DNA from: Allobosea sp. BK604
GTDB taxonomy: Bacteria > Pseudomonadota > Alphaproteobacteria > Rhizobiales > Beijerinckiaceae
Length of the DNA stretch: 64,000 bases
NCBI RefSeq assembly: GCF_004341515.1
Contig: NZ_SLZF01000010.1
Span: forward strand, 248,001-312,000
Reading direction: 5' to 3'
Made by a program: the position numbers and the translations under genes. This document shows, piece after piece, positions 1 through 64,000 of the stretch. A model generated the notes under the pieces. The model did not search any database. It saw nothing but the letters and a program-made list of their open reading frames with translations, and was not told the origin of the DNA. Within the stretch, counting starts at the first letter, position 1. Each line of letters starts with the position of its first letter.

Positions 1-293
1 TCCTCGAGCTCCTCGACGCGGATGGTCAGGAAGCGCAGGACGTCTTCGTTGATGCGCATCTGGCGCTCCATCTCCAGCACGGCGGCGGAGGGGGCGTCGA
101 TGTTCAGCAGCGAGTAGTGAGCCTTGCGGTTCTTCTTGATGCGATAGCCGAGGGACTTCACGCCCCAATATTCGACCTTGGGGACCGAACCGCCATTCGC
201 CTCGATGATGCCCTTGAACTGCTCGACGAGGGCTTCGACCTGCTGCGCGCTGACATCCTGCCGCGCGAGCAGCACATGCTCGTACAATGCCAT
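1..293 (-). CDS. rpsF: 30S ribosomal protein S6 (partial, C-terminus beyond the left edge)
   Basis: Ribosomal protein S6 of the small subunit, which binds 16S rRNA together with S18. The reverse strand reads [12 protein letters not shown] at the start and then contains [21 protein letters not shown], the conserved S6 core, and [11 protein letters not shown] near the edge. About 97 codons are visible; the C-terminal tail is cut off. The ATG is preceded by an AAAGG ribosome site about 8 bases upstream. It is divergent from fabD, and rpsR and rplI would be expected further left, outside the window. Confidence 0.95.
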
Positions 294-627
294 AGATGGC
301 CTTTCTGTTTCACCTCTGCTTCGCCCGGCGCGGAGCCCTCCGAGCCCTGGATAAGGCCCGACAGGATTTCATCGAAGGCGGAGACACGGGATGACGGCTC
401 CAAGGAGCCTGCGGCAGCATCCGGGAAGGACGCAACTCGCCATCCGTTCAGCCTCCGGCCGAACAGCAGATGGCGGCTGATACAGGCTCGGGGCACTTCG
501 CGCAAGCACAATCCAGAACTTATCGGGCCTGAAAGCCGAATACTTCCCCGGCAATGCTTGACTTGATGTGCCAAGCAATGTGAGAGGCGCGCCAGTTTGC
601 CACATCGTTAACACGAGGTTTGACAGC
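294..627. other. Divergent intergenic region between rpsF and fabD
   Basis: 334 bases with no convincing gene; short open frames here have no family resemblance and no good ribosome site. It must hold the promoters of the leftward rpsF operon and of the rightward fab cluster. A TTGACT hexamer at 558-563 could be a -35 for fabD, but no good -10 follows at 16-18 bases, so I do not call a promoter. GAGG just before position 620 is the likely fabD ribosome site. Confidence 0.6.
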
Positions 628-1572
628 ATGACGACCGCGCTGATCTTTCCCGGGCAGGGTTCTCAGGCCGTCGGCATGGGCAAGAGCCTGGCCGAGGCCT
701 TTCCAGCTGCGCGGGCTGTCTTCGACGAGGTCGATGCCGCCCTGTCGCAGAAGCTCTCCACGCTGATGTTCGAGGGGCCGGCCGAGGAGCTGACGCTCAC
801 CGCCAATGCCCAGCCGGCGCTGATGGCGGCCAGCCTCGCGGTCGTGAAGGTGCTCGAAGCCGAGGCCGGCTTCTCGTTGAAGCGCGACGCCGCTTTCGTC
901 GCCGGCCACTCGCTCGGCGAATATTCGGCGCTTGCCGCCGCCGGCGCCTTCTCGATCTCCGACGCGGCCAGGCTGCTGCGCATCCGCGGCGATGCCATGC
1001 AGAAGGCCGTGCCGGCGGGTGAGGGCGCCATGGCGGCGCTGCTTGGCGTCGAGCTCGACAAGGCGCGCGAGCTCGCGGCCGAGGCGGCTCAAGGTCAGGT
1101 CTGCGAGGCGGCAAACGACAATGGCGGCGGCCAGGTCGTGCTCTCGGGTGCCAAGGCGGCAATCGAGCGCGCCATTGCGCTGGCGCCCGAACGGGGCATC
1201 AAGCGCGCCCTGTCGCTTCCGGTCTCGGCGCCGTTCCATTGCGCGCTGATGCAGCCTGCTGCCGACGCGATGCGGGACGCCCTCGCCAAGGTCGAGGTCA
1301 GGGCGCCGGTCGTGCCGGTCATGGCCAATGTCGGGGCCGCGCCGCTGTCCGATCCGGATGCGATCCGCGCCTCGCTGGTGGCGCAGGTCACCGGCACGGT
1401 GCGCTGGCGTGAATGCGTGCTGGCGCTGGCCGATGCCGGTGTCACCCGTTTCATCGAGGTCGGCAGCGGCAAGGTCCTCGCCGGCCTGGTCAAGCGCATC
1501 GCGGCGGGCGCGAGTGCCATCTCGATCGGCACCGCCGACGATATCAAGAGCTACGGCACTCCAAACGGGTAG
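628..1572 (+). CDS. fabD: Malonyl-CoA:ACP S-malonyltransferase
   Basis: Transfers malonyl groups from CoA to acyl carrier protein, giving the extender unit for fatty acid synthesis in the cytoplasm. 314 residues, the usual family length. The start at 628 gives the family N-terminus MTTALIFPGQGSQ; the frame is open upstream to 568 but those codons have no family support. The nucleophile elbow GHSLG places the catalytic serine near residue 95, and the partner histidine lies in APFHCAL near residue 204. It is the first gene of the fabD-fabG-acpP-fabF cluster, 47 bases before fabG. It ends with TAG, which is uncommon here. Confidence 0.96.
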   Translation: MTTALIFPGQGSQAVGMGKSLAEAFPAARAVFDEVDAALSQKLSTLMFEGPAEELTLTANAQPALMAASLAVVKVLEAEAGFSLKRDAAFVAGHSLGEYSALAAAGAFSISDAARLLRIRGDAMQKAVPAGEGAMAALLGVELDKARELAAEAAQGQVCEAANDNGGGQVVLSGAKAAIERAIALAPERGIKRALSLPVSAPFHCALMQPAADAMRDALAKVEVRAPVVPVMANVGAAPLSDPDAIRASLVAQVTGTVRWRECVLALADAGVTRFIEVGSGKVLAGLVKRIAAGASAISIGTADDIKSYGTPNG

Positions 1573-1619
1573 GTGGCCCAGCGGGGTAATCGGCTGGGGA
1601 GCCGAAAAGGGGAGGTGAC

Positions 1620-2357
1620 ATGTTTGATCTGACGGGGAAAAGAGCCCTGGTGACCGGGGCGACCGGTGGCCTCGGCGGCGCCATCGCCCGCGTGCTCCAC
1701 GCCCAGGGCGCGAGCGTCGCGCTGTCCGGCACGCGCGTCGAGGCGCTCGAGGCGCTCGCGGCCGAACTCGGCGAGCGGGTCGCGGTGACGCCGTGCAACC
1801 TCTCCGACAAGGCTTCGGTCGAGGCCCTGGTGCCGGCGGCCGAGGAGAAGCTCGGCGGGCTCGACATCCTCGTCAACAATGCCGGCGTCACGCGCGACAA
1901 CCTGTTCATGCGCCTCAAGGACGAGGATTGGGACAGTGTCATCGCCGTCAACCTCACCGCCGCCTTCCGCCTCTCCCGCGCGGCCGTGAAGAGCATGATG
2001 CGCCGCCGCCATGGCCGCATCATCTCGATCGGCTCGGTCGTCGGCGTTACCGGCAATCCCGGGCAGGGCAACTACGCCGCCTCCAAGGCTGGGCTGATCG
2101 GCATGTCCAAGGCGCTCGCCGCCGAGGTCGCGAGCCGCAACATCACGGTCAATGTCGTCGCGCCCGGCTTCATCGAGTCGCCGATGACGCAGGCGCTGAA
2201 CGACAAGCAGCGCGAGAGCATCCTCTCCGACGTGCCGATGGGCCGTCTCGGTTCCGGGGCGGATGTCGCCGCCGCGGTTGCCTATCTCGCCAGCAACGAG
2301 GCCGCCTACGTGACCGGGCAGACCTTGCACGTTAACGGCGGAATGACAATGATTTGA
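1620..2357 (+). CDS. fabG: 3-oxoacyl-[ACP] reductase
   Basis: NADPH-dependent reduction of 3-ketoacyl-ACP, the first reduction of each elongation cycle. 245 residues. It is a classical short-chain dehydrogenase: TGATGGLGG cofactor loop near residue 12, NNAG near 88, catalytic serine near 139 and YAASK with tyrosine about 152 and lysine about 156. The C-terminal NGGMTMI matches bacterial FabG. A strong GGGGAGGTGA ribosome site precedes the ATG. It lies between fabD and acpP, which separates it from the many other SDR enzymes. Confidence 0.96.
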   Translation: MFDLTGKRALVTGATGGLGGAIARVLHAQGASVALSGTRVEALEALAAELGERVAVTPCNLSDKASVEALVPAAEEKLGGLDILVNNAGVTRDNLFMRLKDEDWDSVIAVNLTAAFRLSRAAVKSMMRRRHGRIISIGSVVGVTGNPGQGNYAASKAGLIGMSKALAAEVASRNITVNVVAPGFIESPMTQALNDKQRESILSDVPMGRLGSGADVAAAVAYLASNEAAYVTGQTLHVNGGMTMI

Positions 2358-2538
2358 GAGGGTTATGTCGGGTTTCTGAAGCGTTTCCAAACCCGCTTCC
2401 GGCTCTCGCCAGTCCTGATCGAGTGTGTTAACTAGCGCCGTCACGCCGCACCGCGCCACCTTCGGGGGACTTGACGCGAACCCGGTTGTTGCGTTTGTGC
2501 AGCCTTGAGAGTTCCGCTCCGGCGGCATCCTTGCGATG

Positions 2539-2567
2539 TTGCCGGGCCGCGGGAGCAGTCCCTATAC
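2539..2567 (+). promoter_or_regulatory. Candidate sigma-70-type promoter of acpP
   Basis: TTGCCG (2539-2544), a 17-base spacer and CTATAC (2562-2567) fit the alphaproteobacterial housekeeping pattern. Transcription would start about 40 bases before the acpP ATG. acpP is normally made at far higher levels than its neighbours, so a private promoter in the 255-base fabG-acpP gap is expected. This is sequence inspection only. Confidence 0.4.
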
Positions 2568-2612
2568 CCGTCGCGATCCAGCGATGTGTTTCAATCTTTG
2601 AGGAAAAGACCC

Positions 2613-2846
2613 ATGAGCGATGTCGCCGAGCGCGTGAAGAAGATCGTGATCGAGCATCTCGGCGTCGAACCCGAGAAGGTCGTCGAAGGCGCCAATTTCA
2701 TTGAGGACCTCGGTGCCGACAGCCTCGATACGGTCGAGCTCGTGATGGCGTTCGAAGAGGAGTTCGGCGTCGAGATCCCGGATGACGCCGCCGAGACCAT
2801 CGTCACCGTCGGCGACGCCGTCAAGTTCCTGTCGAAGAGCGCCTGA
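2613..2846 (+). CDS. acpP: Acyl carrier protein
   Basis: Small acidic carrier of growing acyl chains for fatty acid, lipid A and phospholipid synthesis. 77 residues, typical length. The phosphopantetheine site is Ser37 in the [11 protein letters not shown] motif. The open frame extends upstream to 2505, but ATG 2613 gives the family N-terminus [11 protein letters not shown] and has a GAGGAAAAG ribosome site. It is preceded by a 255-base gap with a candidate promoter and followed closely by fabF. Confidence 0.97.
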
Positions 2847-2890
2847 GCGGCAGCGCCCGCCAAGACGACATGAGCCCACGCAGTCAGACC

Positions 2891-4156
2891 ATGCGACGTG
2901 TCGTGGTGACCGGGCTCGGCATGGTGACGCCGCTTGGTTGCGGCGTCGAGCCGAGCTGGTCCCGCCTGATCGCCGGCGCCAGCGGCGCCGGTCCGATCAC
3001 GACATTCGACGTCAGCGACCTTCCCGCCCGTATCGCCTGCACGATTCCGCGCGGCGACGGCTCCGACGGCACCTACAATCCCGACGATTGGATGGAGCCC
3101 AAGGAGCAGCGCAAGGTCGATGATTTCATCGTCTTCGCCATGGCGGCTGCCAAGCAGGCGCTCGACGATGCAGCCTGGAAACCCGAAAGCTACGAGGACC
3201 AGATCACGACCGGCGTCGCGATCGGTTCCGGCATCGGTGGCCTGGGGGGCATCTACGAGGCCTCGCTTCTGATCAAGGAGCGCGGCCCGCGCCGCCTCTC
3301 CCCCTTCTTCATTCCGGGCCGGCTGAGCAATCTCGCCGCCGGCTATGTCTCGATCGAGCACGGGCTGAAGGGCCCCAATCACGCGGTCGTCACCGCCTGC
3401 TCGACCGGCGCGCACGCCATTGGCGATGCCTCGCGCATGATCGCGCTGGGCGATGCCGACGTCATGGTCGCCGGCGGCACCGAATCGGCGGTCAACCGCA
3501 TCGGCATTGCCGGCTTCTGCGCCTGCCGGGCGCTCTCGACCGGCTTCAACGACACGCCCGAGAAGGCCTCGCGCCCCTATGACAAGGATCGCGACGGTTT
3601 CGTCATGGGCGAGGGCGCCGGCGTCGTCGTGCTGGAAGAGCTCGAGCATGCCAAGGCGCGCGGCGCGCGCATCTATGCCGAGATCGTCGGCTACGGCATG
3701 TCGGGCGATGCCTATCACATCACCTCGCCGGCCGAGGATGGCGACGGCGCCTATCGCTGCATGTCGGCCGCGCTGAACCGCGCCGGCATCACCGCGGGCG
3801 ATGTCGACTATATCAATGCCCACGGCACCTCGACCCAGGTCGGCGACGAGATCGAGCTGCGCGCGGTCGAGCGCCTGCTCGCGAATGCGCCGAAAAAGCC
3901 GTCCATGTCCTCGACCAAGTCGGCGACCGGGCACCTGCTCGGCGCGGCCGGCGCGATCGAGGCGATCTTTTCCGTGCTGGCGATTCGCGACCAGATCGTG
4001 CCGCCGACGATCAATCTCGACAATCCGTCGGTCGAGACCGATCTCGACCTCGTGCCGAACGTCGCGAAGAAGCGGAACATCGATGTCGCGCTGTCGAATT
4101 CCTTCGGCTTCGGCGGCACCAATGCCTCGCTCGTGATGCGCCGCTACGTCGACTGA
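2891..4156 (+). CDS. fabF: 3-oxoacyl-[ACP] synthase II (KAS II)
   Basis: Condenses malonyl-ACP with acyl-ACP in chain elongation. 421 residues from the start chosen. The catalytic triad motifs are all present: Cys about 170 in TACSTG, His in NAHGTST and His in the later GHLLGAAGA. Start: MRRVVVTGLGMVTPLG is the usual N-terminus, so I use ATG 2891; ATG 2870 in the same frame would add MSPRSQT, and neither has a strong ribosome site. It is the last fab gene of the cluster, followed by a palindromic repeat and mltG. Confidence 0.95.
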   Translation: MRRVVVTGLGMVTPLGCGVEPSWSRLIAGASGAGPITTFDVSDLPARIACTIPRGDGSDGTYNPDDWMEPKEQRKVDDFIVFAMAAAKQALDDAAWKPESYEDQITTGVAIGSGIGGLGGIYEASLLIKERGPRRLSPFFIPGRLSNLAAGYVSIEHGLKGPNHAVVTACSTGAHAIGDASRMIALGDADVMVAGGTESAVNRIGIAGFCACRALSTGFNDTPEKASRPYDKDRDGFVMGEGAGVVVLEELEHAKARGARIYAEIVGYGMSGDAYHITSPAEDGDGAYRCMSAALNRAGITAGDVDYINAHGTSTQVGDEIELRAVERLLANAPKKPSMSSTKSATGHLLGAAGAIEAIFSVLAIRDQIVPPTINLDNPSVETDLDLVPNVAKKRNIDVALSNSFGFGGTNASLVMRRYVD

Positions 4157-4230
4157 TGTTGCCGCCCATTCGGGGGGCAGCGCGCTTTCGCCATATTTTT
4201 CGCTAGTCTGTCGCGCAGATTCGAGACAGG

Positions 4231-4283
4231 CTAGGGCATGATGCCGAAGGGCGAGAGCCGGTTTTCGGGCTTCATCATGCGTT
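4231..4283. repeat. Palindromic intergenic element (GCATGATG type)
   Basis: Begins CTAGGGCATGATG and closes with CATCATGCG; GCATGATG (4236-4243) is matched by CATCATGC (4273-4280). Between the arms lies CGGTTTTCGGG, also found in the related elements at 7466 and 48765. It sits in the 204-base fabF-mltG gap. The pattern resembles the small hairpin-forming elements scattered between genes in rhizobial genomes; that comparison is from memory. Confidence 0.6.
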
Positions 4284-4360
4284 GACCCTGCCGATCTTGC
4301 GCCCATGACCGCCCCTGGCGGCAGGCGCGCCTGAAGACCCGAACCGCGAGCGCCTGAGAC

Positions 4361-5707
4361 GTGAACACATCGCCCCGCGTCGCCCCGAAGAGTCCGAGCG
4401 AGGCGTTGAAGCCGGTCGCTCCGCCGGCTCCGCCACCAAAGGCGCGCCGTCGGCGCCGCAGCCCCTTCGTCGCCATGCTGAGCGGCCTGTTCACCGCCCT
4501 GCTCGTGCTTGCGGGCGTGGTCGGCGCCGGCATCGCCATGGTCTCGAGCCAGAGCAAGGCGCCGGGCCCGCTCGCCAGTGACCGGGTCCTGATCATTCCC
4601 AAGGAGAGCGGCCTCACCGATATCGCCGAGTTGCTCCAGCGCGAAGGGCTGATCGAGCATCCATGGGCCTTCCGCGTCTCGGCCCTGCTTTCGGGCAACT
4701 GGACCAAGCTCAAGGCCGGCGAATACCTGTTCAAGGCTCGCGCCAGCCAGGCCGACATCCTCGACATCATCGCCGACGGCAAGGCTGTCGAGCACGCGAT
4801 CACCATTCCCGAGGGCCTGACCAGCGAGCAGATCGTCGCCCGGCTGATGGAGAACGATCTCCTGACCGGCGAGGTCAACCAGGCGCCGCGCGAGGGCGCG
4901 ATCCTGCCCGACACCTACAAGTTCCAGCGCGGCTATCCGCGCCAGCAGATCATCAACCGCATGGCGCAGGACCAGCGCCGCATCCTGAACGACATCTGGT
5001 CGCGCCGCCCGGCCGATCTGCCGATCAAGACGCCGCAGGAACTCGTCACGCTGGCCTCGATCGTCGAGAAGGAGACCGGCCGCGCCGATGAGCGGCCGCG
5101 TGTCGCCGGCGTCTTCATCAACCGGCTGAACCGCAAGATGAAGCTGCAATCCGACCCGACGATCGTCTACGGTCTCGCCGGCGGCAAGGGCACGCTCGGC
5201 CGGCCGATCCAGCGCAACGAGATCACCCAGGCGACGCCCTACAACACCTATGTCATCGACGGGCTGCCGCCGGGACCGATCGCCAATCCCGGCCGCGCCG
5301 CGATGGAGGCCGTGGTCAACCATTCGCGCACGAAGGATCTCTATTTCGTCGCCGATGGCAGCGGTGGGCATGCCTTCGCCGAGACCTTGGATCAGCACAA
5401 CCGCAATGTCGCGCGTTGGCGCCAGGTCGAGACGCAGCGTCGCGAGACCAACAAGCCGAGCGACACGGTCGACAAGATCGAGCCGCCGCCGGCCCCGGAT
5501 ACCCGCACCGAGGCTCCGGGCGCTTCGCGCGCCGGCCTCGATCCCGCCTCGGGCGACAGCGCGGCGGCAGCGCCCGGCCAGCCTGGCGCCGGCGGCACGC
5601 GCGCCCGTGCCTTCGATGCCTCCGAGGGCACGCAGCGCGACCCGCTGCTCAACAAGACCTATGATCTGAATTCGCCGAAGCAGCTTCCGCAGCTGAAAGT
5701 GCCCTGA
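4361..5707 (+). CDS. mltG: Endolytic murein transglycosylase MltG (YceG family)
   Basis: Inner-membrane lytic transglycosylase that cleaves nascent glycan strands and so helps set chain length. 448 residues. A proline- and arginine-rich cytoplasmic segment (1-38), one membrane helix (about 39-58), then the YceG domain with IVEKET (glutamates near 236 and 238), INRL and PYNTY...GLPPGPI..PG motifs. The C-terminal 100 residues are proline/alanine-rich and probably disordered. The start is GTG 4361; ATG 4475 would begin inside the membrane helix and is unlikely. Its place after fabF and before yicC-gmk is usual in Rhizobiales. Confidence 0.92.
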   Translation: MNTSPRVAPKSPSEALKPVAPPAPPPKARRRRRSPFVAMLSGLFTALLVLAGVVGAGIAMVSSQSKAPGPLASDRVLIIPKESGLTDIAELLQREGLIEHPWAFRVSALLSGNWTKLKAGEYLFKARASQADILDIIADGKAVEHAITIPEGLTSEQIVARLMENDLLTGEVNQAPREGAILPDTYKFQRGYPRQQIINRMAQDQRRILNDIWSRRPADLPIKTPQELVTLASIVEKETGRADERPRVAGVFINRLNRKMKLQSDPTIVYGLAGGKGTLGRPIQRNEITQATPYNTYVIDGLPPGPIANPGRAAMEAVVNHSRTKDLYFVADGSGGHAFAETLDQHNRNVARWRQVETQRRETNKPSDTVDKIEPPPAPDTRTEAPGASRAGLDPASGDSAAAAPGQPGAGGTRARAFDASEGTQRDPLLNKTYDLNSPKQLPQLKVP

Positions 5708-5913
5708 GCGGCGGCGCGAACGGCGCTTCCGGGCGTTTCATCCCCATCTTCGCGACAGCTGTGGCCTCGCCCGACTTGCGGGCAGCCGGCCCCGTCTCTA
5801 CGGTCCCGCCCCACTAGAGCATCGGATCGATCCGCTGCTGGAGAAGGAGCCAGATCGCCATGTCGCGTCCGACCGGACGTGCGGCGATCCGCAGCGGTGG
5901 AGACTGAGAGCCT

Positions 5914-6795
5914 ATGGCCATTGAGAGCATGACCGGTTTTGCCCGCGTGGCGGGCGTAGCGGGCATTCATGCCTGGGCCTGGGAGATCAAGAGCGTCAAT
6001 GCACGCGGGCTCGACGTGCGGGTGCGGGTGCCGCCGGGCTTCGAGCTGCTGGCCGAGGCGGCGCGCAAGCGCCTGAGCGGCGCCTTCTCACGCGGTACGC
6101 TCCACGTCAATCTCTCGATCACAAGCGATGCCGGGCCGCCGCGGCCGCGCATCAACGAGCAGGCGCTCTCGGCCTTGATCGAGGCGGTCGGCCGCCTGCC
6201 GGTCTCCGATACCATTCGCCCGCCATCCTTCGACGGGTTGCTCGGCATTCGCGGCGTGGTCGAGTTGGCCGAGGAAAGCGAGGACGCGCTCACCGTGCTC
6301 GAAGCGCCTATCCTCGCCGGACTGGAGGCAGTCGCGCTCGGTCTGACGGAAGCCCGCGCCGCCGAGGGCCGGGCCCTGGAAGCCGTCGTGACCGGCCATC
6401 TCGCCACCATCGCCCGCCTCACCGAAGAGGCCGAGCTGCATCCGGCTCGCGGCGTCGAAGCCATTCGTGAGCGCCTCGCGATCCAGGTCCAGGCCCTACT
6501 CGATGCCAGCCAGGCGCTCGATCCGCAGCGCTTGCACCAGGAGGCGGCGCTGCTCGCGGTCAAGGCCGATATCCGCGAGGAGATCGACCGGCTGCATGCT
6601 CATGTCGCGGCCCTGCGCACCCTGCTGGCCCAGGGCGGACCGATCGGCCGCAAGCTCGATTTCCTGGCGCAGGAATTCGGCCGTGAAGCCTCGACGCTTT
6701 GCGCCAAGGCCGGCGATGCCGGCCTGTCGCGGATCGGCCTCGAATTGCGCACGGTGGTCGACCAGCTGCGCGAGCAAGTTCAGAACGTGGAGTGA
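5914..6795 (+). CDS. YicC/YloC family endoribonuclease
   Basis: Member of the YicC family, shown in other bacteria to be an endoribonuclease. 293 residues, full length. The N-terminus MAIESMTGFAR and the C-terminus (KLDFLAQEFGREASTLCAK... with LRTVVDQLREQVQNVE) are the two conserved family blocks. It ends 5 bases before gmk, its usual partner in many bacteria, so the two are probably co-transcribed. The 206-base gap before it contains half of a palindromic element (CTAGAGCATCGGATCGATCCG, 5814-5834). Confidence 0.88.
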   Translation: MAIESMTGFARVAGVAGIHAWAWEIKSVNARGLDVRVRVPPGFELLAEAARKRLSGAFSRGTLHVNLSITSDAGPPRPRINEQALSALIEAVGRLPVSDTIRPPSFDGLLGIRGVVELAEESEDALTVLEAPILAGLEAVALGLTEARAAEGRALEAVVTGHLATIARLTEEAELHPARGVEAIRERLAIQVQALLDASQALDPQRLHQEAALLAVKADIREEIDRLHAHVAALRTLLAQGGPIGRKLDFLAQEFGREASTLCAKAGDAGLSRIGLELRTVVDQLREQVQNVE

Positions 6796-6800
6796 GCGCG

Positions 6801-7448
6801 ATGGCCGATCTCGTGCGCCCGGCCCGCCGCGGGCTGATGCTGATCCTGTCCTCGCCCTCGGGCGCCGGCAAGTCGACCCTGACGCGGACGCTGTCGCAGA
6901 AGGAGACCAATCTCGATCTCTCCGTCTCGGTGACGACGCGGCCGCGGCGCGCCTCCGAGATCGATGGCGTCCACTACCATTTCATCGATCGCGAAACGTT
7001 CGACGCCCTGCGCCAGCACGACGACCTGCTGGAATCGGCCGAAGTCCATGGCAATGGCTATGGCACGCCGCGAAAGCCGGTCGAGGCCGCGCTGAGGGCG
7101 GGCCGCGATGTGCTGTTCGATATCGATTATCAGGGTACGCAGCAGATCCTGGAGAAGGCGCGCGAGGATGTCGTCGCCATTTTCATCCTGCCGCCTTCGA
7201 TGGCCGAGCTGCGCTCGCGTCTGGTGCGCCGGGCCGAGGATGCGCCCGACGTCATCGCCCGCCGGCTGACCAATGCCCGCGACGAGATCGCGCGTTGGAG
7301 CGTCTACGACTATGTCATCATCAACGATGATCTCGGCGCCGCCTACGAGTCGATCCGCGCCATCCTGACCGCCGAGCGCCTGAAGCGCAGCCGTGCGATC
7401 GGCATGGCCGATTTCGTCGACGGCCTGCTCGGCGAGGCGATCGCCTGA
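6801..7448 (+). CDS. gmk: Guanylate kinase
   Basis: ATP-dependent phosphorylation of GMP to GDP. 215 residues. P-loop SSPSGAGKST at about 17-26; SVTTRPRR and the GMP-binding YHF and HGN(G)YGTP segments follow. The frame is open upstream to 6699 inside yicC, but ATG 6801 has a GGAGTGAG ribosome site and the family N-terminus. It is convergent with an orphan Bug gene, separated from it by a 69-base palindromic element. Confidence 0.96.
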   Translation: MADLVRPARRGLMLILSSPSGAGKSTLTRTLSQKETNLDLSVSVTTRPRRASEIDGVHYHFIDRETFDALRQHDDLLESAEVHGNGYGTPRKPVEAALRAGRDVLFDIDYQGTQQILEKAREDVVAIFILPPSMAELRSRLVRRAEDAPDVIARRLTNARDEIARWSVYDYVIINDDLGAAYESIRAILTAERLKRSRAIGMADFVDGLLGEAIA

Positions 7449-7465
7449 GATCCAGCCGGGTGGTC

Positions 7466-7534
7466 AGAGCATTTCCTTGTTTTCGCATCGGCTTTCCCGA
7501 AAACCGCAATCCACTTTTCGGGCCGATGCTCTAG
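7466..7534. repeat. Palindrome-ended intergenic element between gmk and the Bug gene
   Basis: Ends AGAGCAT (left) and ATGCTCT (right) are inverted. Inside are TTTTCGCATCGGCTTTCCC and ACTTTTCGGGCCGATG. The reverse complement matches the left part of the element downstream of lpxB (48765 on) nearly base for base. The element's right-hand CTAG supplies the TAG stop of the leftward Bug gene (7531-7533). No open frame or transposase-like content. Confidence 0.75.
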
Positions 7535-8514
7535 TTGGCCTGGATACCGGCTTCCTTGATCACCTTCGTCCAGCGCTCGGTATCCGCCGCGATCACTGCG
7601 GCGAGCTCTGCCGGGCTGTTTCCGATCGGCTGCGCACCCTGGGCCGCCATGGCGGCGACCACCTCGGGTACTTTCAGGGCCTCAGTGATGGCGCCGTGAA
7701 GCTTGCCGATGACCGCGTCAGGCGTTTTTGCCGGCGCCATCAGCGCATACCAGGACACCGCCTCGAAACCCGCGATCCCGGTTCCCTCGGCGATCGTCGG
7801 CAGCTCCGGCATCACCTTGCTGCGCTCGCGGCTTGCAATGCCGAGGGCCCGGAGCTGGCCGGAATCGATCAGCGGCTTGGCCGTCGAGAGCTGGGCGACG
7901 ATCAGCGTGACGTCGCCGCGCATCACGTCGGTCAGCGCCGGCGCGACGCCGCGATAGGGCACATGCGTCATCTCGAAGCCGGCGGAGCGCGCCAGCAATT
8001 CTGCCGCGAGATGCGCCATGCTGCCAGCGCCCGGCGAGGCGTAGGTCAGGCTCGCCGTCTTGGCGCGGCCCTGTGCGATCAGGTCCTGGGCCGACTTGAT
8101 CGGCGACTGGGCACTGACGACGAGCACGTTCTCGACGCTGGCGAGCTGGGTGATCGGGGCAAAGTCCTTCACCGGATCATAAGGCAGGCTGGCGAAGAGC
8201 GCCGGATTGACCGCAGCATTGCCGACCGGCATCAGCGCCAGCGTATAGCCGTCGGGCTCCGCCTTTGCGACGGCGGCAAGTGCGGTGTTGCCCTGCGCGC
8301 CGACCCGGTTTTCCACCGTGACCGGCTGGCCCCAGCGCTGGTTGAGCTTTTCGGCGACGATCCGGGCGAGCGCATCCGGCGCGCCGCCGGCGGCGAATCC
8401 GACGATGATGCGCAGCGGCTTGGTCGGGTAGTCCTCGGCCTGGGCCGGGGCGAGACTGGAGGCGAGGCCAGCGAGAAGAGCGCTGGCGATTAGAGAGCGG
8501 CGGCTGATGCGCAT
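7531..8514 (-). CDS. Bug-family (tripartite tricarboxylate transporter type) substrate-binding protein
   Basis: Periplasmic binding protein of the TctC/Bug family, which captures small carboxylates and other ligands. 327 residues. The N-terminus MRISRRSLIASALLAG is a cleavable export signal with a twin-arginine look (SRRSLIA), ending near AQA. The family signatures YPTKPLRIIVGFAAGG, NRVGAQGNTAL, PDGYTL, HVPYRG and ELPTIAEG are present. No TctA or TctB membrane subunit lies nearby, so it is an orphan and its ligand cannot be inferred. The start is ATG 8514; the frame stays open upstream but that part overlaps rsmA. There is no clear ribosome site; an 8-bp hairpin ends 7 bases before the ATG. 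Confidence 0.9.
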   Translation of the reverse strand: MRISRRSLIASALLAGLASSLAPAQAEDYPTKPLRIIVGFAAGGAPDALARIVAEKLNQRWGQPVTVENRVGAQGNTALAAVAKAEPDGYTLALMPVGNAAVNPALFASLPYDPVKDFAPITQLASVENVLVVSAQSPIKSAQDLIAQGRAKTASLTYASPGAGSMAHLAAELLARSAGFEMTHVPYRGVAPALTDVMRGDVTLIVAQLSTAKPLIDSGQLRALGIASRERSKVMPELPTIAEGTGIAGFEAVSWYALMAPAKTPDAVIGKLHGAITEALKVPEVVAAMAAQGAQPIGNSPAELAAVIAADTERWTKVIKEAGIQAN

Positions 8515-8521
8515 TGTCTGT

Positions 8522-8548
8522 CCATGCCGGAACGTGTCATCGGCATGG
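8522..8548. other. Perfect hairpin between rsmA and the Bug gene
   Basis: CCATGCCG (8522-8529) is repeated inverted as CGGCATGG (8541-8548) around an 11-base loop. It lies downstream of the rsmA stop, in the same direction, and just upstream of the Bug start. It could end the lpt-rsmA transcript or affect translation of the Bug gene. No T-tract follows on the minus strand, so it is not a classical terminator. Confidence 0.45.
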
Positions 8549-8570
8549 AGGCTAGCACGATCCGTGCCGT

Positions 8571-9419
8571 TCAGCGCTGCGCCGCCAGCGCATTGGCGAG
8601 CCGGACGAAGCCGGAGACCGGGATCTCCTCGGCCCGGGCCGTCGGATCGATGCCGGCCGCCTCGATCATCGGAACCGGATCGGGAATGACCGCCTTGAGA
8701 CTCTGGCGCAGCATCTTGCGGCGCTGGCCGAAGGCGGCGAGCGTGACCCGCTCCAGCAGCCGCTGCTCGCAAGGCTCGGGATGCTCGCGTGGAACCAGCT
8801 GGACGATCGAGGAGGTGATCTTCGGCTGTGGCACGAAGGCGGTCTTCGGCACGTCGAACAGGATCTTCGTCTCGCAACGCCAGTTCGCCAGCACGGCGAG
8901 GCGTCCGTAATCGGCGCGCTGTTCCGGCGTCGCCACGATCCGCTCGGCGACCTCGCGCTGGAACATCAGCGTCAGCGAGCGCCACCAGGGCGGCCAAGGC
9001 TCGAGGCTGAGCCAGCCGACGAGCAGCGGCGTTCCGATATTATAGGGCAGGTTGGCGACGATGCGCGCCGTCTCGCCCTTGAGATGGACCGAAAGGTCGA
9101 CCGCCAATGCATCGCCGTCGACGACCTCCAGGCGGCCGGGATAATGCTCGGCGATTTCGGCCAGCGCCGGCAGGCAGCGCCGGTCGCGCTCGACGGCGAT
9201 GACACGCGCGGCGCCGTTGGCGAGTAGGGCGCGCGTCAATCCGCCTGGCCCGGGGCCGATCTCGACCACGGTCTCGCCCTCGAGCGGTCCGGCCGCGCGT
9301 GCGATCCGGCCGGTCAGGTTGAGGTCGAACAGGAAATTCTGGCCGAGCGCCTTCTGCGCCATCAGCCCATGCCGCTCGACCACCTCACGCAAGGGCGGCA
9401 ACTCGTCGATCTGGCTCAT
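8571..9419 (-). CDS. rsmA: 16S rRNA (adenine1518-N6/adenine1519-N6)-dimethyltransferase
   Basis: Dimethylates the two adjacent adenosines in the 3' hairpin of 16S rRNA late in 30S assembly (KsgA). 282 residues. The SAM-binding motif [13 protein letters not shown] and the catalytic [11 protein letters not shown] motif are clear, preceded by the family QKALGQNFL. The frame is open further upstream, but ATG 9419 overlaps the pdxA stop as ATGA, the normal coupling for this pair. It is the last gene of the lptF-lptG-lptD-pdxA-rsmA operon. Confidence 0.96.
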
Positions 9420-10432
9420 GCGGACTGGCTGCTCTGGTGTGCCGCCATGCGGGCGGCGAGGCGCAATGCGGCGCAGAGGCTGTCCGGCAGCGCCACGCCC
9501 CGGCCGGCAATGTCGAAGGCGGTGCCATGGTCCGGCGAGGTCCGGATGAATGGCAGCCCGAGCGTGACGTTGACGCCCTCGTCGAAGGCGATGGTCTTGA
9601 TCGGGATCAGCGCCTGATCGTGATACATGGCGAGCGCGGCGTCGTAGCCGGCGCGCGCCCGTTCGTGGAACATCGTGTCGGCCGGATAGGGGCCGCGCGC
9701 CGCGATGCCGAGCGCCTTGAGCTGCTCGATCGCCGGCGCGACGATGGCATCGTCCTCCTTGCCGAGCGCGCCGCCCTCGCCGGCATGCGGGTTGAGCCCG
9801 CTGACCGCGAGCCGCGGCTCGGCGATGCCGAAACGGCTCGTAAGCTCGGCTGCGACGATGCGGCCGGTCTCGACGATCAGTTCCGTCGTCAGCAGCGTCG
9901 GCACCGAGCTGAGTGGGACATGGATCGTCACCGGTATGACGGCGAGCGTGTCGCACCAGAGCATCATCACCGGAAGTGGCGGCTTGCCACCATCTGCGGC
10001 CAGATGCGCCAGATATTCGGTATGGCCTGGGTGGCCGAAGCCCGCCGCATAGAGCACGCTCTTGGCGATCGGATTGGTGACCAGCGCCGCCGCGTGACCC
10101 TGCCGCACGGCCGCGACGGCACGGTCGATCGCTTCGATCGTCGCCGCGGCATTCGCGGCATCGGGGCGGCCGGGTTCGGCCGAGACCGGGTGATCGAGCG
10201 GGATGACGGGCAAGGCGTCGGCGAAGAGCGCCTCGGCTTCGTTCCAGCCGCAGGGCGCGATCGGAACATCAAGCCCGAGCCGCTGCGCGAGCCGGCGCAA
10301 ATGCTCGGGATCGGCGAGGCAGGCGAAAGGCGGCAGCGCCGCCTCCTGCCGCTGCCTCCAGGCCAGAAGACCGAGCTCTGGCCCGATGCCCGCCGGATCG
10401 CCTTGCGTCAGAGCGAGCAGTCTGGATGGCAC
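9416..10432 (-). CDS. pdxA: 4-hydroxythreonine-4-phosphate dehydrogenase
   Basis: NAD-dependent oxidation step of DXP-dependent pyridoxal phosphate synthesis. 338 residues. The motifs [28 protein letters not shown] and MYHDQALIP with [12 protein letters not shown] carry the metal-binding histidines. The start is GTG 10432 with a GGAG ribosome site 8 bases upstream. It is coupled to rsmA by a 4-base overlap and follows lptD by only 46 bases, leaving no room for the surA gene often found between them. Confidence 0.95.
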
Positions 10433-10478
10433 GTCGTTCTCCAGGGGGGCGGGCGCCCCGGCCGAATGCCGCCCCGCC

Positions 10479-13013
10479 TCAGCGCGTGCCCGATACGCCG
10501 TCGCCCGTGGACTGGCCGAGATTCTGCGAATAGCTGATCTCGCCCAACGTCCTCAGCTCCAACCGGAACATCACGGTGCGCGAATCCTTGTTCGTTCCGC
10601 CCATCGCCCGGTCGGCATAGGCCTGCGTATAGGACACGTCGAAGACCGTGCATTCATCGGTGTAGTTGATGCCGAAATTCATCGAAGCCGTCTGGAACGG
10701 CGTCGTGTTCGGATAGGGCGGAACGAAAAGCGCGGGGTTCAGTTGGGCGGCCTGATACTGGTTGCGCCAGAGCTCGCGGTCGTACTTGTACTTGTCGAGG
10801 TCGAACAGCACGCCGGCGCGCACGCGCCAATATTGCGCCACCTCGACCGAGCCGTTCAGGCCGAGGCCCTCGCGCCGGCGCGGGATGCCGAGTTCGGGCT
10901 GGGGCTCGTACCGGCCGTAATTGACGGAGGTCGTGAACTTGCCGGTCGAATAGCTCGCCGACGCATCCACGCGCTGCGCCTCGAGCGTGCTCTCGTCGAA
11001 GCGCGCCGCGCCGGCGAAGAGCAGGCCCTTGAACGGCGAAAGCTGCGCGCGGGCGACGAAATCGGACTTATCCGTATCGAGACCCGAGTCGAGGCCGGTA
11101 TTGATCAGGTCCGGCTGCGTGTACGAGTTGCGGCCGCCCAGTTGGTAGGACTGGCCGACCAGCACATTGGCATAGGCCTGCGAGCCGAAGCGGCCGGTAT
11201 AGAGCATGCCGACATTGGCGCGGGTGCCGCCTTCGACGCGGTCATAGCCCGAGAACTTGCCGTTCCACTCGAACAGGTTGTTGGTATCGAAGACGAGGCT
11301 CTGTGCATCCTCGTTGGCGATGCGCAAGCTGTTCGTCTCGTTCGGCCGGGCAATGATCTGCGCCACCGGCTCGAAGATATGCGTGCCCCAGCCATTCGTC
11401 TTCGCCACGAACGGATAGCGGTACATCAGGCCGACACCCGGCATGACGCGGCCGAAGACGTCGTCCGACGCGTCGGCGATCGTGGCGACGTTATAGTTCG
11501 GATACCCGGTCGTGTTCGGGTTGATCGAGAAGATGTCGGCCCGCAACTGGGCGTAGGGCGTCCACATCTGGCCGAGCGGGTCGATGAAGTTGCGCCGCCA
11601 GGAGACCTCGGCCGTAGCGCGAGCGACCGAGCCGGCGATGCCACGCACCAGGCAGGTGTTCTTCTGATAGATCGCACAGCCGTCGTAGAGCGCGTTGGGC
11701 TGGGTGAAGAGATAGGTCTGCTGGACCGGCAGTTGCTTGAAGGCCGCCTTCTCGCGATTGAGATAGGTGACATTGACGTTGAACTCGACCTCGCCGCCGA
11801 GGAAGGACGGCTTGTGGACGCGCTTGTCGTAATCGAGCACCGGCAGCACCGTCGGCTGCTGCTTCTGCCAATCGTAGGATGACAGCGTCTGGAAATAATA
11901 GCCGCGCAGGTCGAACCAGGCGGTCGAGCTCTGGCCGTTGAGATAGGCGGTCGAGATCGATTCCTGCAGGAAGGTCGTCGCGCTGATGCTCTCGCTCTTG
12001 ATCCGGTAGTTCTTCCAGAACCAGCGATCGGTGGACATCGCGAGGTCCCAGCCGAAATTCCAGCGCGGGTTGATGAAGAACTTGCCGGAGGTCTCGAGCG
12101 AGCCGCGGAAGGTCTTGTCGCCCGCGCCATAGGGCGAGGCCAGGAACGCGTCGGGGTCGGCCTGGAAGATGCCGGCCGCGCGGATGTTGTAGGAGCCGTT
12201 CTCGAGACGATGGCGCCATTCCGCCTGGCCGAGGAAGCCCTGCCGCGACAGCAGGGTCGGCGTCAGCGTCACGTCGTAGTTCGGCGCGAGATTGATGAAA
12301 TAGGGCATGCCGACGCCGAAGCCGACAGCGCCGGTATTGAGGAAAGTCGGCGCCAGGAAGCCGGTCTTGCGCTTCACCGTCGAATCCGGGCCCGACATAT
12401 ACGGGATATAGGCGAGCGGAATTCCGGCGAATTCGACCCGCGAATCCTCGTAATAGATCGTCTGCTCGGACTTCTTGTGGATGATCCGTGCCGAGCGAAC
12501 CTGCCAGAGCGGCGGCCGCTCCGGATGCTCCTTGCACGGCTCGCAGGCGGTGTAGATGCCCTTCTCGAAGACGAAGGTCTCGCCGTCGGTGCGCTCGGCC
12601 CGCGGCGCGGTGAAGCGCGTCTTGTCCGGGTTCACGACGCGCAGCGAATCGATGAATCCGTCGCGGAAGTCATCGGTCAGGTTGAAGCGGTCGCCGGTGA
12701 TGACGGTGCCGTTGGACTCGGTGATGCGGGCATTGCCGGTCGCGACCACGCGCTTGCTGGCGCGGTCATAGGTAACCTTGTCGGCCTCGATCGTGCGGCC
12801 CTGATACAGGATCTGCACGTCGCCGACGGCGGAAACGGAATTGTTCTTGTTGTCGTAGACGAGCTCGCGAGCGTCGACGACCATGCGCTCCTGCGGCTTC
12901 TGCGGCGCCTGGGCCTGAGCCCATGCGTCGCCAGCCGGCAGGACGTAGGCCAGGCTCGAGACGAGCGCAGTCGCCGCGGCCAAGCGCGCCATTCGTCTCA
13001 CGCCAGACGCCAT
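10479..13013 (-). CDS. lptD: LPS-assembly outer membrane protein LptD
   Basis: Outer-membrane beta-barrel that inserts LPS into the outer leaflet, working with LptE and the periplasmic LptA bridge. 844 residues. Signal peptide to about 32 (ending AWAQ), then an OstA-like N-terminal jellyroll ([27 protein letters not shown]), then a long aromatic-rich barrel of alternating strands. Cysteines occur as CEPC in the N-terminal part and as an isolated pair (DGC, NTC) in the middle. It is 36 bases downstream of lptG. A TTAACCAT motif (13029-13036) lies in that gap. Confidence 0.95.
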
Positions 13014-13049
13014 ACGCTCAACCCTAAATTAACCATAGGCACAGTACTG

Positions 13050-14141
13050 TTACCCATCTTCCTGGTGCAGGAGGGCGAGAGCGCCGAGCAACGTCCCCAC
13101 AATTGCCGGCAGCCAAGCGGCCACCGGTGGGTTGACGATCCCCGATGCGCCCAGCTCCTCGGATAATTGCGTCGCAACATAGAGCACGAACCCAGCCGCT
13201 ACGCCACCTATCACCAACTTGGTGACGCCACCAAACCTGAAAAATCTTAAGGAAACGGATGCTGCCACCAGCACCATGGCCAGCAGCAGCAGCGGCCTGG
13301 CCATAAGTGACTGATAACGCAGCTCGTATCGGGTCGTATCGAGGCCTGCTCTTTGTGTCCGTTCGATGACCCCCGGCATCGACCAGAAGCCGACGGAATC
13401 CGGCGGGGTGAAGCTTTGCCGCAACTGATCGGGCTCCAGTGTCGTCGCGAGCAAATAGGTCGTGTAGCTCTGTGGCTCTTCCGTGGCGGAAACCACCCGC
13501 GCGTCGGTCAATTCCCAATAGCCCCGATACAGCACCGCCTCGCGCGCCTCGATGCGCTCGCTGAAGCCACCCTCGGGGTTGAAGGCGAAGATCGCGACCT
13601 GCGACAGGCCATTGCCTTCGGGCAGGGCGGCCGCAGCGCGGATAATGGCCTGGCCGTCGACGCTGCGCTGGCGAATCCAGATGTCCTGCCCGGTGCCGGC
13701 GGCCTGGCCGGCACGGGCGAATATCGCCGCCTCCAGCGTCGTCGCGCGCCGCTTCATCTCGGCTGCGAGCGGGTTGTAGACCATGATCGAGACGAGCCCG
13801 ACCAGTACCGCCACCAGCGCTGCCGGCTGCAGGAATTGCCAGGCCGAGACGCCGACCGAGCGGGCGACGACAAGCTCGAGCTTCCGGCTGAGCGTCAGCA
13901 GCGCGAACATGCCGCCGAACAGCACGGCGAAGGGAAAGATCTGCTCGGCCACCGCCGGCGCGCGGAACAGCGCGAGCTGGATGACCTTGGGCGTGGTGGC
14001 GAGCGGCGAATCGCCGGCGCGCCGCATCAGCTCGACGAAATCGAGCGTCAGCACCAGGAAGAAGAAGGTGCCGAAGACGCTGAGGATCGAGCGCGCGAAG
14101 CGCTTCGTCAGATAGCGGCCGAAAGTCGAGACGAGCAGCAT
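13050..14141 (-). CDS. lptG: LPS export ABC transporter permease LptG
   Basis: One of the two YjgP/YjgQ permeases of the LptB2FG exporter, which extracts LPS from the inner membrane. 363 residues. Membrane helices near the N-terminus (about 13-33, 57-80, 98-118) and a C-terminal set (from about 270), flanking a large periplasmic beta-jellyroll, as in LptG. Its ATG shares one base with the lptF stop (TGATG), so the two are translationally coupled. LptB is not in the window. Confidence 0.93.
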   Translation of the reverse strand: MLLVSTFGRYLTKRFARSILSVFGTFFFLVLTLDFVELMRRAGDSPLATTPKVIQLALFRAPAVAEQIFPFAVLFGGMFALLTLSRKLELVVARSVGVSAWQFLQPAALVAVLVGLVSIMVYNPLAAEMKRRATTLEAAIFARAGQAAGTGQDIWIRQRSVDGQAIIRAAAALPEGNGLSQVAIFAFNPEGGFSERIEAREAVLYRGYWELTDARVVSATEEPQSYTTYLLATTLEPDQLRQSFTPPDSVGFWSMPGVIERTQRAGLDTTRYELRYQSLMARPLLLLAMVLVAASVSLRFFRFGGVTKLVIGGVAAGFVLYVATQLSEELGASGIVNPPVAAWLPAIVGTLLGALALLHQEDG

Positions 14142-15334
14142 CAGGCGCGCCGCAGCCGTGCCGTCAGGCCGTTGATCGGGATCATCAGCGGCTCGAAGAG
14201 CCGCGTCAGCCAGGGCCGCAGCCGGTTGCCGTAGAGAATCAGCGCGATCGAGATCACGATGGTCACCAGCGGCAGCACGTAGAGCAGGACGACCGCGAAG
14301 GGCGAGCGCACGCTCGCGGTCCAGGCGGCATAGGCTCCGATGCGCACCGCGCCGACGATCAGGATCGCGGCCTGGATCGCGGCGTTGCGCCCCTGTCGCG
14401 TCGTGCGCGCCTCGCCGAGCACGGCGAAAGCGACGAGCATGAAGGCGATCGGATAGAGCGGTGCCGAGAGCCGGTTGTGCAGTTCGGCGCGGAACCGGCC
14501 GGCCTGGATCTGGTAATAGCCCTCGTTCGGGTCCTGGTTGAGCAGGGCCCAGGTCGTGCGCTCGCGCGGCTTGTAGACCACCTTGTCGCCGCTGCCCTCG
14601 CCGTCGCCGCCGGTCGAGTCGCCCGACAGCGCCGAGAGGTTGAGGGCGTAGCGCTCGAAGGAGATGACCGAGGTCGCGTCGCTGCTCTTAGTCTCGCGCT
14701 GGATCGTGCCTTTTTCCAGCATCAGGAAGCTGTTGCCATCGGCTTCGACCGTGCGGCCGCGCTCGGCGATATAGACAGCCGGCTGGTTGGGGTCGCGCCG
14801 GTCCTGCATGAAGATGCCGAGCAGCGCGTCGCCCTGCTTCTCGCGATAGTGGAAGGTGACGCCCGAATCGAGCGCGACGAACTGGCCTTCCTTGACGATA
14901 TTGGCGACGAAATCGGCGCGGATCAGCGTGATCAGGTCGCGCAATGCGCGAAAACCCGCCGGCATCACCGAGATCGACATCCAGCCGACCAGGAGCGACG
15001 CGGCGATGGTCAGCACGACGAAGGGCCGGGTCAGCCGGTGCGGCGCGATCCCGGAGGCGTTCATCACGATCAGCTCCGAATCGCCGTTGAGCTTGTTGAG
15101 CGTGTAGAGCGTCGCCATGAACAGCGCGACCGGCGTGATGCCCGCGATCAGCGCCGGCAGCGAGAGCAGCGTCACCGTGAAGAAGATATAGACGGTCTGG
15201 CCCTTGCCGGTGATCAGGTCGACCTCGCGCAGCGCCTGCGTCACCCAGATCACGCTCGTCAGCCCGACCAGAATCACGATCGCCGCAAGTGCGGCCATCT
15301 TCAGGATGTAGCGGTCGATGAGGAGCAGACGCAC
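14141..15334 (-). CDS. lptF: LPS export ABC transporter permease LptF
   Basis: Partner permease of LptG in the LPS exporter. 397 residues from the start chosen. Two or three N-terminal helices ([37 protein letters not shown]), a periplasmic jellyroll in the middle and three C-terminal helices. The open frame runs up to 15439, but that would add an unlikely 35-residue leader across the pepA promoter. GTG 15334 gives [12 protein letters not shown] and has a GGAAG ribosome site, so I prefer it. It is the first gene of the lpt operon and divergent from pepA. Confidence 0.92.
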
Positions 15335-15373
15335 GCTTTCGCTTCCGGTTTGGCCAGCAAGGTCCTGGCGCCC

Positions 15374-15402
15374 TTGGACGGTTCGCCAAACACCCCCTAT
15401 GG
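15374..15402 (+). promoter_or_regulatory. Candidate promoter of pepA-holC
   Basis: TTGGAC (15374-15379), a 17-base spacer and CTATGG (15397-15402), with an overlapping TATAGC at 15403-15408 as an alternative -10. It lies in the divergent lptF-pepA gap and would give a leader of roughly 80 bases to pepA. Confidence 0.4.
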
Positions 15403-15492
15403 TATAGCCTTGATTATGGCGCAAACGGGAATCGTCCACGCCTTCGTCATTGCCCCTCTTCGATCCCTATTCCCCCCAATTGTGAGCAGCTT

Positions 15493-16986
15493 ATGTCGCA
15501 GCGCCTGAAGCTTGATGTCAAAGCCCTGACCGCCATTGGGGCCGAGGACCTCGTCATCCTCGTCTCGGACCGGCTGACGCCGGCCAAGGTCGCCGAGGAA
15601 TGGCTGGGCGAGGGCACGCGGGCGCTGCTCGCACGCGCCGCCGCGGCCGAACGCTTCAAGGGCAAGGCGCTTTCCGGCCTGACGGTGCTGGCTCCCGACG
15701 GCGCCGGCTACGAGCGCCTGATCGTCATCGGCACGGGCCCTGCCGGCGAGCGCGACAAGCTCGATTTCGCCAAGCTCGGCGGCGCCATCGCCGGCAAACT
15801 GGGCAGCGGCCGCTCCGCCGATGTCATCGCCGCCCTGCCGGAGAGCGAGATCAGCGCCGACGAGATCGCCCAGATCGGTCTCGGCCTCAGGCTGCGCGCC
15901 TATGCTTTCGATCGCTACAAGACCAAGAGCAAGGAGAAGGACGAGGCTGAGCCGATCGCCGTGACCTTGCGCGTCGCTGATTCCTCAGGTGTGAAGAAGG
16001 CGCTGAAAGCGCGCGAGGCGATCGCGGCGGGCGTCGAGGTCGCTCGCGACCTCGTGAACGAGCCGCCGAACGTGCTCTATCCCGAGGAATTCGCTGACCG
16101 TGCCGCCAAGCTGGAGAAGCTCGGCGTCGAGATCGAGATCCTCGACGAGAAGCAGCTCAAGAAGATCGGCATGCGCGCGCTGCTCGGCGTCGGCCAGGGC
16201 TCGCGCCGCGAAAGCCGCGTCGTGGTGATGCGCTGGAACGGTGCCAAGTCGAGCGTCCAGCCGGTCGCCTTCATCGGCAAGGGCGTGACCTTCGACACCG
16301 GTGGCATCTCGCTGAAGCCGGGCGCCGGCATGGAGGACATGAAGGGCGACATGGCCGGCGCAGCCTGCGTCACCGGCCTGATGCATGCGCTCGCCGCCCG
16401 CAAGGCCAAGGTCAATGCCGTCGGCGTCATCGGCCTGGTCGAGAACATGCCGGACGGCAATGCCCAGCGCCCCGGCGACATCGTCACTTCGCTATCCGGC
16501 CAGACCATCGAGATCATCAACACCGATGCCGAGGGCCGGCTCGTGCTGGCCGATGTGCTCTGGTACACGCAGGAGCGCTTCAAGCCGCAATTCATGGTCA
16601 ATCTGGCGACCCTGACCGGCGCGATCCTGGTCGCGCTGGCGCAGGAGAATGCCGGCCTGTTCTCGAACAGCGATGAGCTCAGCGAGCGCCTGACCGTAGC
16701 GGGGAAGGCGACGGGCGAGACGGTCTGGCGCATGCCGCTCAGCCCCGGCTACGACAAGATGATCGATTCCAAGTTCGCCGACATGAAGAACTCTGCCGGC
16801 CGCTATGGCGGCTCGATCACCGCCGCCCAGTTCCTGCAGCGTCATGTCAACGACACGCCCTGGGCCCATCTCGACATCGCCGGCACCGGCATGAACTCGC
16901 CGAATTCCGACGTGAACCGCTCCTGGGGCTCGGGCTGGGGCGTGCGCCTGCTCGATCGGCTGGTCGCCGATCACTACGAGAGCTGA
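15493..16986 (+). CDS. pepA: Leucyl aminopeptidase (M17 family)
   Basis: Cytosolic two-metal aminopeptidase removing N-terminal residues from peptides. 497 residues. The catalytic C-terminal domain has [15 protein letters not shown] and the M17 signature [12 protein letters not shown], which supplies metal ligands and the catalytic arginine. The N-terminal 170 residues form the usual macrodomain-like part. In some bacteria PepA also binds DNA; nothing here tests that. It is followed 49 bases later by holC, a pairing common in proteobacteria. Confidence 0.95.
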
Positions 16987-17035
16987 TTCGATCCCTGCGC
17001 CACCTGGCGCAGTGCACTGATATGAAAGGGATTTC

Positions 17036-17488
17036 GTGGCCGAAATCCTGTTCTACCATCTCCAGTCGCGCCCGCTCGAGCAGGTCCTGCCGACCTTGCT
17101 CGACCGCTCGCTGGCGCGCGGCTGGCGGGCGGTGGTCGAGATGTCTAGCAGCGAGCGCCTGGCTGCGCTCGACGACCATCTCTGGACCTATGCCGACGAG
17201 AGCTTCCTGCCGCATGTCACGGCGGCCGATCCCGACGCCGCCAACAACCCGATCGTGCTGACCACGAAGCCGGAAAATCCCAACCGCGCGCAGGTTCGGT
17301 TCTGCGTCGAAGGGGTCCGCATTCCCGACGCATTGCAGGACTACGAGCGCATCGTCCTGATGTTCGACGGCGACGATCCCGACGCGCTCGCAGCGGCCCG
17401 CGAGGATTGGCGCAAACTCAAGGCGCTCGGCGAGAGCGCCACCTATTGGCAGCAGGATGAAACCGGCCGCTGGGAGAAGAAAGCGTGA
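17036..17488 (+). CDS. holC: DNA polymerase III chi subunit
   Basis: Clamp-loader accessory subunit that contacts single-stranded-DNA-binding protein. 150 residues. The pattern EILFYHLQSRPLEQVLPTLLDRSLARGWRAVV and LWTYADESFLPH is characteristic of HolC, with ENPN and ERIVLMFDGDDPDA further on. The start is GTG 17036 with an AAAGGGA ribosome site. Its stop overlaps the GTG of the next gene (GTGA), so the downstream lipoprotein is probably translated from the same message. Confidence 0.93.
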   Translation: MAEILFYHLQSRPLEQVLPTLLDRSLARGWRAVVEMSSSERLAALDDHLWTYADESFLPHVTAADPDAANNPIVLTTKPENPNRAQVRFCVEGVRIPDALQDYERIVLMFDGDDPDALAAAREDWRKLKALGESATYWQQDETGRWEKKA

Positions 17489-17892
17489 GACTACCTGTTC
17501 TGTTCGCCTGTGCCGTGGCCCTGGGCGGCTGTTCCGTCGATATCGGCGGCTTCTCCTTCACCCAGGATTCAAGCGGCACCCGCACGAGCAGCGTCTCCGC
17601 CCGCGCGTCCACTCAGGAAGCGTTGCTCGGACCGGACGGGGAATGCGAGGCCAATGCCTCTCTCGATCCCTCCACGCGCCCGCTGCCGAAAGAGATCGCG
17701 CTCGGCATCACCGAATGCGAGCTGGTCAAGCTCAAGGGCTCGCGCCCGACCGACGTCCTGATCGGCGAGAGCGGCAAGGGGCAGCGCGAGGTCCAGGTGC
17801 TCTACTCCGAGCCCGGGGCCCGGGAGATCTACATGTTCACCGATAATCGCCTGAGCCGGATCAACAAGCCGGGACAGGGGCCGCAGGGTTAA
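17485..17892 (+). CDS. Small lipoprotein of unknown function
   Basis: 135 residues. The N-terminus is a lipoprotein signal: basic MRLP, hydrophobic core and an LGGC lipobox with the lipidated cysteine at 16. A serine/threonine-rich linker follows, then a compact domain with cysteines in GECEAN and ITECELVKLKG and a C-terminal YMFTDNRLSRINKP stretch. The last resembles beta-strand segments of small outer-membrane lipoproteins such as the SmpA/BamE type, but I cannot assign it. The GTG start overlaps the holC stop by four bases. Confidence 0.75.
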   Translation: MRLPVLFACAVALGGCSVDIGGFSFTQDSSGTRTSSVSARASTQEALLGPDGECEANASLDPSTRPLPKEIALGITECELVKLKGSRPTDVLIGESGKGQREVQVLYSEPGAREIYMFTDNRLSRINKPGQGPQG

Positions 17893-17948
17893 GCGGCAAG
17901 TCTGGACGACAGTACTGAGGGGACGATCGGCGTCCGAGGGCTTTGGCG

Positions 17949-18434
17949 GTGCGGCGCGTAGACATGATGAGGGCGACGGCGGCGCTGCTCGCTGGTGTTG
18001 CGGTGGCAGCGGTGTCGCGGCAAGCGACGGCGCAGGTCGTCGATTTTCGTTCGTCGGACCAGGAGATGAACCGCGCGATCGCGCAGGCCCGCAAGACGCT
18101 GCCGAATTTCGTCGCGCTCTATCGTGCCGGCAAAGGGCAGCGCCATGCGGTCAAGGTCGCGATTCCCTACGGCCCCGGCCGGCGGGAGCATATCTGGATG
18201 AATCTGACCGCGATCGAAGGCGATGTTTTCGCCGGGCGCATCGCGAATGATCCTGTTCACCTCGACGGCCTGCACAATGGCGATGCCTATCGCGCAGAGC
18301 AGTCGGTGGTGACCGACTGGAACTATATGTCCGGCGGGATGATGCATGGCAGCTATACGACGCGTGTCGCGCTGAAGAAGCTGTCGCCCGAGCAGGTCAG
18401 GGAACTCGGCCTGAAGCTGGCGCCGCTGCCCTGA
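17949..18434 (+). CDS. Exported DUF2314-family protein
   Basis: 161 residues from GTG 17949. Signal peptide in the first ~28 residues (MMRATAALLAGVAVAAV...ATAQ). The mature part has DQEMNRAIAQARKTLPNFVALY, EHIWMNL and DWNYMSGGMMHGSYTTR, the pattern of the DUF2314 (YegJ-like) family, whose function is unknown. Start choice: TTG 17943, GTG 17949 and ATG 17964/17967 are in frame; GTG 17949 has GAGGG 8 bases upstream and the others lack a site. It is convergent with the ABC-F gene, whose stop is 23 bases away. Confidence 0.75.
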   Translation: MRRVDMMRATAALLAGVAVAAVSRQATAQVVDFRSSDQEMNRAIAQARKTLPNFVALYRAGKGQRHAVKVAIPYGPGRREHIWMNLTAIEGDVFAGRIANDPVHLDGLHNGDAYRAEQSVVTDWNYMSGGMMHGSYTTRVALKKLSPEQVRELGLKLAPLP

Positions 18435-18457
18435 AACGTGTCGCCCGGGCTCCCGCC

Positions 18458-20338
18458 TCAGGCGCTCTCGAGCTCCGCGCTCAGTTCCAGCCATTCCTCT
18501 TCGGCAGCGCTCAGCGCTTCCGCAAGTTCGGCCCGCTGGCGCGAGAGCTGCAGCGCCTTGTCCGGGTCGCGGGCGAAGGCGGCGCCATTGCCGAGCACGC
18601 CGTCGACCTTTTCGATCAGCCCGGTCAGCTTGGCGATGCGGGCCTCGGCTAGGTTGAGTTTCTGGCGCAGCGGTCCCTGCGCCTGGCGCTTCGCCGCCGC
18701 TCCCTTGCGATCCTCGGTTTTCCCGTTGCCGTTAGCCGTATCCGAAGCCGGCTTCTCGTTCCGGCGGGCGGCCTTGGCATTACCGAGGACGAAGGCGCGA
18801 TAATCCTCCATGTCGCCATCGAAATTCTTCACGGTGCCGTCGCCGACGAGCCAGAGCCGATCGGCGCAGGCCTCGATGAGGAAGCGGTCATGGCTGACCA
18901 GGATGACCGCGCCCGGATAGTCGTTGATCGCGGTCACCAGCGCGGTGCGGCTATCGATGTCGAGATGGTTGGTCGGCTCGTCGAGAATCAGCAGATGCGG
19001 CCCGCCAAACGCGGCGAGGCCGAGCATCAACCGCGCCTTCTCGCCGCCCGACAGGTTCTTCACCGGCGTATCGGCCTTGCTCGCGGGAAAGCCGATCTGC
19101 GCCGCCTTGGACCGGACCTTGGCCTCGGGCGCATCCGGCATGAGATCGCGGATATGGCCGACCGGGGTGTCCTCCAGCCGGAGTTCGTCGAGCTGATGCT
19201 GGGCGAAATAGGCGGTCTGCAGCTTGGACGAGCTGCGCATCTCGCCCGATAGCGGCGCGAGCCGGCCGCCGATCAGCTTGCAGAAGGTCGATTTGCCGTT
19301 GCCGTTCGATCCGAGCAGCGCGATCCGGTCATCCGGCAGCAAGGTCAAATTGAGCCGCGACAGCACCTTGCGCTCGCCATAGCCGGCGGCGACGTCGTCG
19401 AGCACGACCAACGGCGGCGAGAGCGGCCGCTCCGGCCCGGGCAGGCTGAAGGGCTGCACGTTCCGGTCGACGATGGTCGCGATCGTCTCCATCTTCTCCA
19501 GCCGCTTGACGCGCGACTGCGCCTGGCGCGCCTTGGTCGCCTTCGCCTTGAAGCGATCGATGAAGCTCTGCAGGTGCTTGCGCTCGGCGTCCTGCTTCTC
19601 GCGCGCCTTGGCGAGCTGCATCTGCTTCTCGGCGCGCTGGCGCTCGAAGGAGGAGTAGCCGCCGCGATAGATCGTCAGCTTGCCCTGGTCGAGATGCAGG
19701 ATGTGGTCGACGCAGCTGTCGAGCAATTCGCGGTCGTGGCTGACGACCAGCACCGTGTGCGGATAGCGCTCGAGATAATCGTAGAGCCAGAGCGTGCCTT
19801 CGAGATCGAGATAGTTGGTCGGCTCGTCGAGCAGCAAGAGGTCGGGCTCGGCGAAGAGCACGGCCGCAAGCGCGACGCGCATGCGCCAGCCGCCGGAGAA
19901 ATCGGAGCAGGGGCGCTGCTGCGCCTCCTCGTTGAAGCCGAGCCCGTGCAGCACGGTCGCGGCCCGGGCAGGCGCCGAATGGGCGCCGATATCGGCGAGC
20001 CGGGTCTCGATCTCGGCGATGCGATGCGGATCGGTCGCGGTCTCCGCCTCCTTCATCAGCGCGGCACGCTCGGTATCGGCGGCGAGCACGACCTCGATCA
20101 GCGATTCCGGCCCGCCCGGCGCCTCCTGCGCCACGCCGCCAATGCGCATCCCGCGCGGCACGCTCACCGAGCCGCCCTCGGGCGAGAGATCGCCGGTGAT
20201 GATGCGGAAGAGGGTGGTCTTGCCCGTGCCGTTGCGGCCGACGAGGCCGACACGCGATCCTTCGGGCAGGGACGCGCTCGCGCGGTCCAGGAGCAGCCTC
20301 TCGCCGAGCCTGTAGGTGATGTCGTTGAGCGTGAGCAT
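18458..20338 (-). CDS. ABC-F family ATP-binding protein
   Basis: Two fused nucleotide-binding domains without membrane segments; ABC-F proteins act on ribosomes. 626 residues. The first domain has GRNGTGKTT, a degenerate signature SGGWRMRVALA and LLLDEPTNYLD. The second has GSNGNGKST, LSGGEKARLMLG and LILDEPTNHLD. Between them is the charged linker helix pair typical of ABC-F. The C-terminal part is basic then helical (coiled-coil, about 535-626), as in Uup-like members. ATG 20338 gives MLTLNDITYRLGER; an upstream TTG would add 12 residues without support. Substrate specificity cannot be read from sequence. Confidence 0.9.
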   Translation of the reverse strand: MLTLNDITYRLGERLLLDRASASLPEGSRVGLVGRNGTGKTTLFRIITGDLSPEGGSVSVPRGMRIGGVAQEAPGGPESLIEVVLAADTERAALMKEAETATDPHRIAEIETRLADIGAHSAPARAATVLHGLGFNEEAQQRPCSDFSGGWRMRVALAAVLFAEPDLLLLDEPTNYLDLEGTLWLYDYLERYPHTVLVVSHDRELLDSCVDHILHLDQGKLTIYRGGYSSFERQRAEKQMQLAKAREKQDAERKHLQSFIDRFKAKATKARQAQSRVKRLEKMETIATIVDRNVQPFSLPGPERPLSPPLVVLDDVAAGYGERKVLSRLNLTLLPDDRIALLGSNGNGKSTFCKLIGGRLAPLSGEMRSSSKLQTAYFAQHQLDELRLEDTPVGHIRDLMPDAPEAKVRSKAAQIGFPASKADTPVKNLSGGEKARLMLGLAAFGGPHLLILDEPTNHLDIDSRTALVTAINDYPGAVILVSHDRFLIEACADRLWLVGDGTVKNFDGDMEDYRAFVLGNAKAARRNEKPASDTANGNGKTEDRKGAAAKRQAQGPLRQKLNLAEARIAKLTGLIEKVDGVLGNGAAFARDPDKALQLSRQRAELAEALSAAEEEWLELSAELESA

Positions 20339-20503
20339 GGCGGGCGATGTAGGGCCTGGGGGCAGGGCAAGCAATGGTTAACGCTGTCGCCTAACCCGAT
20401 CGAAAGGCTCGTCATGGTTTTGACATGAAGCAGCCACGGCCCCGCCGGAGCCGTCCATCAGCCAGGAATCGCGACTACACCCATGATTCGCCACGAGAAA
20501 TCG

Positions 20504-20689
20504 ATGCAGCTCAGTTCCCGCTACCAGGTCCAGCGGCGTTCCTCCAACACCGCTGCGGCTCTTGTGATCGTCTCCCTGTTGCTCGGCAGCGCCGGCGCGA
20601 TGAGCGCGCTGACGGTCGATGCGCGCGGCCCCGGCTTGCCGCCGGGCTATCTTCTGCAGGATGCGGATGGCCTGCGCGGCCTGAGGTAA
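20504..20689 (+). CDS. Possible small single-pass membrane protein
   Basis: 61 residues, no family recognised. A basic N-terminus (RYQVQRR) is followed by one hydrophobic segment at about 17-39 and a short proline/glycine-rich tail, so it could be a membrane or secreted peptide. ATG 20504 has GAGAAA upstream; ATG 20483 would add 7 residues. A consensus TTGACA lies at 20420-20425 without a good -10. It occupies the 398-base gap between the ABC-F gene and the chemoreceptor. It may be spurious. Confidence 0.4.
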
Positions 20690-20719
20690 GCGCGCTATCC
20701 GACACGCGTCCCGCGTGTG

Positions 20720-20738
20720 TTGACCCGTGGTTAACCAT
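20720..20738 (+). promoter_or_regulatory. CtrA-like box at the chemoreceptor start
   Basis: TTGA-N7-TTAACCAT, one mismatch from the CtrA consensus TTAA-N7-TTAAC and with the frequent CAT extension. It overlaps the ATG at 20737. If used, it would argue that the chemoreceptor starts at ATG 20791. CtrA controls motility and chemotaxis genes in many alphaproteobacteria. Confidence 0.4.
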
Positions 20739-22947
20739 GGCCGTGTTCACTCGTTCCAAAGCGCTGGAATCGCTATTGGGGCCGGGGGAAATGCGGTTGC
20801 TGTCGAGTCTACGGTTCCGGCTGCCGTTTGCCATGATCTGCCTCGCCGTGCTCGCGGCGGGAAGCGTGGGTTACGCGGCCTATTACTCCGTGAAGAATTG
20901 GGCTGACGAGGCGGTCCAGCAGCGCCTTCATGCGGCTGCCGAAAGCGAGGCTCTCGCCATCGAGCGGCGCTGGGATCATATCCGGGCCGAGGTTGCCGTT
21001 CTGGCGCGCAGCACCTTCGCCGCGAATGCCGTCCAGGAAGCCGATAAGTGGATGGATTACGATCGTGGCGGCGTCGACGCGATCAAGCGCCGGTATCGCG
21101 GCGACGACAATCTGCCGCTGACGGAGCGCTTGGCCATGACCGGGCAGGGCGACCATGGCGGCTACGCCTGGCGCCATGTCGGGATGCACGAGACCTTCGG
21201 CTCGGTCTATGCGAATTTCGGCCATGCCGATCTCTTCCTGGTCTCGCCGGCGGGTCGCGTCGTCTACAGCGTGACCAAGGGCAAGGAATTCGGCGAGATG
21301 GTGCATGCCGCCTCCCTGTCGGGCAGCGGACTGGCCAGGGCGGTGGCTTCGGTCAAGGCGGGCGAGCCTGGCACGCAGACGCTGATCGATTTCGCCCCCT
21401 ATGCGCTTGCGGGCGACGAGATGCGCGCCTTTCTCGCCGAGCCGATCTTCAGTCTGAACAACGCGCCCGGAACGTCGCGGCAGCATGTCGGAACCTTGGT
21501 CGTCGCGATCGGGCTCGATATGCTCGACGCCGTTTTGTCGGCCACGGCGCAACGGCGCGCCAATTCCCGCGTCTTCGTCAGCGGCGCCGACGGCTCGCCC
21601 CGCTCGGCCGTGAATGCCCGCGAGGCCGATTTCATGCCCGCTGTGCCCCTCGATGGCTTGCTGCGCGGCAATATGCTCGAGGATACCGCGCAGAATGTCG
21701 AAAGCCGCGCTGGCGGCCCATTGGTGGTGGTCGCGCGCGACATCCAGGTCGGACCCTGGACCTGGTATCTCTGGCTGACCGAGCCGCTCGACGAGGCGCT
21801 CGCCGTCACCGACCATCTGCGCTCGGCCATGCTGGCCGCTGGCCTGCTCGCCCTGGTCCCGTTGCTCTTCATAGCGACCGCGCTCGGCTGGTCGGTGGCG
21901 CGGCCGATCGCCGGGCTGTCCGATGCGCTGGCCGGCATCGCCTCCGGCCGGTCGGACCAGCCGATCACCGGGCGTTTCCGGCGCGACGAGATCGGTGGGA
22001 TCGCAGCCTCGGTCCAGCGCATCCGCGAGAACATGCTGGTCGAGGGGCGGATGCGTGAGCACGAGCGCGAGGAGCGTGGTCGCGAGGCCGACCAGCAGCG
22101 CGCACTCTTCCTCTCCGATCTCGCCGCCGATCTCGATCGCTCGATCCTGTCGGTCACCGGCGCGGTCTCGACCGCGGCCGAGGAGCTCAGCGTCACCGCC
22201 AATCAGCTCTCGAGCGGGGCGCAGGAGACGCAGGCGACGGTCGAGACCATGCATCACGCCACGAACCGCGCCGTCGCCAGCATCCTTTCGATCGAGAATG
22301 CGGCCAAAGACCTGCGTTCGGCGATCGACCGGCTCGGCAGCGACGTCCAGTCCTCCGACCAGTCCGCCCGCAGCGCCCGCGACTATGCCGGAGAGATGGG
22401 CACGGTGGTCGATTCACTTGCGGCCGGGGCGGCCCAGGTCTCCGCCGTCGTCGGCCTGATCTCCGAGATCGCGGCGCAGACAAACCTTCTCGCCCTCAAC
22501 GCCACGATCGAGGCGGCGCGCGCCGGCGAGGCGGGGCGCGGCTTTGCCGTGGTCGCGTCGGAGGTGAAGGGCCTGGCCGGCCAGACCGCGAGCGCGATCG
22601 GCGATATCTCGCGACAGATCACGTCGATGAACAAGGCGACGGCGGCGACCGTCGAGGCGATCTCGGGCATCCAGGCGATGATCGGCAATCTCAGCGATAC
22701 GGTCCGCCGCTCCGCCGATACGATGCGCCACCAACAGGGCGTGACCCATGCGATCGTGGCTGAGGTCGGTGCGGCCACAGGCGAGTTCAGCCGAATCGGC
22801 GAGGCGACGAGCCTGGTCCAGAGCGCCTCGCAACAGACCTCGGACGCGGCCGGCGCCGTGCTGCAGGCGGCCGGCGAGCTGACGAATCTGGCGCATTCCC
22901 TGAAAGGGCGCGTCGACGAGTTCATCGCGCAGGTGCGCGCGGCGTGA
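20737..22947 (+). CDS. Methyl-accepting chemotaxis protein
   Basis: Transmembrane chemoreceptor signalling to CheA/CheW. 736 residues from ATG 20737. First membrane helix about 29-50, a ~310-residue periplasmic sensor region (Cache-like by layout; ligand unknown), second helix about 365-386, HAMP from about 387 and a long helical signalling domain. The tip has [23 protein letters not shown] near 575 and [16 protein letters not shown]. There is no CheR-tethering pentapeptide at the C-terminus. No che genes lie nearby. Start uncertain: ATG 20791 gives 718 residues and would place the CtrA-like box upstream. The frame is open to 20425, but that part lacks family support. Confidence 0.9.
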
Positions 22948-22991
22948 GGGCGGCGCTTGTCCTGTTCTCGTCCAGACGATAACGCTGTCGC

Positions 22992-23492
22992 ATGAGCCAC
23001 ACCGCCTTCTATGCCGGGTCTTTCGACCCCGTCACCAACGGTCATGTCGACATGATCGAGGCCGCCTGCCGGCTGTGCGACAGGCTGGTTCTCGCGATTG
23101 GAATCAACCCGGGCAAGACACCGATCTTCTCGGCAGAAGAACGGGCGGATCTGCTGGGCGCCATCGCTGGGCCAGTCGCGGCTCAGTTCTCGACCGAGCT
23201 TGAGATCGTCACCTTCAGCGATCTCACCATCGATGCGGCGCGCCGCCATGGCGCCACGATTCTGGTCCGCGGCTTGCGCGATGGCACCGATCTCGACCTG
23301 GAAATGCAGCTGGCCGGAATGAACCACACCATGGCGCCGGAACTGCAGACGGTCCTGCTTCCATCGACCCCGCCGGCCCGCCACATCACCGCGACGCTCG
23401 TCCGGCAGATCGCCTCGATGGGCGGCGATGTCTCGGCCTTCGTGCCAGCGCTCGTGCGCGACAGGCTCAAGGCGAAATTCGCCGAGCGCTGA
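22992..23492 (+). CDS. coaD: Phosphopantetheine adenylyltransferase
   Basis: Fourth step of coenzyme A synthesis, making dephospho-CoA from 4'-phosphopantetheine and ATP. 166 residues, normal length. The nucleotidyltransferase motif [11 protein letters not shown] is at 8-18, with [31 protein letters not shown] and ITATLVRQI (the ISSTxxR position) following. It lies 44 bases after the chemoreceptor and may have its own promoter. Supplying CoA fits the acyl-lipid theme of the region but it is not in a lipid operon. Confidence 0.95.
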
Positions 23493-23555
23493 CCCCGCAG
23501 CGGCGGTTGCCTGGAGCATCTTCGCGCCATCTTCGTCTGTACGACGTCGATTAGC

Positions 23556-23593
23556 GTTTGCAATTTGCAAACTACGATGGTGTCTCTGACATA
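23556..23593 (+). promoter_or_regulatory. Dyad operator overlapping a candidate proS promoter
   Basis: GTTTGCAA-T-TTGCAAAC is a perfect 17-base palindrome (23556-23572). Its right arm contains TTGCAA (23565-23570), which with GACATA at 23588-23593 (17-base spacer) makes a plausible promoter for proS. A repressor bound to the dyad would cover the -35. The regulator is unknown. Confidence 0.4.
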
Positions 23594-23644
23594 ACGTGAC
23601 TCGGTGCGTCGCTGTGAGCGCATCGCCTTCGAACGAGTATCCCG

Positions 23645-24976
23645 ATGCGCCTCTCCCGCTATTTCCTGCCGATCCTGCGCGATACGCCCAAGGAAGCCGA
23701 GATCGTCTCGCACCGGTTGATGCTGCGCGCCGGCATGATCCGCCAGCAATCGGCCGGCATCTATTCTTGGCTGCCGCTGGGCCTGCGCGTGCTGAACAAG
23801 ATCAGCGCGGTCGTGCGCGAGGAGCAGAACCGCTCCGGCGCGGTCGAGATCCTGATGCCGACCATCCAGTCTGCCGATCTCTGGCGCGAGAGCGGGCGCT
23901 ACGACGCCTATGGCAAGGAGATGCTGCGCATCAAGGATCGGCACGACCGCGAGATGCTCTACGGCCCGACCAACGAGGAGATGGTCACCGATATCTTCCG
24001 GTCCTATGTGAAGTCCTACAAAGACTTGCCGCTCAACCTCTACCACATCCAGTGGAAGTTCCGCGACGAGGTGCGCCCGCGCTTCGGCGTGATGCGCGGC
24101 CGCGAGTTCCTGATGAAGGATGCCTATTCCTTCGATCTCGATCAGGCCGGCGCCCGCCACGCCTATAACCGGATGTTCACGGCCTATCTGCGCACCTTCG
24201 CCCGGCTTGGCCTGAAGGCTATCCCGATGCGCGCCGATACCGGCCCGATCGGCGGCGATCTCAGCCACGAGTTCATCGTGCTCGCCTCGACCGGCGAGAG
24301 CGAGGTCTTCTGCCACAAGGATTATCTCGAATTCGCGACGCCGGCCGTCGATACCGATTTCGACAGCATCCCGGACCTGCAGGGCATCGTCGACAAATGG
24401 ACGAGCCTCTACGCCGCGACCGACGAGATGCATGACAAGGCGGCTTTCGAGGCTATTCCCGCCGACAAGCAGGTTTCCGCCCGCGGCATCGAGGTCGGCC
24501 ATATTTTCTACTTCGGCACCAAGTATTCCGCGCCGATGGGGGCCACCGTGACCGGCCCTGACGGAGCGCAGGTGCCGGTGCATATGGGATCCTACGGCAT
24601 CGGGCCGAGCCGCCTCGTCGCGGCGCTGATCGAGGCCGGCCATGACGAGGGCGGCATCGTCTGGCCCGACGAGATCGCGCCCTTCGACATCGCCGTGCTC
24701 AACCTCAAGACCGGCGATGCCGCGACCGACGCGGCCTGCGAGCAGCTCTACAAGGCGCTCGCCGCCAAGGGCTACGACATGCTTTACGACGACACCGACG
24801 AGCGGCCGGGCGGAAAATTCGCGACCGCCGACCTGATCGGCGTGCCCTGGCAGATCATCGTCGGCCCGAAGGGGCTCGCCGAGGGCAAGGTCGAGATCAA
24901 GCGTCGTTCCGGCGGCGAGCGCGAGCTGGTCTCGCTCGCGGCGGCGCTCGACCGTTTCCCTGGGCGCGCCGCGTGA
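23645..24976 (+). CDS. proS: Prolyl-tRNA synthetase, short alphaproteobacterial type
   Basis: Class II synthetase charging tRNA(Pro). 443 residues, about 130 shorter than the E. coli enzyme because the editing (INS) domain between motifs 2 and 3 is absent, as is normal in alphaproteobacteria. Motif 2 ([22 protein letters not shown]) and motif 3 ([16 protein letters not shown]) are intact, followed by the anticodon-binding domain. The N-terminus [19 protein letters not shown] is family-typical. It runs 10 bases ahead of lolC and is probably co-transcribed with it. Confidence 0.95.
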
Positions 24977-24986
24977 GCGTGCGGCG

Positions 24987-26306
24987 ATGAACGCGGCGGT
25001 GGAGCCGATGGCGGGTGAGGGCGCTGAGCGCGACATGGCGGACATGCCGACGGGGACGCGTCCCTTCGCCGGCTTCGAGTGGCTGCTTGCCGGTCGCTAT
25101 TTGCGCACCCGCCGCCGCGAGGGCTTCGTCTCGGTCATCGCCGGCTTCTCCTTCCTCGGCATCACGCTCGGGGTCATGACGCTGATCATCGTGATGTCTG
25201 TGATGAACGGCTTCCGCAAGGAGCTCCTGGAGAAGATCGTCGGCGTCAACGGCCATGTCTTCGCCACCCCGATCGACCGCCCGCTCGACGATTACGAGAT
25301 GGTCGCCAATCGGCTGAAGCAGATTCCCGGGGTCAAGCTCGCGATCCCGCTGGTCGAGGGCCAGGCTCTGGCCTCATCGCAATACGCCAATGGCGGCGTG
25401 CTGGTGCGCGGCATCCGCGAGGCCGATCTGAAGGCGATCCCCTATATCGGCGGCAATATCAGGCGCGGCACGCTCGACGGCTTCGACACGGCCGGCGGCG
25501 TCGCTATCGGGGCAAGGCTCGCGGCGTCGCTCTCGCTGACTGCCGGCGATTCGATCACGCTGGTCTCGCCCAAGGGCGCCTCGACCCCGTTCGGCACGGC
25601 GCCGCGCATCAAGACCTATCCGATCCAGGCGATCTTCGAGATCGGCATGACCGAGTTCGACGCCTCCTTCGTCTATATGCCGCTGGCGGAATCGCAGGCC
25701 TATTTCAACCGCGACGGCGACGTGAACGTGGTCGAGGTCTTCCTCGACAATCCCGACCGGACGCAATCCGTGCGCGATGCGATCGAGGCCGATGCGCCGC
25801 GCCCGCTCGTGCTCTCCGACTGGCGCCAGCGCAACCGCAGCTTCTTCAATGCGCTCGAGGTCGAGCGCAACGTGATGTTCATCATCCTGACGCTGATCGT
25901 GCTTGTCGCGGCGCTCAACATCGTCTCCGGCCTGATCATGCTGGTGAAGGACAAGACCGAGGACATCGCGATCATGCGCACCATGGGCGCCTCGCGCGGC
26001 ACGGTGCTGCGGGTCTTCCTGATCACCGGAGCGACGATCGGCGTCGTCGGCACGCTGTCGGGCCTGATCCTCGGCGTCCTCTTCGCCAACAACATCAAAT
26101 CGATCCTGGCCTTCCTGAACTGGATCCTGGGCGCCGATCTGTGGAACCCGACGGTCCGCTTCCTCAGCGACATCCCCTCGGTGATCGACTGGCGCGAGGT
26201 CACGACCGTGGTCGTGATGGCGCTCGTGCTCTCGCTGCTGGCGACGCTCTATCCGGCCTGGAAGGCCGCGCGTCTCGACCCCGTCCAAGCGCTCAGGATG
26301 GGCTGA
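24987..26306 (+). CDS. lolC: Lipoprotein-releasing ABC transporter permease (LolC/LolE family)
   Basis: Inner-membrane permease that hands lipoproteins to the carrier LolA. 439 residues. An N-terminal cytoplasmic stretch, helix 1 (about 47-72, with [29 protein letters not shown] split by the family pattern), a large periplasmic MacB-type domain, then three C-terminal helices with [15 protein letters not shown], the family coupling-helix motif. Only one permease gene accompanies lolD, so a homodimer (LolF-like) is likely rather than LolCE. ATG 24987 is used; ATG 25035 is an in-frame alternative giving a shorter leader. Confidence 0.92.
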
Positions 26307-26311
26307 GCACC

Positions 26312-27001
26312 ATGGCACAGGAGACTCCCGCGCTCTTCCTTTCGCAGATCGAGCGCTATTATCCGCAGAGCGATGCGCCGCTCGAAATCCTGCGCAAGGC
26401 CGATTTCGCGCTGTGGCCGGGCGAGCTCGTCGCGCTGGTGGCGCCCAGCGGCACCGGCAAGTCGACCCTGCTTCATGTCGCCGGCCTGCTGGAGAAGCCC
26501 GATTCCGGCGAGGTCTTCGTCGGCGGGCTCGCCACCACCAAGCTCGACGACAAGGGCCGCACCCGGCTGCGCCGCACCGAAATCGGCTTCGTCTACCAGT
26601 TCCATCATTTGCTGCCGGAATTCTCCGCGCTCGAGAATGTCGTGCTGCCGCAGCGCATCCGCGGCCTTGGCAAGGACGAGGCGGAAGAGCGCGCCAAGGA
26701 GCTGTTGACCTTCCTCGGCCTCGGCAGCCGGCTCGACCATTTGCCGGGCGAGCTCTCCGGCGGCGAGCAGCAGCGTGTCGCCATCGGCCGTGCCGTCGCC
26801 AATGCGCCGCGCCTGCTGCTGGCCGACGAGCCGACCGGCAATCTCGACCCGCACACCTCGCTGCATGTCTTCGGCACCCTGGTCGCGCTCGCCCGCGCCT
26901 CCGGCCTGGCGGCGCTGATCGCGACGCATAATCTCGATCTCGCCCGCCGCATGGACCGGCAGGTGACGATCCGCGACGGGCTCGTCGTGCCACTGGGCTA
27001 A
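26312..27001 (+). CDS. lolD: Lipoprotein-releasing system ATPase LolD
   Basis: ATPase that powers lipoprotein release with the upstream permease. 229 residues. Walker [11 protein letters not shown]-loop [16 protein letters not shown] (the LolD-typical form), signature [14 protein letters not shown], Walker [13 protein letters not shown] and H-switch ATHNLDLA. The frame is open far upstream inside lolC; ATG 26312, five bases after the lolC stop, gives the right N-terminus. Confidence 0.95.
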
Positions 27002-27154
27002 ATCGCGGCGCGGGCTTTCTGCCTTACCATCGCTGACCTTGGCGCCGCCGCCCCTCCGTGCGCGCGGCTGCTGACCGTTTCTGACACCGCCCTTGCGATG
27101 ATCCGCCATCGACCTGATGGCAGCGCGCCGTTTCTTAATCGCCGAAAACGAATA

Positions 27155-27170
27155 TTAAGCGTGCGTTAAC
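27155..27170 (+). promoter_or_regulatory. Perfect CtrA box
   Basis: TTAA-N7-TTAAC matches the CtrA consensus exactly. It sits in an AT-rich patch of the lolD-dnaE gap, 40 bases upstream of a candidate -35 and 96 bases before the 36-residue membrane peptide gene. CtrA binding is inferred from sequence only. Confidence 0.5.
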
Positions 27171-27209
27171 TGGCCCATCGATCGAACAGCCTGCGACAAG
27201 CCGCAGAGA

Positions 27210-27237
27210 TTGACGAGAACAAAACAAGAATTAAATT
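27210..27237 (+). promoter_or_regulatory. Candidate promoter of the 36-residue membrane peptide
   Basis: TTGACG (27210-27215), a 16-base spacer and TAAATT (27232-27237). Transcription would begin about 20 bases before the start codon, leaving the AGGAGA ribosome site in the leader. The surrounding 100 bases are strikingly AT-rich for this genome. Confidence 0.45.
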
Positions 27238-27265
27238 GAACATATCAGGAACTCAGGAGATGATC

Positions 27266-27376
27266 ATGGTTCTGGCACGCAAACTGGCGCTCGGACTGGC
27301 GGAACTCGCTTCGCTCGGCACCTTCCTCGGCATGATCTGGCTCTGGGCGGCGCTGCTGTCCGGCCCGAACGTCTGA
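27266..27376 (+). CDS. 36-residue membrane microprotein, unknown function
   Basis: A short gene between lolD and dnaE with a textbook AGGAGA ribosome site 5 bases before ATG 27266. The product starts MVLARKLALGLAELASLG and continues as a hydrophobic, tryptophan-containing helix ending SGPNV, so a single-span membrane peptide is likely. ATG 27260 in frame is too close to the ribosome site. Candidate promoter and perfect CtrA box upstream support expression. No family recognised; too short to be sure from sequence alone. Confidence 0.55.
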   Translation: MVLARKLALGLAELASLGTFLGMIWLWAALLSGPNV

Positions 27377-27491
27377 ACCGCGCCATCCACAAGGGGCGCA
27401 ATGTCCTCTCGACTGTGCTCGCGCCCGGCCGCCATATGATGCGCCAGGACTGCGCGAGTCGCGCAGGGAGGATACGAAGGATGAGGGCGGC

Positions 27492-30400
27492 ATGAATCGC
27501 GAGAACGGCCGCATCATCGACGAGGTGGGTTTCGTCCATCTCCACGTACATTCCAGCTATTCGCTGCTGGAAGGCGCGATGGTCGTCGGCACGATCGCCA
27601 AGCTTGCCGCCACCGACGGTCAGCCCGCACTGGCGCTCACCGACACGAATAATCTCTTCGGCGCGCTCGAATTCTCGGAGAAGCTCGCCAGCTCCGGCCT
27701 GCAGCCGATTGCCGGCGTGCAGTTGTCCGTCGATTTCGCTGACGAGGCCGAGGGGGGACGCAAGCCCGTCCAGCAGGCCATCCCGCATATCGTCCTGCTC
27801 GCCATGACCGAGGCAGGCTATGGCAACCTGATGAAGCTCGTCACCGAGGCGGCGCTGGCGAGCGGCGGTGCCTCGCAGCCGGTCTCGACGCTGGAGAAGC
27901 TCGCGGCCCATCATGAGGGCGTCATCGCGCTGACCGGCGGCTTCGGCGGGCCCGTCGACGCCGCCCTGCGCAACAACCAGATCCCGCAGGCGAAGGCGCG
28001 TCTCGCCAGCCTCCAGGCCATTTTCGGCGACAGGCTCTATGTCGAGCTGCAACGCCATGGCCGCGACGGCGAGGCGGCGCTCGAGGCGCATCTGCTCAAG
28101 CTCGCCTATGATGCCGATCTGCCGATCGTCGCGACCTGCGAGCCGTTCTTCGCCAAGCCGGCCGATTTCGACGCACATGACGCGTTGCTGGCGGTCGCCG
28201 AGGGGCGGCTGGTCTCGGATGGCGAGCGCCGCCGCGTTACGCCCGAGCATTATTTCGCCACCCGCGCCGAGATGAAGCGCCGCTTCGCCGATCTGCCGGA
28301 GGCGCTCTCCGCGACGGTCGAGGTCGCGATGCGCTGCACCTGGCGCGTCACGACGCGCAAGCCGATTCTGCCGCGCTTCGGCGAGGAGGGCCGCGACGAG
28401 GCCGAGGAACTCCAGGCCCAGGCGCAGGTCGGCCTCGCGGCCCGGCTCGCCAAGCACGGCCCGGCCTCGGGCTTCACGGTCGAGGATTATGACAAGCGGC
28501 TCGCATTCGAGCTCTCGATCATCACCCGGATGAAGTTCCCGGGCTATTTCCTCATCGTCTCGGACTTCATCAAATGGGCCAAGGCCCATGACATTCCGGT
28601 CGGGCCGGGCCGCGGCTCGGGCGCGGGCTCGCTCGTCGCCTATGCGCTGACCATCACCGACGTCGATCCGCTGCGCTTCGGCCTGCTCTTCGAGCGCTTC
28701 CTCAACCCGGACCGCGTCTCGATGCCGGACTTCGACATCGACTTCTGCCAGAACCGGCGTGAAGAGGTGATCGAGTACGTCAAGCTCCATTACGGCGAGC
28801 AGCGCGTCGCGCAGATCATCACCTTCGGTACGCTGCTCGCCCGCGGCGTGCTGCGCGACGTCGGCCGCGTGCTCGAGATGCCCTATGGCCAGGTCGACAA
28901 GCTGACCAAGCTCGTGCCGCAGAATCCGGCCAAGCCGATCTCGCTGAAGGATGCGATCGAGGGCGAGCCCAAGCTGCAGGAGGCTGCGGCCGACGAGCCG
29001 ACGGTCGCGCGCCTGCTCGAAATCGGCCAGAAGCTGGAAGGGCTTCACCGCCATGCTTCGACTCACGCCGCAGGCGTGGTGATCGGCGACAGGCCACTCG
29101 AGCAACTCGTCGCGCTCTCGGTCGATCCGCGCACCGGCATGCGCGTCACCCAGTTCAACATGAAATGGGTCGAGCAGGCCGGGCTGGTGAAGTTCGACTT
29201 CCTCGGCCTCAAGACACTGACGACGCTGACCACGGCGGTGAAGCTGATCGCGCAGCGCAACATCGCGATCGATCTGGCGCAGCTGCCCTTCGACGATCCG
29301 CCGACCTACGCGATGCTGGCGCGCGGCGAGACGGTCGGCGTGTTCCAGGTGGAATCGGCGGGCATGCGCAAGGCGCTGGTCGAGATGAAGGCCGACCGGA
29401 TCGAGGACCTGATCGCGCTCGTCGCGCTCTACCGACCGGGCCCGATGGATAACATCCCGACCTATTGCCGGCGCAAGCTCGGGTTGGAAGATCCGACCTA
29501 TCTCCACCCCGGCATGGAGCCCTTCCTGTCGGAGACGCATGGCATCATCGTCTACCAGGAGCAGGTGATGCAGGTCGCGCAGGCGCTCTCGGGCTATTCG
29601 CTCGGCGAAGCCGACCTGCTGCGCCGCGCCATGGGCAAGAAGATCAAGGCCGAGATGGACGCCCAGCGCGAGCGTTTCGTCAAAGGCGCGCTCGAAGGCG
29701 GCTTGAGCAAGGATCTCGCCTCCGAAATCTTCGACCTGCTCGCCAAATTCGCCGATTACGGCTTCAACAAGAGCCACGCGGCCGCCTATGCCGTGGTCGC
29801 CTTCCAGACCGCCTTTCTCAAGGCGAACTACCCGGTCGAGTTCCTGGCGGCGTCGATGACGCTCGATATGGGCAATACCGACAAGCTCTCGGAATTCCGC
29901 CGCGATGCCGAGCGCCTCAAGATCACCGTCGAGCCGCCCTCGATCAACCGCTCCGGTGTCGAGTTCGATGTCGCCGACGGCGCGATCCGCTATGCGCTCG
30001 GCGCGATCAAGGGCGTCGGCCGCGCCGCCGTCGAATCGGTCGTTACCGCGCGCAATGCCGGCGGCCCGTTCAAGGACCTCGCCGATCTCGCCCGCCGCAT
30101 CGACACCAAGCTGGTCAATCGGCGCACGATCGAGGCGCTGATCGCGGCCGGTGCGCTCGATCCCCTGGAAAAGGACCGCGCTCGCGCGATGGCCGCGATC
30201 GACGGCATGCTGGCGCTGTCGAATCGGACGCGCGAGGCTGCTGCCGGCGGGCAATCCGAGCTCTTCGGCGGCGGCATGGTCCAGGAGGCCTTCCGCATTC
30301 CGCCGACCGAGCCCTGGTCCCCGGCGGAGCGGCTCCGGCGCGAGCACGATGCTGTCGGCTTCTTCCTCTCCGGTCACCCGCTGGATGAATACGAGCATGT

Positions 30401-30959
30401 GCTGAAGCGGCTGCGCGTGCAGCGCTTCGCCGATTTCGCCCAGGTCGTGCGTGCCAACGGCACGTCGGTCGCCAAGGTCGCGGTGTCGGTCATCGACAAG
30501 TCGGAGCGGCGGACCAAGTCGGGCTCCAAGATGGGCATCGTCAATCTGTCCGATCCGAGCGGGCAGTTCGAGGCCGTGCTGTTCTCGGAAGGCCTGCAAC
30601 GCTATCGCGACTTCCTCGAGCCCGGGAAGGCCCTGGTGCTGCGTCTCAGCGCCGTGCTCGACGGCGACGATGTGCGGCCGCGCATCGAGGATGTCGAGGT
30701 GCTCGACGATCTCGCCAATCGCCAGAAGCAGGACCTGCTGATCTATCTGCGCGACGACAAGGCGCTTGCCAGCATCGCCGAGCGCGTGAAGCCCCGCGGC
30801 GATGGCAGCCGCGCCGATGGTCGCGTCTCGCTGATCATGATCCTCGACGACGGCGCCCAGGAGGTCGAGATCGAGCTGCCCGGCCGCTACGGCGTTAACC
30901 AGCAGATCGCCAATGCGGTTCGTGCAGCGCCCGGTGTCATCGACGTCCAGCTGCGCTGA
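27492..30959 (+). CDS. dnaE: DNA polymerase III alpha subunit
   Basis: Catalytic subunit of the replicative polymerase. 1155 residues. N-terminal PHP domain (VHLHVHSSYSLLEGAM from about 14), polymerase core with GPGRGSGAGSL near 370 and the catalytic PDFDIDF near 413, a second conserved block KADRIEDLIALVALYRPGPMD, then helix-hairpin-helix (GAIKGVGRAAVESV near 838) and an OB-fold region near 990-1070. The ribosome site GAGGGCGG precedes ATG 27492. A 17-base palindrome (27450-27466) and a four-codon open frame (27481) precede it. The antisense strand is open for over 1100 codons; that is a codon-bias shadow. Confidence 0.96.
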   Translation: MNRENGRIIDEVGFVHLHVHSSYSLLEGAMVVGTIAKLAATDGQPALALTDTNNLFGALEFSEKLASSGLQPIAGVQLSVDFADEAEGGRKPVQQAIPHIVLLAMTEAGYGNLMKLVTEAALASGGASQPVSTLEKLAAHHEGVIALTGGFGGPVDAALRNNQIPQAKARLASLQAIFGDRLYVELQRHGRDGEAALEAHLLKLAYDADLPIVATCEPFFAKPADFDAHDALLAVAEGRLVSDGERRRVTPEHYFATRAEMKRRFADLPEALSATVEVAMRCTWRVTTRKPILPRFGEEGRDEAEELQAQAQVGLAARLAKHGPASGFTVEDYDKRLAFELSIITRMKFPGYFLIVSDFIKWAKAHDIPVGPGRGSGAGSLVAYALTITDVDPLRFGLLFERFLNPDRVSMPDFDIDFCQNRREEVIEYVKLHYGEQRVAQIITFGTLLARGVLRDVGRVLEMPYGQVDKLTKLVPQNPAKPISLKDAIEGEPKLQEAAADEPTVARLLEIGQKLEGLHRHASTHAAGVVIGDRPLEQLVALSVDPRTGMRVTQFNMKWVEQAGLVKFDFLGLKTLTTLTTAVKLIAQRNIAIDLAQLPFDDPPTYAMLARGETVGVFQVESAGMRKALVEMKADRIEDLIALVALYRPGPMDNIPTYCRRKLGLEDPTYLHPGMEPFLSETHGIIVYQEQVMQVAQALSGYSLGEADLLRRAMGKKIKAEMDAQRERFVKGALEGGLSKDLASEIFDLLAKFADYGFNKSHAAAYAVVAFQTAFLKANYPVEFLAASMTLDMGNTDKLSEFRRDAERLKITVEPPSINRSGVEFDVADGAIRYALGAIKGVGRAAVESVVTARNAGGPFKDLADLARRIDTKLVNRRTIEALIAAGALDPLEKDRARAMAAIDGMLALSNRTREAAAGGQSELFGGGMVQEAFRIPPTEPWSPAERLRREHDAVGFFLSGHPLDEYEHVLKRLRVQRFADFAQVVRANGTSVAKVAVSVIDKSERRTKSGSKMGIVNLSDPSGQFEAVLFSEGLQRYRDFLEPGKALVLRLSAVLDGDDVRPRIEDVEVLDDLANRQKQDLLIYLRDDKALASIAERVKPRGDGSRADGRVSLIMILDDGAQEVEIELPGRYGVNQQIANAVRAAPGVIDVQLR

Positions 30960-30963
30960 ACGG

Positions 30964-30990
30964 AGCCCCTGCCGCAGGCTGGCAGGGGCT
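30964..30990 (+). terminator. Hairpin after dnaE
   Basis: AGCCCCTGCC (30964-30973) and GGCAGGGGCT (30981-30990) form a perfect 10-bp stem with a 7-base loop five bases after the dnaE stop. The following GGGTCTAGG is not a T-tract, so termination efficiency is uncertain. Confidence 0.5.
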
Positions 30991-31030
30991 GGGTCTAGGC
31001 TTCGACGGTCACTGCTTCGGAGGGCCCGTC

Positions 31031-31402
31031 ATGCTCGATGCCAATTTCATTCTGCTCTATGTCGACAGCCCGGCTGCCAGTGCGCGCTTCTATGCTGATC
31101 TGTTTGGCGCCGAGCCGCTGGAGCAGTCGCCGACCTTCGCGATGTTCGCGCTGCCCTCCGGCGTCAGGCTTGGCCTATGGTCGCGCCACACCGTCGAACC
31201 TGCTGCCGCGGCGGCGGGCGGTGGCGGCGAGATCGCGACCGTGGTCGCTAGCGCCGAAGCGGTGAATGCCGTCCATGCCGACTGGAAGGCGCGCGGCCTG
31301 ACCATCCTGCAGCCGCCAACCGATCTCGATTTCGGCCGCACCTTTGTCGCGACCGATCCGGACGGCCACCGTTTGCGGGTCTTCTTCCCGTTCGAAGGCT
31401 AG
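31031..31402 (+). CDS. VOC-superfamily (glyoxalase/bleomycin resistance-like) protein
   Basis: 123 residues, a single vicinal-oxygen-chelate domain made of two beta-alpha-beta-beta-beta units. The sequence ILLYVDSPAASARFYADLFG and the C-terminal FVATDPDGHRLRVFFP are typical. The usual metal-ligand positions are only partly kept, so an enzyme cannot be named. ATG 31031 has a GGAGGG ribosome site. Its TAG stop is the first triplet of a palindrome-ended element. Confidence 0.82.
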   Translation: MLDANFILLYVDSPAASARFYADLFGAEPLEQSPTFAMFALPSGVRLGLWSRHTVEPAAAAAGGGGEIATVVASAEAVNAVHADWKARGLTILQPPTDLDFGRTFVATDPDGHRLRVFFPFEG

Positions 31403-31504
31403 AGCATTTCCGCGTTTCTCCGAATCGTGAAAATTCTCTATCTCCTTGTTTCGGCGCATTTTCTTCACGCGAACCGGTGCCCACTTCGCTCGAAAATGCT
31501 CTAG
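31399..31504. repeat. 106-base palindrome-ended intergenic element
   Basis: The ends CTAGAGCATTT (31399-31409) and AAATGCTCTAG (31494-31504) are perfect 11-base inverted repeats. The interior has TTTCTCCGAATCGTGAAAATTCTC and a CGCATTTTC...CACTTCGCTCG stretch of the kind seen in many rhizobial intergenic elements (my recollection). Its left CTAG contains the stop codon of the VOC gene. No gene inside. Confidence 0.75.
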
Positions 31505-31647
31505 GGTCCGGTTCGTCGGCGTCCCTCTCCAGCAGCACGCCTGCGTTGTGCCGGCTATTGGTTGCGTGCGGCGATTGATCGCGCTAGCGAGTGCCGCGGG
31601 GGGACAGGAGTGGCAGCGCTCGTGCTGCAACAAAGGACTATGCCGAC

Positions 31648-32037
31648 ATGATTTCAAACACGAAGCCGCTTGTTCTCGCCGCCGTTCTGGCGTCATTTTC
31701 CGTTCCAGCTTTTGCCCAGACCCAGGCCGATCAGATGGCCGTCGCGTATCAGGCCGCGCGCAACCAGCTCGGCATTCTCGGCTATTGCAGCGACAAGGGC
31801 TTCGTCGGCGCCGATGTCGTCGAAATTCAGAAGAAGCTGGTCGGCATGATCCCGGCCCCGGCCGACAAGAGCGGCGGCGATACCGCCGAGGCAGCGGGCA
31901 AGAAGGGCACCATCTCGGCCATGGGCATGACCCAGGATATCGAGGCCGTGGCCAAGGCGCAGGGCGGCACGGCCCAAGCGTTCTGCACGCAGATCGGCGC
32001 TGCCATCAAGCAGGCCGGCGCGGCGCTCCCGAAGTAA
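31648..32037 (+). CDS. Small secreted protein of unknown function
   Basis: 129 residues. Signal peptide MISNTKPLVLAAVLASFSVPAFAQ with a clear AFAQ cleavage region. The mature part is alpha-helical, with AYQAARNQLGILGYCSDKGFVGADVV and a second cysteine in AFCTQIG, which could form a disulfide. I recall similar short exported proteins in Rhizobiales labelled 'pore-forming ESAT-6 family', but that is a weak memory and no function is implied. The frame is open to 31591; ATG 31648 is the only start that leaves a normal signal peptide, with AAAGGA upstream. Confidence 0.7.
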   Translation: MISNTKPLVLAAVLASFSVPAFAQTQADQMAVAYQAARNQLGILGYCSDKGFVGADVVEIQKKLVGMIPAPADKSGGDTAEAAGKKGTISAMGMTQDIEAVAKAQGGTAQAFCTQIGAAIKQAGAALPK

Positions 32038-32146
32038 GCCGGTTCCTCTGAAGCGTGGTCCGCGCCGGCTGCATGTCGGTGCGGACCTCTGCCGCCTCGC
32101 CCGGTCCGGGCGTGGTCAAGCCAGCTGGATGTTGAAAGGCCGGCGA

Positions 32147-33052
32147 ATGCCGAAGCTCCGCGACGAAATCGGTCGCCTTATTCTGATTCCGGCTGCGGCT
32201 CTGGTGATGGCGGGCGGAATGACGGCGCATGCCGGACCAGCGGAAGACGCTCTGCCGCGGCTGAAGGACATCCATCGCCTGGTGATGGATCCCTTGCGAA
32301 GCTTCAGCATCAGCGCGACGCTGGCCGAACTCGACGGGTTCGAGCGCGATCTTGCCGGCACGGCGCCGGACGGTATCGCCCGCGGCGAGCTCAACTATCT
32401 GCGTGGTTTCATTCTTTATCGTGCCGGCAGGACGCAGGATTCGCTGGCGCCAATGCGCGAGGCCCTGCGCATCGATGCGCTGACCTCGTTCCTGCCCGGT
32501 TCGGAGCGGACGCGGGCTCTCTACCGGCTGGCCAATCAGGCCGAGATGCTGAAGCAATGGCCGCTCGCGATCGAGACCTACCGGCAGGTGCTGCCGCTCT
32601 TCGATGCTGATCATGAGGTGACGCCGAACCAGCGGCTGGGCACGCGCGAGCGGCTGGCCTTCTGCCTGCACGAGGCCAAGCGCTTCATCGAGGCCCGCCA
32701 GCTCAATCAGGAGGTGCTGGAAGGCGGCGAGCAGCTCTTTGGCCTCGAAAGCGAGAAGCTTCTGGTAGTGATCACCAATCTCGCCCAGAACAACTACGAG
32801 CTTGGCGATTTCGTCGGCGCCCGCGCCATGCTCGAGCGCCGGCTGGCGATCGCCGGCAAGCATGGCGACGAGGCCCGGGTCGAGGACAGCCTGTTCCAGC
32901 TCGGCGTGCTCGCCTTCGAGCAGGGACAGCGGCAGGAGGCGGAGAGCTTCATGCGGCGCCGGCTGGCGCTCGCGGAGAAGAGCGGCAATGCCGGCCGCAT
33001 CGCCGAGGCAAAGGACGATCTCGATATCCTCTATCAGAAGCTCGGCCGCTAG
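32147..33052 (+). CDS. Exported tetratricopeptide-repeat protein
   Basis: 301 residues. A probable signal or membrane anchor near the N-terminus (LILIPAAALVMAGGMTAHA), then TPR-like helical pairs: GELNYLRGFILYRAGRTQDSLAPMREALRID, RALYRLANQAEMLKQWPLAIETYRQVLPLF and later ones to the end. Likely a periplasmic protein-protein scaffold; partner unknown. ATG 32147 has a GAAAGG ribosome site, better than ATG 32129. The TAG stop begins a partial copy of the palindromic element. Confidence 0.75.
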   Translation: MPKLRDEIGRLILIPAAALVMAGGMTAHAGPAEDALPRLKDIHRLVMDPLRSFSISATLAELDGFERDLAGTAPDGIARGELNYLRGFILYRAGRTQDSLAPMREALRIDALTSFLPGSERTRALYRLANQAEMLKQWPLAIETYRQVLPLFDADHEVTPNQRLGTRERLAFCLHEAKRFIEARQLNQEVLEGGEQLFGLESEKLLVVITNLAQNNYELGDFVGARAMLERRLAIAGKHGDEARVEDSLFQLGVLAFEQGQRQEAESFMRRRLALAEKSGNAGRIAEAKDDLDILYQKLGR

Positions 33053-33080
33053 CGCATCGGCCCGAAGAAGGGATTTCGGC
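33049..33080. repeat. Truncated copy of the CTAG(A/C)GCATCGG element
   Basis: CTAGCGCATCGGCCCGAAGAAGGGATTTCGG matches the left end of the elements at 7466 (reverse) and 48765. The rest of the element is missing or diverged. TAG at 33050-33052 is the stop of the TPR gene. A 64-codon minus-strand frame (33049-33243) reads out of it and is probably not a gene. Confidence 0.5.
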
Positions 33081-33276
33081 CGTTGGAAGCAGCCGGCGCG
33101 CAGACACGGAGCGCGATGACGCCGTCGACGCCTTGCTTTCCCGGCTCATAGCGTGTAAGGCGCACGCCATCCCACATGGGGAGCATCGCCTCGTTCCTGA
33201 GGCGTTCCGGTGACTTGGCAGCCCATGCCTCGTTCATTCGCACCCCAGAGGCTCAACCGGAAGGACGATAGACACC

Positions 33277-34281
<1,005 letters not shown>

Positions 34282-34334
34282 GCCGGGTTGGCGGCGTCAT
34301 CCTGACGTCGCAAAACGCGATTGTTTGAGTGATC

Positions 34335-34390
34335 AGCGCCGACGGCCGGAAACGGAGCGTCGGCGCTTCCCCATCACGCCCCGGGCGTGA
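34335..34390 (+). other. Two tandem perfect hairpins between rpsB and tsf
   Basis: Hairpin 1: AGCGCCGACG (34335-34344) with CGTCGGCGCT (34358-34367), 13-base loop. Hairpin 2: TCACGCCC (34374-34381) with GGGCGTGA (34383-34390). Neither has a T-tract. They may attenuate or process the rpsB-tsf transcript so that the two products are made in different amounts. Confidence 0.5.
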
Positions 34391-34461
34391 CGAGATTTCG
34401 AGAACGTGCCTGAGCGTCGCTCACTCCGCAGGCCGGGCACAGGACAGCAAGGAACGGACAG

Positions 34462-35385
34462 ATGGCTGCGATCACCGCCGGCATGGTGAAGGAACTCCGC
34501 GACAAGACCGGCGCGGGCATGATGGATTGCAAGACCGCGCTCGCCGCGACCGATGGTGACATCGAGGCCGCCATCGACTGGCTGCGCACCAAGGGCCTGG
34601 CCAAGGCCGCAAAGAAGGCCGGCCGCGTCGCCGCCGAAGGCCTTGTCGCCGTGGCCGTCTCGGGCAATCGCGGCGTCGTGGTCGAGGTCAATTCCGAGAC
34701 CGACTTCGTTGCCCGCAACCTCGAGTTCCAGGCGCTCGCCCGTTCCATCGCCGATGTCGCGCTCGAGCGTGGCGGCGATGTTGAGGCGCTCAAGGCCCAT
34801 CATTATCCGGGCGGCGGCACCGTCGCCGACGCCATCGCCAACGCGATCGCCACGATCGGCGAGAACATGACCCTGCGCCGCGTCGCCGAGGTCAAGGTTT
34901 CGGCCGGCGTGATCGGCCAGTATGTCCATGGCTCGGTTGCCGATGGCCTCGGCAAGATCGGCGTCATCGTCGGCCTGGAATCGACCGGCAACACCGACGA
35001 GCTCGCCCAGCTCGGCCGCCAGCTCGCCATGCATGTCGCGGCGACCAACCCGGTCGCGCTCGACCTCGCCTCGGTCGATCCGGCGGTGCTGGAGCGCGAG
35101 AAGGCGATCCTGGCGGAGAAGAATGCCGGCAAGCCCGCCAACGTCCTCGAGAAGATCGTCGAGAGCGGCCTGAAGAGCTACGCCAAGGAATATTGCCTGC
35201 TCGAGCAGGCCTATATCCATGACGGCTCGAAGTCCGTCAGCCAGGCGCTCAAGGAGGCCGAGAACAAGGTCGGCGGCCCGGTCAAGCTCACTGGCTTCGC
35301 CCGCTTCGCGCTCGGCGAGGGCATCGAGAAGGAAGAGACCGATTTCGCGGCCGAGGTCGCTGCCGCCGGCGGCACCACCGGCTGA
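34462..35385 (+). CDS. tsf: Translation elongation factor Ts
   Basis: Guanine-nucleotide exchange factor for EF-Tu. 307 residues. The N-terminal UBA-like domain ([24 protein letters not shown]), then the diagnostic TDFVARN with the EF-Tu-contacting residues and the dimerisation core. GGAACGGA lies before ATG 34462. A rho-independent terminator follows 76 bases after the stop, closing the rpsB-tsf unit. Confidence 0.97.
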
Positions 35386-35461
35386 GAAATCTCGGGCGAG
35401 ACCGTGTGAGATAGATCACAGATCTCACAGGCTTCGCCTCAATACCGTGGATGAGCCATCG

Positions 35462-35490
35462 AAAAGGCCGCGCTCAGCGCGGCCTTTTTG
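35462..35490 (+). terminator. Rho-independent terminator after tsf
   Basis: GGCCGCGC (35466-35473), loop TCA, GCGCGGCC (35477-35484) followed by TTTTT (35485-35489) and preceded by AAAA. A textbook terminator 41 bases before pyrH. Confidence 0.85.
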
Positions 35491-35530
35491 TAAGAAGACA
35501 GGGTCGGCGCCGAATCGCGCCTCCCTAAAG

Positions 35531-36253
35531 ATGCGGAGAAAGCCGGTGAGACCTAAGCGCGTTCTTGTGAAGCTCTCCGGCGAAGCCCTTGCAGGACCTC
35601 AAGGTTCCGGTCTCGACGGTTTGACGCTGACGGAGCTCGCCGCCGACATCGCCAAGGCGGCGCATGAGGGGGTCGAGATCGCCATCGTCGTCGGTGGCGG
35701 CAATTTCTTCCGCGGCCTGCAGGGCCTGACCAAGGGGCTCGACCGGACCAGCGCCGATTCGATCGGCATGCTCGGCACCGTGATGAACGCAATCGCGCTC
35801 GAGCATGCGATCGAGATCGCCGGCGCTCCGGCCCGCGCCATGTCGGCGGTGCCGATGCCCTCGCTCTGCGAGAGCTATGCCCGCCGGCGCGCGCTCGACC
35901 ATCTCAGCAACGGCAAGGTCGTCATTCTCGGCGGCGGCACCGGCAATCCCTATTTCACCACCGATACGGGCGCTGCCCTGCGCGCGGCCGAGCTCGATTG
36001 CCAGCAGCTGCTCAAGGCGACGCAGGTCGACGGCGTCTACACCGCCGACCCCAAGAAGGATGCGAGCGCGACCCGCTACGACCGGCTGACCCATGCCGAG
36101 GCGATCACCAGGGATCTCAAGGTGATGGATACCGCCGCCTTCGCGCTGGCGCGCGATGCCGGGCTGACCATCGTCGTCTTCTCGATCGCCGAGGCGGGCG
36201 CGCTCGCGGCCGTGCTGCGCGGCGAGGGCAGGGCGACCTATGTCACGCCCTGA
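35531..36253 (+). CDS. pyrH: Uridylate kinase
   Basis: UMP to UDP phosphorylation for pyrimidine nucleotides and UDP-sugars. 240 residues, hexameric family of the amino-acid-kinase fold. RVLVKLSGEAL, VVGGGNFFRG, GGGTGNPYFTTDTGAALRA and VDGVYTADP are diagnostic. Start: ATG 35531 matches the usual N-terminal length; GTG 35546 is in frame with a better CGGAG ribosome site and would give 235 residues. The frame upstream to 35219 lies inside tsf and is not used. Confidence 0.95.
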   Translation: MRRKPVRPKRVLVKLSGEALAGPQGSGLDGLTLTELAADIAKAAHEGVEIAIVVGGGNFFRGLQGLTKGLDRTSADSIGMLGTVMNAIALEHAIEIAGAPARAMSAVPMPSLCESYARRRALDHLSNGKVVILGGGTGNPYFTTDTGAALRAAELDCQQLLKATQVDGVYTADPKKDASATRYDRLTHAEAITRDLKVMDTAAFALARDAGLTIVVFSIAEAGALAAVLRGEGRATYVTP

Positions 36254-36256
36254 GGC

Positions 36257-36670
36257 TCAATAGCCCGGCCAGTTTCCGGGGGTCATCAATTCCAGCAGGT
36301 TCTCGTCGGGATCTCGGAAGTAGAGGCTCTTGCCGCCGCGTTCCCATTGCATCCGGCCTTCGATGGGGACGCCGTGCTCCTCCAGCCGCATCTCCCAGGC
36401 TGCCAGCTCCGCCTCCTCGATCGCGAAGCAGATGTGGATCGGCCCGCGACCGTCATGCCCCGGGATGGTTCCGTTTGGTAAGCTCTGCGTCTGGCGCGAT
36501 TCTCCGCGCTTGAAGAGGAGCAGCACGCCCACCCCGCCGACATCATAGGCGAGCAGCGTTCTGGTCCTCAGCAGGGCGTGAAGCTCGAGCACGGTTTCGT
36601 AGAAGGTGCGGGTACGGTCGAGATCGTCGACATAGAGCGCGGTCTCGATGATACGGTTCAGCCGCGGCAT
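36257..36670 (-). CDS. VOC-superfamily protein, minus strand inside the rpsB-bamA cluster
   Basis: 137 residues. A glyoxalase/dioxygenase fold protein: IIETALYVDDLDRTRTFYETVL at the start and a second module with PIHICFAIEEAELAAWEMRLEEHGVP and SLYFRDPDENLLELMTPGNW, whose His and Glu are at standard metal-ligand positions. The layout resembles fosfomycin-resistance-like and glyoxalase-like members; substrate unknown. ATG 36670 has GGAG upstream; the longer open frame beyond it is the shadow of frr. Its stop lies 4 bases from the pyrH stop, and it faces against the cluster. Confidence 0.85.
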   Translation of the reverse strand: MPRLNRIIETALYVDDLDRTRTFYETVLELHALLRTRTLLAYDVGGVGVLLLFKRGESRQTQSLPNGTIPGHDGRGPIHICFAIEEAELAAWEMRLEEHGVPIEGRMQWERGGKSLYFRDPDENLLELMTPGNWPGY

Positions 36671-36844
36671 GGCGTGTCTCCGGCGTCGAAACGGAGTATC
36701 GTCAGCGTTTCGGAGGCGCAGGATAGCGCATTGCGGGGTATCAGCCCTGCGGAGCGCCGATCCCGAGCACGAAATCCTTGACCGTGACGGGGGGCGCCGC
36801 CATGGTCGCGCCGGTTTTCGATGAATTGCAAGGTCTTGAATACA

Positions 36845-37408
36845 ATGGCCCAGACGACATTCGATCTCGCCGACCTCAAGCGCCGGATGCAGGGCGCGGT
36901 GCAGTCCTTCAAGGGCGATCTCGCCTCGCTGCGCACCGGCCGCGCCTCCGCCAATGTGCTCGACCCGATCCAGGTCGAGGCCTACGGCGCACGCCAGCCC
37001 CTCAACCAGCTCGCGACCGTCAGCGTGCCCGAAGCGCGCCTGCTCTCGGTCCAGGTCTGGGACCGCAGCATGGTCGCCGCGGTCGAGAAGGCGATCCGTG
37101 AATCGGATCTCGGCCTCAATCCGCAGACGGAAGGCCAGGTGCTGCGCATCCGCATCCCCGAGCTCAACGAGCAGCGCCGCAAGGAAATGGTCAAGGTCGC
37201 GCATAAATATGCCGAGGAATCGAAGGTCGCGGTGCGCCATGTCCGCCGCGACGGGCTCGACCTGATCAAGAAGCTGGAGAAGGACGGCCATCTGACCAAG
37301 GACGACGTGACCCGCGAGTCCGACCAGGTCCAGAAGGCGACCGACCAGCATATCGCCGAGATCGATCAGGCGCTGGCGGCGAAGGAAAAGGAAATCCTTC
37401 ACGTCTGA
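36845..37408 (+). CDS. frr: Ribosome recycling factor
   Basis: Splits post-termination ribosomes with EF-G. 187 residues, normal length. The family core [44 protein letters not shown] and the C-terminal [22 protein letters not shown] are all present. ATG 36845 gives [18 protein letters not shown] 36821 would add eight unsupported residues. Confidence 0.96.
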
Positions 37409-37478
37409 GCGTCATCGGCTGGAAGGTTGCAGGACCTTTCGGCACCATCCCGGCCAGAGCGCCGAAAGAGGCACGAGA

Positions 37479-38237
37479 ATGTCAGCAGGCCAGCGTCCGG
37501 GAGATGCCCAGGTGCCGTCCCATGTCGCGGTGATCATGGACGGCAACGGGCGCTGGGCCCAGCTGCGCGGCCTGCCGCGCCAGGAGGGCCATCGCCGTGG
37601 CCTCGAAGCGCTGCGCCGCACGGTCAAGAACGCGGCCGATCTCGGCATCGAGTTCCTGACGCTCTACAGCTTCTCGACCGAGAACTGGCGCCGCCCGGCG
37701 ACCGAGGTCTCCTTCCTGATGGGGCTGCTCAAGCGCTTCGTCGAGAAGGACCTCGCCGAGCTCGACGCCTCGAATGTCCGCGTCCGCATCATCGGCGGTC
37801 GCCAGGACCTCTCGCCCGATCTGCGCCGCCTTGTCGAGCATGCCGAGGCGGTGACGCGCGACAATACCGGGCTGACCCTGGTCATCGCCTTCAACTACGG
37901 CTCACGCGACGAGATCGTGCGAACCGCTCGCCAGCTCGCTGCCGACGCGGCCGCCGGGCGTATCGCGGTGGAGTCGATCGACGAGGCGACGATCTCCGCC
38001 CGGCTCGACACCTCCGACATGCCGGATCCGGAGCTCGTCATCCGCACGTCCGGCGAGACGCGCGTCTCCAACTTCCTGCTTTGGCAGGCAGCCTATGCCG
38101 AATTCGTCTTCACCCCCGTTCTCTGGCCGGATTTCGACCGCGCGGCGCTCGAAGAAGCGCTCGCCGAATATCGTCGCCGCGAGCGCCGCTTCGGCGGCCT
38201 GTCCGAGCCGAGCGATCGCAATGTGGGCGCAGCGTGA
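37479..38237 (+). CDS. uppS: Undecaprenyl diphosphate synthase
   Basis: Cis-prenyltransferase producing the C55 lipid carrier for peptidoglycan and O-antigen. 252 residues. [12 protein letters not shown] puts the catalytic aspartate at 21; [16 protein letters not shown] and the C-terminal [17 protein letters not shown] motif follow. A GAAAGAGG ribosome site precedes ATG 37479. Its stop overlaps the cdsA GTG (GTGA). Confidence 0.96.
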
Positions 38238-39070
38238 ATGCCCCTTCCACCGGCTCCCCGACGGCCGGCTCAGGTGAGCTGAGGCAGCGGGTCGCCTCGG
38301 CGCTGGTGCTGGCGGCGGGCGTCCTTGTCATCACCTGGCTCGGCGGCTGGCCCTTCCGGATCGTCTGGGCGCTCGCAGCCGGCGTGATCGCCTATGAATG
38401 GTTCGTGATCGCGAACGGCCCCCGTCCGATCATCGCCGGGCTTGCCGTTGCGCTTGTCGGCATCGCCGCCCTGCATGCCCCGCTGCCTCCCGCAGCACTC
38501 GCCGGCCTTGCCGCAGTTGCCGGGCTCGCGGCAGCTGTGACCAGCATGCAGGTGCAGAATGGCAGGCTGCTCGAAGCCTGCGGGCTGATCTACGCATCGG
38601 CGCTCGCCATCCTGGTGCCGCTGCTGCGTGATTTGCCGTTGATCGGCCTCGGCCTGATCCTGTGGAGCTTCGCGGTCACCTGGTTCACCGACATCGCCGC
38701 CTATTTCACCGGGCGTACGCTTGGCGGCCCCAAGCTCATGCCCGCGGTCAGCCCGAAGAAGACCTGGTCCGGCGCGACCGGCGGCACGCTCGCCGGCGTG
38801 CTTGGCGGCATCGCGATCTGGTCGCTGGCACCGTCCTTCGGGGTCGTGCCGCCGGGCACGCTGATGGCGGTCGCGGCCGCCTCGCTCCTCGCCTCGATTC
38901 TCTCGCAAGCCGGGGACCTGTTCGAATCCGCCTTCAAGCGCCGCTTCGGCGCCAAGGATTCCGGGCATCTCATTCCCGGTCACGGTGGCTTCATGGACAG
39001 GCTCGATGGCTATTGGGCCGTCATCGTTTTTGCCGGCGCCGTCCTCTGTCTGGTCCAGGCCTGGAACTGA
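38234..39070 (+). CDS. cdsA: Phosphatidate cytidylyltransferase (CDP-diglyceride synthase)
   Basis: Integral membrane enzyme making CDP-diacylglycerol, precursor of all phospholipids. 278 residues with about seven hydrophobic helices. The family signature [21 protein letters not shown] with FMDR lies near the C-terminus. GTG 38234 overlaps the uppS stop by four bases; the frame upstream to 37427 is the uppS shadow. The stop overlaps the dxr ATG by one base (TGATG). Confidence 0.94.
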
Positions 39071-40248
39071 TGCCCCGTCTCGTCACGCTTCTCGGAGCCA
39101 CCGGCTCCATCGGCCGCTCGACTCGTGAGGTCGTGGCGGAAAATCCCGATCGTCTGAAAATCGACACCGTGGTCGCCGGCCGGGATGCCGCGGCCCTGGC
39201 CAAGGTCGCGGTCGAGACCGGCGCCCGTTTCGCCGCGCTGGCGGACGAAAGCTGCGGCCCCGCGCTGGCGCGGGCTCTGGCGGGCACGGGCATCGCATGC
39301 GGGGCAGGGCGCTCGGCAGTGCTCGAGGCGGTGGCACGGCCGAGCGATATCGTCGTCAGTGCGATTTCGGGCGCTGCCGGTCTGGAAGCGACTTTCGCGG
39401 CTCTCACCTCCGGCCGTGTCGTCGCCCTCGCCAACAAGGAGAGCCTGGTTTGCGCGGGCGCGGCGGTGATGGCCCGCGCGCACGCGGTAGGCGCCCGCAT
39501 CCTGCCGCTCGATTCCGAGCATAATGCGCTGTTCCAGGTCCTTGGCGCCGAACCGATCTCGTCGGTCGGCAAGATGACGTTGACTGCGTCCGGCGGGCCG
39601 TTCCGGACCTGGTCGGCCGAGCGGATTGCCGCCGCCACGCCCGAGCAGGCGCTCGCCCATCCGAATTATGCGATGGGCGCCAAGATCACGATCGATTCCG
39701 CCAGCATGATGAACAAGGGGCTGGAGCTGGTCGAGGCTTGCTTCCTGTTCGGGCTGGAAGCCGGCCAGCTCGACGTTCTGGTCCATCCCCAGCAGATCGT
39801 GCACGGGCTCGTCACCTTCCGTGACGGCTCGGTCAGTGCCGGCATGGCCGTGCCGGACATGCGCGTCGCGGCCGCCCATTGCCTTGGCGTCGACGGCCGG
39901 CTCGATGCGCCGGCTTCACGTTTCCTCGATCTGGCGGTGACCGCTCCGCTCAGCTTCGAGCGGCCGGACCTGGTCCGCTTTCCGGCTCTGAAATTGGCTG
40001 TTGCGGCACTCGCGGCGGGCGGCGCGATGCCAGCCATCCTCAACGCCGCCAACGAGATCGCGGTCGAAGCTTTCCTTGCCCGGCAGCTCGGCTTTACCGG
40101 CATTCCGGCACTGGTCGAGGCGGTCTGCGCAGAATCGGCGTCGGCCCTGGCTGCGCCGGAGGACATCGCCGGGGCGCTCGCGATTGACCATGAGGCGAGA
40201 AACCGCGCCAGGGCGCTCTTGTCGCAAAGCCGCTTCGCTGTCACCTAG
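39070..40248 (+). CDS. dxr: 1-deoxy-D-xylulose-5-phosphate reductoisomerase
   Basis: Second step of the MEP isoprenoid pathway, feeding UppS. 392 residues. NADPH loop GATGSIG at 9-15, ANKESLVCAG, substrate/metal segment DSEHNALFQ, TASGGPFR, and NYAMGAKITIDSASMMNKGLE. ATG 39070 shares a base with the cdsA stop. TAG stop within CTAGAG, but no repeat element follows; rseP starts 23 bases later. Confidence 0.96.
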   Translation: MPRLVTLLGATGSIGRSTREVVAENPDRLKIDTVVAGRDAAALAKVAVETGARFAALADESCGPALARALAGTGIACGAGRSAVLEAVARPSDIVVSAISGAAGLEATFAALTSGRVVALANKESLVCAGAAVMARAHAVGARILPLDSEHNALFQVLGAEPISSVGKMTLTASGGPFRTWSAERIAAATPEQALAHPNYAMGAKITIDSASMMNKGLELVEACFLFGLEAGQLDVLVHPQQIVHGLVTFRDGSVSAGMAVPDMRVAAAHCLGVDGRLDAPASRFLDLAVTAPLSFERPDLVRFPALKLAVAALAAGGAMPAILNAANEIAVEAFLARQLGFTGIPALVEAVCAESASALAAPEDIAGALAIDHEARNRARALLSQSRFAVT

Positions 40249-40271
40249 AGGGCAGGGATCGGGAGAGGTTT

Positions 40272-41420
40272 ATGGACTTCGTTGTGCACATCTGGAATGC
40301 GGGCAGTAACCTGCTCGGCTATCTGGTGCCGTTTCTGTTCGTCCTGACCATCGTCGTCTTCGTGCACGAGCTCGGCCATTTCCTCGTCGGCCGCTGGTGC
40401 GGCGTCGACGTCAAGACCTTTTCGATCGGCTTTGGCCGCGAGCTCTTCGGTTTCAACGATCGCCACGGCACGCGCTGGCGCTTCGCCCTGATCCCACTCG
40501 GCGGCTATGTGAAGTTCTCCGGCGATGGCGATGCCTCGTCGAGCGGCGTCGACAGCGAAGTCCAGCAGATGACGCCTGAGCAGCAGGCGCGCACCTTCCC
40601 GGCCCAGTCCATCGGCAAGCGCGCTGCGATCGTAGCGGCGGGACCGATCGCCAATTTCATCCTGGCGATCCTGATTTTCGCCGGCACCGTCTATGCTTTC
40701 GGCCGGCCGGCCCTGGTGCCGCGGGTTGAACAGGTCACGGTCGGCGGCGCCGCTGAACGGGCAGGGCTACGCTCCGGCGATCTTGTCGTCAGTATCAACG
40801 GCCACGAGATTCGCAGCTTCGGCGACATGCAGCGCGAGATTTCGACCCGCCCCAATGAAACATTGTCGGTCGTGATCGACCGCGCCGGCGAAACCCTGAC
40901 GCTCCCCGTCACGCCCGAGCTCGTCGAGACCTCGACGGCGGTTGGCAAGCAGCGCATCGGCGTCGTCGGCATCCAGGCTTCGCGTCGGCCCGAGGATTGG
41001 TCGGTCCAGCACTTCACCTTCCTCGAATCGGTCAAGACGGGCTTTTCCGAGACCTGGTTCGTGGTCGATCGCACTTATGACTATCTCTCGAAGCTGGTCA
41101 GCGGCCGGGAATCGACCGACCAGCTCTCGGGTCCGATCCGGATCGCGCAGGTCTCCGGCATGGTCGCCTCGAATGGCGGCGTGCTCGCCCTGATCAACCT
41201 CGCCGCGATTCTGTCGGTCTCGATCGGGCTGATGAATCTTCTGCCCGTGCCGATGCTCGATGGCGGCCACCTCATGTTCTATTTAATCGAGGCGTTGCGA
41301 GGTCGGCCGCTGAGCGACCGGGCCCAGGAGATCGGCTACCGCCTCGGGCTCGGCCTGGTGCTGATGTTAATGATGTTCGTCACCTGGAACGACATCGTTC
41401 ATGTCGGTTCGCCGCTCTGA
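40272..41420 (+). CDS. rseP: Site-2 zinc metalloprotease RseP
   Basis: Membrane-embedded protease that cleaves anti-sigma factors or remnant signal peptides inside the membrane. 382 residues. The zinc motif HELGH is at 32-36 in the first helix. A PDZ domain covers about 140-225 (GGAAERAGLRSGDLVVSINGHEI). The second metal motif NLLPVPMLDGGH is near 321-332, followed by a last helix. A strong GGAGAGG ribosome site precedes ATG 40272. Confidence 0.95.
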   Translation: MDFVVHIWNAGSNLLGYLVPFLFVLTIVVFVHELGHFLVGRWCGVDVKTFSIGFGRELFGFNDRHGTRWRFALIPLGGYVKFSGDGDASSSGVDSEVQQMTPEQQARTFPAQSIGKRAAIVAAGPIANFILAILIFAGTVYAFGRPALVPRVEQVTVGGAAERAGLRSGDLVVSINGHEIRSFGDMQREISTRPNETLSVVIDRAGETLTLPVTPELVETSTAVGKQRIGVVGIQASRRPEDWSVQHFTFLESVKTGFSETWFVVDRTYDYLSKLVSGRESTDQLSGPIRIAQVSGMVASNGGVLALINLAAILSVSIGLMNLLPVPMLDGGHLMFYLIEALRGRPLSDRAQEIGYRLGLGLVLMLMMFVTWNDIVHVGSPL

Positions 41421-41555
41421 CGACACTCTCCGCGCGCACAACCGATCCGTTCTCGCCGGTTCCGCCGAACTGATGCGTGGATTCGTCGGTGTGGGCGCCG
41501 CGTGGCCTCATGGCCACGTCGTGGTGAAAAATAATTCGTTAACGACAATGGACAT

Positions 41556-41583
41556 TTGCACCTCGCAGGAAACTTTGTAGAAG
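41556..41583 (+). promoter_or_regulatory. Candidate promoter of bamA
   Basis: TTGCAC (41556-41561), 16-base spacer, TAGAAG (41578-41583), in the 253-base rseP-bamA gap. Upstream is a CGTGGCC-TCAT-GGCCACG hairpin that could close the rseP message. The leader to bamA would be about 85 bases. Confidence 0.4.
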
Positions 41584-41673
41584 CGATTGGTCTGCAATGT
41601 CGCCGAGCCTGCACCCAAAAGGTGGAGGCCCCCAGTTGGGGTGGTGACCTGAGAAAATGGAATAGGCGACCCG

Positions 41674-44193
41674 ATGACGTCGACCCAAAAGAGCCGGTCT
41701 TTCAAAACGCGGCTCTCTCGATCAGTCGGACTTTCGGCCGTCATTCTGGCCGTTAGCGGTGGCGTTGTTTTTGCGCAGGCCGTGATTGTCCAAGGTAATC
41801 GTCGCGTGGATTCGGAGACGATCCGAGGCTACGCAGCTCAGGGTGGCCCGCAGGAGATTCGGCAGAGTCTGCTCGCGACCGGGCTGTTCTCGAATGTCCA
41901 GGTCAGCCGCCGCGGTTCTCAGACTGTCATCTCCGTGCAGGAGAACGACACGGTCAACCGCGTCGCCTTCGAGGGCAACCGCCGCCTCAAGAGCGAGGTG
42001 CTGATCGATCAGGTCCAGTCCAAGGCCAACGGGCCGCTCAGCCAGGCTCTGATCGATTCCGACGTCGCCCGCCTGCGCGAGGTCTACAAGCGCGCCGGCT
42101 ATGCCGCGACCTCGATTTCAGGCCGTATCGCGCCGCTGCCGAACGGCCGCTCGGACGTGGTCTTCACCATCAACGAAAGCGGCAAGACCGGCGTCAAGCA
42201 GATCAACTTCGCCGGCAACGGTGTCTATTCCTCGTCGCGCCTGCGCGGCCTGATGACGACGACCGAGTCGAATTTCCTGAGCTGGATCAAGACCTCCGAC
42301 GTCTATGATCCGGACCGCATCAATTCCGACCTCGAGCTGATCCGCCGCTTCTACCTGAAGAACGGCTATGCCGATTTCCGCGTCGTCAGCCACACTGACC
42401 GCTATGACGATGCCCTGCAGGGCTGGGTCATCGACGTCACCCTCGATGAGGGCCCGCAATACAAGGTCGGCAACGTCTCCGTCGATTCGGCTCTGCGCGA
42501 CATCGATCCGGCCAGCCTGCAGCGCTACGTCGCGACCTCGGCTGGCGATACCTACAATGCCGAGTCGGTCGAGAAGTCGCTGGTCAACCTCACCACCGAG
42601 GTGTCGCGCCGCGGCTATGCCTTCGCGCAGGTCCGCCCGCGCGGCGACCGTGACGCTGCCGGCCGCCTGATCGGCATCACCTATGTCGTCGACGAGGGCC
42701 CACGGGTCTATGTCGAGCGCATCAACGTGCGCGGCAACACCCGTACGCGCGACTATGTCGTGCGCCGCGAGCTCGATCTCGGCGAAGGCGACGCCTACAA
42801 CAAGGTCATGGTCGACCGGGCCGAGCGCCGCCTGAACAATCTCGGCTTCTTCAACAAGGTCCGCATCACCAACGAGCCCGGCAGCGCGCCGGACCGCGTG
42901 ATCGTCAATATCGACGTCGAGGACAAGGCGACCGGCTCCTTCGCCATCTCGGGTGGCTACTCGACCTCGGACGGCGTGATCGGCGAGGTCTCGCTGTCGG
43001 AATCGAACTTCCTCGGCCGCGGCCAGTTCGTCCGGATCGCCGGCACGGTCGGCCAGCGGACGCAGGGCATCGATTTCTCGTTCACCGAGCCCTATTTCCT
43101 CGGCCACCGCATCGCGGCGGGTATCGACCTGTTCTCGAAGTACAGCGACAACTACAACACCGGCCGCTTCGAGAGCCGCGTGACCGGCGGTCAGGTGCGC
43201 TTCACCTTCCCGATCACGGAAGAGTTCTCGATCACGCCGCGCTATTCGATCTACACGACCGAGATCGAGATCCCGAACACCTACGAGCGGCCCTATAACG
43301 ACTGTACCTTCCCGATCCCGGGCATCACGCCTGGCACTCCCGGCGCCCCGCTCGGCACCCAGAGCGGCTATAACTGCTTGACCAACGGCGAAGCCACGGT
43401 CGCGGTCAAGGAAGCCGAGGGTTCGCAGCTGACTTCGCTGGTCGGCCTGAACTTCAACTACAACTCGCTCGATAGCGTCCAGACCCCGCGCAACGGCTTC
43501 ATCGCCGAGCTCAAGCCGGAATTCGCCGGTGTCGGCGGTGACTCGAAGTTCCTGCGTATCGCGGCCGATGCCCGCTACTACAAGGAAATCTTCGACGACG
43601 TCGTCGGCTTCATCCGCGTCCAGGGCGGTCACGTCCAGGCGACCAGCGGCAACCTGCGCATGGTCGATCACTACTTCCTCGGCCCGACACTGGTGCGTGG
43701 CTTCGCCCCGTCCGGCATCGGCCCGCGCGACGTGCTGAACGACCCGACTGCGAACGCGCTCGGCGGCACCACCTATTTCGGTGGTACGCTCGAAATGCAG
43801 TTCCCGATCTGGGGCCTGCCGCGTGACCTCGGCCTGCGCGGCGCGATCTTCGCCGACGCCGGTACGCTGTTCAATTATGACGGCGGCTCGGCCTCGCTGT
43901 TCAACGGCTGTCCTGCGGGCTCGGAGGCGCGTCAGTTCAACGTCGCGATCGCGCCGAGCCAGCAGCAGTTCCAGAGCAACGTAGCCTGCGTGCGCGACAA
44001 GAACGTGCTGCGCTCGTCGGTCGGCGTGAGCTTGCTCTGGCAGTCGCCGCTCGGCCCGATCCGCTTCGACTATGCCTATGCCCTGACCAAGGACGATGGG
44101 CAGTGGGGCACCAACCCGCTCACCGGCATCACGGCCAAGTACGGCGGCGACCGCCTCCAGGCCTTCCGCTTCTCGGGCGGCGCCCGCTTCTGA
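41674..44193 (+). CDS. bamA: Outer membrane protein assembly factor BamA
   Basis: Omp85-family insertase for outer-membrane barrels. 839 residues. N-terminal signal region ending near VVFAQA, five POTRA domains (about 35-430, each starting with an IxVxGN-type strand such as [15 protein letters not shown] and [18 protein letters not shown]), then a 16-strand barrel with the lid motif [14 protein letters not shown] (VRGF) near 676 and a C-terminal phenylalanine (GGARF). It sits between rseP and lpxD, the usual place. Confidence 0.97.
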
Positions 44194-44197
44194 CGCG

Positions 44198-44217
44198 GCG
44201 GGGCGGCGACGCCCCGC
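44198..44217 (+). other. Hairpin between bamA and lpxD
   Basis: GCGGGGC (44198-44204) and GCCCCGC (44211-44217) around a 6-base loop, just after the bamA stop and 15 bases before lpxD. No T-tract. Possibly stabilises the 3' end of bamA mRNA. Confidence 0.35.
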
Positions 44218-44231
44218 AACGGATCCTTTAC

Positions 44232-45293
44232 ATGTCAGAACCTCAGTTCTTTCCGCTCGCGACCTCGCTGGATTTCGGCGAGGTCGCTGCCGTTTCAGGC
44301 GTGCCGCTTCCCGAAGGGGCCGATTCGGCGCGACGCGTCACCGGTGCCGCGGCGCTGGAGCATGCCGGTCCGAACGACCTCGCCTATATGGACAATGCGA
44401 AATACGTGGACGCTTTGGCGGCCACCGCTGCCGGGCTTTGCCTGGTCTCGCCGCGTTTCGCTGGCCGCGTTCCCGCGGGCACCACGGCGCTGGTCTCGCC
44501 CGCGCCCTACCATGCTTTCGCCAGGGTGCTCGCTCGGTTCTTCCCGACGGCGCTGAAGCCAGGCTCGGTCTTCGGCTCGCAGGGCGTGGCACCGGGCGCC
44601 TTCGTCCATGCCACCGCGCGGCTCGAGGATAATGTCACTGTCGATCCCGGCGCGGTCGTCGGTCCCGGTGCCGAGATCGGTTCCGGTACGGTGATCGCCT
44701 CCCATGCCGTGATCGGTCCGCAGGTCCGCATCGGCCGCGACTGCGCCATCGGTTCGGGCTCGACGATCCAGTCCGCCCTGATCGGCAACCGCGTCATCAT
44801 TCACCCGGGCGTCCGCATCGGCCAGGACGGCTTCGGCTTCGCCATGAGCCCGAAGGGCCATATGAAGGTGCCGCAGATCGGGCGTGTCATCATCCAGGAC
44901 GATGTCGAGATCGGCGCCAATAGCTGCATCGATCGGGGCGCCAGCCGCGATACGGTGATCGGCGAGGGCACCAAGATCGATAATCTCGTGCAGATCGGCC
45001 ATAACTGCGTCATCGGTCGTCATTGCGTCATCGTCTCGCAGGTCGGCATCGCCGGCTCGTCGACGCTCGAGGATTTCGTCGTGCTCGGCGGCCAGGTCGG
45101 GCTTGCCGGCCATCTCACGGTGGGGATGGGCGCGCAGGTTGCGGCGCAGAGCGGTGTCGCCGGCGATATCCCGCGCGGCGCCCGCTATGGCGGCTATCCG
45201 GCCCAGCCGGCAATGAACTGGGCGCGCGAGAGCGCCATGCTGAAGATGCTTGTGGCCAAGCGCGGCAAGGGCTCGGGCGGCTCAGAGAGCTGA
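44232..45293 (+). CDS. lpxD: UDP-3-O-(3-hydroxyacyl)glucosamine N-acyltransferase
   Basis: Third step of lipid A synthesis, adding the N-linked hydroxyacyl chain from ACP. 353 residues. An N-terminal uridine-binding domain (to about 105) is followed by hexapeptide repeats forming a left-handed beta helix; QIGHNCVIG carries the catalytic histidine. ATG 44232 gives [19 protein letters not shown]; the open frame upstream overlaps bamA and is not used. Confidence 0.95.
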
Positions 45294-45417
45294 GCCATGT
45301 CGAATTTGCTTGATCGCCCGGGGCGATTTCCGGCAAACCGGCGCTGACGAGCCGGCAAGTGACCCGGTAGATGCCGCGGCGATCCAAAGGGATGGTCGCC
45401 AGGGGAGATGGGACAGA

Positions 45418-45876
45418 ATGAACGAAGCGACTGCATCGCTGGGCGTGGCCGATATCCAGAAGATCATGGCCTGCATCCCGCATCGCTATCCCTTCCTCCT
45501 CGTCGATCGCGTCATCGAGATGAAGGGCGATGAATCCGGCATCGGCATCAAGAACGTCACCGCCAACGAACCTCAGTTCACCGGCCACTTCCCCGGCCGG
45601 CCGGTCTTTCCGGGCGTGCTGATGATCGAGGCGATGGCGCAGACCGCCGGCGTGCTCGTGGTGAGCGCGCGTGGCATCGAGGAGGCCGCGGTCAGCACGG
45701 TGCTCTTCACCACGATCGACAAGGCCAAGTTCCGCAAGCCGGTCGTGCCGGGCGACACCCTGCATTTCCACCTCACCAAGGTCGCGCGCAAGCGCAATCT
45801 CTGGTTCTACCGCGGCGAGGCCAAGGTCGATGGCGTGCTCGTCGCCGAGGCCGAGATTTCCGCGATGGTGGCGTGA
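45418..45876 (+). CDS. fabZ: 3-hydroxyacyl-[ACP] dehydratase
   Basis: Dehydrates 3-hydroxyacyl-ACP in fatty acid elongation, competing with LpxA/LpxD for the hydroxyacyl pool. 152 residues, hot-dog fold. [12 protein letters not shown] and the catalytic pair His57 ([11 protein letters not shown]) and Glu71 (MIEAMAQ). ATG 45418 is family-like with GGGGAGATGGGA upstream. A 124-base gap after lpxD holds no gene. Confidence 0.96.
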
Positions 45877-45913
45877 GCCGGTCGCGTTCCGCCGAAATCA
45901 GGATATGTCTTCC

Positions 45914-46723
45914 ATGAGCGCGACCATCCACGCGATGTCGATCGTCGACCCGGCCGCGCAGCTCGGCGAGGGCGTCGTCATCGGCCCCTTTTGCACGGTC
46001 GGTCCCCATGTCGTCCTTGGCGACGGGGTCGAGCTGATCAGCCATGTCGCGATCGCCGGCTGGACCACAATCGGCGCACGGACAAAGATCTATCCCTTCG
46101 CCTCGATCGGCAATCCGCCGCAGGACCTGAAATATCGCGGCGAGCCTTCGACACTGGTCATCGGCTCCGATTGCATGATCCGCGAAGGCGTCACGATGAA
46201 TCCCGGCACGGATGGCGGCGGGATGACCACTTCAGTGGGCAACAACTGCTTCTTCCTGGCGAATTCGCATGTCGGACATGACAGCCGGATCGGCAACAAC
46301 GTCATCTTCTCGAACAATGTCATGTGCGCCGGCCATGTCACGGTCGGCAATTTCGTCATCGTCAGCGGCGGCGCCGGGCTCCAGCAGTTCATCCGCATCG
46401 GCGATCACGCCTTCATTGGCGGCGGCGCCGGCGTGCTGAACGATGTCATTCCCTTCGGCATGGTCCGGGACAACCCGGCCCATCTCGCCGGCCTGAACCT
46501 GATCGGCCTGAAGCGCCGGAATTTCTCGCGCGAGCAGATCCATGAGCTGCGCCGTGCCTACCGCCTGCTTTTCGCCGATGAGGGCACATTGTCGGAGCGG
46601 GTCGAGGATGTCGCCAGCGAGTTCGCCGAGCATCCGCAGATTCACGAGATTCTCGACTTCATTCGCGAGGGCGGCGCGAACGCGATTTGCGTGCCGCGCG
46701 ACGTCAACGCGCCAGACCGGTGA
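45914..46723 (+). CDS. lpxA: UDP-N-acetylglucosamine O-acyltransferase
   Basis: First step of lipid A synthesis. 269 residues. Left-handed beta-helix hexapeptides through residue ~190 and a C-terminal helical domain (NLIGLKRRNFSREQIHELRRAYRLLF). NSHVGHDSRIGNN holds the catalytic histidine, and NPPQDLKYRGE is the family insertion. ATG 45914 is chosen because AGGA is correctly spaced; ATG 45905 is an alternative. Its stop overlaps lpxI (GTGA). Confidence 0.96.
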   Translation: MSATIHAMSIVDPAAQLGEGVVIGPFCTVGPHVVLGDGVELISHVAIAGWTTIGARTKIYPFASIGNPPQDLKYRGEPSTLVIGSDCMIREGVTMNPGTDGGGMTTSVGNNCFFLANSHVGHDSRIGNNVIFSNNVMCAGHVTVGNFVIVSGGAGLQQFIRIGDHAFIGGGAGVLNDVIPFGMVRDNPAHLAGLNLIGLKRRNFSREQIHELRRAYRLLFADEGTLSERVEDVASEFAEHPQIHEILDFIREGGANAICVPRDVNAPDR

Positions 46724-47583
46724 GTGCGGCTCCGACCGGAACCGAGGGCGCGGCGTTCCCGCTCGCCATCATTGCCGGCAGTGGCGAATACCCACCGCGC
46801 CTTGCCAGGCTTGCTGTGGCGCGGGGCCATGAGGTCTATGTCGCGGCAGTCGAGGGAGCGGCGAGCCTCGCTGATTTCGCGCCGGACATGGTTCGGGTCT
46901 ATCGCCTCGGCCAGCTCGGGCGGCTGCTCGACGAGCTGAAGCGGCGCGGCATCGGCGATATCGTGCTGATCGGCGCCTTGCCGCGCCCAAGCTTCGGCTC
47001 GCTGCTGCCCGAGGCCTCGACGCTGAAATACCTGCCGCATTTCGCCCGGGCCTTCCAGGGTGGGGACGATCATCTGCTCAAGGGCGTCGTGCAGTTCTTC
47101 GAAGGGCAAGGCTTCCGTGTCCATGGTTCGGCCGATATCGCGCCTGAATTGACCGCTCCGCTCGGCCCGCTCGGCAAGCGGCAGGTCCCCACGGTAGCGC
47201 GCCCCGTCATCGAGCAAGGCTTTGCGCTGCTCGCCGCGCTCTCGCCCTTCGATGTCGGCCAGGCGGCAATCGTCGCCGATCACCGTGTCGTCGCCATAGA
47301 GGCCGCCGAAGGCACCGATGCGATGATCAAGCGGGTCTCCGAGCTTGTCGCGGCCGGACGGTTGAAATTCGGCAAGGGCGACGGCGTCCTGGTCAAGGCG
47401 CCGAAGGACGGCCAGGATCTGCGCGTCGACATGCCTGCGATCGGTCCCAATACGCTGCGGAACCTGGCGCAGGCAGGGCTATCCGGCATCGCCTTGCGTG
47501 CCGGAAAGGTTCTGGTCGGCGACAGCGAGCGGCTCGGCAAGCTCGCCGACGAGCTCGGGCTTTTCGTCGAGGGCGTGGCGTGA
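46720..47583 (+). CDS. lpxI: UDP-2,3-diacylglucosamine diphosphatase LpxI
   Basis: Hydrolyses UDP-2,3-diacylglucosamine to lipid X; the alphaproteobacterial replacement for LpxH. 287 residues (DUF1009 family). LAIIAGSGEYPPRLA at the N-terminus, GALPRPSFGSLLPE, DIAPELTAPLG, EAAEGTDAMIKR and the C-terminal VDMPAIGPNTLRNLAQAGLSGIAL are family blocks. GTG 46720 overlaps the lpxA stop and its own stop overlaps lpxB, so lpxA-lpxI-lpxB are translationally coupled. Confidence 0.94.
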   Translation: MSAAPTGTEGAAFPLAIIAGSGEYPPRLARLAVARGHEVYVAAVEGAASLADFAPDMVRVYRLGQLGRLLDELKRRGIGDIVLIGALPRPSFGSLLPEASTLKYLPHFARAFQGGDDHLLKGVVQFFEGQGFRVHGSADIAPELTAPLGPLGKRQVPTVARPVIEQGFALLAALSPFDVGQAAIVADHRVVAIEAAEGTDAMIKRVSELVAAGRLKFGKGDGVLVKAPKDGQDLRVDMPAIGPNTLRNLAQAGLSGIALRAGKVLVGDSERLGKLADELGLFVEGVA

Positions 47584-48767
47584 GCCGGCCGTTCCGCCTG
47601 GTCATCATCACCGGCGAGGCTTCGGGCGACGCGCTCGCGCAGCGCTTTCTCGTCGCCCTGCGCCAGCGCCTCGGCGATCGGCCGCTCGAACTCGCCGGCG
47701 TCGGCGGGCATGCCCTGATTGATCAGGGCTTGAAACCCTTCTTTCCGCAGGCCGATATCGCGGTGATGGGGTTTGGGCCGGTGATCGCGCGGCTGCCCCT
47801 CCTGTTGCGGCGCATGAAAGATGCAGCCAAGGGCACGGCCGAATTCAAGCCCGATCTCCTGCTTACCGTCGACGCGCCGGATTTCACGCTGCGCGTCGCG
47901 CAGAAGCTGCGCCGGCGCGCGCCTTCGATCCCGATCGTGCACTGGGTCTGCCCGACTGTCTGGGCCTGGCGCTCCGGTCGGGCGCGCCGCATGGTGCCCC
48001 ATGTCGACCGCATCCTGGCGCTCCTGCCGTTCGAGCCCGCCGCCCTGGAGCGGCTGCATGGGCCGAAGACGGTCTATGTCGGCCATCCCGTGATCGAGCG
48101 GCTCGGCGAATTGCGCCCTGATGCGAATGAGGCGGCCCGCCGTGCCGATTCCGCCGCGCCCGACATCCTCGTTCTGCCGGGCAGCCGTCGCTCCGAGATC
48201 AACCATCTGATGCCGGTCTTCGGCAAGGCGGTGGTGCAGATCGCCAAGGCTGTTCCCGGTGCGCGTTTCCTGCTGCCGGCGGTGACGCATCTGCGCGGGC
48301 TGATCGCAGAGCAGGTCGCTGCCTGGCCGGTTGCGCCGCAGCTCGTCGACGGCGAGGCCGCCAAGTACGCCGCCTTCCGCAGCGCTCGTGCTGCGATTGC
48401 CGCCTCGGGAACCGTGACCTTGGAGCTCGCGCTCGCTCAGGTGCCGACCGTCGCGGCCTATCGCGGAGCCGACTGGGAGGCCGCGATCGCCAGGCGCCTG
48501 ATCAAGCTGCCGACCGTCATCCTGGCGAACCTGGTCGCCGGCCGGAATGTCGTGCCGGAATTCATCCAGCAGGACCTGACGGCCGACGCGTTGGCGCGCG
48601 AACTCCTGGCTGTCCTGGCCGAGGGGCCGGCGCGCGAGGCGCAGCTCGCCGGCTTTCGTGAGATCGAGAAGAATATGCGTTCGGCCGGCGCGAGCCCGGC
48701 CGCGAACGCGGTCGAAGCCACGCTGGCACTGCTGGCGGAAACGGCGGGCAGCAGCGCCAGCGGCTAG
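47580..48767 (+). CDS. lpxB: Lipid-A-disaccharide synthase
   Basis: Glycosyltransferase (GT19) joining lipid X and UDP-2,3-diacylglucosamine. 395 residues. LVIITGEASGDALAQ, GVGGHALIDQGLKP, VHWVCPTVWAWRSGRARRM, PGSRRSEIN and SGTVTLELAL are diagnostic. GTG 47580 overlaps the lpxI stop by four bases. The TAG stop is the first triplet of the composite palindromic element that follows. Confidence 0.96.
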   Translation: MSRPFRLVIITGEASGDALAQRFLVALRQRLGDRPLELAGVGGHALIDQGLKPFFPQADIAVMGFGPVIARLPLLLRRMKDAAKGTAEFKPDLLLTVDAPDFTLRVAQKLRRRAPSIPIVHWVCPTVWAWRSGRARRMVPHVDRILALLPFEPAALERLHGPKTVYVGHPVIERLGELRPDANEAARRADSAAPDILVLPGSRRSEINHLMPVFGKAVVQIAKAVPGARFLLPAVTHLRGLIAEQVAAWPVAPQLVDGEAAKYAAFRSARAAIAASGTVTLELALAQVPTVAAYRGADWEAAIARRLIKLPTVILANLVAGRNVVPEFIQQDLTADALARELLAVLAEGPAREAQLAGFREIEKNMRSAGASPAANAVEATLALLAETAGSSASG

Positions 48768-48874
48768 CGCATCGGCCCGAGAAGTGGATCGCGGTTTTCT
48801 GGGAAAGCCGATGCGAAAACAAGGAGCTAGATCATCGGACCGGATGCGATGTCCGGTCCGATGATTTAGCTCTA
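48764..48874. repeat. Composite palindromic element between lpxB and a Bug gene
   Basis: The left part, CTAGCGCATCGGCCCGAGAAG through ATGCGAAAACAAGGAG, is an inverted copy of the element at 7466-7534. The right part is a large hairpin: GAGCTA (48824-48829) plus ATCATCGGACCGGA (48831-48844), a 7-base loop, then TCCGGTCCGATGAT (48852-48865) plus TAGCTC (48867-48872). The two ends carry the stop codons of both flanking convergent genes (lpxB TAG 48765; Bug TAG 48874-48872). The hairpin may also act as a two-way terminator. Confidence 0.75.
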
Positions 48875-49867
48875 TTCGATCGTGGCGCCCGAGGCCTTGG
48901 CGATCGGTGCCCATTTCGCGACTTCGAGCTTCACATGCTCGCCGAGCGCTTCCGGCGTCGAGCCGATGATCTGGGCACTGACATCGTTCAGGCGCTGCTT
49001 CACCGTCGCATCGGTCAGCGCCTTGTTCGCCTCGGTATTGAGGCGCTCGAGGATCGGCTTCGGCAGATTGGCCGGGCCGAACAACGCGTTCCAGGTATAG
49101 GTCTCGTAGCCGGCAAGCCCGCCCTCGGCGATGGTCGGCAACTCCGGGAAGGAAGCGACGCGTTCCTTCGTCGTCACGCCGATGGCGCGCAATTGGCCAT
49201 TGCGGATGAACTGGGCCGAGGAGGGCAGGTTGTCGAACATGATGGGCACGGCGCCCGAGACGACGTCGTTCAAGGCAGGGCCGGCGCCGCGATAGGGCAC
49301 GTGGTTCATATTGACCCCGCCGAGCGACTTGAACAGCTCGCCCGAGAGATGCAGTGGCGTGCCGACGCCCGAGGAGGCGTAGGAGTATTTGCCGGGGTTC
49401 TCCTTCAGGAGCTTGATCACCTCCTGAACCGTCTTGGCCGGAAAACTCGGATTCACGACCATGACGTTGGGCACGACGGCGAGCAGCGAGATCGGCGTGA
49501 AATCCTTGACCGGGTCGAAGGTCACGGCCTTGAGTATGGCCGGATTGAGCGCATGGGTCGCGATCGTGCCCATCAGGATGGTGTAGCCATCGGGCTGCGC
49601 GCGGGCGACCGCGGTGGCGCCGACATTGCCGCCGGCTCCGGCACGGTTCTCGATCACGACCGATTGGCCGAGCGTCTCGGCCATCTTCTGCCCGACGAGC
49701 CGGGCGACGATATCGGTGGAGCCGCCGGCGGCGAAGGGAACGACGAGTGTGATTGGCCGCGTTGGAAAGCTGGCCTGCGCGCGCGCCGTGCCGGCGAGGC
49801 CGGTGAGCGAGGCGGCCGAGAAGCCGGCAAGCAGAGAGCGGCGGTCGAGATATCCGGATGTGGACAT
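48872..49867 (-). CDS. Second Bug-family substrate-binding protein
   Basis: Periplasmic TctC/Bug-type binding protein. 331 residues. Export signal with DRRSLLAGFSAASLTG (twin-arginine look) ending at ARAQA. FPTRPITLVVPFAAGGSTDIVARL, ENRAGAGGNVGA, PDGYTILMG, NHVPYRGAGPAL and ELPTIAEGG are family blocks. ATG 49867 has GGAG 10 bases upstream; the 24-residue upstream extension is not signal-like. No TctAB nearby. It is a clearly different protein from the Bug gene at 7531, similar only at family motifs. Confidence 0.9.
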   Translation of the reverse strand: MSTSGYLDRRSLLAGFSAASLTGLAGTARAQASFPTRPITLVVPFAAGGSTDIVARLVGQKMAETLGQSVVIENRAGAGGNVGATAVARAQPDGYTILMGTIATHALNPAILKAVTFDPVKDFTPISLLAVVPNVMVVNPSFPAKTVQEVIKLLKENPGKYSYASSGVGTPLHLSGELFKSLGGVNMNHVPYRGAGPALNDVVSGAVPIMFDNLPSSAQFIRNGQLRAIGVTTKERVASFPELPTIAEGGLAGYETYTWNALFGPANLPKPILERLNTEANKALTDATVKQRLNDVSAQIIGSTPEALGEHVKLEVAKWAPIAKASGATIE

Positions 49868-49940
49868 GGGATCGGGTCTCCTTTTCGGGGGCGACCTTAC
49901 CCATTCAGCGGCGTCGCCGGACTTAGCAATTGGGCGCAAT

Positions 49941-49972
49941 AAAAGAGCCGCGGCGGTTTCCCGCCGCGGCTC
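49941..49972 (-). terminator. Rho-independent terminator of gltA
   Basis: Read on the minus strand: GAGCCGCGGCGG, loop GAAA, CCGCCGCGGCTC and then TTTT (49944-49941). A 12-bp perfect stem placed 21 bases after the gltA stop. Confidence 0.85.
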
Positions 49973-49993
49973 CGAAACTGCCTTGCCGAAGTC

Positions 49994-51283
49994 TCAGCGA
50001 CGGCCGATCGGGGTGTACTCGCGCAGCGTCGGGCCAGTGTAGAGCTGGCGCGGGCGGCCGATGCGCTGGGACGGATCCTCGATCATCTCCTTCCACTGTG
50101 CGATCCAGCCGACGGTGCGGGCCAGCGCGAACAGGGCGGTGAACATCGTGGTCGGGAAGCCCATCGCCTTCAGGGTGATGCCCGAATAGAAGTCGATATT
50201 CGGGTAGAGCTTCTTCTCGATGAAGTACTCGTCGCTCAGCGCGATGCGCTCGAGCTCGATCGCGACGTCCAGCAGCGGATCGTCCTTGATGCCGAGCTCG
50301 TTCAGCACCTCATGCGTGGTCTTCTGCATGATCTTGGCGCGCGGATCGTAGTTCTTGTAGACGCGGTGGCCGAAGCCCATCAGGCGGAACGGATCGTTCT
50401 TGTCCTTCGCCTTGGCGATGTATTTCGGAATGTTCTCGACCGAGCCGATCTCCATCAGCATCCTCAGCGCGGCTTCGTTGGCACCGCCATGGGCAGGCCC
50501 CCACAGGCAGGCCGTGCCGGCCGCGATGCAGGCGAACGGGTTAGCACCCGACGAGCCGGCGAGGCGGACCGTCGAGGTCGAGGCGTTCTGCTCGTGATCG
50601 GCATGCAGGATGAAGATGCGGTCGAGCGCGCGCGACAGCACAGGGTTGACCTTGTACTCCTCTGCCGGCACCGCGAAGCACATGCGCAGGAAGTTCGAGG
50701 TATAGTCGAGCGAGTTCAGCGGATACACGAACGGCTGGCCGATCGTGTACTTATAGGCCATCGCCGCCAGCGTCGGCATCTTGGCGATCAGCCGCATCGA
50801 CGCGATCATGCGCTGCTGCGGATCCGAGATGTCGGTGGAGTCGTGGTAGAAGGCCGACATGGCGCCGATCGAGCCGACCAGAACCGCCATTGGGTGCGCG
50901 TCGCGGCGGAAGCCCTGGAAGAAGCGGGCCATCTGCTCGTGCACCATGGTGTGGCGCGTCACGCGATAGTCGAAATCGGCCTTCTGCGCCGCGGTCGGCA
51001 GCTCGCCGTAAAGCAGCAGGTAGCAGGTCTCGAGGAAGTCGCCATGCTCGGCGAGCTGCTCGATCGGGTAGCCACGATGGAGCAGAACGCCCTCGTCGCC
51101 ATCGATATAGGTGATCTCCGACTCGCAGCTCGCGGTCGAGGTGAAGCCGGGATCATAGGTGAACATCCCGGTTTGCGCGTAGAGCTTGGCGATGTCGATG
51201 ACGGAGGGGCCGATCGAGCCCGTCTTGATCGCCATGTCGACCGTCTTGCCGTCGACACTCAGCTGGCTGGTGGTTCCGCTCAT
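49994..51283 (-). CDS. gltA: Citrate synthase (type II)
   Basis: Condenses oxaloacetate and acetyl-CoA at the entry of the TCA cycle. 429 residues. The catalytic residues appear as [10 protein letters not shown] (His), GFGHRVYK (His) and NIDFYSG (Asp). The N-terminal beta domain ([10 protein letters not shown]...) is typical of Gram-negative hexameric enzymes, which NADH usually inhibits. ATG 51283 has AAAGGAT upstream. It is followed by a strong terminator. Confidence 0.97.
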
Positions 51284-51556
51284 CGATACCGATCCTTTCA
51301 GACTCGCTGCGTCTCAGTCTTCTGCCCCGCTAGCCCGATCGGGCTGCCGGCCAGCATCCGTCATCGAAGAGGCCAAGTATGTCGGCCCCATGACAGGTTG
51401 GCTGGCGGACGAGAGCGAGTGGTAGGTTCATCCGACTGATTTACAAGCAATATTTGTGCCCGGGGAGAGGGGGGTTACGCTAGGCACAACCGGGTCACTA
51501 GCTCATTTGCCGGGGCCGTTCAACCAATGCAATTGCATGATCTGACCTGCGCCAGT

Positions 51557-52975
51557 TCACGATTGATCGGCCAGCCGCGCCAGCGTCTCGTCCCGGCCGA
51601 GCACGGCCATCACATCGAACAGACCTGGCGACATTGCGCGCCCCGTCAACGCCGCGCGCAAGGGCTGCGCTACCTGTCCGAGCTTCAGCGCATGCTCCTC
51701 GGCAAAGGCCCTGACCACGGCTTCGAGTGGGGCGGCCGTCCAGTCGTTGACCGCCGCGAGCTTGCTCGCGAGATCGGGCATGCGCTGGCGCGCCGGCTGG
51801 TCGAGCAGCGTCGCAGCCTTCTGATCAAGCGCGAGCGGGCGCTTGGCGAAGAGATAGGAGGCGCTGTCGAGCAGCTCGACCAGGGTCTTGGCGCGCTCCT
51901 TCAGGCCCGGCATGGCGGCGAGCAGCTTGGCCTCCAGCTCCGGCGAGAGCGTCGGCCCCAGCCCATGGGCCGGGCCGATCTCGGGCAGGATTGTCTTCAG
52001 CGCCGCGAGCAGGTCGCGATCCTCGGACTGGCGCATATAGATGCCGTTCAGGTTCTCGAGCTTGGCATAGTCGAAACGGGCCGGCGAGCGGCCGATCGAG
52101 GAGAGATTGAACAGCTCGATCATCTCCTGCGTGGAGAAGAGCTCCTGGTCGCCGTGGCTCCAGCCGAGGCGCAGCAGATAGTTGCGCAACGCCACGGGCA
52201 GATAACCCATGGAGCGATAGGCATCGACGCCGAGCGCACCATGGCGCTTAGACAGCTTGGCGCCATCTGCGCCATGGATCAGCGGGATATGCGACATGCT
52301 CGGCACTTTCCAGCCGAGCGCGCTATAGATCTGGGTCTGCCGCGCCGCATTGGTCAGGTGGTCGTCGCCGCGAATGATATGGGTGACTCCCATATCATGG
52401 TCGTCGACCACGACCGCGAGCATATAGGTCGGCGTGCCGTCCGAGCGCAGCAATACGAGATCGTCCAGATTCTCGTTCTGCCAGGTGACGCGGCCCTGAA
52501 CCTCGTCCTCGACCACCGTCTCGCCGGTCTGCGGCGCGCGCAGGCGGATCACCGGCTTGACGCCATCCGGCGCGGTGGCAGGGTCACGGTCGCGCCAGCG
52601 CCCGTCATAGCGCAGCGGCTTGCCCTCGGCGCGCGCCCTCTCGCGCATCTCCTCGAGCTCCTGCTGGCTCGCGTAGCAGTAATAGGCCTTGCCGGCGGCG
52701 AGCATCTGCTCGGCCACCTCGCGGTGCCGCGCGGCGCGCGAGAACTGATAGACCGTGTCGCCGTCCCAATCGAGCCCGAGCCAGGAGAGCCCGTCCAGGA
52801 TCGCGGCGATGGCCGGCTCGGTCGAGCGTTCGCGGTCCGTGTCCTCGATCCGGAGCAGCATCTTGCCGCCATGGCGGCGGGCATAGAGCCAGTTGAACAG
52901 GGCGGTGCGGGCGCCACCGATATGCAGGAATCCGGTAGGCGACGGGGCGAAGCGCGTGACGACCGCATCACTCAT
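51557..52975 (-). CDS. gltX: Glutamyl-tRNA synthetase
   Basis: Class I synthetase charging tRNA(Glu), possibly also tRNA(Gln) where GatCAB is used. 472 residues. [17 protein letters not shown] contains the HIGH-type motif; KLSKRHG is the KMSKS-type loop. The frame is open to 53029, but ATG 52975 gives [15 protein letters not shown]. The 273-base gap to gltA contains two short palindromes (AGCCCGATCGGGCT, 51332; ATGCAATTGCAT, 51527). Confidence 0.96.
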
Positions 52976-53111
52976 GAAAGAAGGGCTCCGACAGGGCGGG
53001 GGATGAAGGAAACACCGGCAAAGCGGCAATGAAACGGCGCGCCGGGCTCGCGCGCTTTCCGTCCGGCTGGAATCAGCCGAACGAAGAGAATTCGCGCAAG
53101 GCCAATCTCTT

Positions 53112-53160
53112 GAGCATGTTCATATCGCAAAAGTGCGTGCCACTTTTACGGAACATGCTC
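53112..53160. repeat. Nested palindromic element (GAGCATGTTC type)
   Basis: GAGCATGTTC (53112-53121) and GAACATGCTC (53151-53160) are perfect inverted 10-mers. Inside them AAAAGTG and CACTTTT form a second stem around CGTGC. Same architecture as the element at 4231 but different arms. It lies in the divergent gltX-comEC gap, upstream of both genes. Confidence 0.7.
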
Positions 53161-53246
53161 CAGGACATGACAACCGGCGCGGCCCCTGTAACATGCTCGC
53201 GGGGCCGGCGTTAAGCGAAGATCGCAGCCGGGCAGGGGGAGGGCGG

Positions 53247-55502
53247 ATGCGCCAGGCGCCGCCGCAGCTTGGACCGCGTCGCGGCGCTTTGGCTTGGGCC
53301 TTGCCCGGCCGGCCCGAACGCTCGCGCTTTCCCGGCGCAGGCCTGGAATTCGCTCTTGCCGAGGCCCGAAAGCGCCTTCTGGCGGCTTGCGAGACCGAGA
53401 TCGAGCGGCGGCGGCTGTTCCTCTGTCTGCCGGTGCTGATGGGCTTGGGCATCCTGCTCTATTTCGCCGCCGGCCGCGAACCGTCGCTCTGGGTTCCGGC
53501 TTCGGGTTTCGCCGCCGCTTCGATCGCAGCGGGGCTCCTGCGCTCGTGGCGCCCGGCCATGCTTGCCTGCATCGCGACCGCCGCGATCCTGGCCGGCTTC
53601 GGCGCGGCCGCCTGGCGTACAGCGACGGTGGCCACACCGATGCTGGAGCGCACCCGCGTCGGCCAGCTCAGCGGTTTCGTCGAATCGGTCGAGGCACGCG
53701 ATGCCGGCGCACGGCTGGTTGTGCTGGTGACGGGTATTGCGGGGCTCGATGCTGCGCAACTGCCCAAGCGCGTCCGGGTCAACATCAGGACGGGCGCGGT
53801 CGCGCCGGGCGACCATATCTCCGCCGTCGCGCGGCTTCTGCCGCCGCCAGGACCGGCACGGCCGGGTGGCTATGATTTCGGTCGGGACGCCTTCTTCCGC
53901 GGCCTTGGCGCCGTCGGCGCCATTCCCGGCAAGATCAGCCTGTCGCCGCCACCCTGGCCGGCGCCTTTCGAGTTGCAGATGCGGGCCTCGCTCGATCGGG
54001 CCCGCAATGCCCTGACCGAGCGCATCGCCACGATCGGCGGGGCGCAGGCCGGCGCCATGGCGGCGGCGCTCGTCACCGGCAAGCGCGGCCTGATCACCGA
54101 GGCGACCAATGTCGACCTGCGCGCCGCCGGCATCTATCACGTCGTCTCGATCTCGGGCCTGCACATGGTGCTCGCCGCCGGCACGATCTTCTGGCTGGTG
54201 CGCGCGCTGCTGGCGCTCTCGCAGACACTGGCGCTGTATTGGCCGATCAAGAAGATCGCGGCCGTCGCTGCGATGATCGGTGCGGTCAGCTATTGCGTCT
54301 TTTCCGGAGCCGAGGTCGCAACCGTGCGCTCGCTGATCATGACGCTGGTGATGCTCGGCGCCATCCTGGTCGATCGGCCGGCGCTCAGCATGCGCAACCT
54401 CGCGATTGCCGCGATGATCGTACTGATCCGCGAGCCCGATGCGCTGCTCGGCCCGAGCTTCCAGATGTCCTTCGGGGCGGTCGCGGCGCTGATCGCCTTC
54501 GCCGAGCGCTGGGAGGAGCGGCGGCGCAGCGAGGCGCCCTCGCCATGGCCCTGGCCGCTGCGCCCGCTCTTCCAGGCCGCGATCGGGATCATCGTCACGA
54601 CGCTGATCGCGACGGCGGCAACCGCGCCCTTCGGCGCCTATCATTTCCAGACCTTCAACCCGTTCGGGTTGATCGGCAATGCGTTCGCCTTGCCCTTCGT
54701 CTCGCTGATCGTGATGCCGGCCGCCGTCTTCGGCGTGCTCGCCTATCCGTTCGGGCTCGACTGGCCGGCTTGGGCGCTGATGGGCCTCGCGTCCGCCTGG
54801 GTGCTCGATCTTGCCCATTGGGTCGCGAGCTTCGACCATTCCAGCCTGGTCATCCCGGCCTTCGGAGCGCCGGCGCTCGCATGCTTCGCCGCGAGCCTGC
54901 TCTGGATGACGCTCTGGACGACGCCGATCCGCTTCCTGGCGATCCTGCCATTCGTCATCGGGCTCGCTGTCGCGTCGAAGCCGGAACGGCCGGACATCCT
55001 GATCGAGCGCGACGGCTCCGGCATCCTGGTCCGGGGCGCCGAGGGCAAGCTGATCCTCGCCGGCAAGCCGAGCGCCTTCGTCCTGCAGCAATGGCTCAAT
55101 GCCGAGGGCGACAGCCGCAAGCCGGAAGATGCCAGCCTGCGCCAGGGCGCGGCTTGCGACACGCTCGGCTGCGTCATCCGCGACAAGGCCGGCCGCAGCA
55201 TCTCCTATGCCCGGGATCGCCTCGCCATCGCCGAGGATTGCCGCCGCGCCGACCTCGTGGTCACGCCGATTCCCTGGCAGGCCGGCTGCGAGGCCAAGCT
55301 GATCGACCGCAGCGCGCTCTCACGCGATGGCGCGACCGCGCTGGTCAGCACCGGGACCGGCTGGCGGGCCCAACTATCCGAACAGGTCGACGCCAATCGA
55401 CCCTGGAGCCGCAAGCCGCGCCAGCCGCAGGTTACGCAACCCGCTATCGCCGCGCCCCCGCAACCGAGCGAGACCAACGACGAACTGGAACGGCTTCATT
55501 AG
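53247..55502 (+). CDS. comEC: ComEC/Rec2-family membrane protein
   Basis: Inner-membrane channel for DNA uptake in competent bacteria. 751 residues. An N-terminal DUF4131/OB region (about 150-235 with NIRTGAVAPGDHISAVARL) and then the competence domain with many helices: TNVDLRAAGIYHVVSISGLHMVLAAG is the signature. The C-terminal ~170 residues (from ILIERDGSGILVRGAEG) sit where a metallo-beta-lactamase domain is found in longer ComECs, but I see no HxHxDH motif. ATG 53247 has GGGGGAGGGCGG upstream; the frame is open to 53133. Confidence 0.88.
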   Translation: MRQAPPQLGPRRGALAWALPGRPERSRFPGAGLEFALAEARKRLLAACETEIERRRLFLCLPVLMGLGILLYFAAGREPSLWVPASGFAAASIAAGLLRSWRPAMLACIATAAILAGFGAAAWRTATVATPMLERTRVGQLSGFVESVEARDAGARLVVLVTGIAGLDAAQLPKRVRVNIRTGAVAPGDHISAVARLLPPPGPARPGGYDFGRDAFFRGLGAVGAIPGKISLSPPPWPAPFELQMRASLDRARNALTERIATIGGAQAGAMAAALVTGKRGLITEATNVDLRAAGIYHVVSISGLHMVLAAGTIFWLVRALLALSQTLALYWPIKKIAAVAAMIGAVSYCVFSGAEVATVRSLIMTLVMLGAILVDRPALSMRNLAIAAMIVLIREPDALLGPSFQMSFGAVAALIAFAERWEERRRSEAPSPWPWPLRPLFQAAIGIIVTTLIATAATAPFGAYHFQTFNPFGLIGNAFALPFVSLIVMPAAVFGVLAYPFGLDWPAWALMGLASAWVLDLAHWVASFDHSSLVIPAFGAPALACFAASLLWMTLWTTPIRFLAILPFVIGLAVASKPERPDILIERDGSGILVRGAEGKLILAGKPSAFVLQQWLNAEGDSRKPEDASLRQGAACDTLGCVIRDKAGRSISYARDRLAIAEDCRRADLVVTPIPWQAGCEAKLIDRSALSRDGATALVSTGTGWRAQLSEQVDANRPWSRKPRQPQVTQPAIAAPPQPSETNDELERLH

Positions 55503-55516
55503 TCTCGCGCACCCGT

Positions 55517-55553
55517 CGTCATTGCGAGGAGCGCAGCGACGAAGCAATCCAGG
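55517..55553. repeat. REP-like element (CGTCATTGCGAGGAGCGCAG type)
   Basis: CGTCATTGCGAGGAGCGCAG followed by CGACGAAGCAATCCAGG. Very similar elements, with CATTGCGAG and AAGCAATCCAG ends, recur in intergenic regions of many bacteria (from memory). TTGC...GCAA ends are inverted. It lies between the comEC stop and the lexA stop, which are convergent. Confidence 0.65.
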
Positions 55554-55574
55554 GAAACGTAGAGCGCTGCCGCG

Positions 55575-56279
55575 TCAGTAGCGCCGGAACAGGTTGACCA
55601 GCCGGCCCTGGATCTTGACGCGGTCGGGACCAAGCACGCGCGTCTCATAGGCCGGATTGGCGGCTTCCAACGCGATCGAGGAGCCGCGCTTGCGCAGCCG
55701 CTTGAGCGTCGCCTCCTCGTCATCGATCAGCGCGACGACGATATCGCCGGTATTGGCCGTATCCTGGCGGCGGATCACCACCGTATCGCCATCGAGGATG
55801 CCGGCCTCGACCATCGAGTCGCCACGCACCTCCAGCGCATAATGCTCGCCGCCGCCCAGCATGTCGGCCGGCATCGAGACATTGTGGCTGCGGCTCTGGA
55901 TCGCCGAGATCGGCGTGCCCGCCGCGATCCGGCCCATGACCGGGATCGCGACCATCGAGCGTGTGTCTTCCTCGGGGGCAGGCGCAGCCGGCTTGGCCTT
56001 GCCGAGCCCGCCTTGCACGACGGAAGGGCTGAAACGGCCGCGCGGCGCCTGCGGGCCGCCAATGCCCTCTGGCATCTTGATCACTTCGAGAGCGCGCGCC
56101 CGATTCGGGAGCCGGCGAATGAAACCGCGCTCCTCCAGCGCCATGATCAGCCGGTGGATGCCCGATTTGGAGCGCAGGTCGAGCGCATCCTTCATCTCGT
56201 CGAAGGAGGGCGGCACACCGGTCTCGCGCAGGCGCTCCTGGATGAAGCGAAGCAGTTCGAACTGTTTGCGTGTCAGCAT
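55575..56279 (-). CDS. lexA: SOS-response repressor LexA
   Basis: Represses DNA-damage genes and self-cleaves when RecA is activated. 234 residues. N-terminal winged helix ([42 protein letters not shown]), cleavage site Ala120-Gly121 in GRIAAGTP, and the serine/lysine dyad Ser155 (GDSMVEAGI) and Lys193 (EEATLKRL). ATG 56279 gives the right N-terminus; the upstream 18 residues in the same frame read through the operator. Its own promoter carries an SOS box. Confidence 0.96.
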
Positions 56280-56324
56280 GACCTGCCGGTGCCCCTGGCT
56301 GCGGATTCGAAACAAAGCACGAAC

Positions 56325-56353
56325 ATAATACATGTTCGTGCTGTGTTCCGCAA
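56325..56353 (-). promoter_or_regulatory. lexA promoter with SOS box in the spacer
   Basis: On the minus strand, TTGCGG (56353-56348), a 17-base spacer and TATTAT (56330-56325). The spacer contains the alphaproteobacterial SOS box, read on the plus strand as GTTC-N7-GTTC (56334-56348). A longer palindrome GCACGAACAT-N5-ATGTTCGTGC (56317-56341) overlaps it. LexA bound here would block its own promoter. Confidence 0.75.
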
Positions 56354-56371
56354 GCCGAGCCGGAACAAGGT

Positions 56372-57583
56372 TCAGCGCAATCGAATGATCCGGCAGGGCG
56401 AATTTTGCTTCGCCGGCTCAGCGAATGCCGGCCTGATCACCAGAGCGTCGGCACGCGACAGGGCGGCGAGCATCGAGGAATCCTGCTTCTCGAAGGGAGT
56501 CGCCTGCCAGCCCGCGCCCGTCAGCACCAAACTTGCCCGCAAGTAATCCTGGCGCTCGTCGTTTGCCGGCAAATCTCTTCCGAGGAGGCCGGGCTCGCTG
56601 CGGTCGCGCTGCGGGTCGGGCATGCCAAGCAGAGCTTCGATCAGCGGCAGCACGAAGAGATGGCCGCAGACGATCGAGGAGACCGGGTTGCCGGGCAGGC
56701 CGACGGCAACCATGCGGCCGAGCCGTCCCATCATCATCGGCTTGCCCGGCCGCATCGCGATCTTCCAGAAGCCGAGTTCCATGCCCTGCGCCTTCAAGGC
56801 GGCCTGCACGAGGTCGTGCTCGCCGACGGAAGCGCCGCCGAGCGTGACCAGGACATCGGCATCGGCGCTGCGGGCACGGCCGATCTTTTCGGCGAGGTCC
56901 TCATGCGTGTCGCGGGCGATGCCGAGATCGAGTGCGGTCGCCCCTGCCTGTTCGACCAGCGCGGCCAGCGCGTAGCTGTTCGAGGCGACTATCTGGTCCG
57001 GGCCGACGGGCTCGCCGGGAAAGACCAGCTCGTCGCCAGTGGCGAGAATCGCGACGAGCGGCTTCTTCCGCACTGAAAGCGCCGGATGGCCCATTGCGGC
57101 GGCAAGGCCGAGCGCGGCGCTGTCGAGACGCGTACCGGCCTTGAGCAGGATCTTGCCCTCGCGGAAGTCGAGGCCGGCGGGACGAACGAAGCGGCCCTTG
57201 GTTGCGCCCTCGCGCACGGTGATGACGGGGCCGCCGACGCCCTCTGCATTCTCCTGGATCAAGATCGTATCGGCGCCTTCGGGAAGGGGCGCGCCGGTGA
57301 AGATGCGCACGGCCTCGCCGGCAGCGAGCGCGCCGCCGAAGGAGCGTCCGGCGGCGGCTTCGCCGATGACGCGCAATTCAGTGCCTATGGTGAGATCGTC
57401 GGCCCGCACGGCATAGCCGTCCATCGCCGAATTGGCGAAGGGCGGCTGGGTCCTGAGCGCCTTCAGGTCCTCCACCAGCACGCGCCCCGCACATGCCGCC
57501 AGCGGCAAGGTCTCGGCCGTCAACAGGCCGGGCACGCTGTCGATCAGCGCCTTCAGCGCGACGGGAACGGGGGTGAGGCTCAC
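56372..57583 (-). CDS. moeA: Molybdopterin molybdotransferase MoeA
   Basis: Inserts molybdate into adenylylated molybdopterin. 403 residues, four-domain family. [37 protein letters not shown] and GGASVGEHD with [23 protein letters not shown] are diagnostic. GTG 57583 overlaps the moaC stop by four bases. It is the last gene of trpG-trpD-trpC-moaC-moeA; lexA follows with its own promoter. Confidence 0.95.
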
Positions 57584-58068
57584 GTTGCCGGCTCCGCCAT
57601 GTCGTAAGTGCCCGATTTGCCGCCGGATTTATGGACGAGCCGGATACCCTCGATCCGCATCGCCCGGTCGACCGCCTTGACCATGTCGTAGACCGTCAGG
57701 CAGGCGACGCTGACCGCGGTCAGCGCTTCCATCTCGACCCCGGTCTGGCCCTTCATCTTGACCTCGGCGCGCACGCGCACGCCGGGCAGGGCCTCATCGA
57801 TCGCGAGATCGACCGCGACCTTGCTGATCAGCAAGGGATGGCAGAGCGGGATCAGCTCATGCGTGCGCTTGGCGGCCATGATGCCGGCGAGCCGGGCGGT
57901 GCCGAGCACGTCGCCTTTCTTCGCTTCGCCGTCGCGGACGATGGCGAGCGTCGCCGCCTGCATGATCACCAGGCCTTCGGCGATGGCGATGCGCGATGTC
58001 TCATCCTTGTCGCCGACATCGACCATATGGGCCTGGCCCTGCGCGTCGAGGTGGCTGAGACGGCTCAT
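57580..58068 (-). CDS. moaC: Cyclic pyranopterin monophosphate synthase MoaC
   Basis: Second step of molybdenum cofactor synthesis, making cyclic pyranopterin monophosphate. 162 residues. TRIAIAEG-like [25 protein letters not shown] and [24 protein letters not shown] with KSGGKSGTY are the family blocks, including the catalytic Lys/His/Asp region. ATG overlaps the trpC stop (ATGA). Mo-cofactor genes after trpC are a recurring alphaproteobacterial arrangement. Confidence 0.96.
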
Positions 58069-58856
58069 GCTGCGAGCAGCTCCCGCGTCGCGGCCGCGAC
58101 ATCCTGCTGGCGCATCAGGCTCTCGCCGACCAGGAAGGTGTTGACCCCGCTGCCTTGCAGCCGGGCGATATCGGCCGGAGTGAAGATGCCGCTTTCGCCG
58201 ACTATGATCCGGTCAGCCGGCACGCGCGGCGCGAGCCGCTCCGTCACGGCGAGATCGACATTGAAGCTGCGCAGGTCGCGATTGTTGATGCCGAGCAGCC
58301 TGCTTTCGAGCGCGAGCGCCCGGTCGAGCTCCTCGTCGTCATGGACCTCGACCAGCACGTCCATGCCGAGGCCCACGGCCGTCTCGTTCAGCGCGCGCGC
58401 GGTGGCGTCGTCGACGCCGGCCATGATGATCAGGATGCAGTCGGCGCCCCAGGCGCGCGCCTCGAAGACCTGGTAGGGCTCGTAGAGGAAATCCTTGCGC
58501 AGCACCGGCAGACCACTGGCGGCGCGCGCCTGCTCCAGGAATTCCGGCCGTCCCTGGAAGGAGGGCGCGTCGGTCAGGACGGAGAGGCAGGCGGCTCCGC
58601 CCTCGGCATAGGCCCTGGCCAACGCCGGCGGATCGAAATCGGCGCGGATCAGCCCCTTGGACGGGCTCGCCTTCTTGATCTCGGCGATCAGCGCCGCCCG
58701 TCCGGCCGTATGCTTGGCGGCGAGTGCCGCGGCGAAGCCGCGCACGGGAGACGCGGCGAGCGCGAGCTTCTCGATCTGCGCGAGCGAGACCAGCGCCTTG
58801 GCGGCCGCGATCTCCTCGCGCTTATAGGCTTCGATCCGGGCCAGGATGTCGGTCAT
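58065..58856 (-). CDS. trpC: Indole-3-glycerol-phosphate synthase
   Basis: Fourth step of tryptophan synthesis. 263 residues, single-domain TIM barrel (no TrpF fusion). [34 protein letters not shown] with the catalytic lysine, [13 protein letters not shown] and [12 protein letters not shown] are conserved. ATG 58856 is used; the long frame beyond belongs to a trpD shadow. Seven bases separate it from the trpD stop. Confidence 0.96.
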
Positions 58857-58863
58857 CGCCGCC

Positions 58864-59877
58864 TCACGCGTTCGAGCTCGCGACCAGCGCAGCCAGCACC
58901 GCCTTGGCCTTGCCGCTGTCGATCGCGGATGTGGCGCGCGCGAGGCCGTCGCGCAAGTCGCCGGCCTGGCCTGCGACCACGAGGGCGGCTGCTGCATTGA
59001 AGGCGGCGATATCGCGGAACGCGGTCTTCTGCCCGTCGAGCACGGCGCGCAGCGCCTCGGCATTCTGCGCCGGCTCGCCGCCGCGCAGCTCCTCCGGCTT
59101 GGCGCGCGGAAGGCCGACATCGTCGGGGCTGATCGAAAAGCTCTCGATCTTGCCGTTCTCCAGCGCGACGACGCGGGTCGGCCCGGTCGTGGTGATCTCA
59201 TCGAGCCCGTCGGAGCCGTGCACGGCCCAGATGCGCTGCGAGCCGAGCGTCGACAGCACCTTCGCCATCGGTTCGAGCCAGGTCTCGGAGAAGGCGCCGA
59301 CGAGCTGCTTCTTGACGCCGGCCGGGTTGGAGAGCGGGCCGAGCAGGTTGAAGATCGTGCGCGTGCCGAGCTCGGTGCGCACCGGCGCGACATGGCGCAT
59401 CGAGGCGTGATGCGTCGGCGCGAACATAAAGCCGACGCCGGCCTCGCTGATGCAGCGCTCGGTTCCGGCCGGATCGAGCCCAACCTTGACGCCGAGTGCG
59501 GTCAGCACATCAGCCGCCCCTGAGCGCGAGGACGCTGCACGGTTGCCATGCTTGGCGACCGGCACGCCGCAGGCGGCGGTGATGATCGAGGCCAGGGTCG
59601 AGACATTGTAGGAGCCCGACGCATCGCCGCCGGTGCCGACGATGTCGATCGCGTCCTCCGGCGCCTTCAGCGGCAGCATCTTGCCGCGCATGGCGCTGAC
59701 CGCACCCGCGATCTCCTCGGTGGTCTCGCCGCGCACGCGCAGCGCCATCAGGAAGGCGGCCGCCTGCGCGTTGGTGACTTCGCCGGAGAGGATGGTGTCG
59801 AAGGCATCCCGGGCCTCCTCGCGCGAGAGCGGGGCGCCGGTCGCCACCTTGGCGATAAAGGGTTTGAAATCGTCCAT
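58864..59877 (-). CDS. trpD: Anthranilate phosphoribosyltransferase
   Basis: Second step of tryptophan synthesis, joining anthranilate and PRPP. 337 residues. [14 protein letters not shown] (PRPP loop), [17 protein letters not shown] and the [30 protein letters not shown] region are diagnostic. Between trpG and trpC in the usual order. Confidence 0.96.
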
Positions 59878-59921
59878 GATCGTCTTCGGAACTCAGGCTG
59901 TCTCGGAAGGGGGCGCGGCAA

Positions 59922-60557
59922 TCACTGGTTTGGCGCGACGTCGTTTCGTTCGGCCGTGTCCGGCCGGGAATGCGCCTTCGACCATCGCTCGCTGAGGTCG
60001 AGGAAATTGCGCAGGATCGTCGCGCCATGCTCGGAGGCGATGCTCTCGGGATGGAACTGCACGCCATGCACCGGCAGCTCGCGATGCGAGAGGGCCATGA
60101 TCACCCCGTCATCGGTGGCGGCCTCGATCTCCAGATCGGTCGGGCAGCTCTCGCGCGCCACGGCGAGAGAGTGATAGCGGGTCGCCTGGATCGGCCCGTT
60201 GATGCCATGGAAGAGGCCGCGCGCCCGGTGCGTGACCGTCGAGATCTTGCCATGCATCGGCAGCGGCGCGCGGATGATCTCGCCGCCAAAAGCCTGGCCG
60301 ATGGCCTGCAAGCCGAGGCAGACGCCGAAGATCGGCTTCCGGCTTGCGCCCTCGCGCACGACGTCGAGGCAGATGCCGGCCTCGTTCGGGGTGCAGGGGC
60401 CGGGCGACAGCACGATCGCGTCGTGCTCGCCGCCAAGCGCGTCCTCGGCGCTCAGCGCGTCGTTGCGCTGCACCTCGACCTCGGCGCCAAGTCCGCCGAT
60501 CAGGTGGACCAGGTTCCAGGTGAAGCTGTCATAATTGTCGATCAGCAGGACGCGCAT
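59922..60557 (-). CDS. trpG: Anthranilate/aminodeoxychorismate synthase glutaminase
   Basis: Class I glutamine amidotransferase supplying ammonia to TrpE (and possibly PabB). 211 residues. The nucleophile is Cys80 in GVCLGLQAI; SPGPCTPNEAG and HGVQFHPESI (His/Glu) complete the triad. The C-terminal ~20 residues are polar and not conserved. It starts the trpGDC-moaC-moeA unit; trpE is 2 kb further right with two opposed genes between. Confidence 0.95.
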   Translation of the reverse strand: MRVLLIDNYDSFTWNLVHLIGGLGAEVEVQRNDALSAEDALGGEHDAIVLSPGPCTPNEAGICLDVVREGASRKPIFGVCLGLQAIGQAFGGEIIRAPLPMHGKISTVTHRARGLFHGINGPIQATRYHSLAVARESCPTDLEIEAATDDGVIMALSHRELPVHGVQFHPESIASEHGATILRNFLDLSERWSKAHSRPDTAERNDVAPNQ

Positions 60558-60789
60558 TGTCGTTCTCGGCCTCCCGACCGCGATTATCGGCGAAGGTCAT
60601 GCCCGTTCAAGGGTCCGCCGGTCAAGCTATTGTCCCGGCAAAGCCGGTCCACGCGGGTGGATGAGCGCCTTGGCGATTGCCTAACGATAGCACCAGGCGA
60701 CATGATGCAAGCCTATGACGAAGGCGATGCGGCCGTCACGGCTGCGTCAAGCGGCGGTGGCATGCGGTAGCGTGATGGTTGGGGCGTCC

Positions 60790-61974
60790 ATGATCCGGCG
60801 AATGCTGGCGGCAGGCATGCTGCTCGCGCTCGCCGCCTGCAATACCGGCGAGCGGCCGCGGGCGCTGCCGATGGATGAGCTCGCCACGGCGGAGGTCGTC
60901 AACTACGGCACGATCCGCTTCTGGGGCGACACGGTCGCCGACACCACCAGCCGCTATCTCGACAATCAATACCGGCAGATCGCCGCCTCCGGCTGCCGGG
61001 AATGCCAGAATTCGGCGACTTTCCTCGCGATTTCCGGCGGCAGCGGCGATGGCGCCTATGGCGCAGGGTTTCTCACCGGCTGGACGGCGCGCGGCGATCG
61101 GCCGGTATTCGAAGTCGTCACCGGCGTCAGCACCGGTTCGCTGATCGCGCCCTTCGCCTTCCTCGGCTCGAAATACGACGGCCCGTTGCGCGAGATCTAC
61201 ACGCGCTTTGGCGACGACCAGCTCTACCGCAACAAGGGCGTATTCGGGCTGGTCGGCGAGTCGCTCTACGACAACACGCCGCTGCGCCTGATCGTCGAGC
61301 GCTACGCGACCGACACGCTGCTGGACGAGATCGCCGCCGAGCACCGCAAGGGCCGCAGGCTCCTGGTCCAGTCGACCAATCTCGATGCGCAGCGCCCGGT
61401 GATCTGGGACATGGGCTCGATCGCGGCCAGCGGCCAGCCCGACCGCAAGAAGCTCTTCGTCGACATCCTGCTGGCCTCGGCCTCGATTCCGGCGATTTTT
61501 CCGGCTGTGAGGCTGAACGTCACCAGCAATGGCCGGGTCTATGACGAGCTCCATGTCGATGGCGGCGTCACCTCGCAGATCTTCTTCGCCCCGCCCGGGC
61601 TCGATCTCAAGGGCGCGGCGCGGCGCAATCTCGGCCATCAGCGCAAACTCTCGCTCTACGTCATCCGCAACGGCAAGCTGAAGCCGGATTACCAGGCTTC
61701 GGTCCAGACGGTCGCTGGCCTGGCGACGCGCTCGATCGCGACCTTGGTCAAGTACCAGGCGCTGGCGAATATCTGGGCCATCTCCGCCGCGGCCGAGCGC
61801 CTCGGAGCTCGCTTCTCCTTCACGGCGATCCCCGAGAGTTTCGATGAAAAGCAGCGCTCGGATTTCGACACGCGCTACATGACGTCGCTGTTCGATCTCG
61901 GCGTCGAGCAGGCGCTACGCGGCAAGGCCTGGGAGACCGAGCCGCCGCTCTCGCCGACACTGTCGATGCGGTAG
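60790..61974 (+). CDS. Patatin-like phospholipase lipoprotein
   Basis: Probable membrane-anchored lipid acyl hydrolase. 394 residues. Lipoprotein signal MIRRMLAAGMLLALAAC with lipidated Cys17. The patatin domain shows the oxyanion loop SGGSGDGAYGAG, the nucleophile Ser114 in TGVSTGSL and the catalytic aspartate in HVDGGVTSQ. A cysteine pair (SGCREC) lies near 70. ATG 60790 is chosen because the frame upstream to 60715 would bury the signal; GGGG is upstream. It runs 8 bases ahead of the glyoxalase-like gene; both oppose the trp genes. Confidence 0.88.
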   Translation: MIRRMLAAGMLLALAACNTGERPRALPMDELATAEVVNYGTIRFWGDTVADTTSRYLDNQYRQIAASGCRECQNSATFLAISGGSGDGAYGAGFLTGWTARGDRPVFEVVTGVSTGSLIAPFAFLGSKYDGPLREIYTRFGDDQLYRNKGVFGLVGESLYDNTPLRLIVERYATDTLLDEIAAEHRKGRRLLVQSTNLDAQRPVIWDMGSIAASGQPDRKKLFVDILLASASIPAIFPAVRLNVTSNGRVYDELHVDGGVTSQIFFAPPGLDLKGAARRNLGHQRKLSLYVIRNGKLKPDYQASVQTVAGLATRSIATLVKYQALANIWAISAAAERLGARFSFTAIPESFDEKQRSDFDTRYMTSLFDLGVEQALRGKAWETEPPLSPTLSMR

Positions 61975-61982
61975 GCGGGGCC

Positions 61983-62621
61983 ATGTTGCAGCGCGACCAC
62001 CTGACCGTCATCGCGCCCTCGCTGGCGGAGGGCGTCGCTCATATCCGGGCCTGTCTCGGCCTCGACATCCCCTATGGCCGCGCCCATGACGGCATGGGCA
62101 CGCATAACCACCTGCTCAGGCTGGGCGACGACGTCTATCTGGAGGTGATCGCGGTCGATCCCGCCGCGCCGCCGCCCGGGCGGCCGCGCTGGTTCGGGCT
62201 CGATGATGCAGCCTCGGTGCGCAGTTCCTGGGATGACGGCTTTCGCTTGCGCGGCTGGGTCGCGCGAACGACCGGCATTGCCGAGCTGCTGGCGCGGCAC
62301 GGAAGCATCCTCGGCGAAGAGGTCCGCCTGTCGGGCTCGGGGCGCAATTTCTCCTTCGCGGTGCCGCCGGGAGGGGCGTTGCCGCTCGGCGGGCTCGCGC
62401 CCTCCGTCATCGACCGCGGCGGCTATCCGCCCTCGGTCGCGGCGATGCCGGATCTCGGCGCCAGGCTGCGCGCCTTCGTCGTGGAGGATCCTGAGCCGGA
62501 CGAGGTGAGGGCGCTCTATGAGCGGCTCGACGTCGAGAACCCGCCGGAGATCCGGCGCGGCGAGCGCCTGCGCTATCGCGCCGTGATCGAGACGCCGGCG
62601 GGGCTCAAGGAGCTCGCCTGA
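61983..62621 (+). CDS. Glyoxalase-like domain protein
   Basis: 212 residues. The N-terminus (LQRDHLTVIAPSLAEGVAHIRACLGLDIPYGRAHDGMGTHNHLLRLG) with D-H near 5-6 and GTHNHL, and YLEVIAVDP, resemble the PF13468 glyoxalase-like family, a VOC-fold group with unassigned reactions. The C-terminal half is less clear. It starts 8 bases after the patatin gene and ends 12 bases from the trpE stop (convergent), so the two plus-strand genes probably form a small operon. Confidence 0.8.
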   Translation: MLQRDHLTVIAPSLAEGVAHIRACLGLDIPYGRAHDGMGTHNHLLRLGDDVYLEVIAVDPAAPPPGRPRWFGLDDAASVRSSWDDGFRLRGWVARTTGIAELLARHGSILGEEVRLSGSGRNFSFAVPPGGALPLGGLAPSVIDRGGYPPSVAAMPDLGARLRAFVVEDPEPDEVRALYERLDVENPPEIRRGERLRYRAVIETPAGLKELA

Positions 62622-62633
62622 GCGAGTCCGGCG

Positions 62634-64000
62634 TTACTGTCCGCGCCCGGCGCGAGAAGCGAACCGGATCGCCTCCTCGGCTGCCTTGAACAGGGCCTTG
62701 GCCTTGTTGATGCATTCGAGCTGCTCCGATTCCGGATTGGAATCGTAGACGATGCCGGCACCGGCCTGGACATGCATGCGCCCGTCCTTGACCACGGCGG
62801 TGCGCAGCACGATGCAGGTATCCATCTCGCCATTGGCGCCGAAATAGCCGATGCAGCCGCCATAGGCGCCGCGCGCATCATGCTCGAGCTCGTCGATGAT
62901 CTCCATGGCGCGGACTTTCGGCGCGCCGGAGACCGTGCCGGCCGGGAACCCTGCAGATAGCGCCGACAGCGCATCATGCTTCGGGTCGATCCTGCCTTCG
63001 ACATTCGAGACGATGTGCATGACCTGGCTGTAGCGCTCGATGAAGAAGGAATCGGTCACCTTCACCGAGCCGATCTGGCTGACGCGGCCGACATCGTTGC
63101 GGCCAAGGTCGAGCAGCATCAGGTGCTCGGCCCGCTCTTTCGGATCGGCCAGCAGCTCCTCGGCCAATGCCTCGTCTTCCTGCGTCGTCGCCCCGCGGCG
63201 GCGCGTGCCGGCGATCGGACGGATGGTGACCGTGTCGTCGCGCAGCCGGACCAGGATCTCCGGGCTCGAGCAGACGATCTGGAAGGCGCCGAAATCGAGA
63301 TAGCACAGGAAGGGCGCCGGATTGACCCGCCGCAGCGCCCGGTAGAGCGTGAAGGGCGGCAGTGCGAACGGCGCCTCGAAGCGCTGCGACAGCACGACCT
63401 GGAAAATGTCGCCGGCGCGGATGTATTCCTGCGCCTTGCCGACCATCTCGTAGAATTCCGCCTCCGTGGTATTCGAGACCACGTCGGGCTCGGGCAAGGC
63501 GCTGATATCGGTCTCGGCATCGGAGGGCAGGGGGCCTTCCAGCGCCATCACCACGGCATCGAGCTGGTCCTGCGCCCGTTCATAGGCCGCGCGCGCCGAG
63601 ATGCCGACCTGCGGCCGCACCGGCGTGACGAGATGAATCTCGTCACGCACCGAATCGAACACTACCATCAGTGTCGGCCGGGTCAGGATCGCGTCGGGGA
63701 CGCCGGTGCCGGTCTCCTTCGGCTCGGGCAGGCGCTCCATCAGCCGCACCATGTCGTAGCCGAGATAGCCGAAGATGCCGGCTGCCATTGGCGGCAGATC
63801 GTCCTCGCTCGGGATCGCGCTCTCGGCGAGCAGCGCCCGCAGGCTCTCGAAGGCCGGGCGCGGATCGGGCAGGAAGGTCTCGCCCAACGCCGGACGGCAG
63901 AGCGAGGCCTGCCCGGCATGGCAGCGCCAGATCACGTCGGGCTCGAGGCCGATCATCGAATAGCGGCCGCGCACGGCGCCGCCTTCGACCGATTCGAGCA
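62634..64000 (-). CDS. trpE: Anthranilate synthase component I (partial, N-terminus beyond the right edge)
   Basis: Aminates chorismate to anthranilate with TrpG. 455 codons are visible, running off the right edge; the frame is open to the last base and reads ESVEGGAVRGRYSMIGL there, an internal TrpE sequence, so the start lies outside. Chorismate-binding motifs: IFQVVLSQRFE, IAGTRRRG, LDLGRNDVGRVS, SGAPKVRAMEIIDELE and GAGIVYDSNPE. Apparently not fused to TrpG, since a separate trpG lies in the window. TAA stop. Confidence 0.95.
   Translation of the reverse strand, partial: LESVEGGAVRGRYSMIGLEPDVIWRCHAGQASLCRPALGETFLPDPRPAFESLRALLAESAIPSEDDLPPMAAGIFGYLGYDMVRLMERLPEPKETGTGVPDAILTRPTLMVVFDSVRDEIHLVTPVRPQVGISARAAYERAQDQLDAVVMALEGPLPSDAETDISALPEPDVVSNTTEAEFYEMVGKAQEYIRAGDIFQVVLSQRFEAPFALPPFTLYRALRRVNPAPFLCYLDFGAFQIVCSSPEILVRLRDDTVTIRPIAGTRRRGATTQEDEALAEELLADPKERAEHLMLLDLGRNDVGRVSQIGSVKVTDSFFIERYSQVMHIVSNVEGRIDPKHDALSALSAGFPAGTVSGAPKVRAMEIIDELEHDARGAYGGCIGYFGANGEMDTCIVLRTAVVKDGRMHVQAGAGIVYDSNPESEQLECINKAKALFKAAEEAIRFASRAGRGQ

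Follow-up and report, generated by a model that had tools for sequence, protein, structure and literature searches.

The 64,000-nucleotide stretch of a Bosea genome analyzed here as a whole (the window) raises the question of why several of its genes end in a TAG codon that is also the end of a palindromic element, and whether such an element brings the stop codon or makes use of one that was already there. This Bosea is a soil bacterium. The initial annotation had described a mobile palindrome with a benign landing at gene 3′ ends and a terminal TAG serving as the stop, a description borne out below, and had counted five such stops (Bug1, VOC, TPR, lpxB and Bug2) among about nine TAG stops in about 54 genes. 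We find all five TAG stops at the positions reported, and our own gene caller gives 9 TAG stops in 55 genes. Four of the five coincide exactly with an element end (Table 1): the stop of Bug1 (TctC family; 7531-7533, minus strand) and that of the TPR gene (TPR domains; 33050-33052) are each the TAG of a family B element, as is that of lpxB, and the stop of the VOC gene (31400-31402) is the right end of a family A element with near-identical copies elsewhere in the same genome. The fifth, Bug2, has its stop outside its element: what had been read as separate elements at lpxB and Bug2 is one bipartite element with a few flanking bases (48764-48874; fold of -66.5 kcal/mol, z -9.4), the right boundary of which we set by likeness to other B right ends. 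A candidate at 5814 (CTAGAGCATCGG) was rejected, since only 12 bases agree with a B end and neither model matches there.

Table 1. Elements, genes and stop codons in the window.
Feature	Position	Strand	Remark
Family B element, left part (model 2-80)	7451..7533	-	nhmmer E 1.6e-15
VOC (glyoxalase family) gene	31031..31402	+	Pfam Glyoxalase 55 bits; ends in TAG of A element
Family A element, full length, CTAG at both ends	31399..31504	-	nhmmer model A 1-105
Family B element, degenerate left part (model 2-68)	33050..33117	+	nhmmer E 1.2e-4
lpxB	47580..48767	+	Pfam LpxB 263 bits; ends in TAG of B element
lpxB stop TAG	48765-48767		supplied by left end of B element
Family B element, full length, two hairpins	48765..48868	+	nhmmer model B 2-108 at 48765-48872
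Target-type TA of this B element	48765-48766 and 48867-48868		
Bug2 (TctC family) stop TAG	48872..48874	-	3 nt beyond right TA of B element

Element copies were located with nhmmer models A (106 bp) and B in a sample made up of the window and the opening 400 kb of each of three contigs from this genome (1.264 of 7.63 Mb). The elements fall into two families, each about 105 bp long, with two hairpins per element and with CTAG, or decayed YYRR forms of it, at both ends. The family A model is short and holds no transposase gene; among the A copies with both ends anchored, 19 of 49 have TA at both ends and 12 of 49 have CTAG at both. The folds are strong (z -4.9 and -9.4), and a scan of the window against Rfam returned 0 matches at the gathering score.

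Of the 98 elements in this sample, 38 have a stop codon at, or directly next to, one of their ends. A same-strand stop lies within 60 nt of 81 of 161 element ends, and the distances between elements and stops, a check proposed by the initial annotation, form a sharp spike at one offset: position +1 holds 36 of these 81 stops, Bug2 included, +7 (the equivalent for the B right end) holds 3, the abutting position 0 holds 1, and none of the remaining offsets exceeds 3. Seen from the genes, 37 of 195 TAG stops (19%), and 30 of the 85 TAG stops preceded by C (35%), are at element ends; the coincidence is more frequent in the window than in the sample. Stop codons nevertheless look like ordinary targets, since elements occupy stop and 3′-flank positions at 38:34 and free YTAR sites are spread over the two at 104:93 (odds ratio 1.0); this match with supply is valid only against 3′-flank sites, as stops are about twofold over-represented against all intergenic CTAG (38:58 versus 49:164, p = 0.004). 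Occupancy that follows the free YTAR supply is at odds with a donated stop as a general rule.

The ends of the elements point to their origin. The single DDE_3 (IS630) match in this genome is a transposon at C1:973382-974433 with ends CTAGAGCGTTTC..TTTGATTGAA, two frames of which match HTH_Tnp_IS630 and DDE_3; its site of insertion is a CTAG inside a B copy, and it also adjoins an A copy at CTAG. The A right end agrees with the right repeat of this transposon at 22 of 30 positions (18 of 26 beyond the CTAG, versus 15 for the best non-A-like CTAG-anchored 26-mer in the sample), and the A left end at 16 of 30. These ends, together with the empty sites described below, give family A the look of an IS630-type MITE, and an IS630 transposase probably moved the elements. 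Likeness to the IS630 repeats is low at the B ends (left 10-14 of 30 including CTAG, right 9-10 of 22); family B shares only the CTAG-like ends and the two-hairpin layout, and may likewise be an IS630/Tc1-mariner-type MITE.

Our preferred reading, to which we give a probability of about 0.76, is that the palindromes are non-autonomous IS630/Tc1-mariner-type elements that insert at TA in CTAG or YTAR and use the TA of an existing stop codon. The transposase would put them into TA, favoring CTAG or the looser YTAR, with duplication of the TA. CTAG is rare in this GC-rich genome, where TAG and TAA stops are the commonest YTAR sites close to gene 3′ ends. The product would read Y-TA/G..., with TA from the old stop and G as the first base of the element, so that TAG would remain TAG, TAA would turn into TAG, the protein would be unchanged and the insertion would survive. 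Elements thus lie on stop codons most likely because the CTAG favored by the moving enzyme is found largely at or just after gene ends, where its use as a target makes insertion harmless and preserves the stop. Selection rather than targeting would purge insertions within genes and ahead of promoters. On this reading, delivery of the stop by the element is not supported as a general rule, since T and A match the duplicated target and the element itself contributes only its first base, G. A whole CTAG as the prior target in every case was rejected, since TTAG and CTAA ends and TTA empty sites exist.

Comparison with relatives supports recent movement. The presence of insertions differs between relatives at about 92-93% DNA identity, and copy number ranges from 0 to 330 across 61 genomes of the genus, the genome studied having 330 copies, its nearest relative G036 having 18 and G001, G008, G019 and G032 having 140-236; family A is thus mobile in recent time. 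The insertion at 64970 in G032 reads GCGT-TA-GAGC..GCTC-TC-G and the empty site in G008 GCGTTATCG, which fits a TA duplication with the right copy changed, and a second site, shared by G001 and G019, fits TA if one copy has changed and a single base has been added; two intact TA copies were seen at no empty site among those aligned. The 15 flank pairs in which our genome was set against empty sites in G036 were mostly too diverged for the junction to be read. For the genes of the window, 29 relatives within Bosea were compared for lpxB and 21 for the VOC gene. The lpxB tails vary among relatives (387-399 aa including the stop), so that the position of the stop codon is not comparable, and the convergent lpxB/Bug2 spacer is short in some relatives too, e.g., L092 and L093. 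The TPR gene has no relative in 60 other Bosea genomes at E <= 1e-30, and there is therefore no empty site for its element. The best match to Bug1 in the stretches of G036 examined is a paralogue (36%). A 1671-bp gene on C1 found one relative in the genus, at 50% identity, and was left out of the comparison; the gene at C5:180542 has one close relative, G011.

In the alignment of orthologues suggested in the initial annotation, 11 element-bearing genes could be compared with the nearest relative; 8 of them stop at exactly the same codon, and the other three are shifted by 1, 2 and 11 codons. That element-free relatives already carry the TAG, an outcome named beforehand as speaking against donation, was found often: alaC has TAG at the same codon in 20 of 29 relatives, the site of the insertion at 85618 in G001 has it in 3 of 3 element-free relatives, and G036, without the element, already has TAG in the gene at C3:71167. 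The preferred model disagrees, in turn, with the frequency of TGA in G036: of the length-conserved orthologues of element-bearing genes, 7 of 8 end in TGA, an excess both over element-free TAG/TAA genes whose 3′ flank is free (10 of 27; Fisher p = 0.018) and over all element-free TAG/TAA genes (14 of 36; p = 0.019). This excess is what would be expected from true donation, i.e., insertion in or beside any stop, often TGA, with the terminal TAG of the element replacing the stop in one step, as are prs, which has TGA in 29 of the 29 relatives whose loci were returned, and the insertion at the stop at 82439 in G032, which is opposite TGA in 3 of 3 close relatives. However, TGA split after T without duplication predicts mostly GA far ends and was rejected, with TGA in only 2 of the 24 far-end triplets of A ends at stops; the others are TAG (12), TAA (4), CAG (3) and TGG (3), as expected for TA-R with decay. 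At prs the far end is CTAAG, as if a TAA had stood there before, and the TAG of alaC and of the G001 gene likewise weighs against donation. Insertion at the TG of TGA with repair was also rejected; it predicts genes that read into elements and TGA at the end, and among same-strand stops within 60 nt none is internal to an element other than at the terminal offsets, and no terminal stop is TGA. Since any donated stop would necessarily be TAG, this test of terminal stops cannot separate donation from pre-existing stops. We regard true donation as unlikely and the claim of stop donation as partly supported. It is similarly improbable that the palindromic transposon rewrites any stop, TGA included, as a portable gene-ending cassette with its own TAG and a two-way hairpin; if it did, a sizeable share of the TAG stops of this genome would be transposon ends.

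The distribution of elements between genes bears on a tentative alternative that we hold possible though doubtful, namely that the double hairpin is a useful 3′-end device (a putative two-way terminator or RNA stabilizer, roles also proposed for REP/BIME) that is retained where genes converge, with stop overlap as a by-product. No element lies between divergent gene pairs in the sample and 44 lie between convergent pairs; for intergenic regions of 600 bp or less, convergent pairs have 38 elements versus 52 free YTAR sites and divergent pairs 0 versus 136. This contrast and the strong folds are consistent with retention, but the same contrast would follow if insertions upstream of genes were simply purged, and A copies at stops are conserved no better than other A copies (Mann-Whitney p = 0.31). 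Mobilization of a REP type, by a tyrosine transposase (RAYT) that recognizes a tetranucleotide beside a hairpin, would also yield palindromes with a flanking tetranucleotide and a 3′-end distribution; we consider it very improbable, since the word is CTAG-like at both ends and not GTAG at one, the empty sites fit TA duplication, and the family A ends match an IS630 transposon. The GTAG tag at one end of a REP, described in passages of a REP survey, is a feature that the Bosea elements lack.

Among the closest known systems is RUP of Streptococcus pneumoniae (IS630-Spn1 MITE), described in passages of PMC2229807 and PMC3049150 as a gene-free unit of about 107 bp that targets TA and has terminal repeats resembling those of an IS630 element in its own genome. 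The Bosea elements share its size, lack of a gene, probable TA targets and, in family A, IS630-like repeats as far as these passages go, but differ in their two hairpins, CTAG/YTAR preference and frequent stop overlap, RUP being described there as frequently landing in insertion sequences. Palindromic intergenic repeats are familiar in the Rhizobiales, e.g., RIME of Rhizobium, of about 108 bp with two palindromes. For Bru-RS of Brucella, 103-105 bp and 35-40 copies are given in portions of PMC2267715. RIME and Bru-RS are like the Bosea elements by description only, with no IS630 link in the parts of those descriptions examined. IS630 of Shigella is reported to prefer the TA in 5′-CTAG-3′ (Tenzen and Ohtsubo 1991, by its title in the reference lists of PMC2170065 and PMC6811581); it would share this preference with the Bosea elements but is an autonomous transposon, and the consequence for stop codons is unmentioned in the parts of the citing literature examined. 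MITEPsy1 of Pseudomonas syringae, a 100-nt MITE, inserts at CTAG or YTAA, but an IS5-like parent is proposed and the whole tetranucleotide is duplicated (passages of PMC3189936). QMITE2 of Coxiella burnetii also lies at a gene 3′ end and affects the stop, but shifts it so that the protein gains 33 residues (passages of PMC5896051), whereas protein length is kept in Bosea.

The stop-codon rule is unstated in the titles and abstract openings of the open-licence literature searched. It would link the CTAG taste of a transposase to gene punctuation: TAG and TAA stops in GC-rich genomes would be ready-made harmless landing sites, CTAG targeting would account for part of a genome's TAG stops, and TGA-ending genes should escape unless a nearby TA is hit, a rule testable for other TA-target elements. 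Our findings suggest that at least one abundant palindrome family of the Rhizobiales is of IS630 origin. Relatives of family A with 60-90% identity are present on plasmids of Sinorhizobium (67 records), Rhizobium (57), Shinella (14) and others. Of 10 full-length places examined in other genera with independent RefSeq/GenBank annotation, 7 have annotated genes, 4 of these with stops exactly at element ends, and one copy in Shinella HZN7 has annotated stops at both ends.

Using a purpose-written dicodon gene caller on the window and the first 400 kb of each of three contigs of this genome (C1, C3 and C5), i.e., 1.264 Mb of the 7.63-Mb genome, we called 1090 genes, of which 195 end in TAG, 99 in TAA and 796 in TGA; the window alone contains 55 genes, nine with a TAG stop. 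Named relatives of lpxB place this genome in the genus Bosea. We built profiles for two palindromic element families, A (106 columns) and B (111 columns), and a search of the same sample with these left 98 loci, 63 A and 35 B. Both families consist of two hairpins separated by a linker with AAAACAA (fold of an A copy, -38.7 kcal/mol, z -4.9; fold of the window B copy, -66.5 kcal/mol, z -9.4), and their outer ends are CTAG or decayed forms of it. For family A ends that are not at stops, a pyrimidine occupies position 1 in 41 of 43 cases on the left and in 41 of 43 on the right. CTAG occurs 368 times in the sample vs 1295 expected from a second-order Markov model, making it approximately 3.5 times rarer. 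A third palindrome family (GAGCAGGATGCGAAAAAGTGGGAACCGG...GATCCTGCTC) is present directly after lpxB in three relatives (L072, L073 and L075), and as half of a composite insertion in a stretch of the relative G032 (L286-L290).

The five TAG stops that the initial annotation had placed on element ends (Bug1, the VOC gene, the TPR gene, lpxB and Bug2) are all where they had been reported. The region 48764-48874, read there as two elements, is instead a single B element between convergent genes, and the Bug2 stop is not itself an element end, lying 3 nt beyond the right TA. Across the sample, a same-strand stop is found no more than 60 nt from 81 of 161 element ends. It is at offset +1 for 36 of them (Bug2 included), at +7, which is the equivalent place on the B right end, for three, abutting for one, and upstream of the element for 41, with at most three at any one offset. 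Counted per element, 38 of 98 lie on or abut a stop, 34 follow a stop at a distance of up to 60 nt, 24 are elsewhere intergenic and two are in called genes. Element ends hold 37 of the 195 TAG stops, 3 of the 99 TAA stops and 0 of the 796 TGA stops; this last count is dictated by the sequence of the element and cannot serve as an independent test.

Coordinates of the features discussed
Feature	Position	Length	Location	Basis
IS630-like transposon	C1:973382-974433 (= L300:1395-2446)	~1.05 kb	outside window	DDE_3 match
Window B element, right TA	48867-48868		window	
TPR gene	32219-33052		window	

A Pfam DDE_3 search of the whole genome gave a single match, an IS630-like transposon whose repeats start with CTAGAGCGTTTC and whose frames give matches to HTH_Tnp_IS630 (22.9 bits against a cut-off of 21.3) and DDE_3 (121 bits). 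The transposase is split over two frames joining at a stretch of A bases, an arrangement suggestive of expression by frameshifting. The A right end shares 22 of 30 bases with the right repeat of the transposon, and 18 of the 26 past the CTAG. Of the 26-mers in the sample that are anchored on CTAG, only A-like ones have higher scores; the best of the others scores 15. The A left end matches the transposon repeat at 16 of 30 bases, and B ends agree poorly with these repeats. The transposon is inserted into a B copy, at its internal CTAG, and adjoins an A copy with which it has one CTAG in common. A preference of IS630 for TA within CTAG is documented in the titles of cited papers and is also stated in PMC6811581.

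On present evidence, TAG and TAA stops are ordinary targets, of the form YTAR (a looser CTAG), of an IS630-type MITE where the genome tolerates insertions; the element would keep the stop on insertion, with TAA becoming TAG. Between convergent genes, the hairpins may then act as terminators. Free YTAR sites outside elements are divided among stops (104), 3' flanks (93), other intergenic positions (522) and genes (231); the corresponding CTAG counts are 49, 33, 131 and 79. Placement at stops vs 3' flanks therefore matches expectation, with odds ratios of 1.0 against YTAR supply and 0.75 against CTAG, both non-significant. Stops are enriched relative to all intergenic sites (2.2-fold for CTAG, p = 0.004; 3.9-fold for YTAR) because elements show a general 3' bias. 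For example, among the 93 of 98 elements covered by orientation counts, intergenic regions of up to 600 bp contain 38 elements vs 52 free YTAR sites when convergent, 39 vs 270 when tandem and 0 vs 136 when divergent, and longer regions contain 6, 10 and 0 elements, respectively. Element centres fall in none of the 151 divergent regions of the sample, and 44 fall in its 145 convergent regions.

The alternative proposed in the initial annotation, that the element donates its own TAG, was examined through orthologues. The nearest relative, G036, has 18 family A matches vs 330 in the genome under study, and its orthologues could be aligned for 11 element-bearing genes. Eight stop at the same codon (TGA in seven, TAG in one), and in the remaining three the stop is shifted by 1, 2 and 11 codons. 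Control genes, i.e., those with a TAG or TAA stop here, no element and a free 3' flank, have TGA in G036 in 10 of 27 cases vs 7 of 8 (Fisher p = 0.018), and this TGA excess is the chief result against stops serving as targets. Genus-wide, for loci returned by our search, alaC ends in TAG in 20 of 29 cases (TAA 3, TGA 6; same codon in all), pth in TAG in 6 of 29 (TAA 3, TGA 20; mostly one codon longer), VOC in TAG in 5 of 21 (TAA 1, TGA 15), lpxB in TAG in 9 of 29 (TAA 2, TGA 18; variable tail length) and prs in TGA in 29 of 29. These tallies make it plausible that most element-bearing genes had a TAG or TAA before insertion; for prs this is putative, the CTAAG at the far end of its element suggesting a former TAA. 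For the TPR gene, no match at E <= 1e-30 was present among 60 other Bosea genomes searched.

Comparison of empty sites among G001, G008, G019 and G032, which are mutually ~92-93% identical in DNA over the stretches compared, covered 100 kb of each and gave 10 elements, of which we inspected nine. Two sites are informative on TA: the one at G032 64970 reads as an insertion with the left TA retained and the right copy altered to TC, and a site common to G001 and G019 fits TA if the left is altered and the right gains one base. Two of the nine elements lie at stops. At G001 85618, all three relatives without the element have TAG at the same codon, which, like alaC, speaks against donation, whereas at G032 82439 all three have TGA, which favours it, as does the G036 excess. 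Donation onto TGA stops may have occurred in a minority of cases, with TAG and TAA stops as ordinary targets the reading we prefer overall.

In another Bosea species (G010, L232), pth ends in TAA and a B-like palindrome begins right there; the stop of this gene has apparently been hit independently in that species. Outside the genus, plasmid sequences searched by blast with an A copy gave 157 matching records, mainly Sinorhizobium, Rhizobium and Shinella. Among the matches listed (a spread of 40 of the 157), 13 places had at least 98% coverage and 10 were opened, seven with annotation nearby and three without. In Bradyrhizobium 41S5, R. leguminosarum Vaf10 and Agrobacterium vitis, annotated stops are not exactly at element ends. 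They are in the other four of the seven (Rhizobium lentis, Shinella HZN7, R. leguminosarum Ta6 and BT01), an illustration and not a rate, since the listing had shown in advance which matches overlie an annotated feature; in Shinella HZN7, both convergent genes stop at the element, one at each end.
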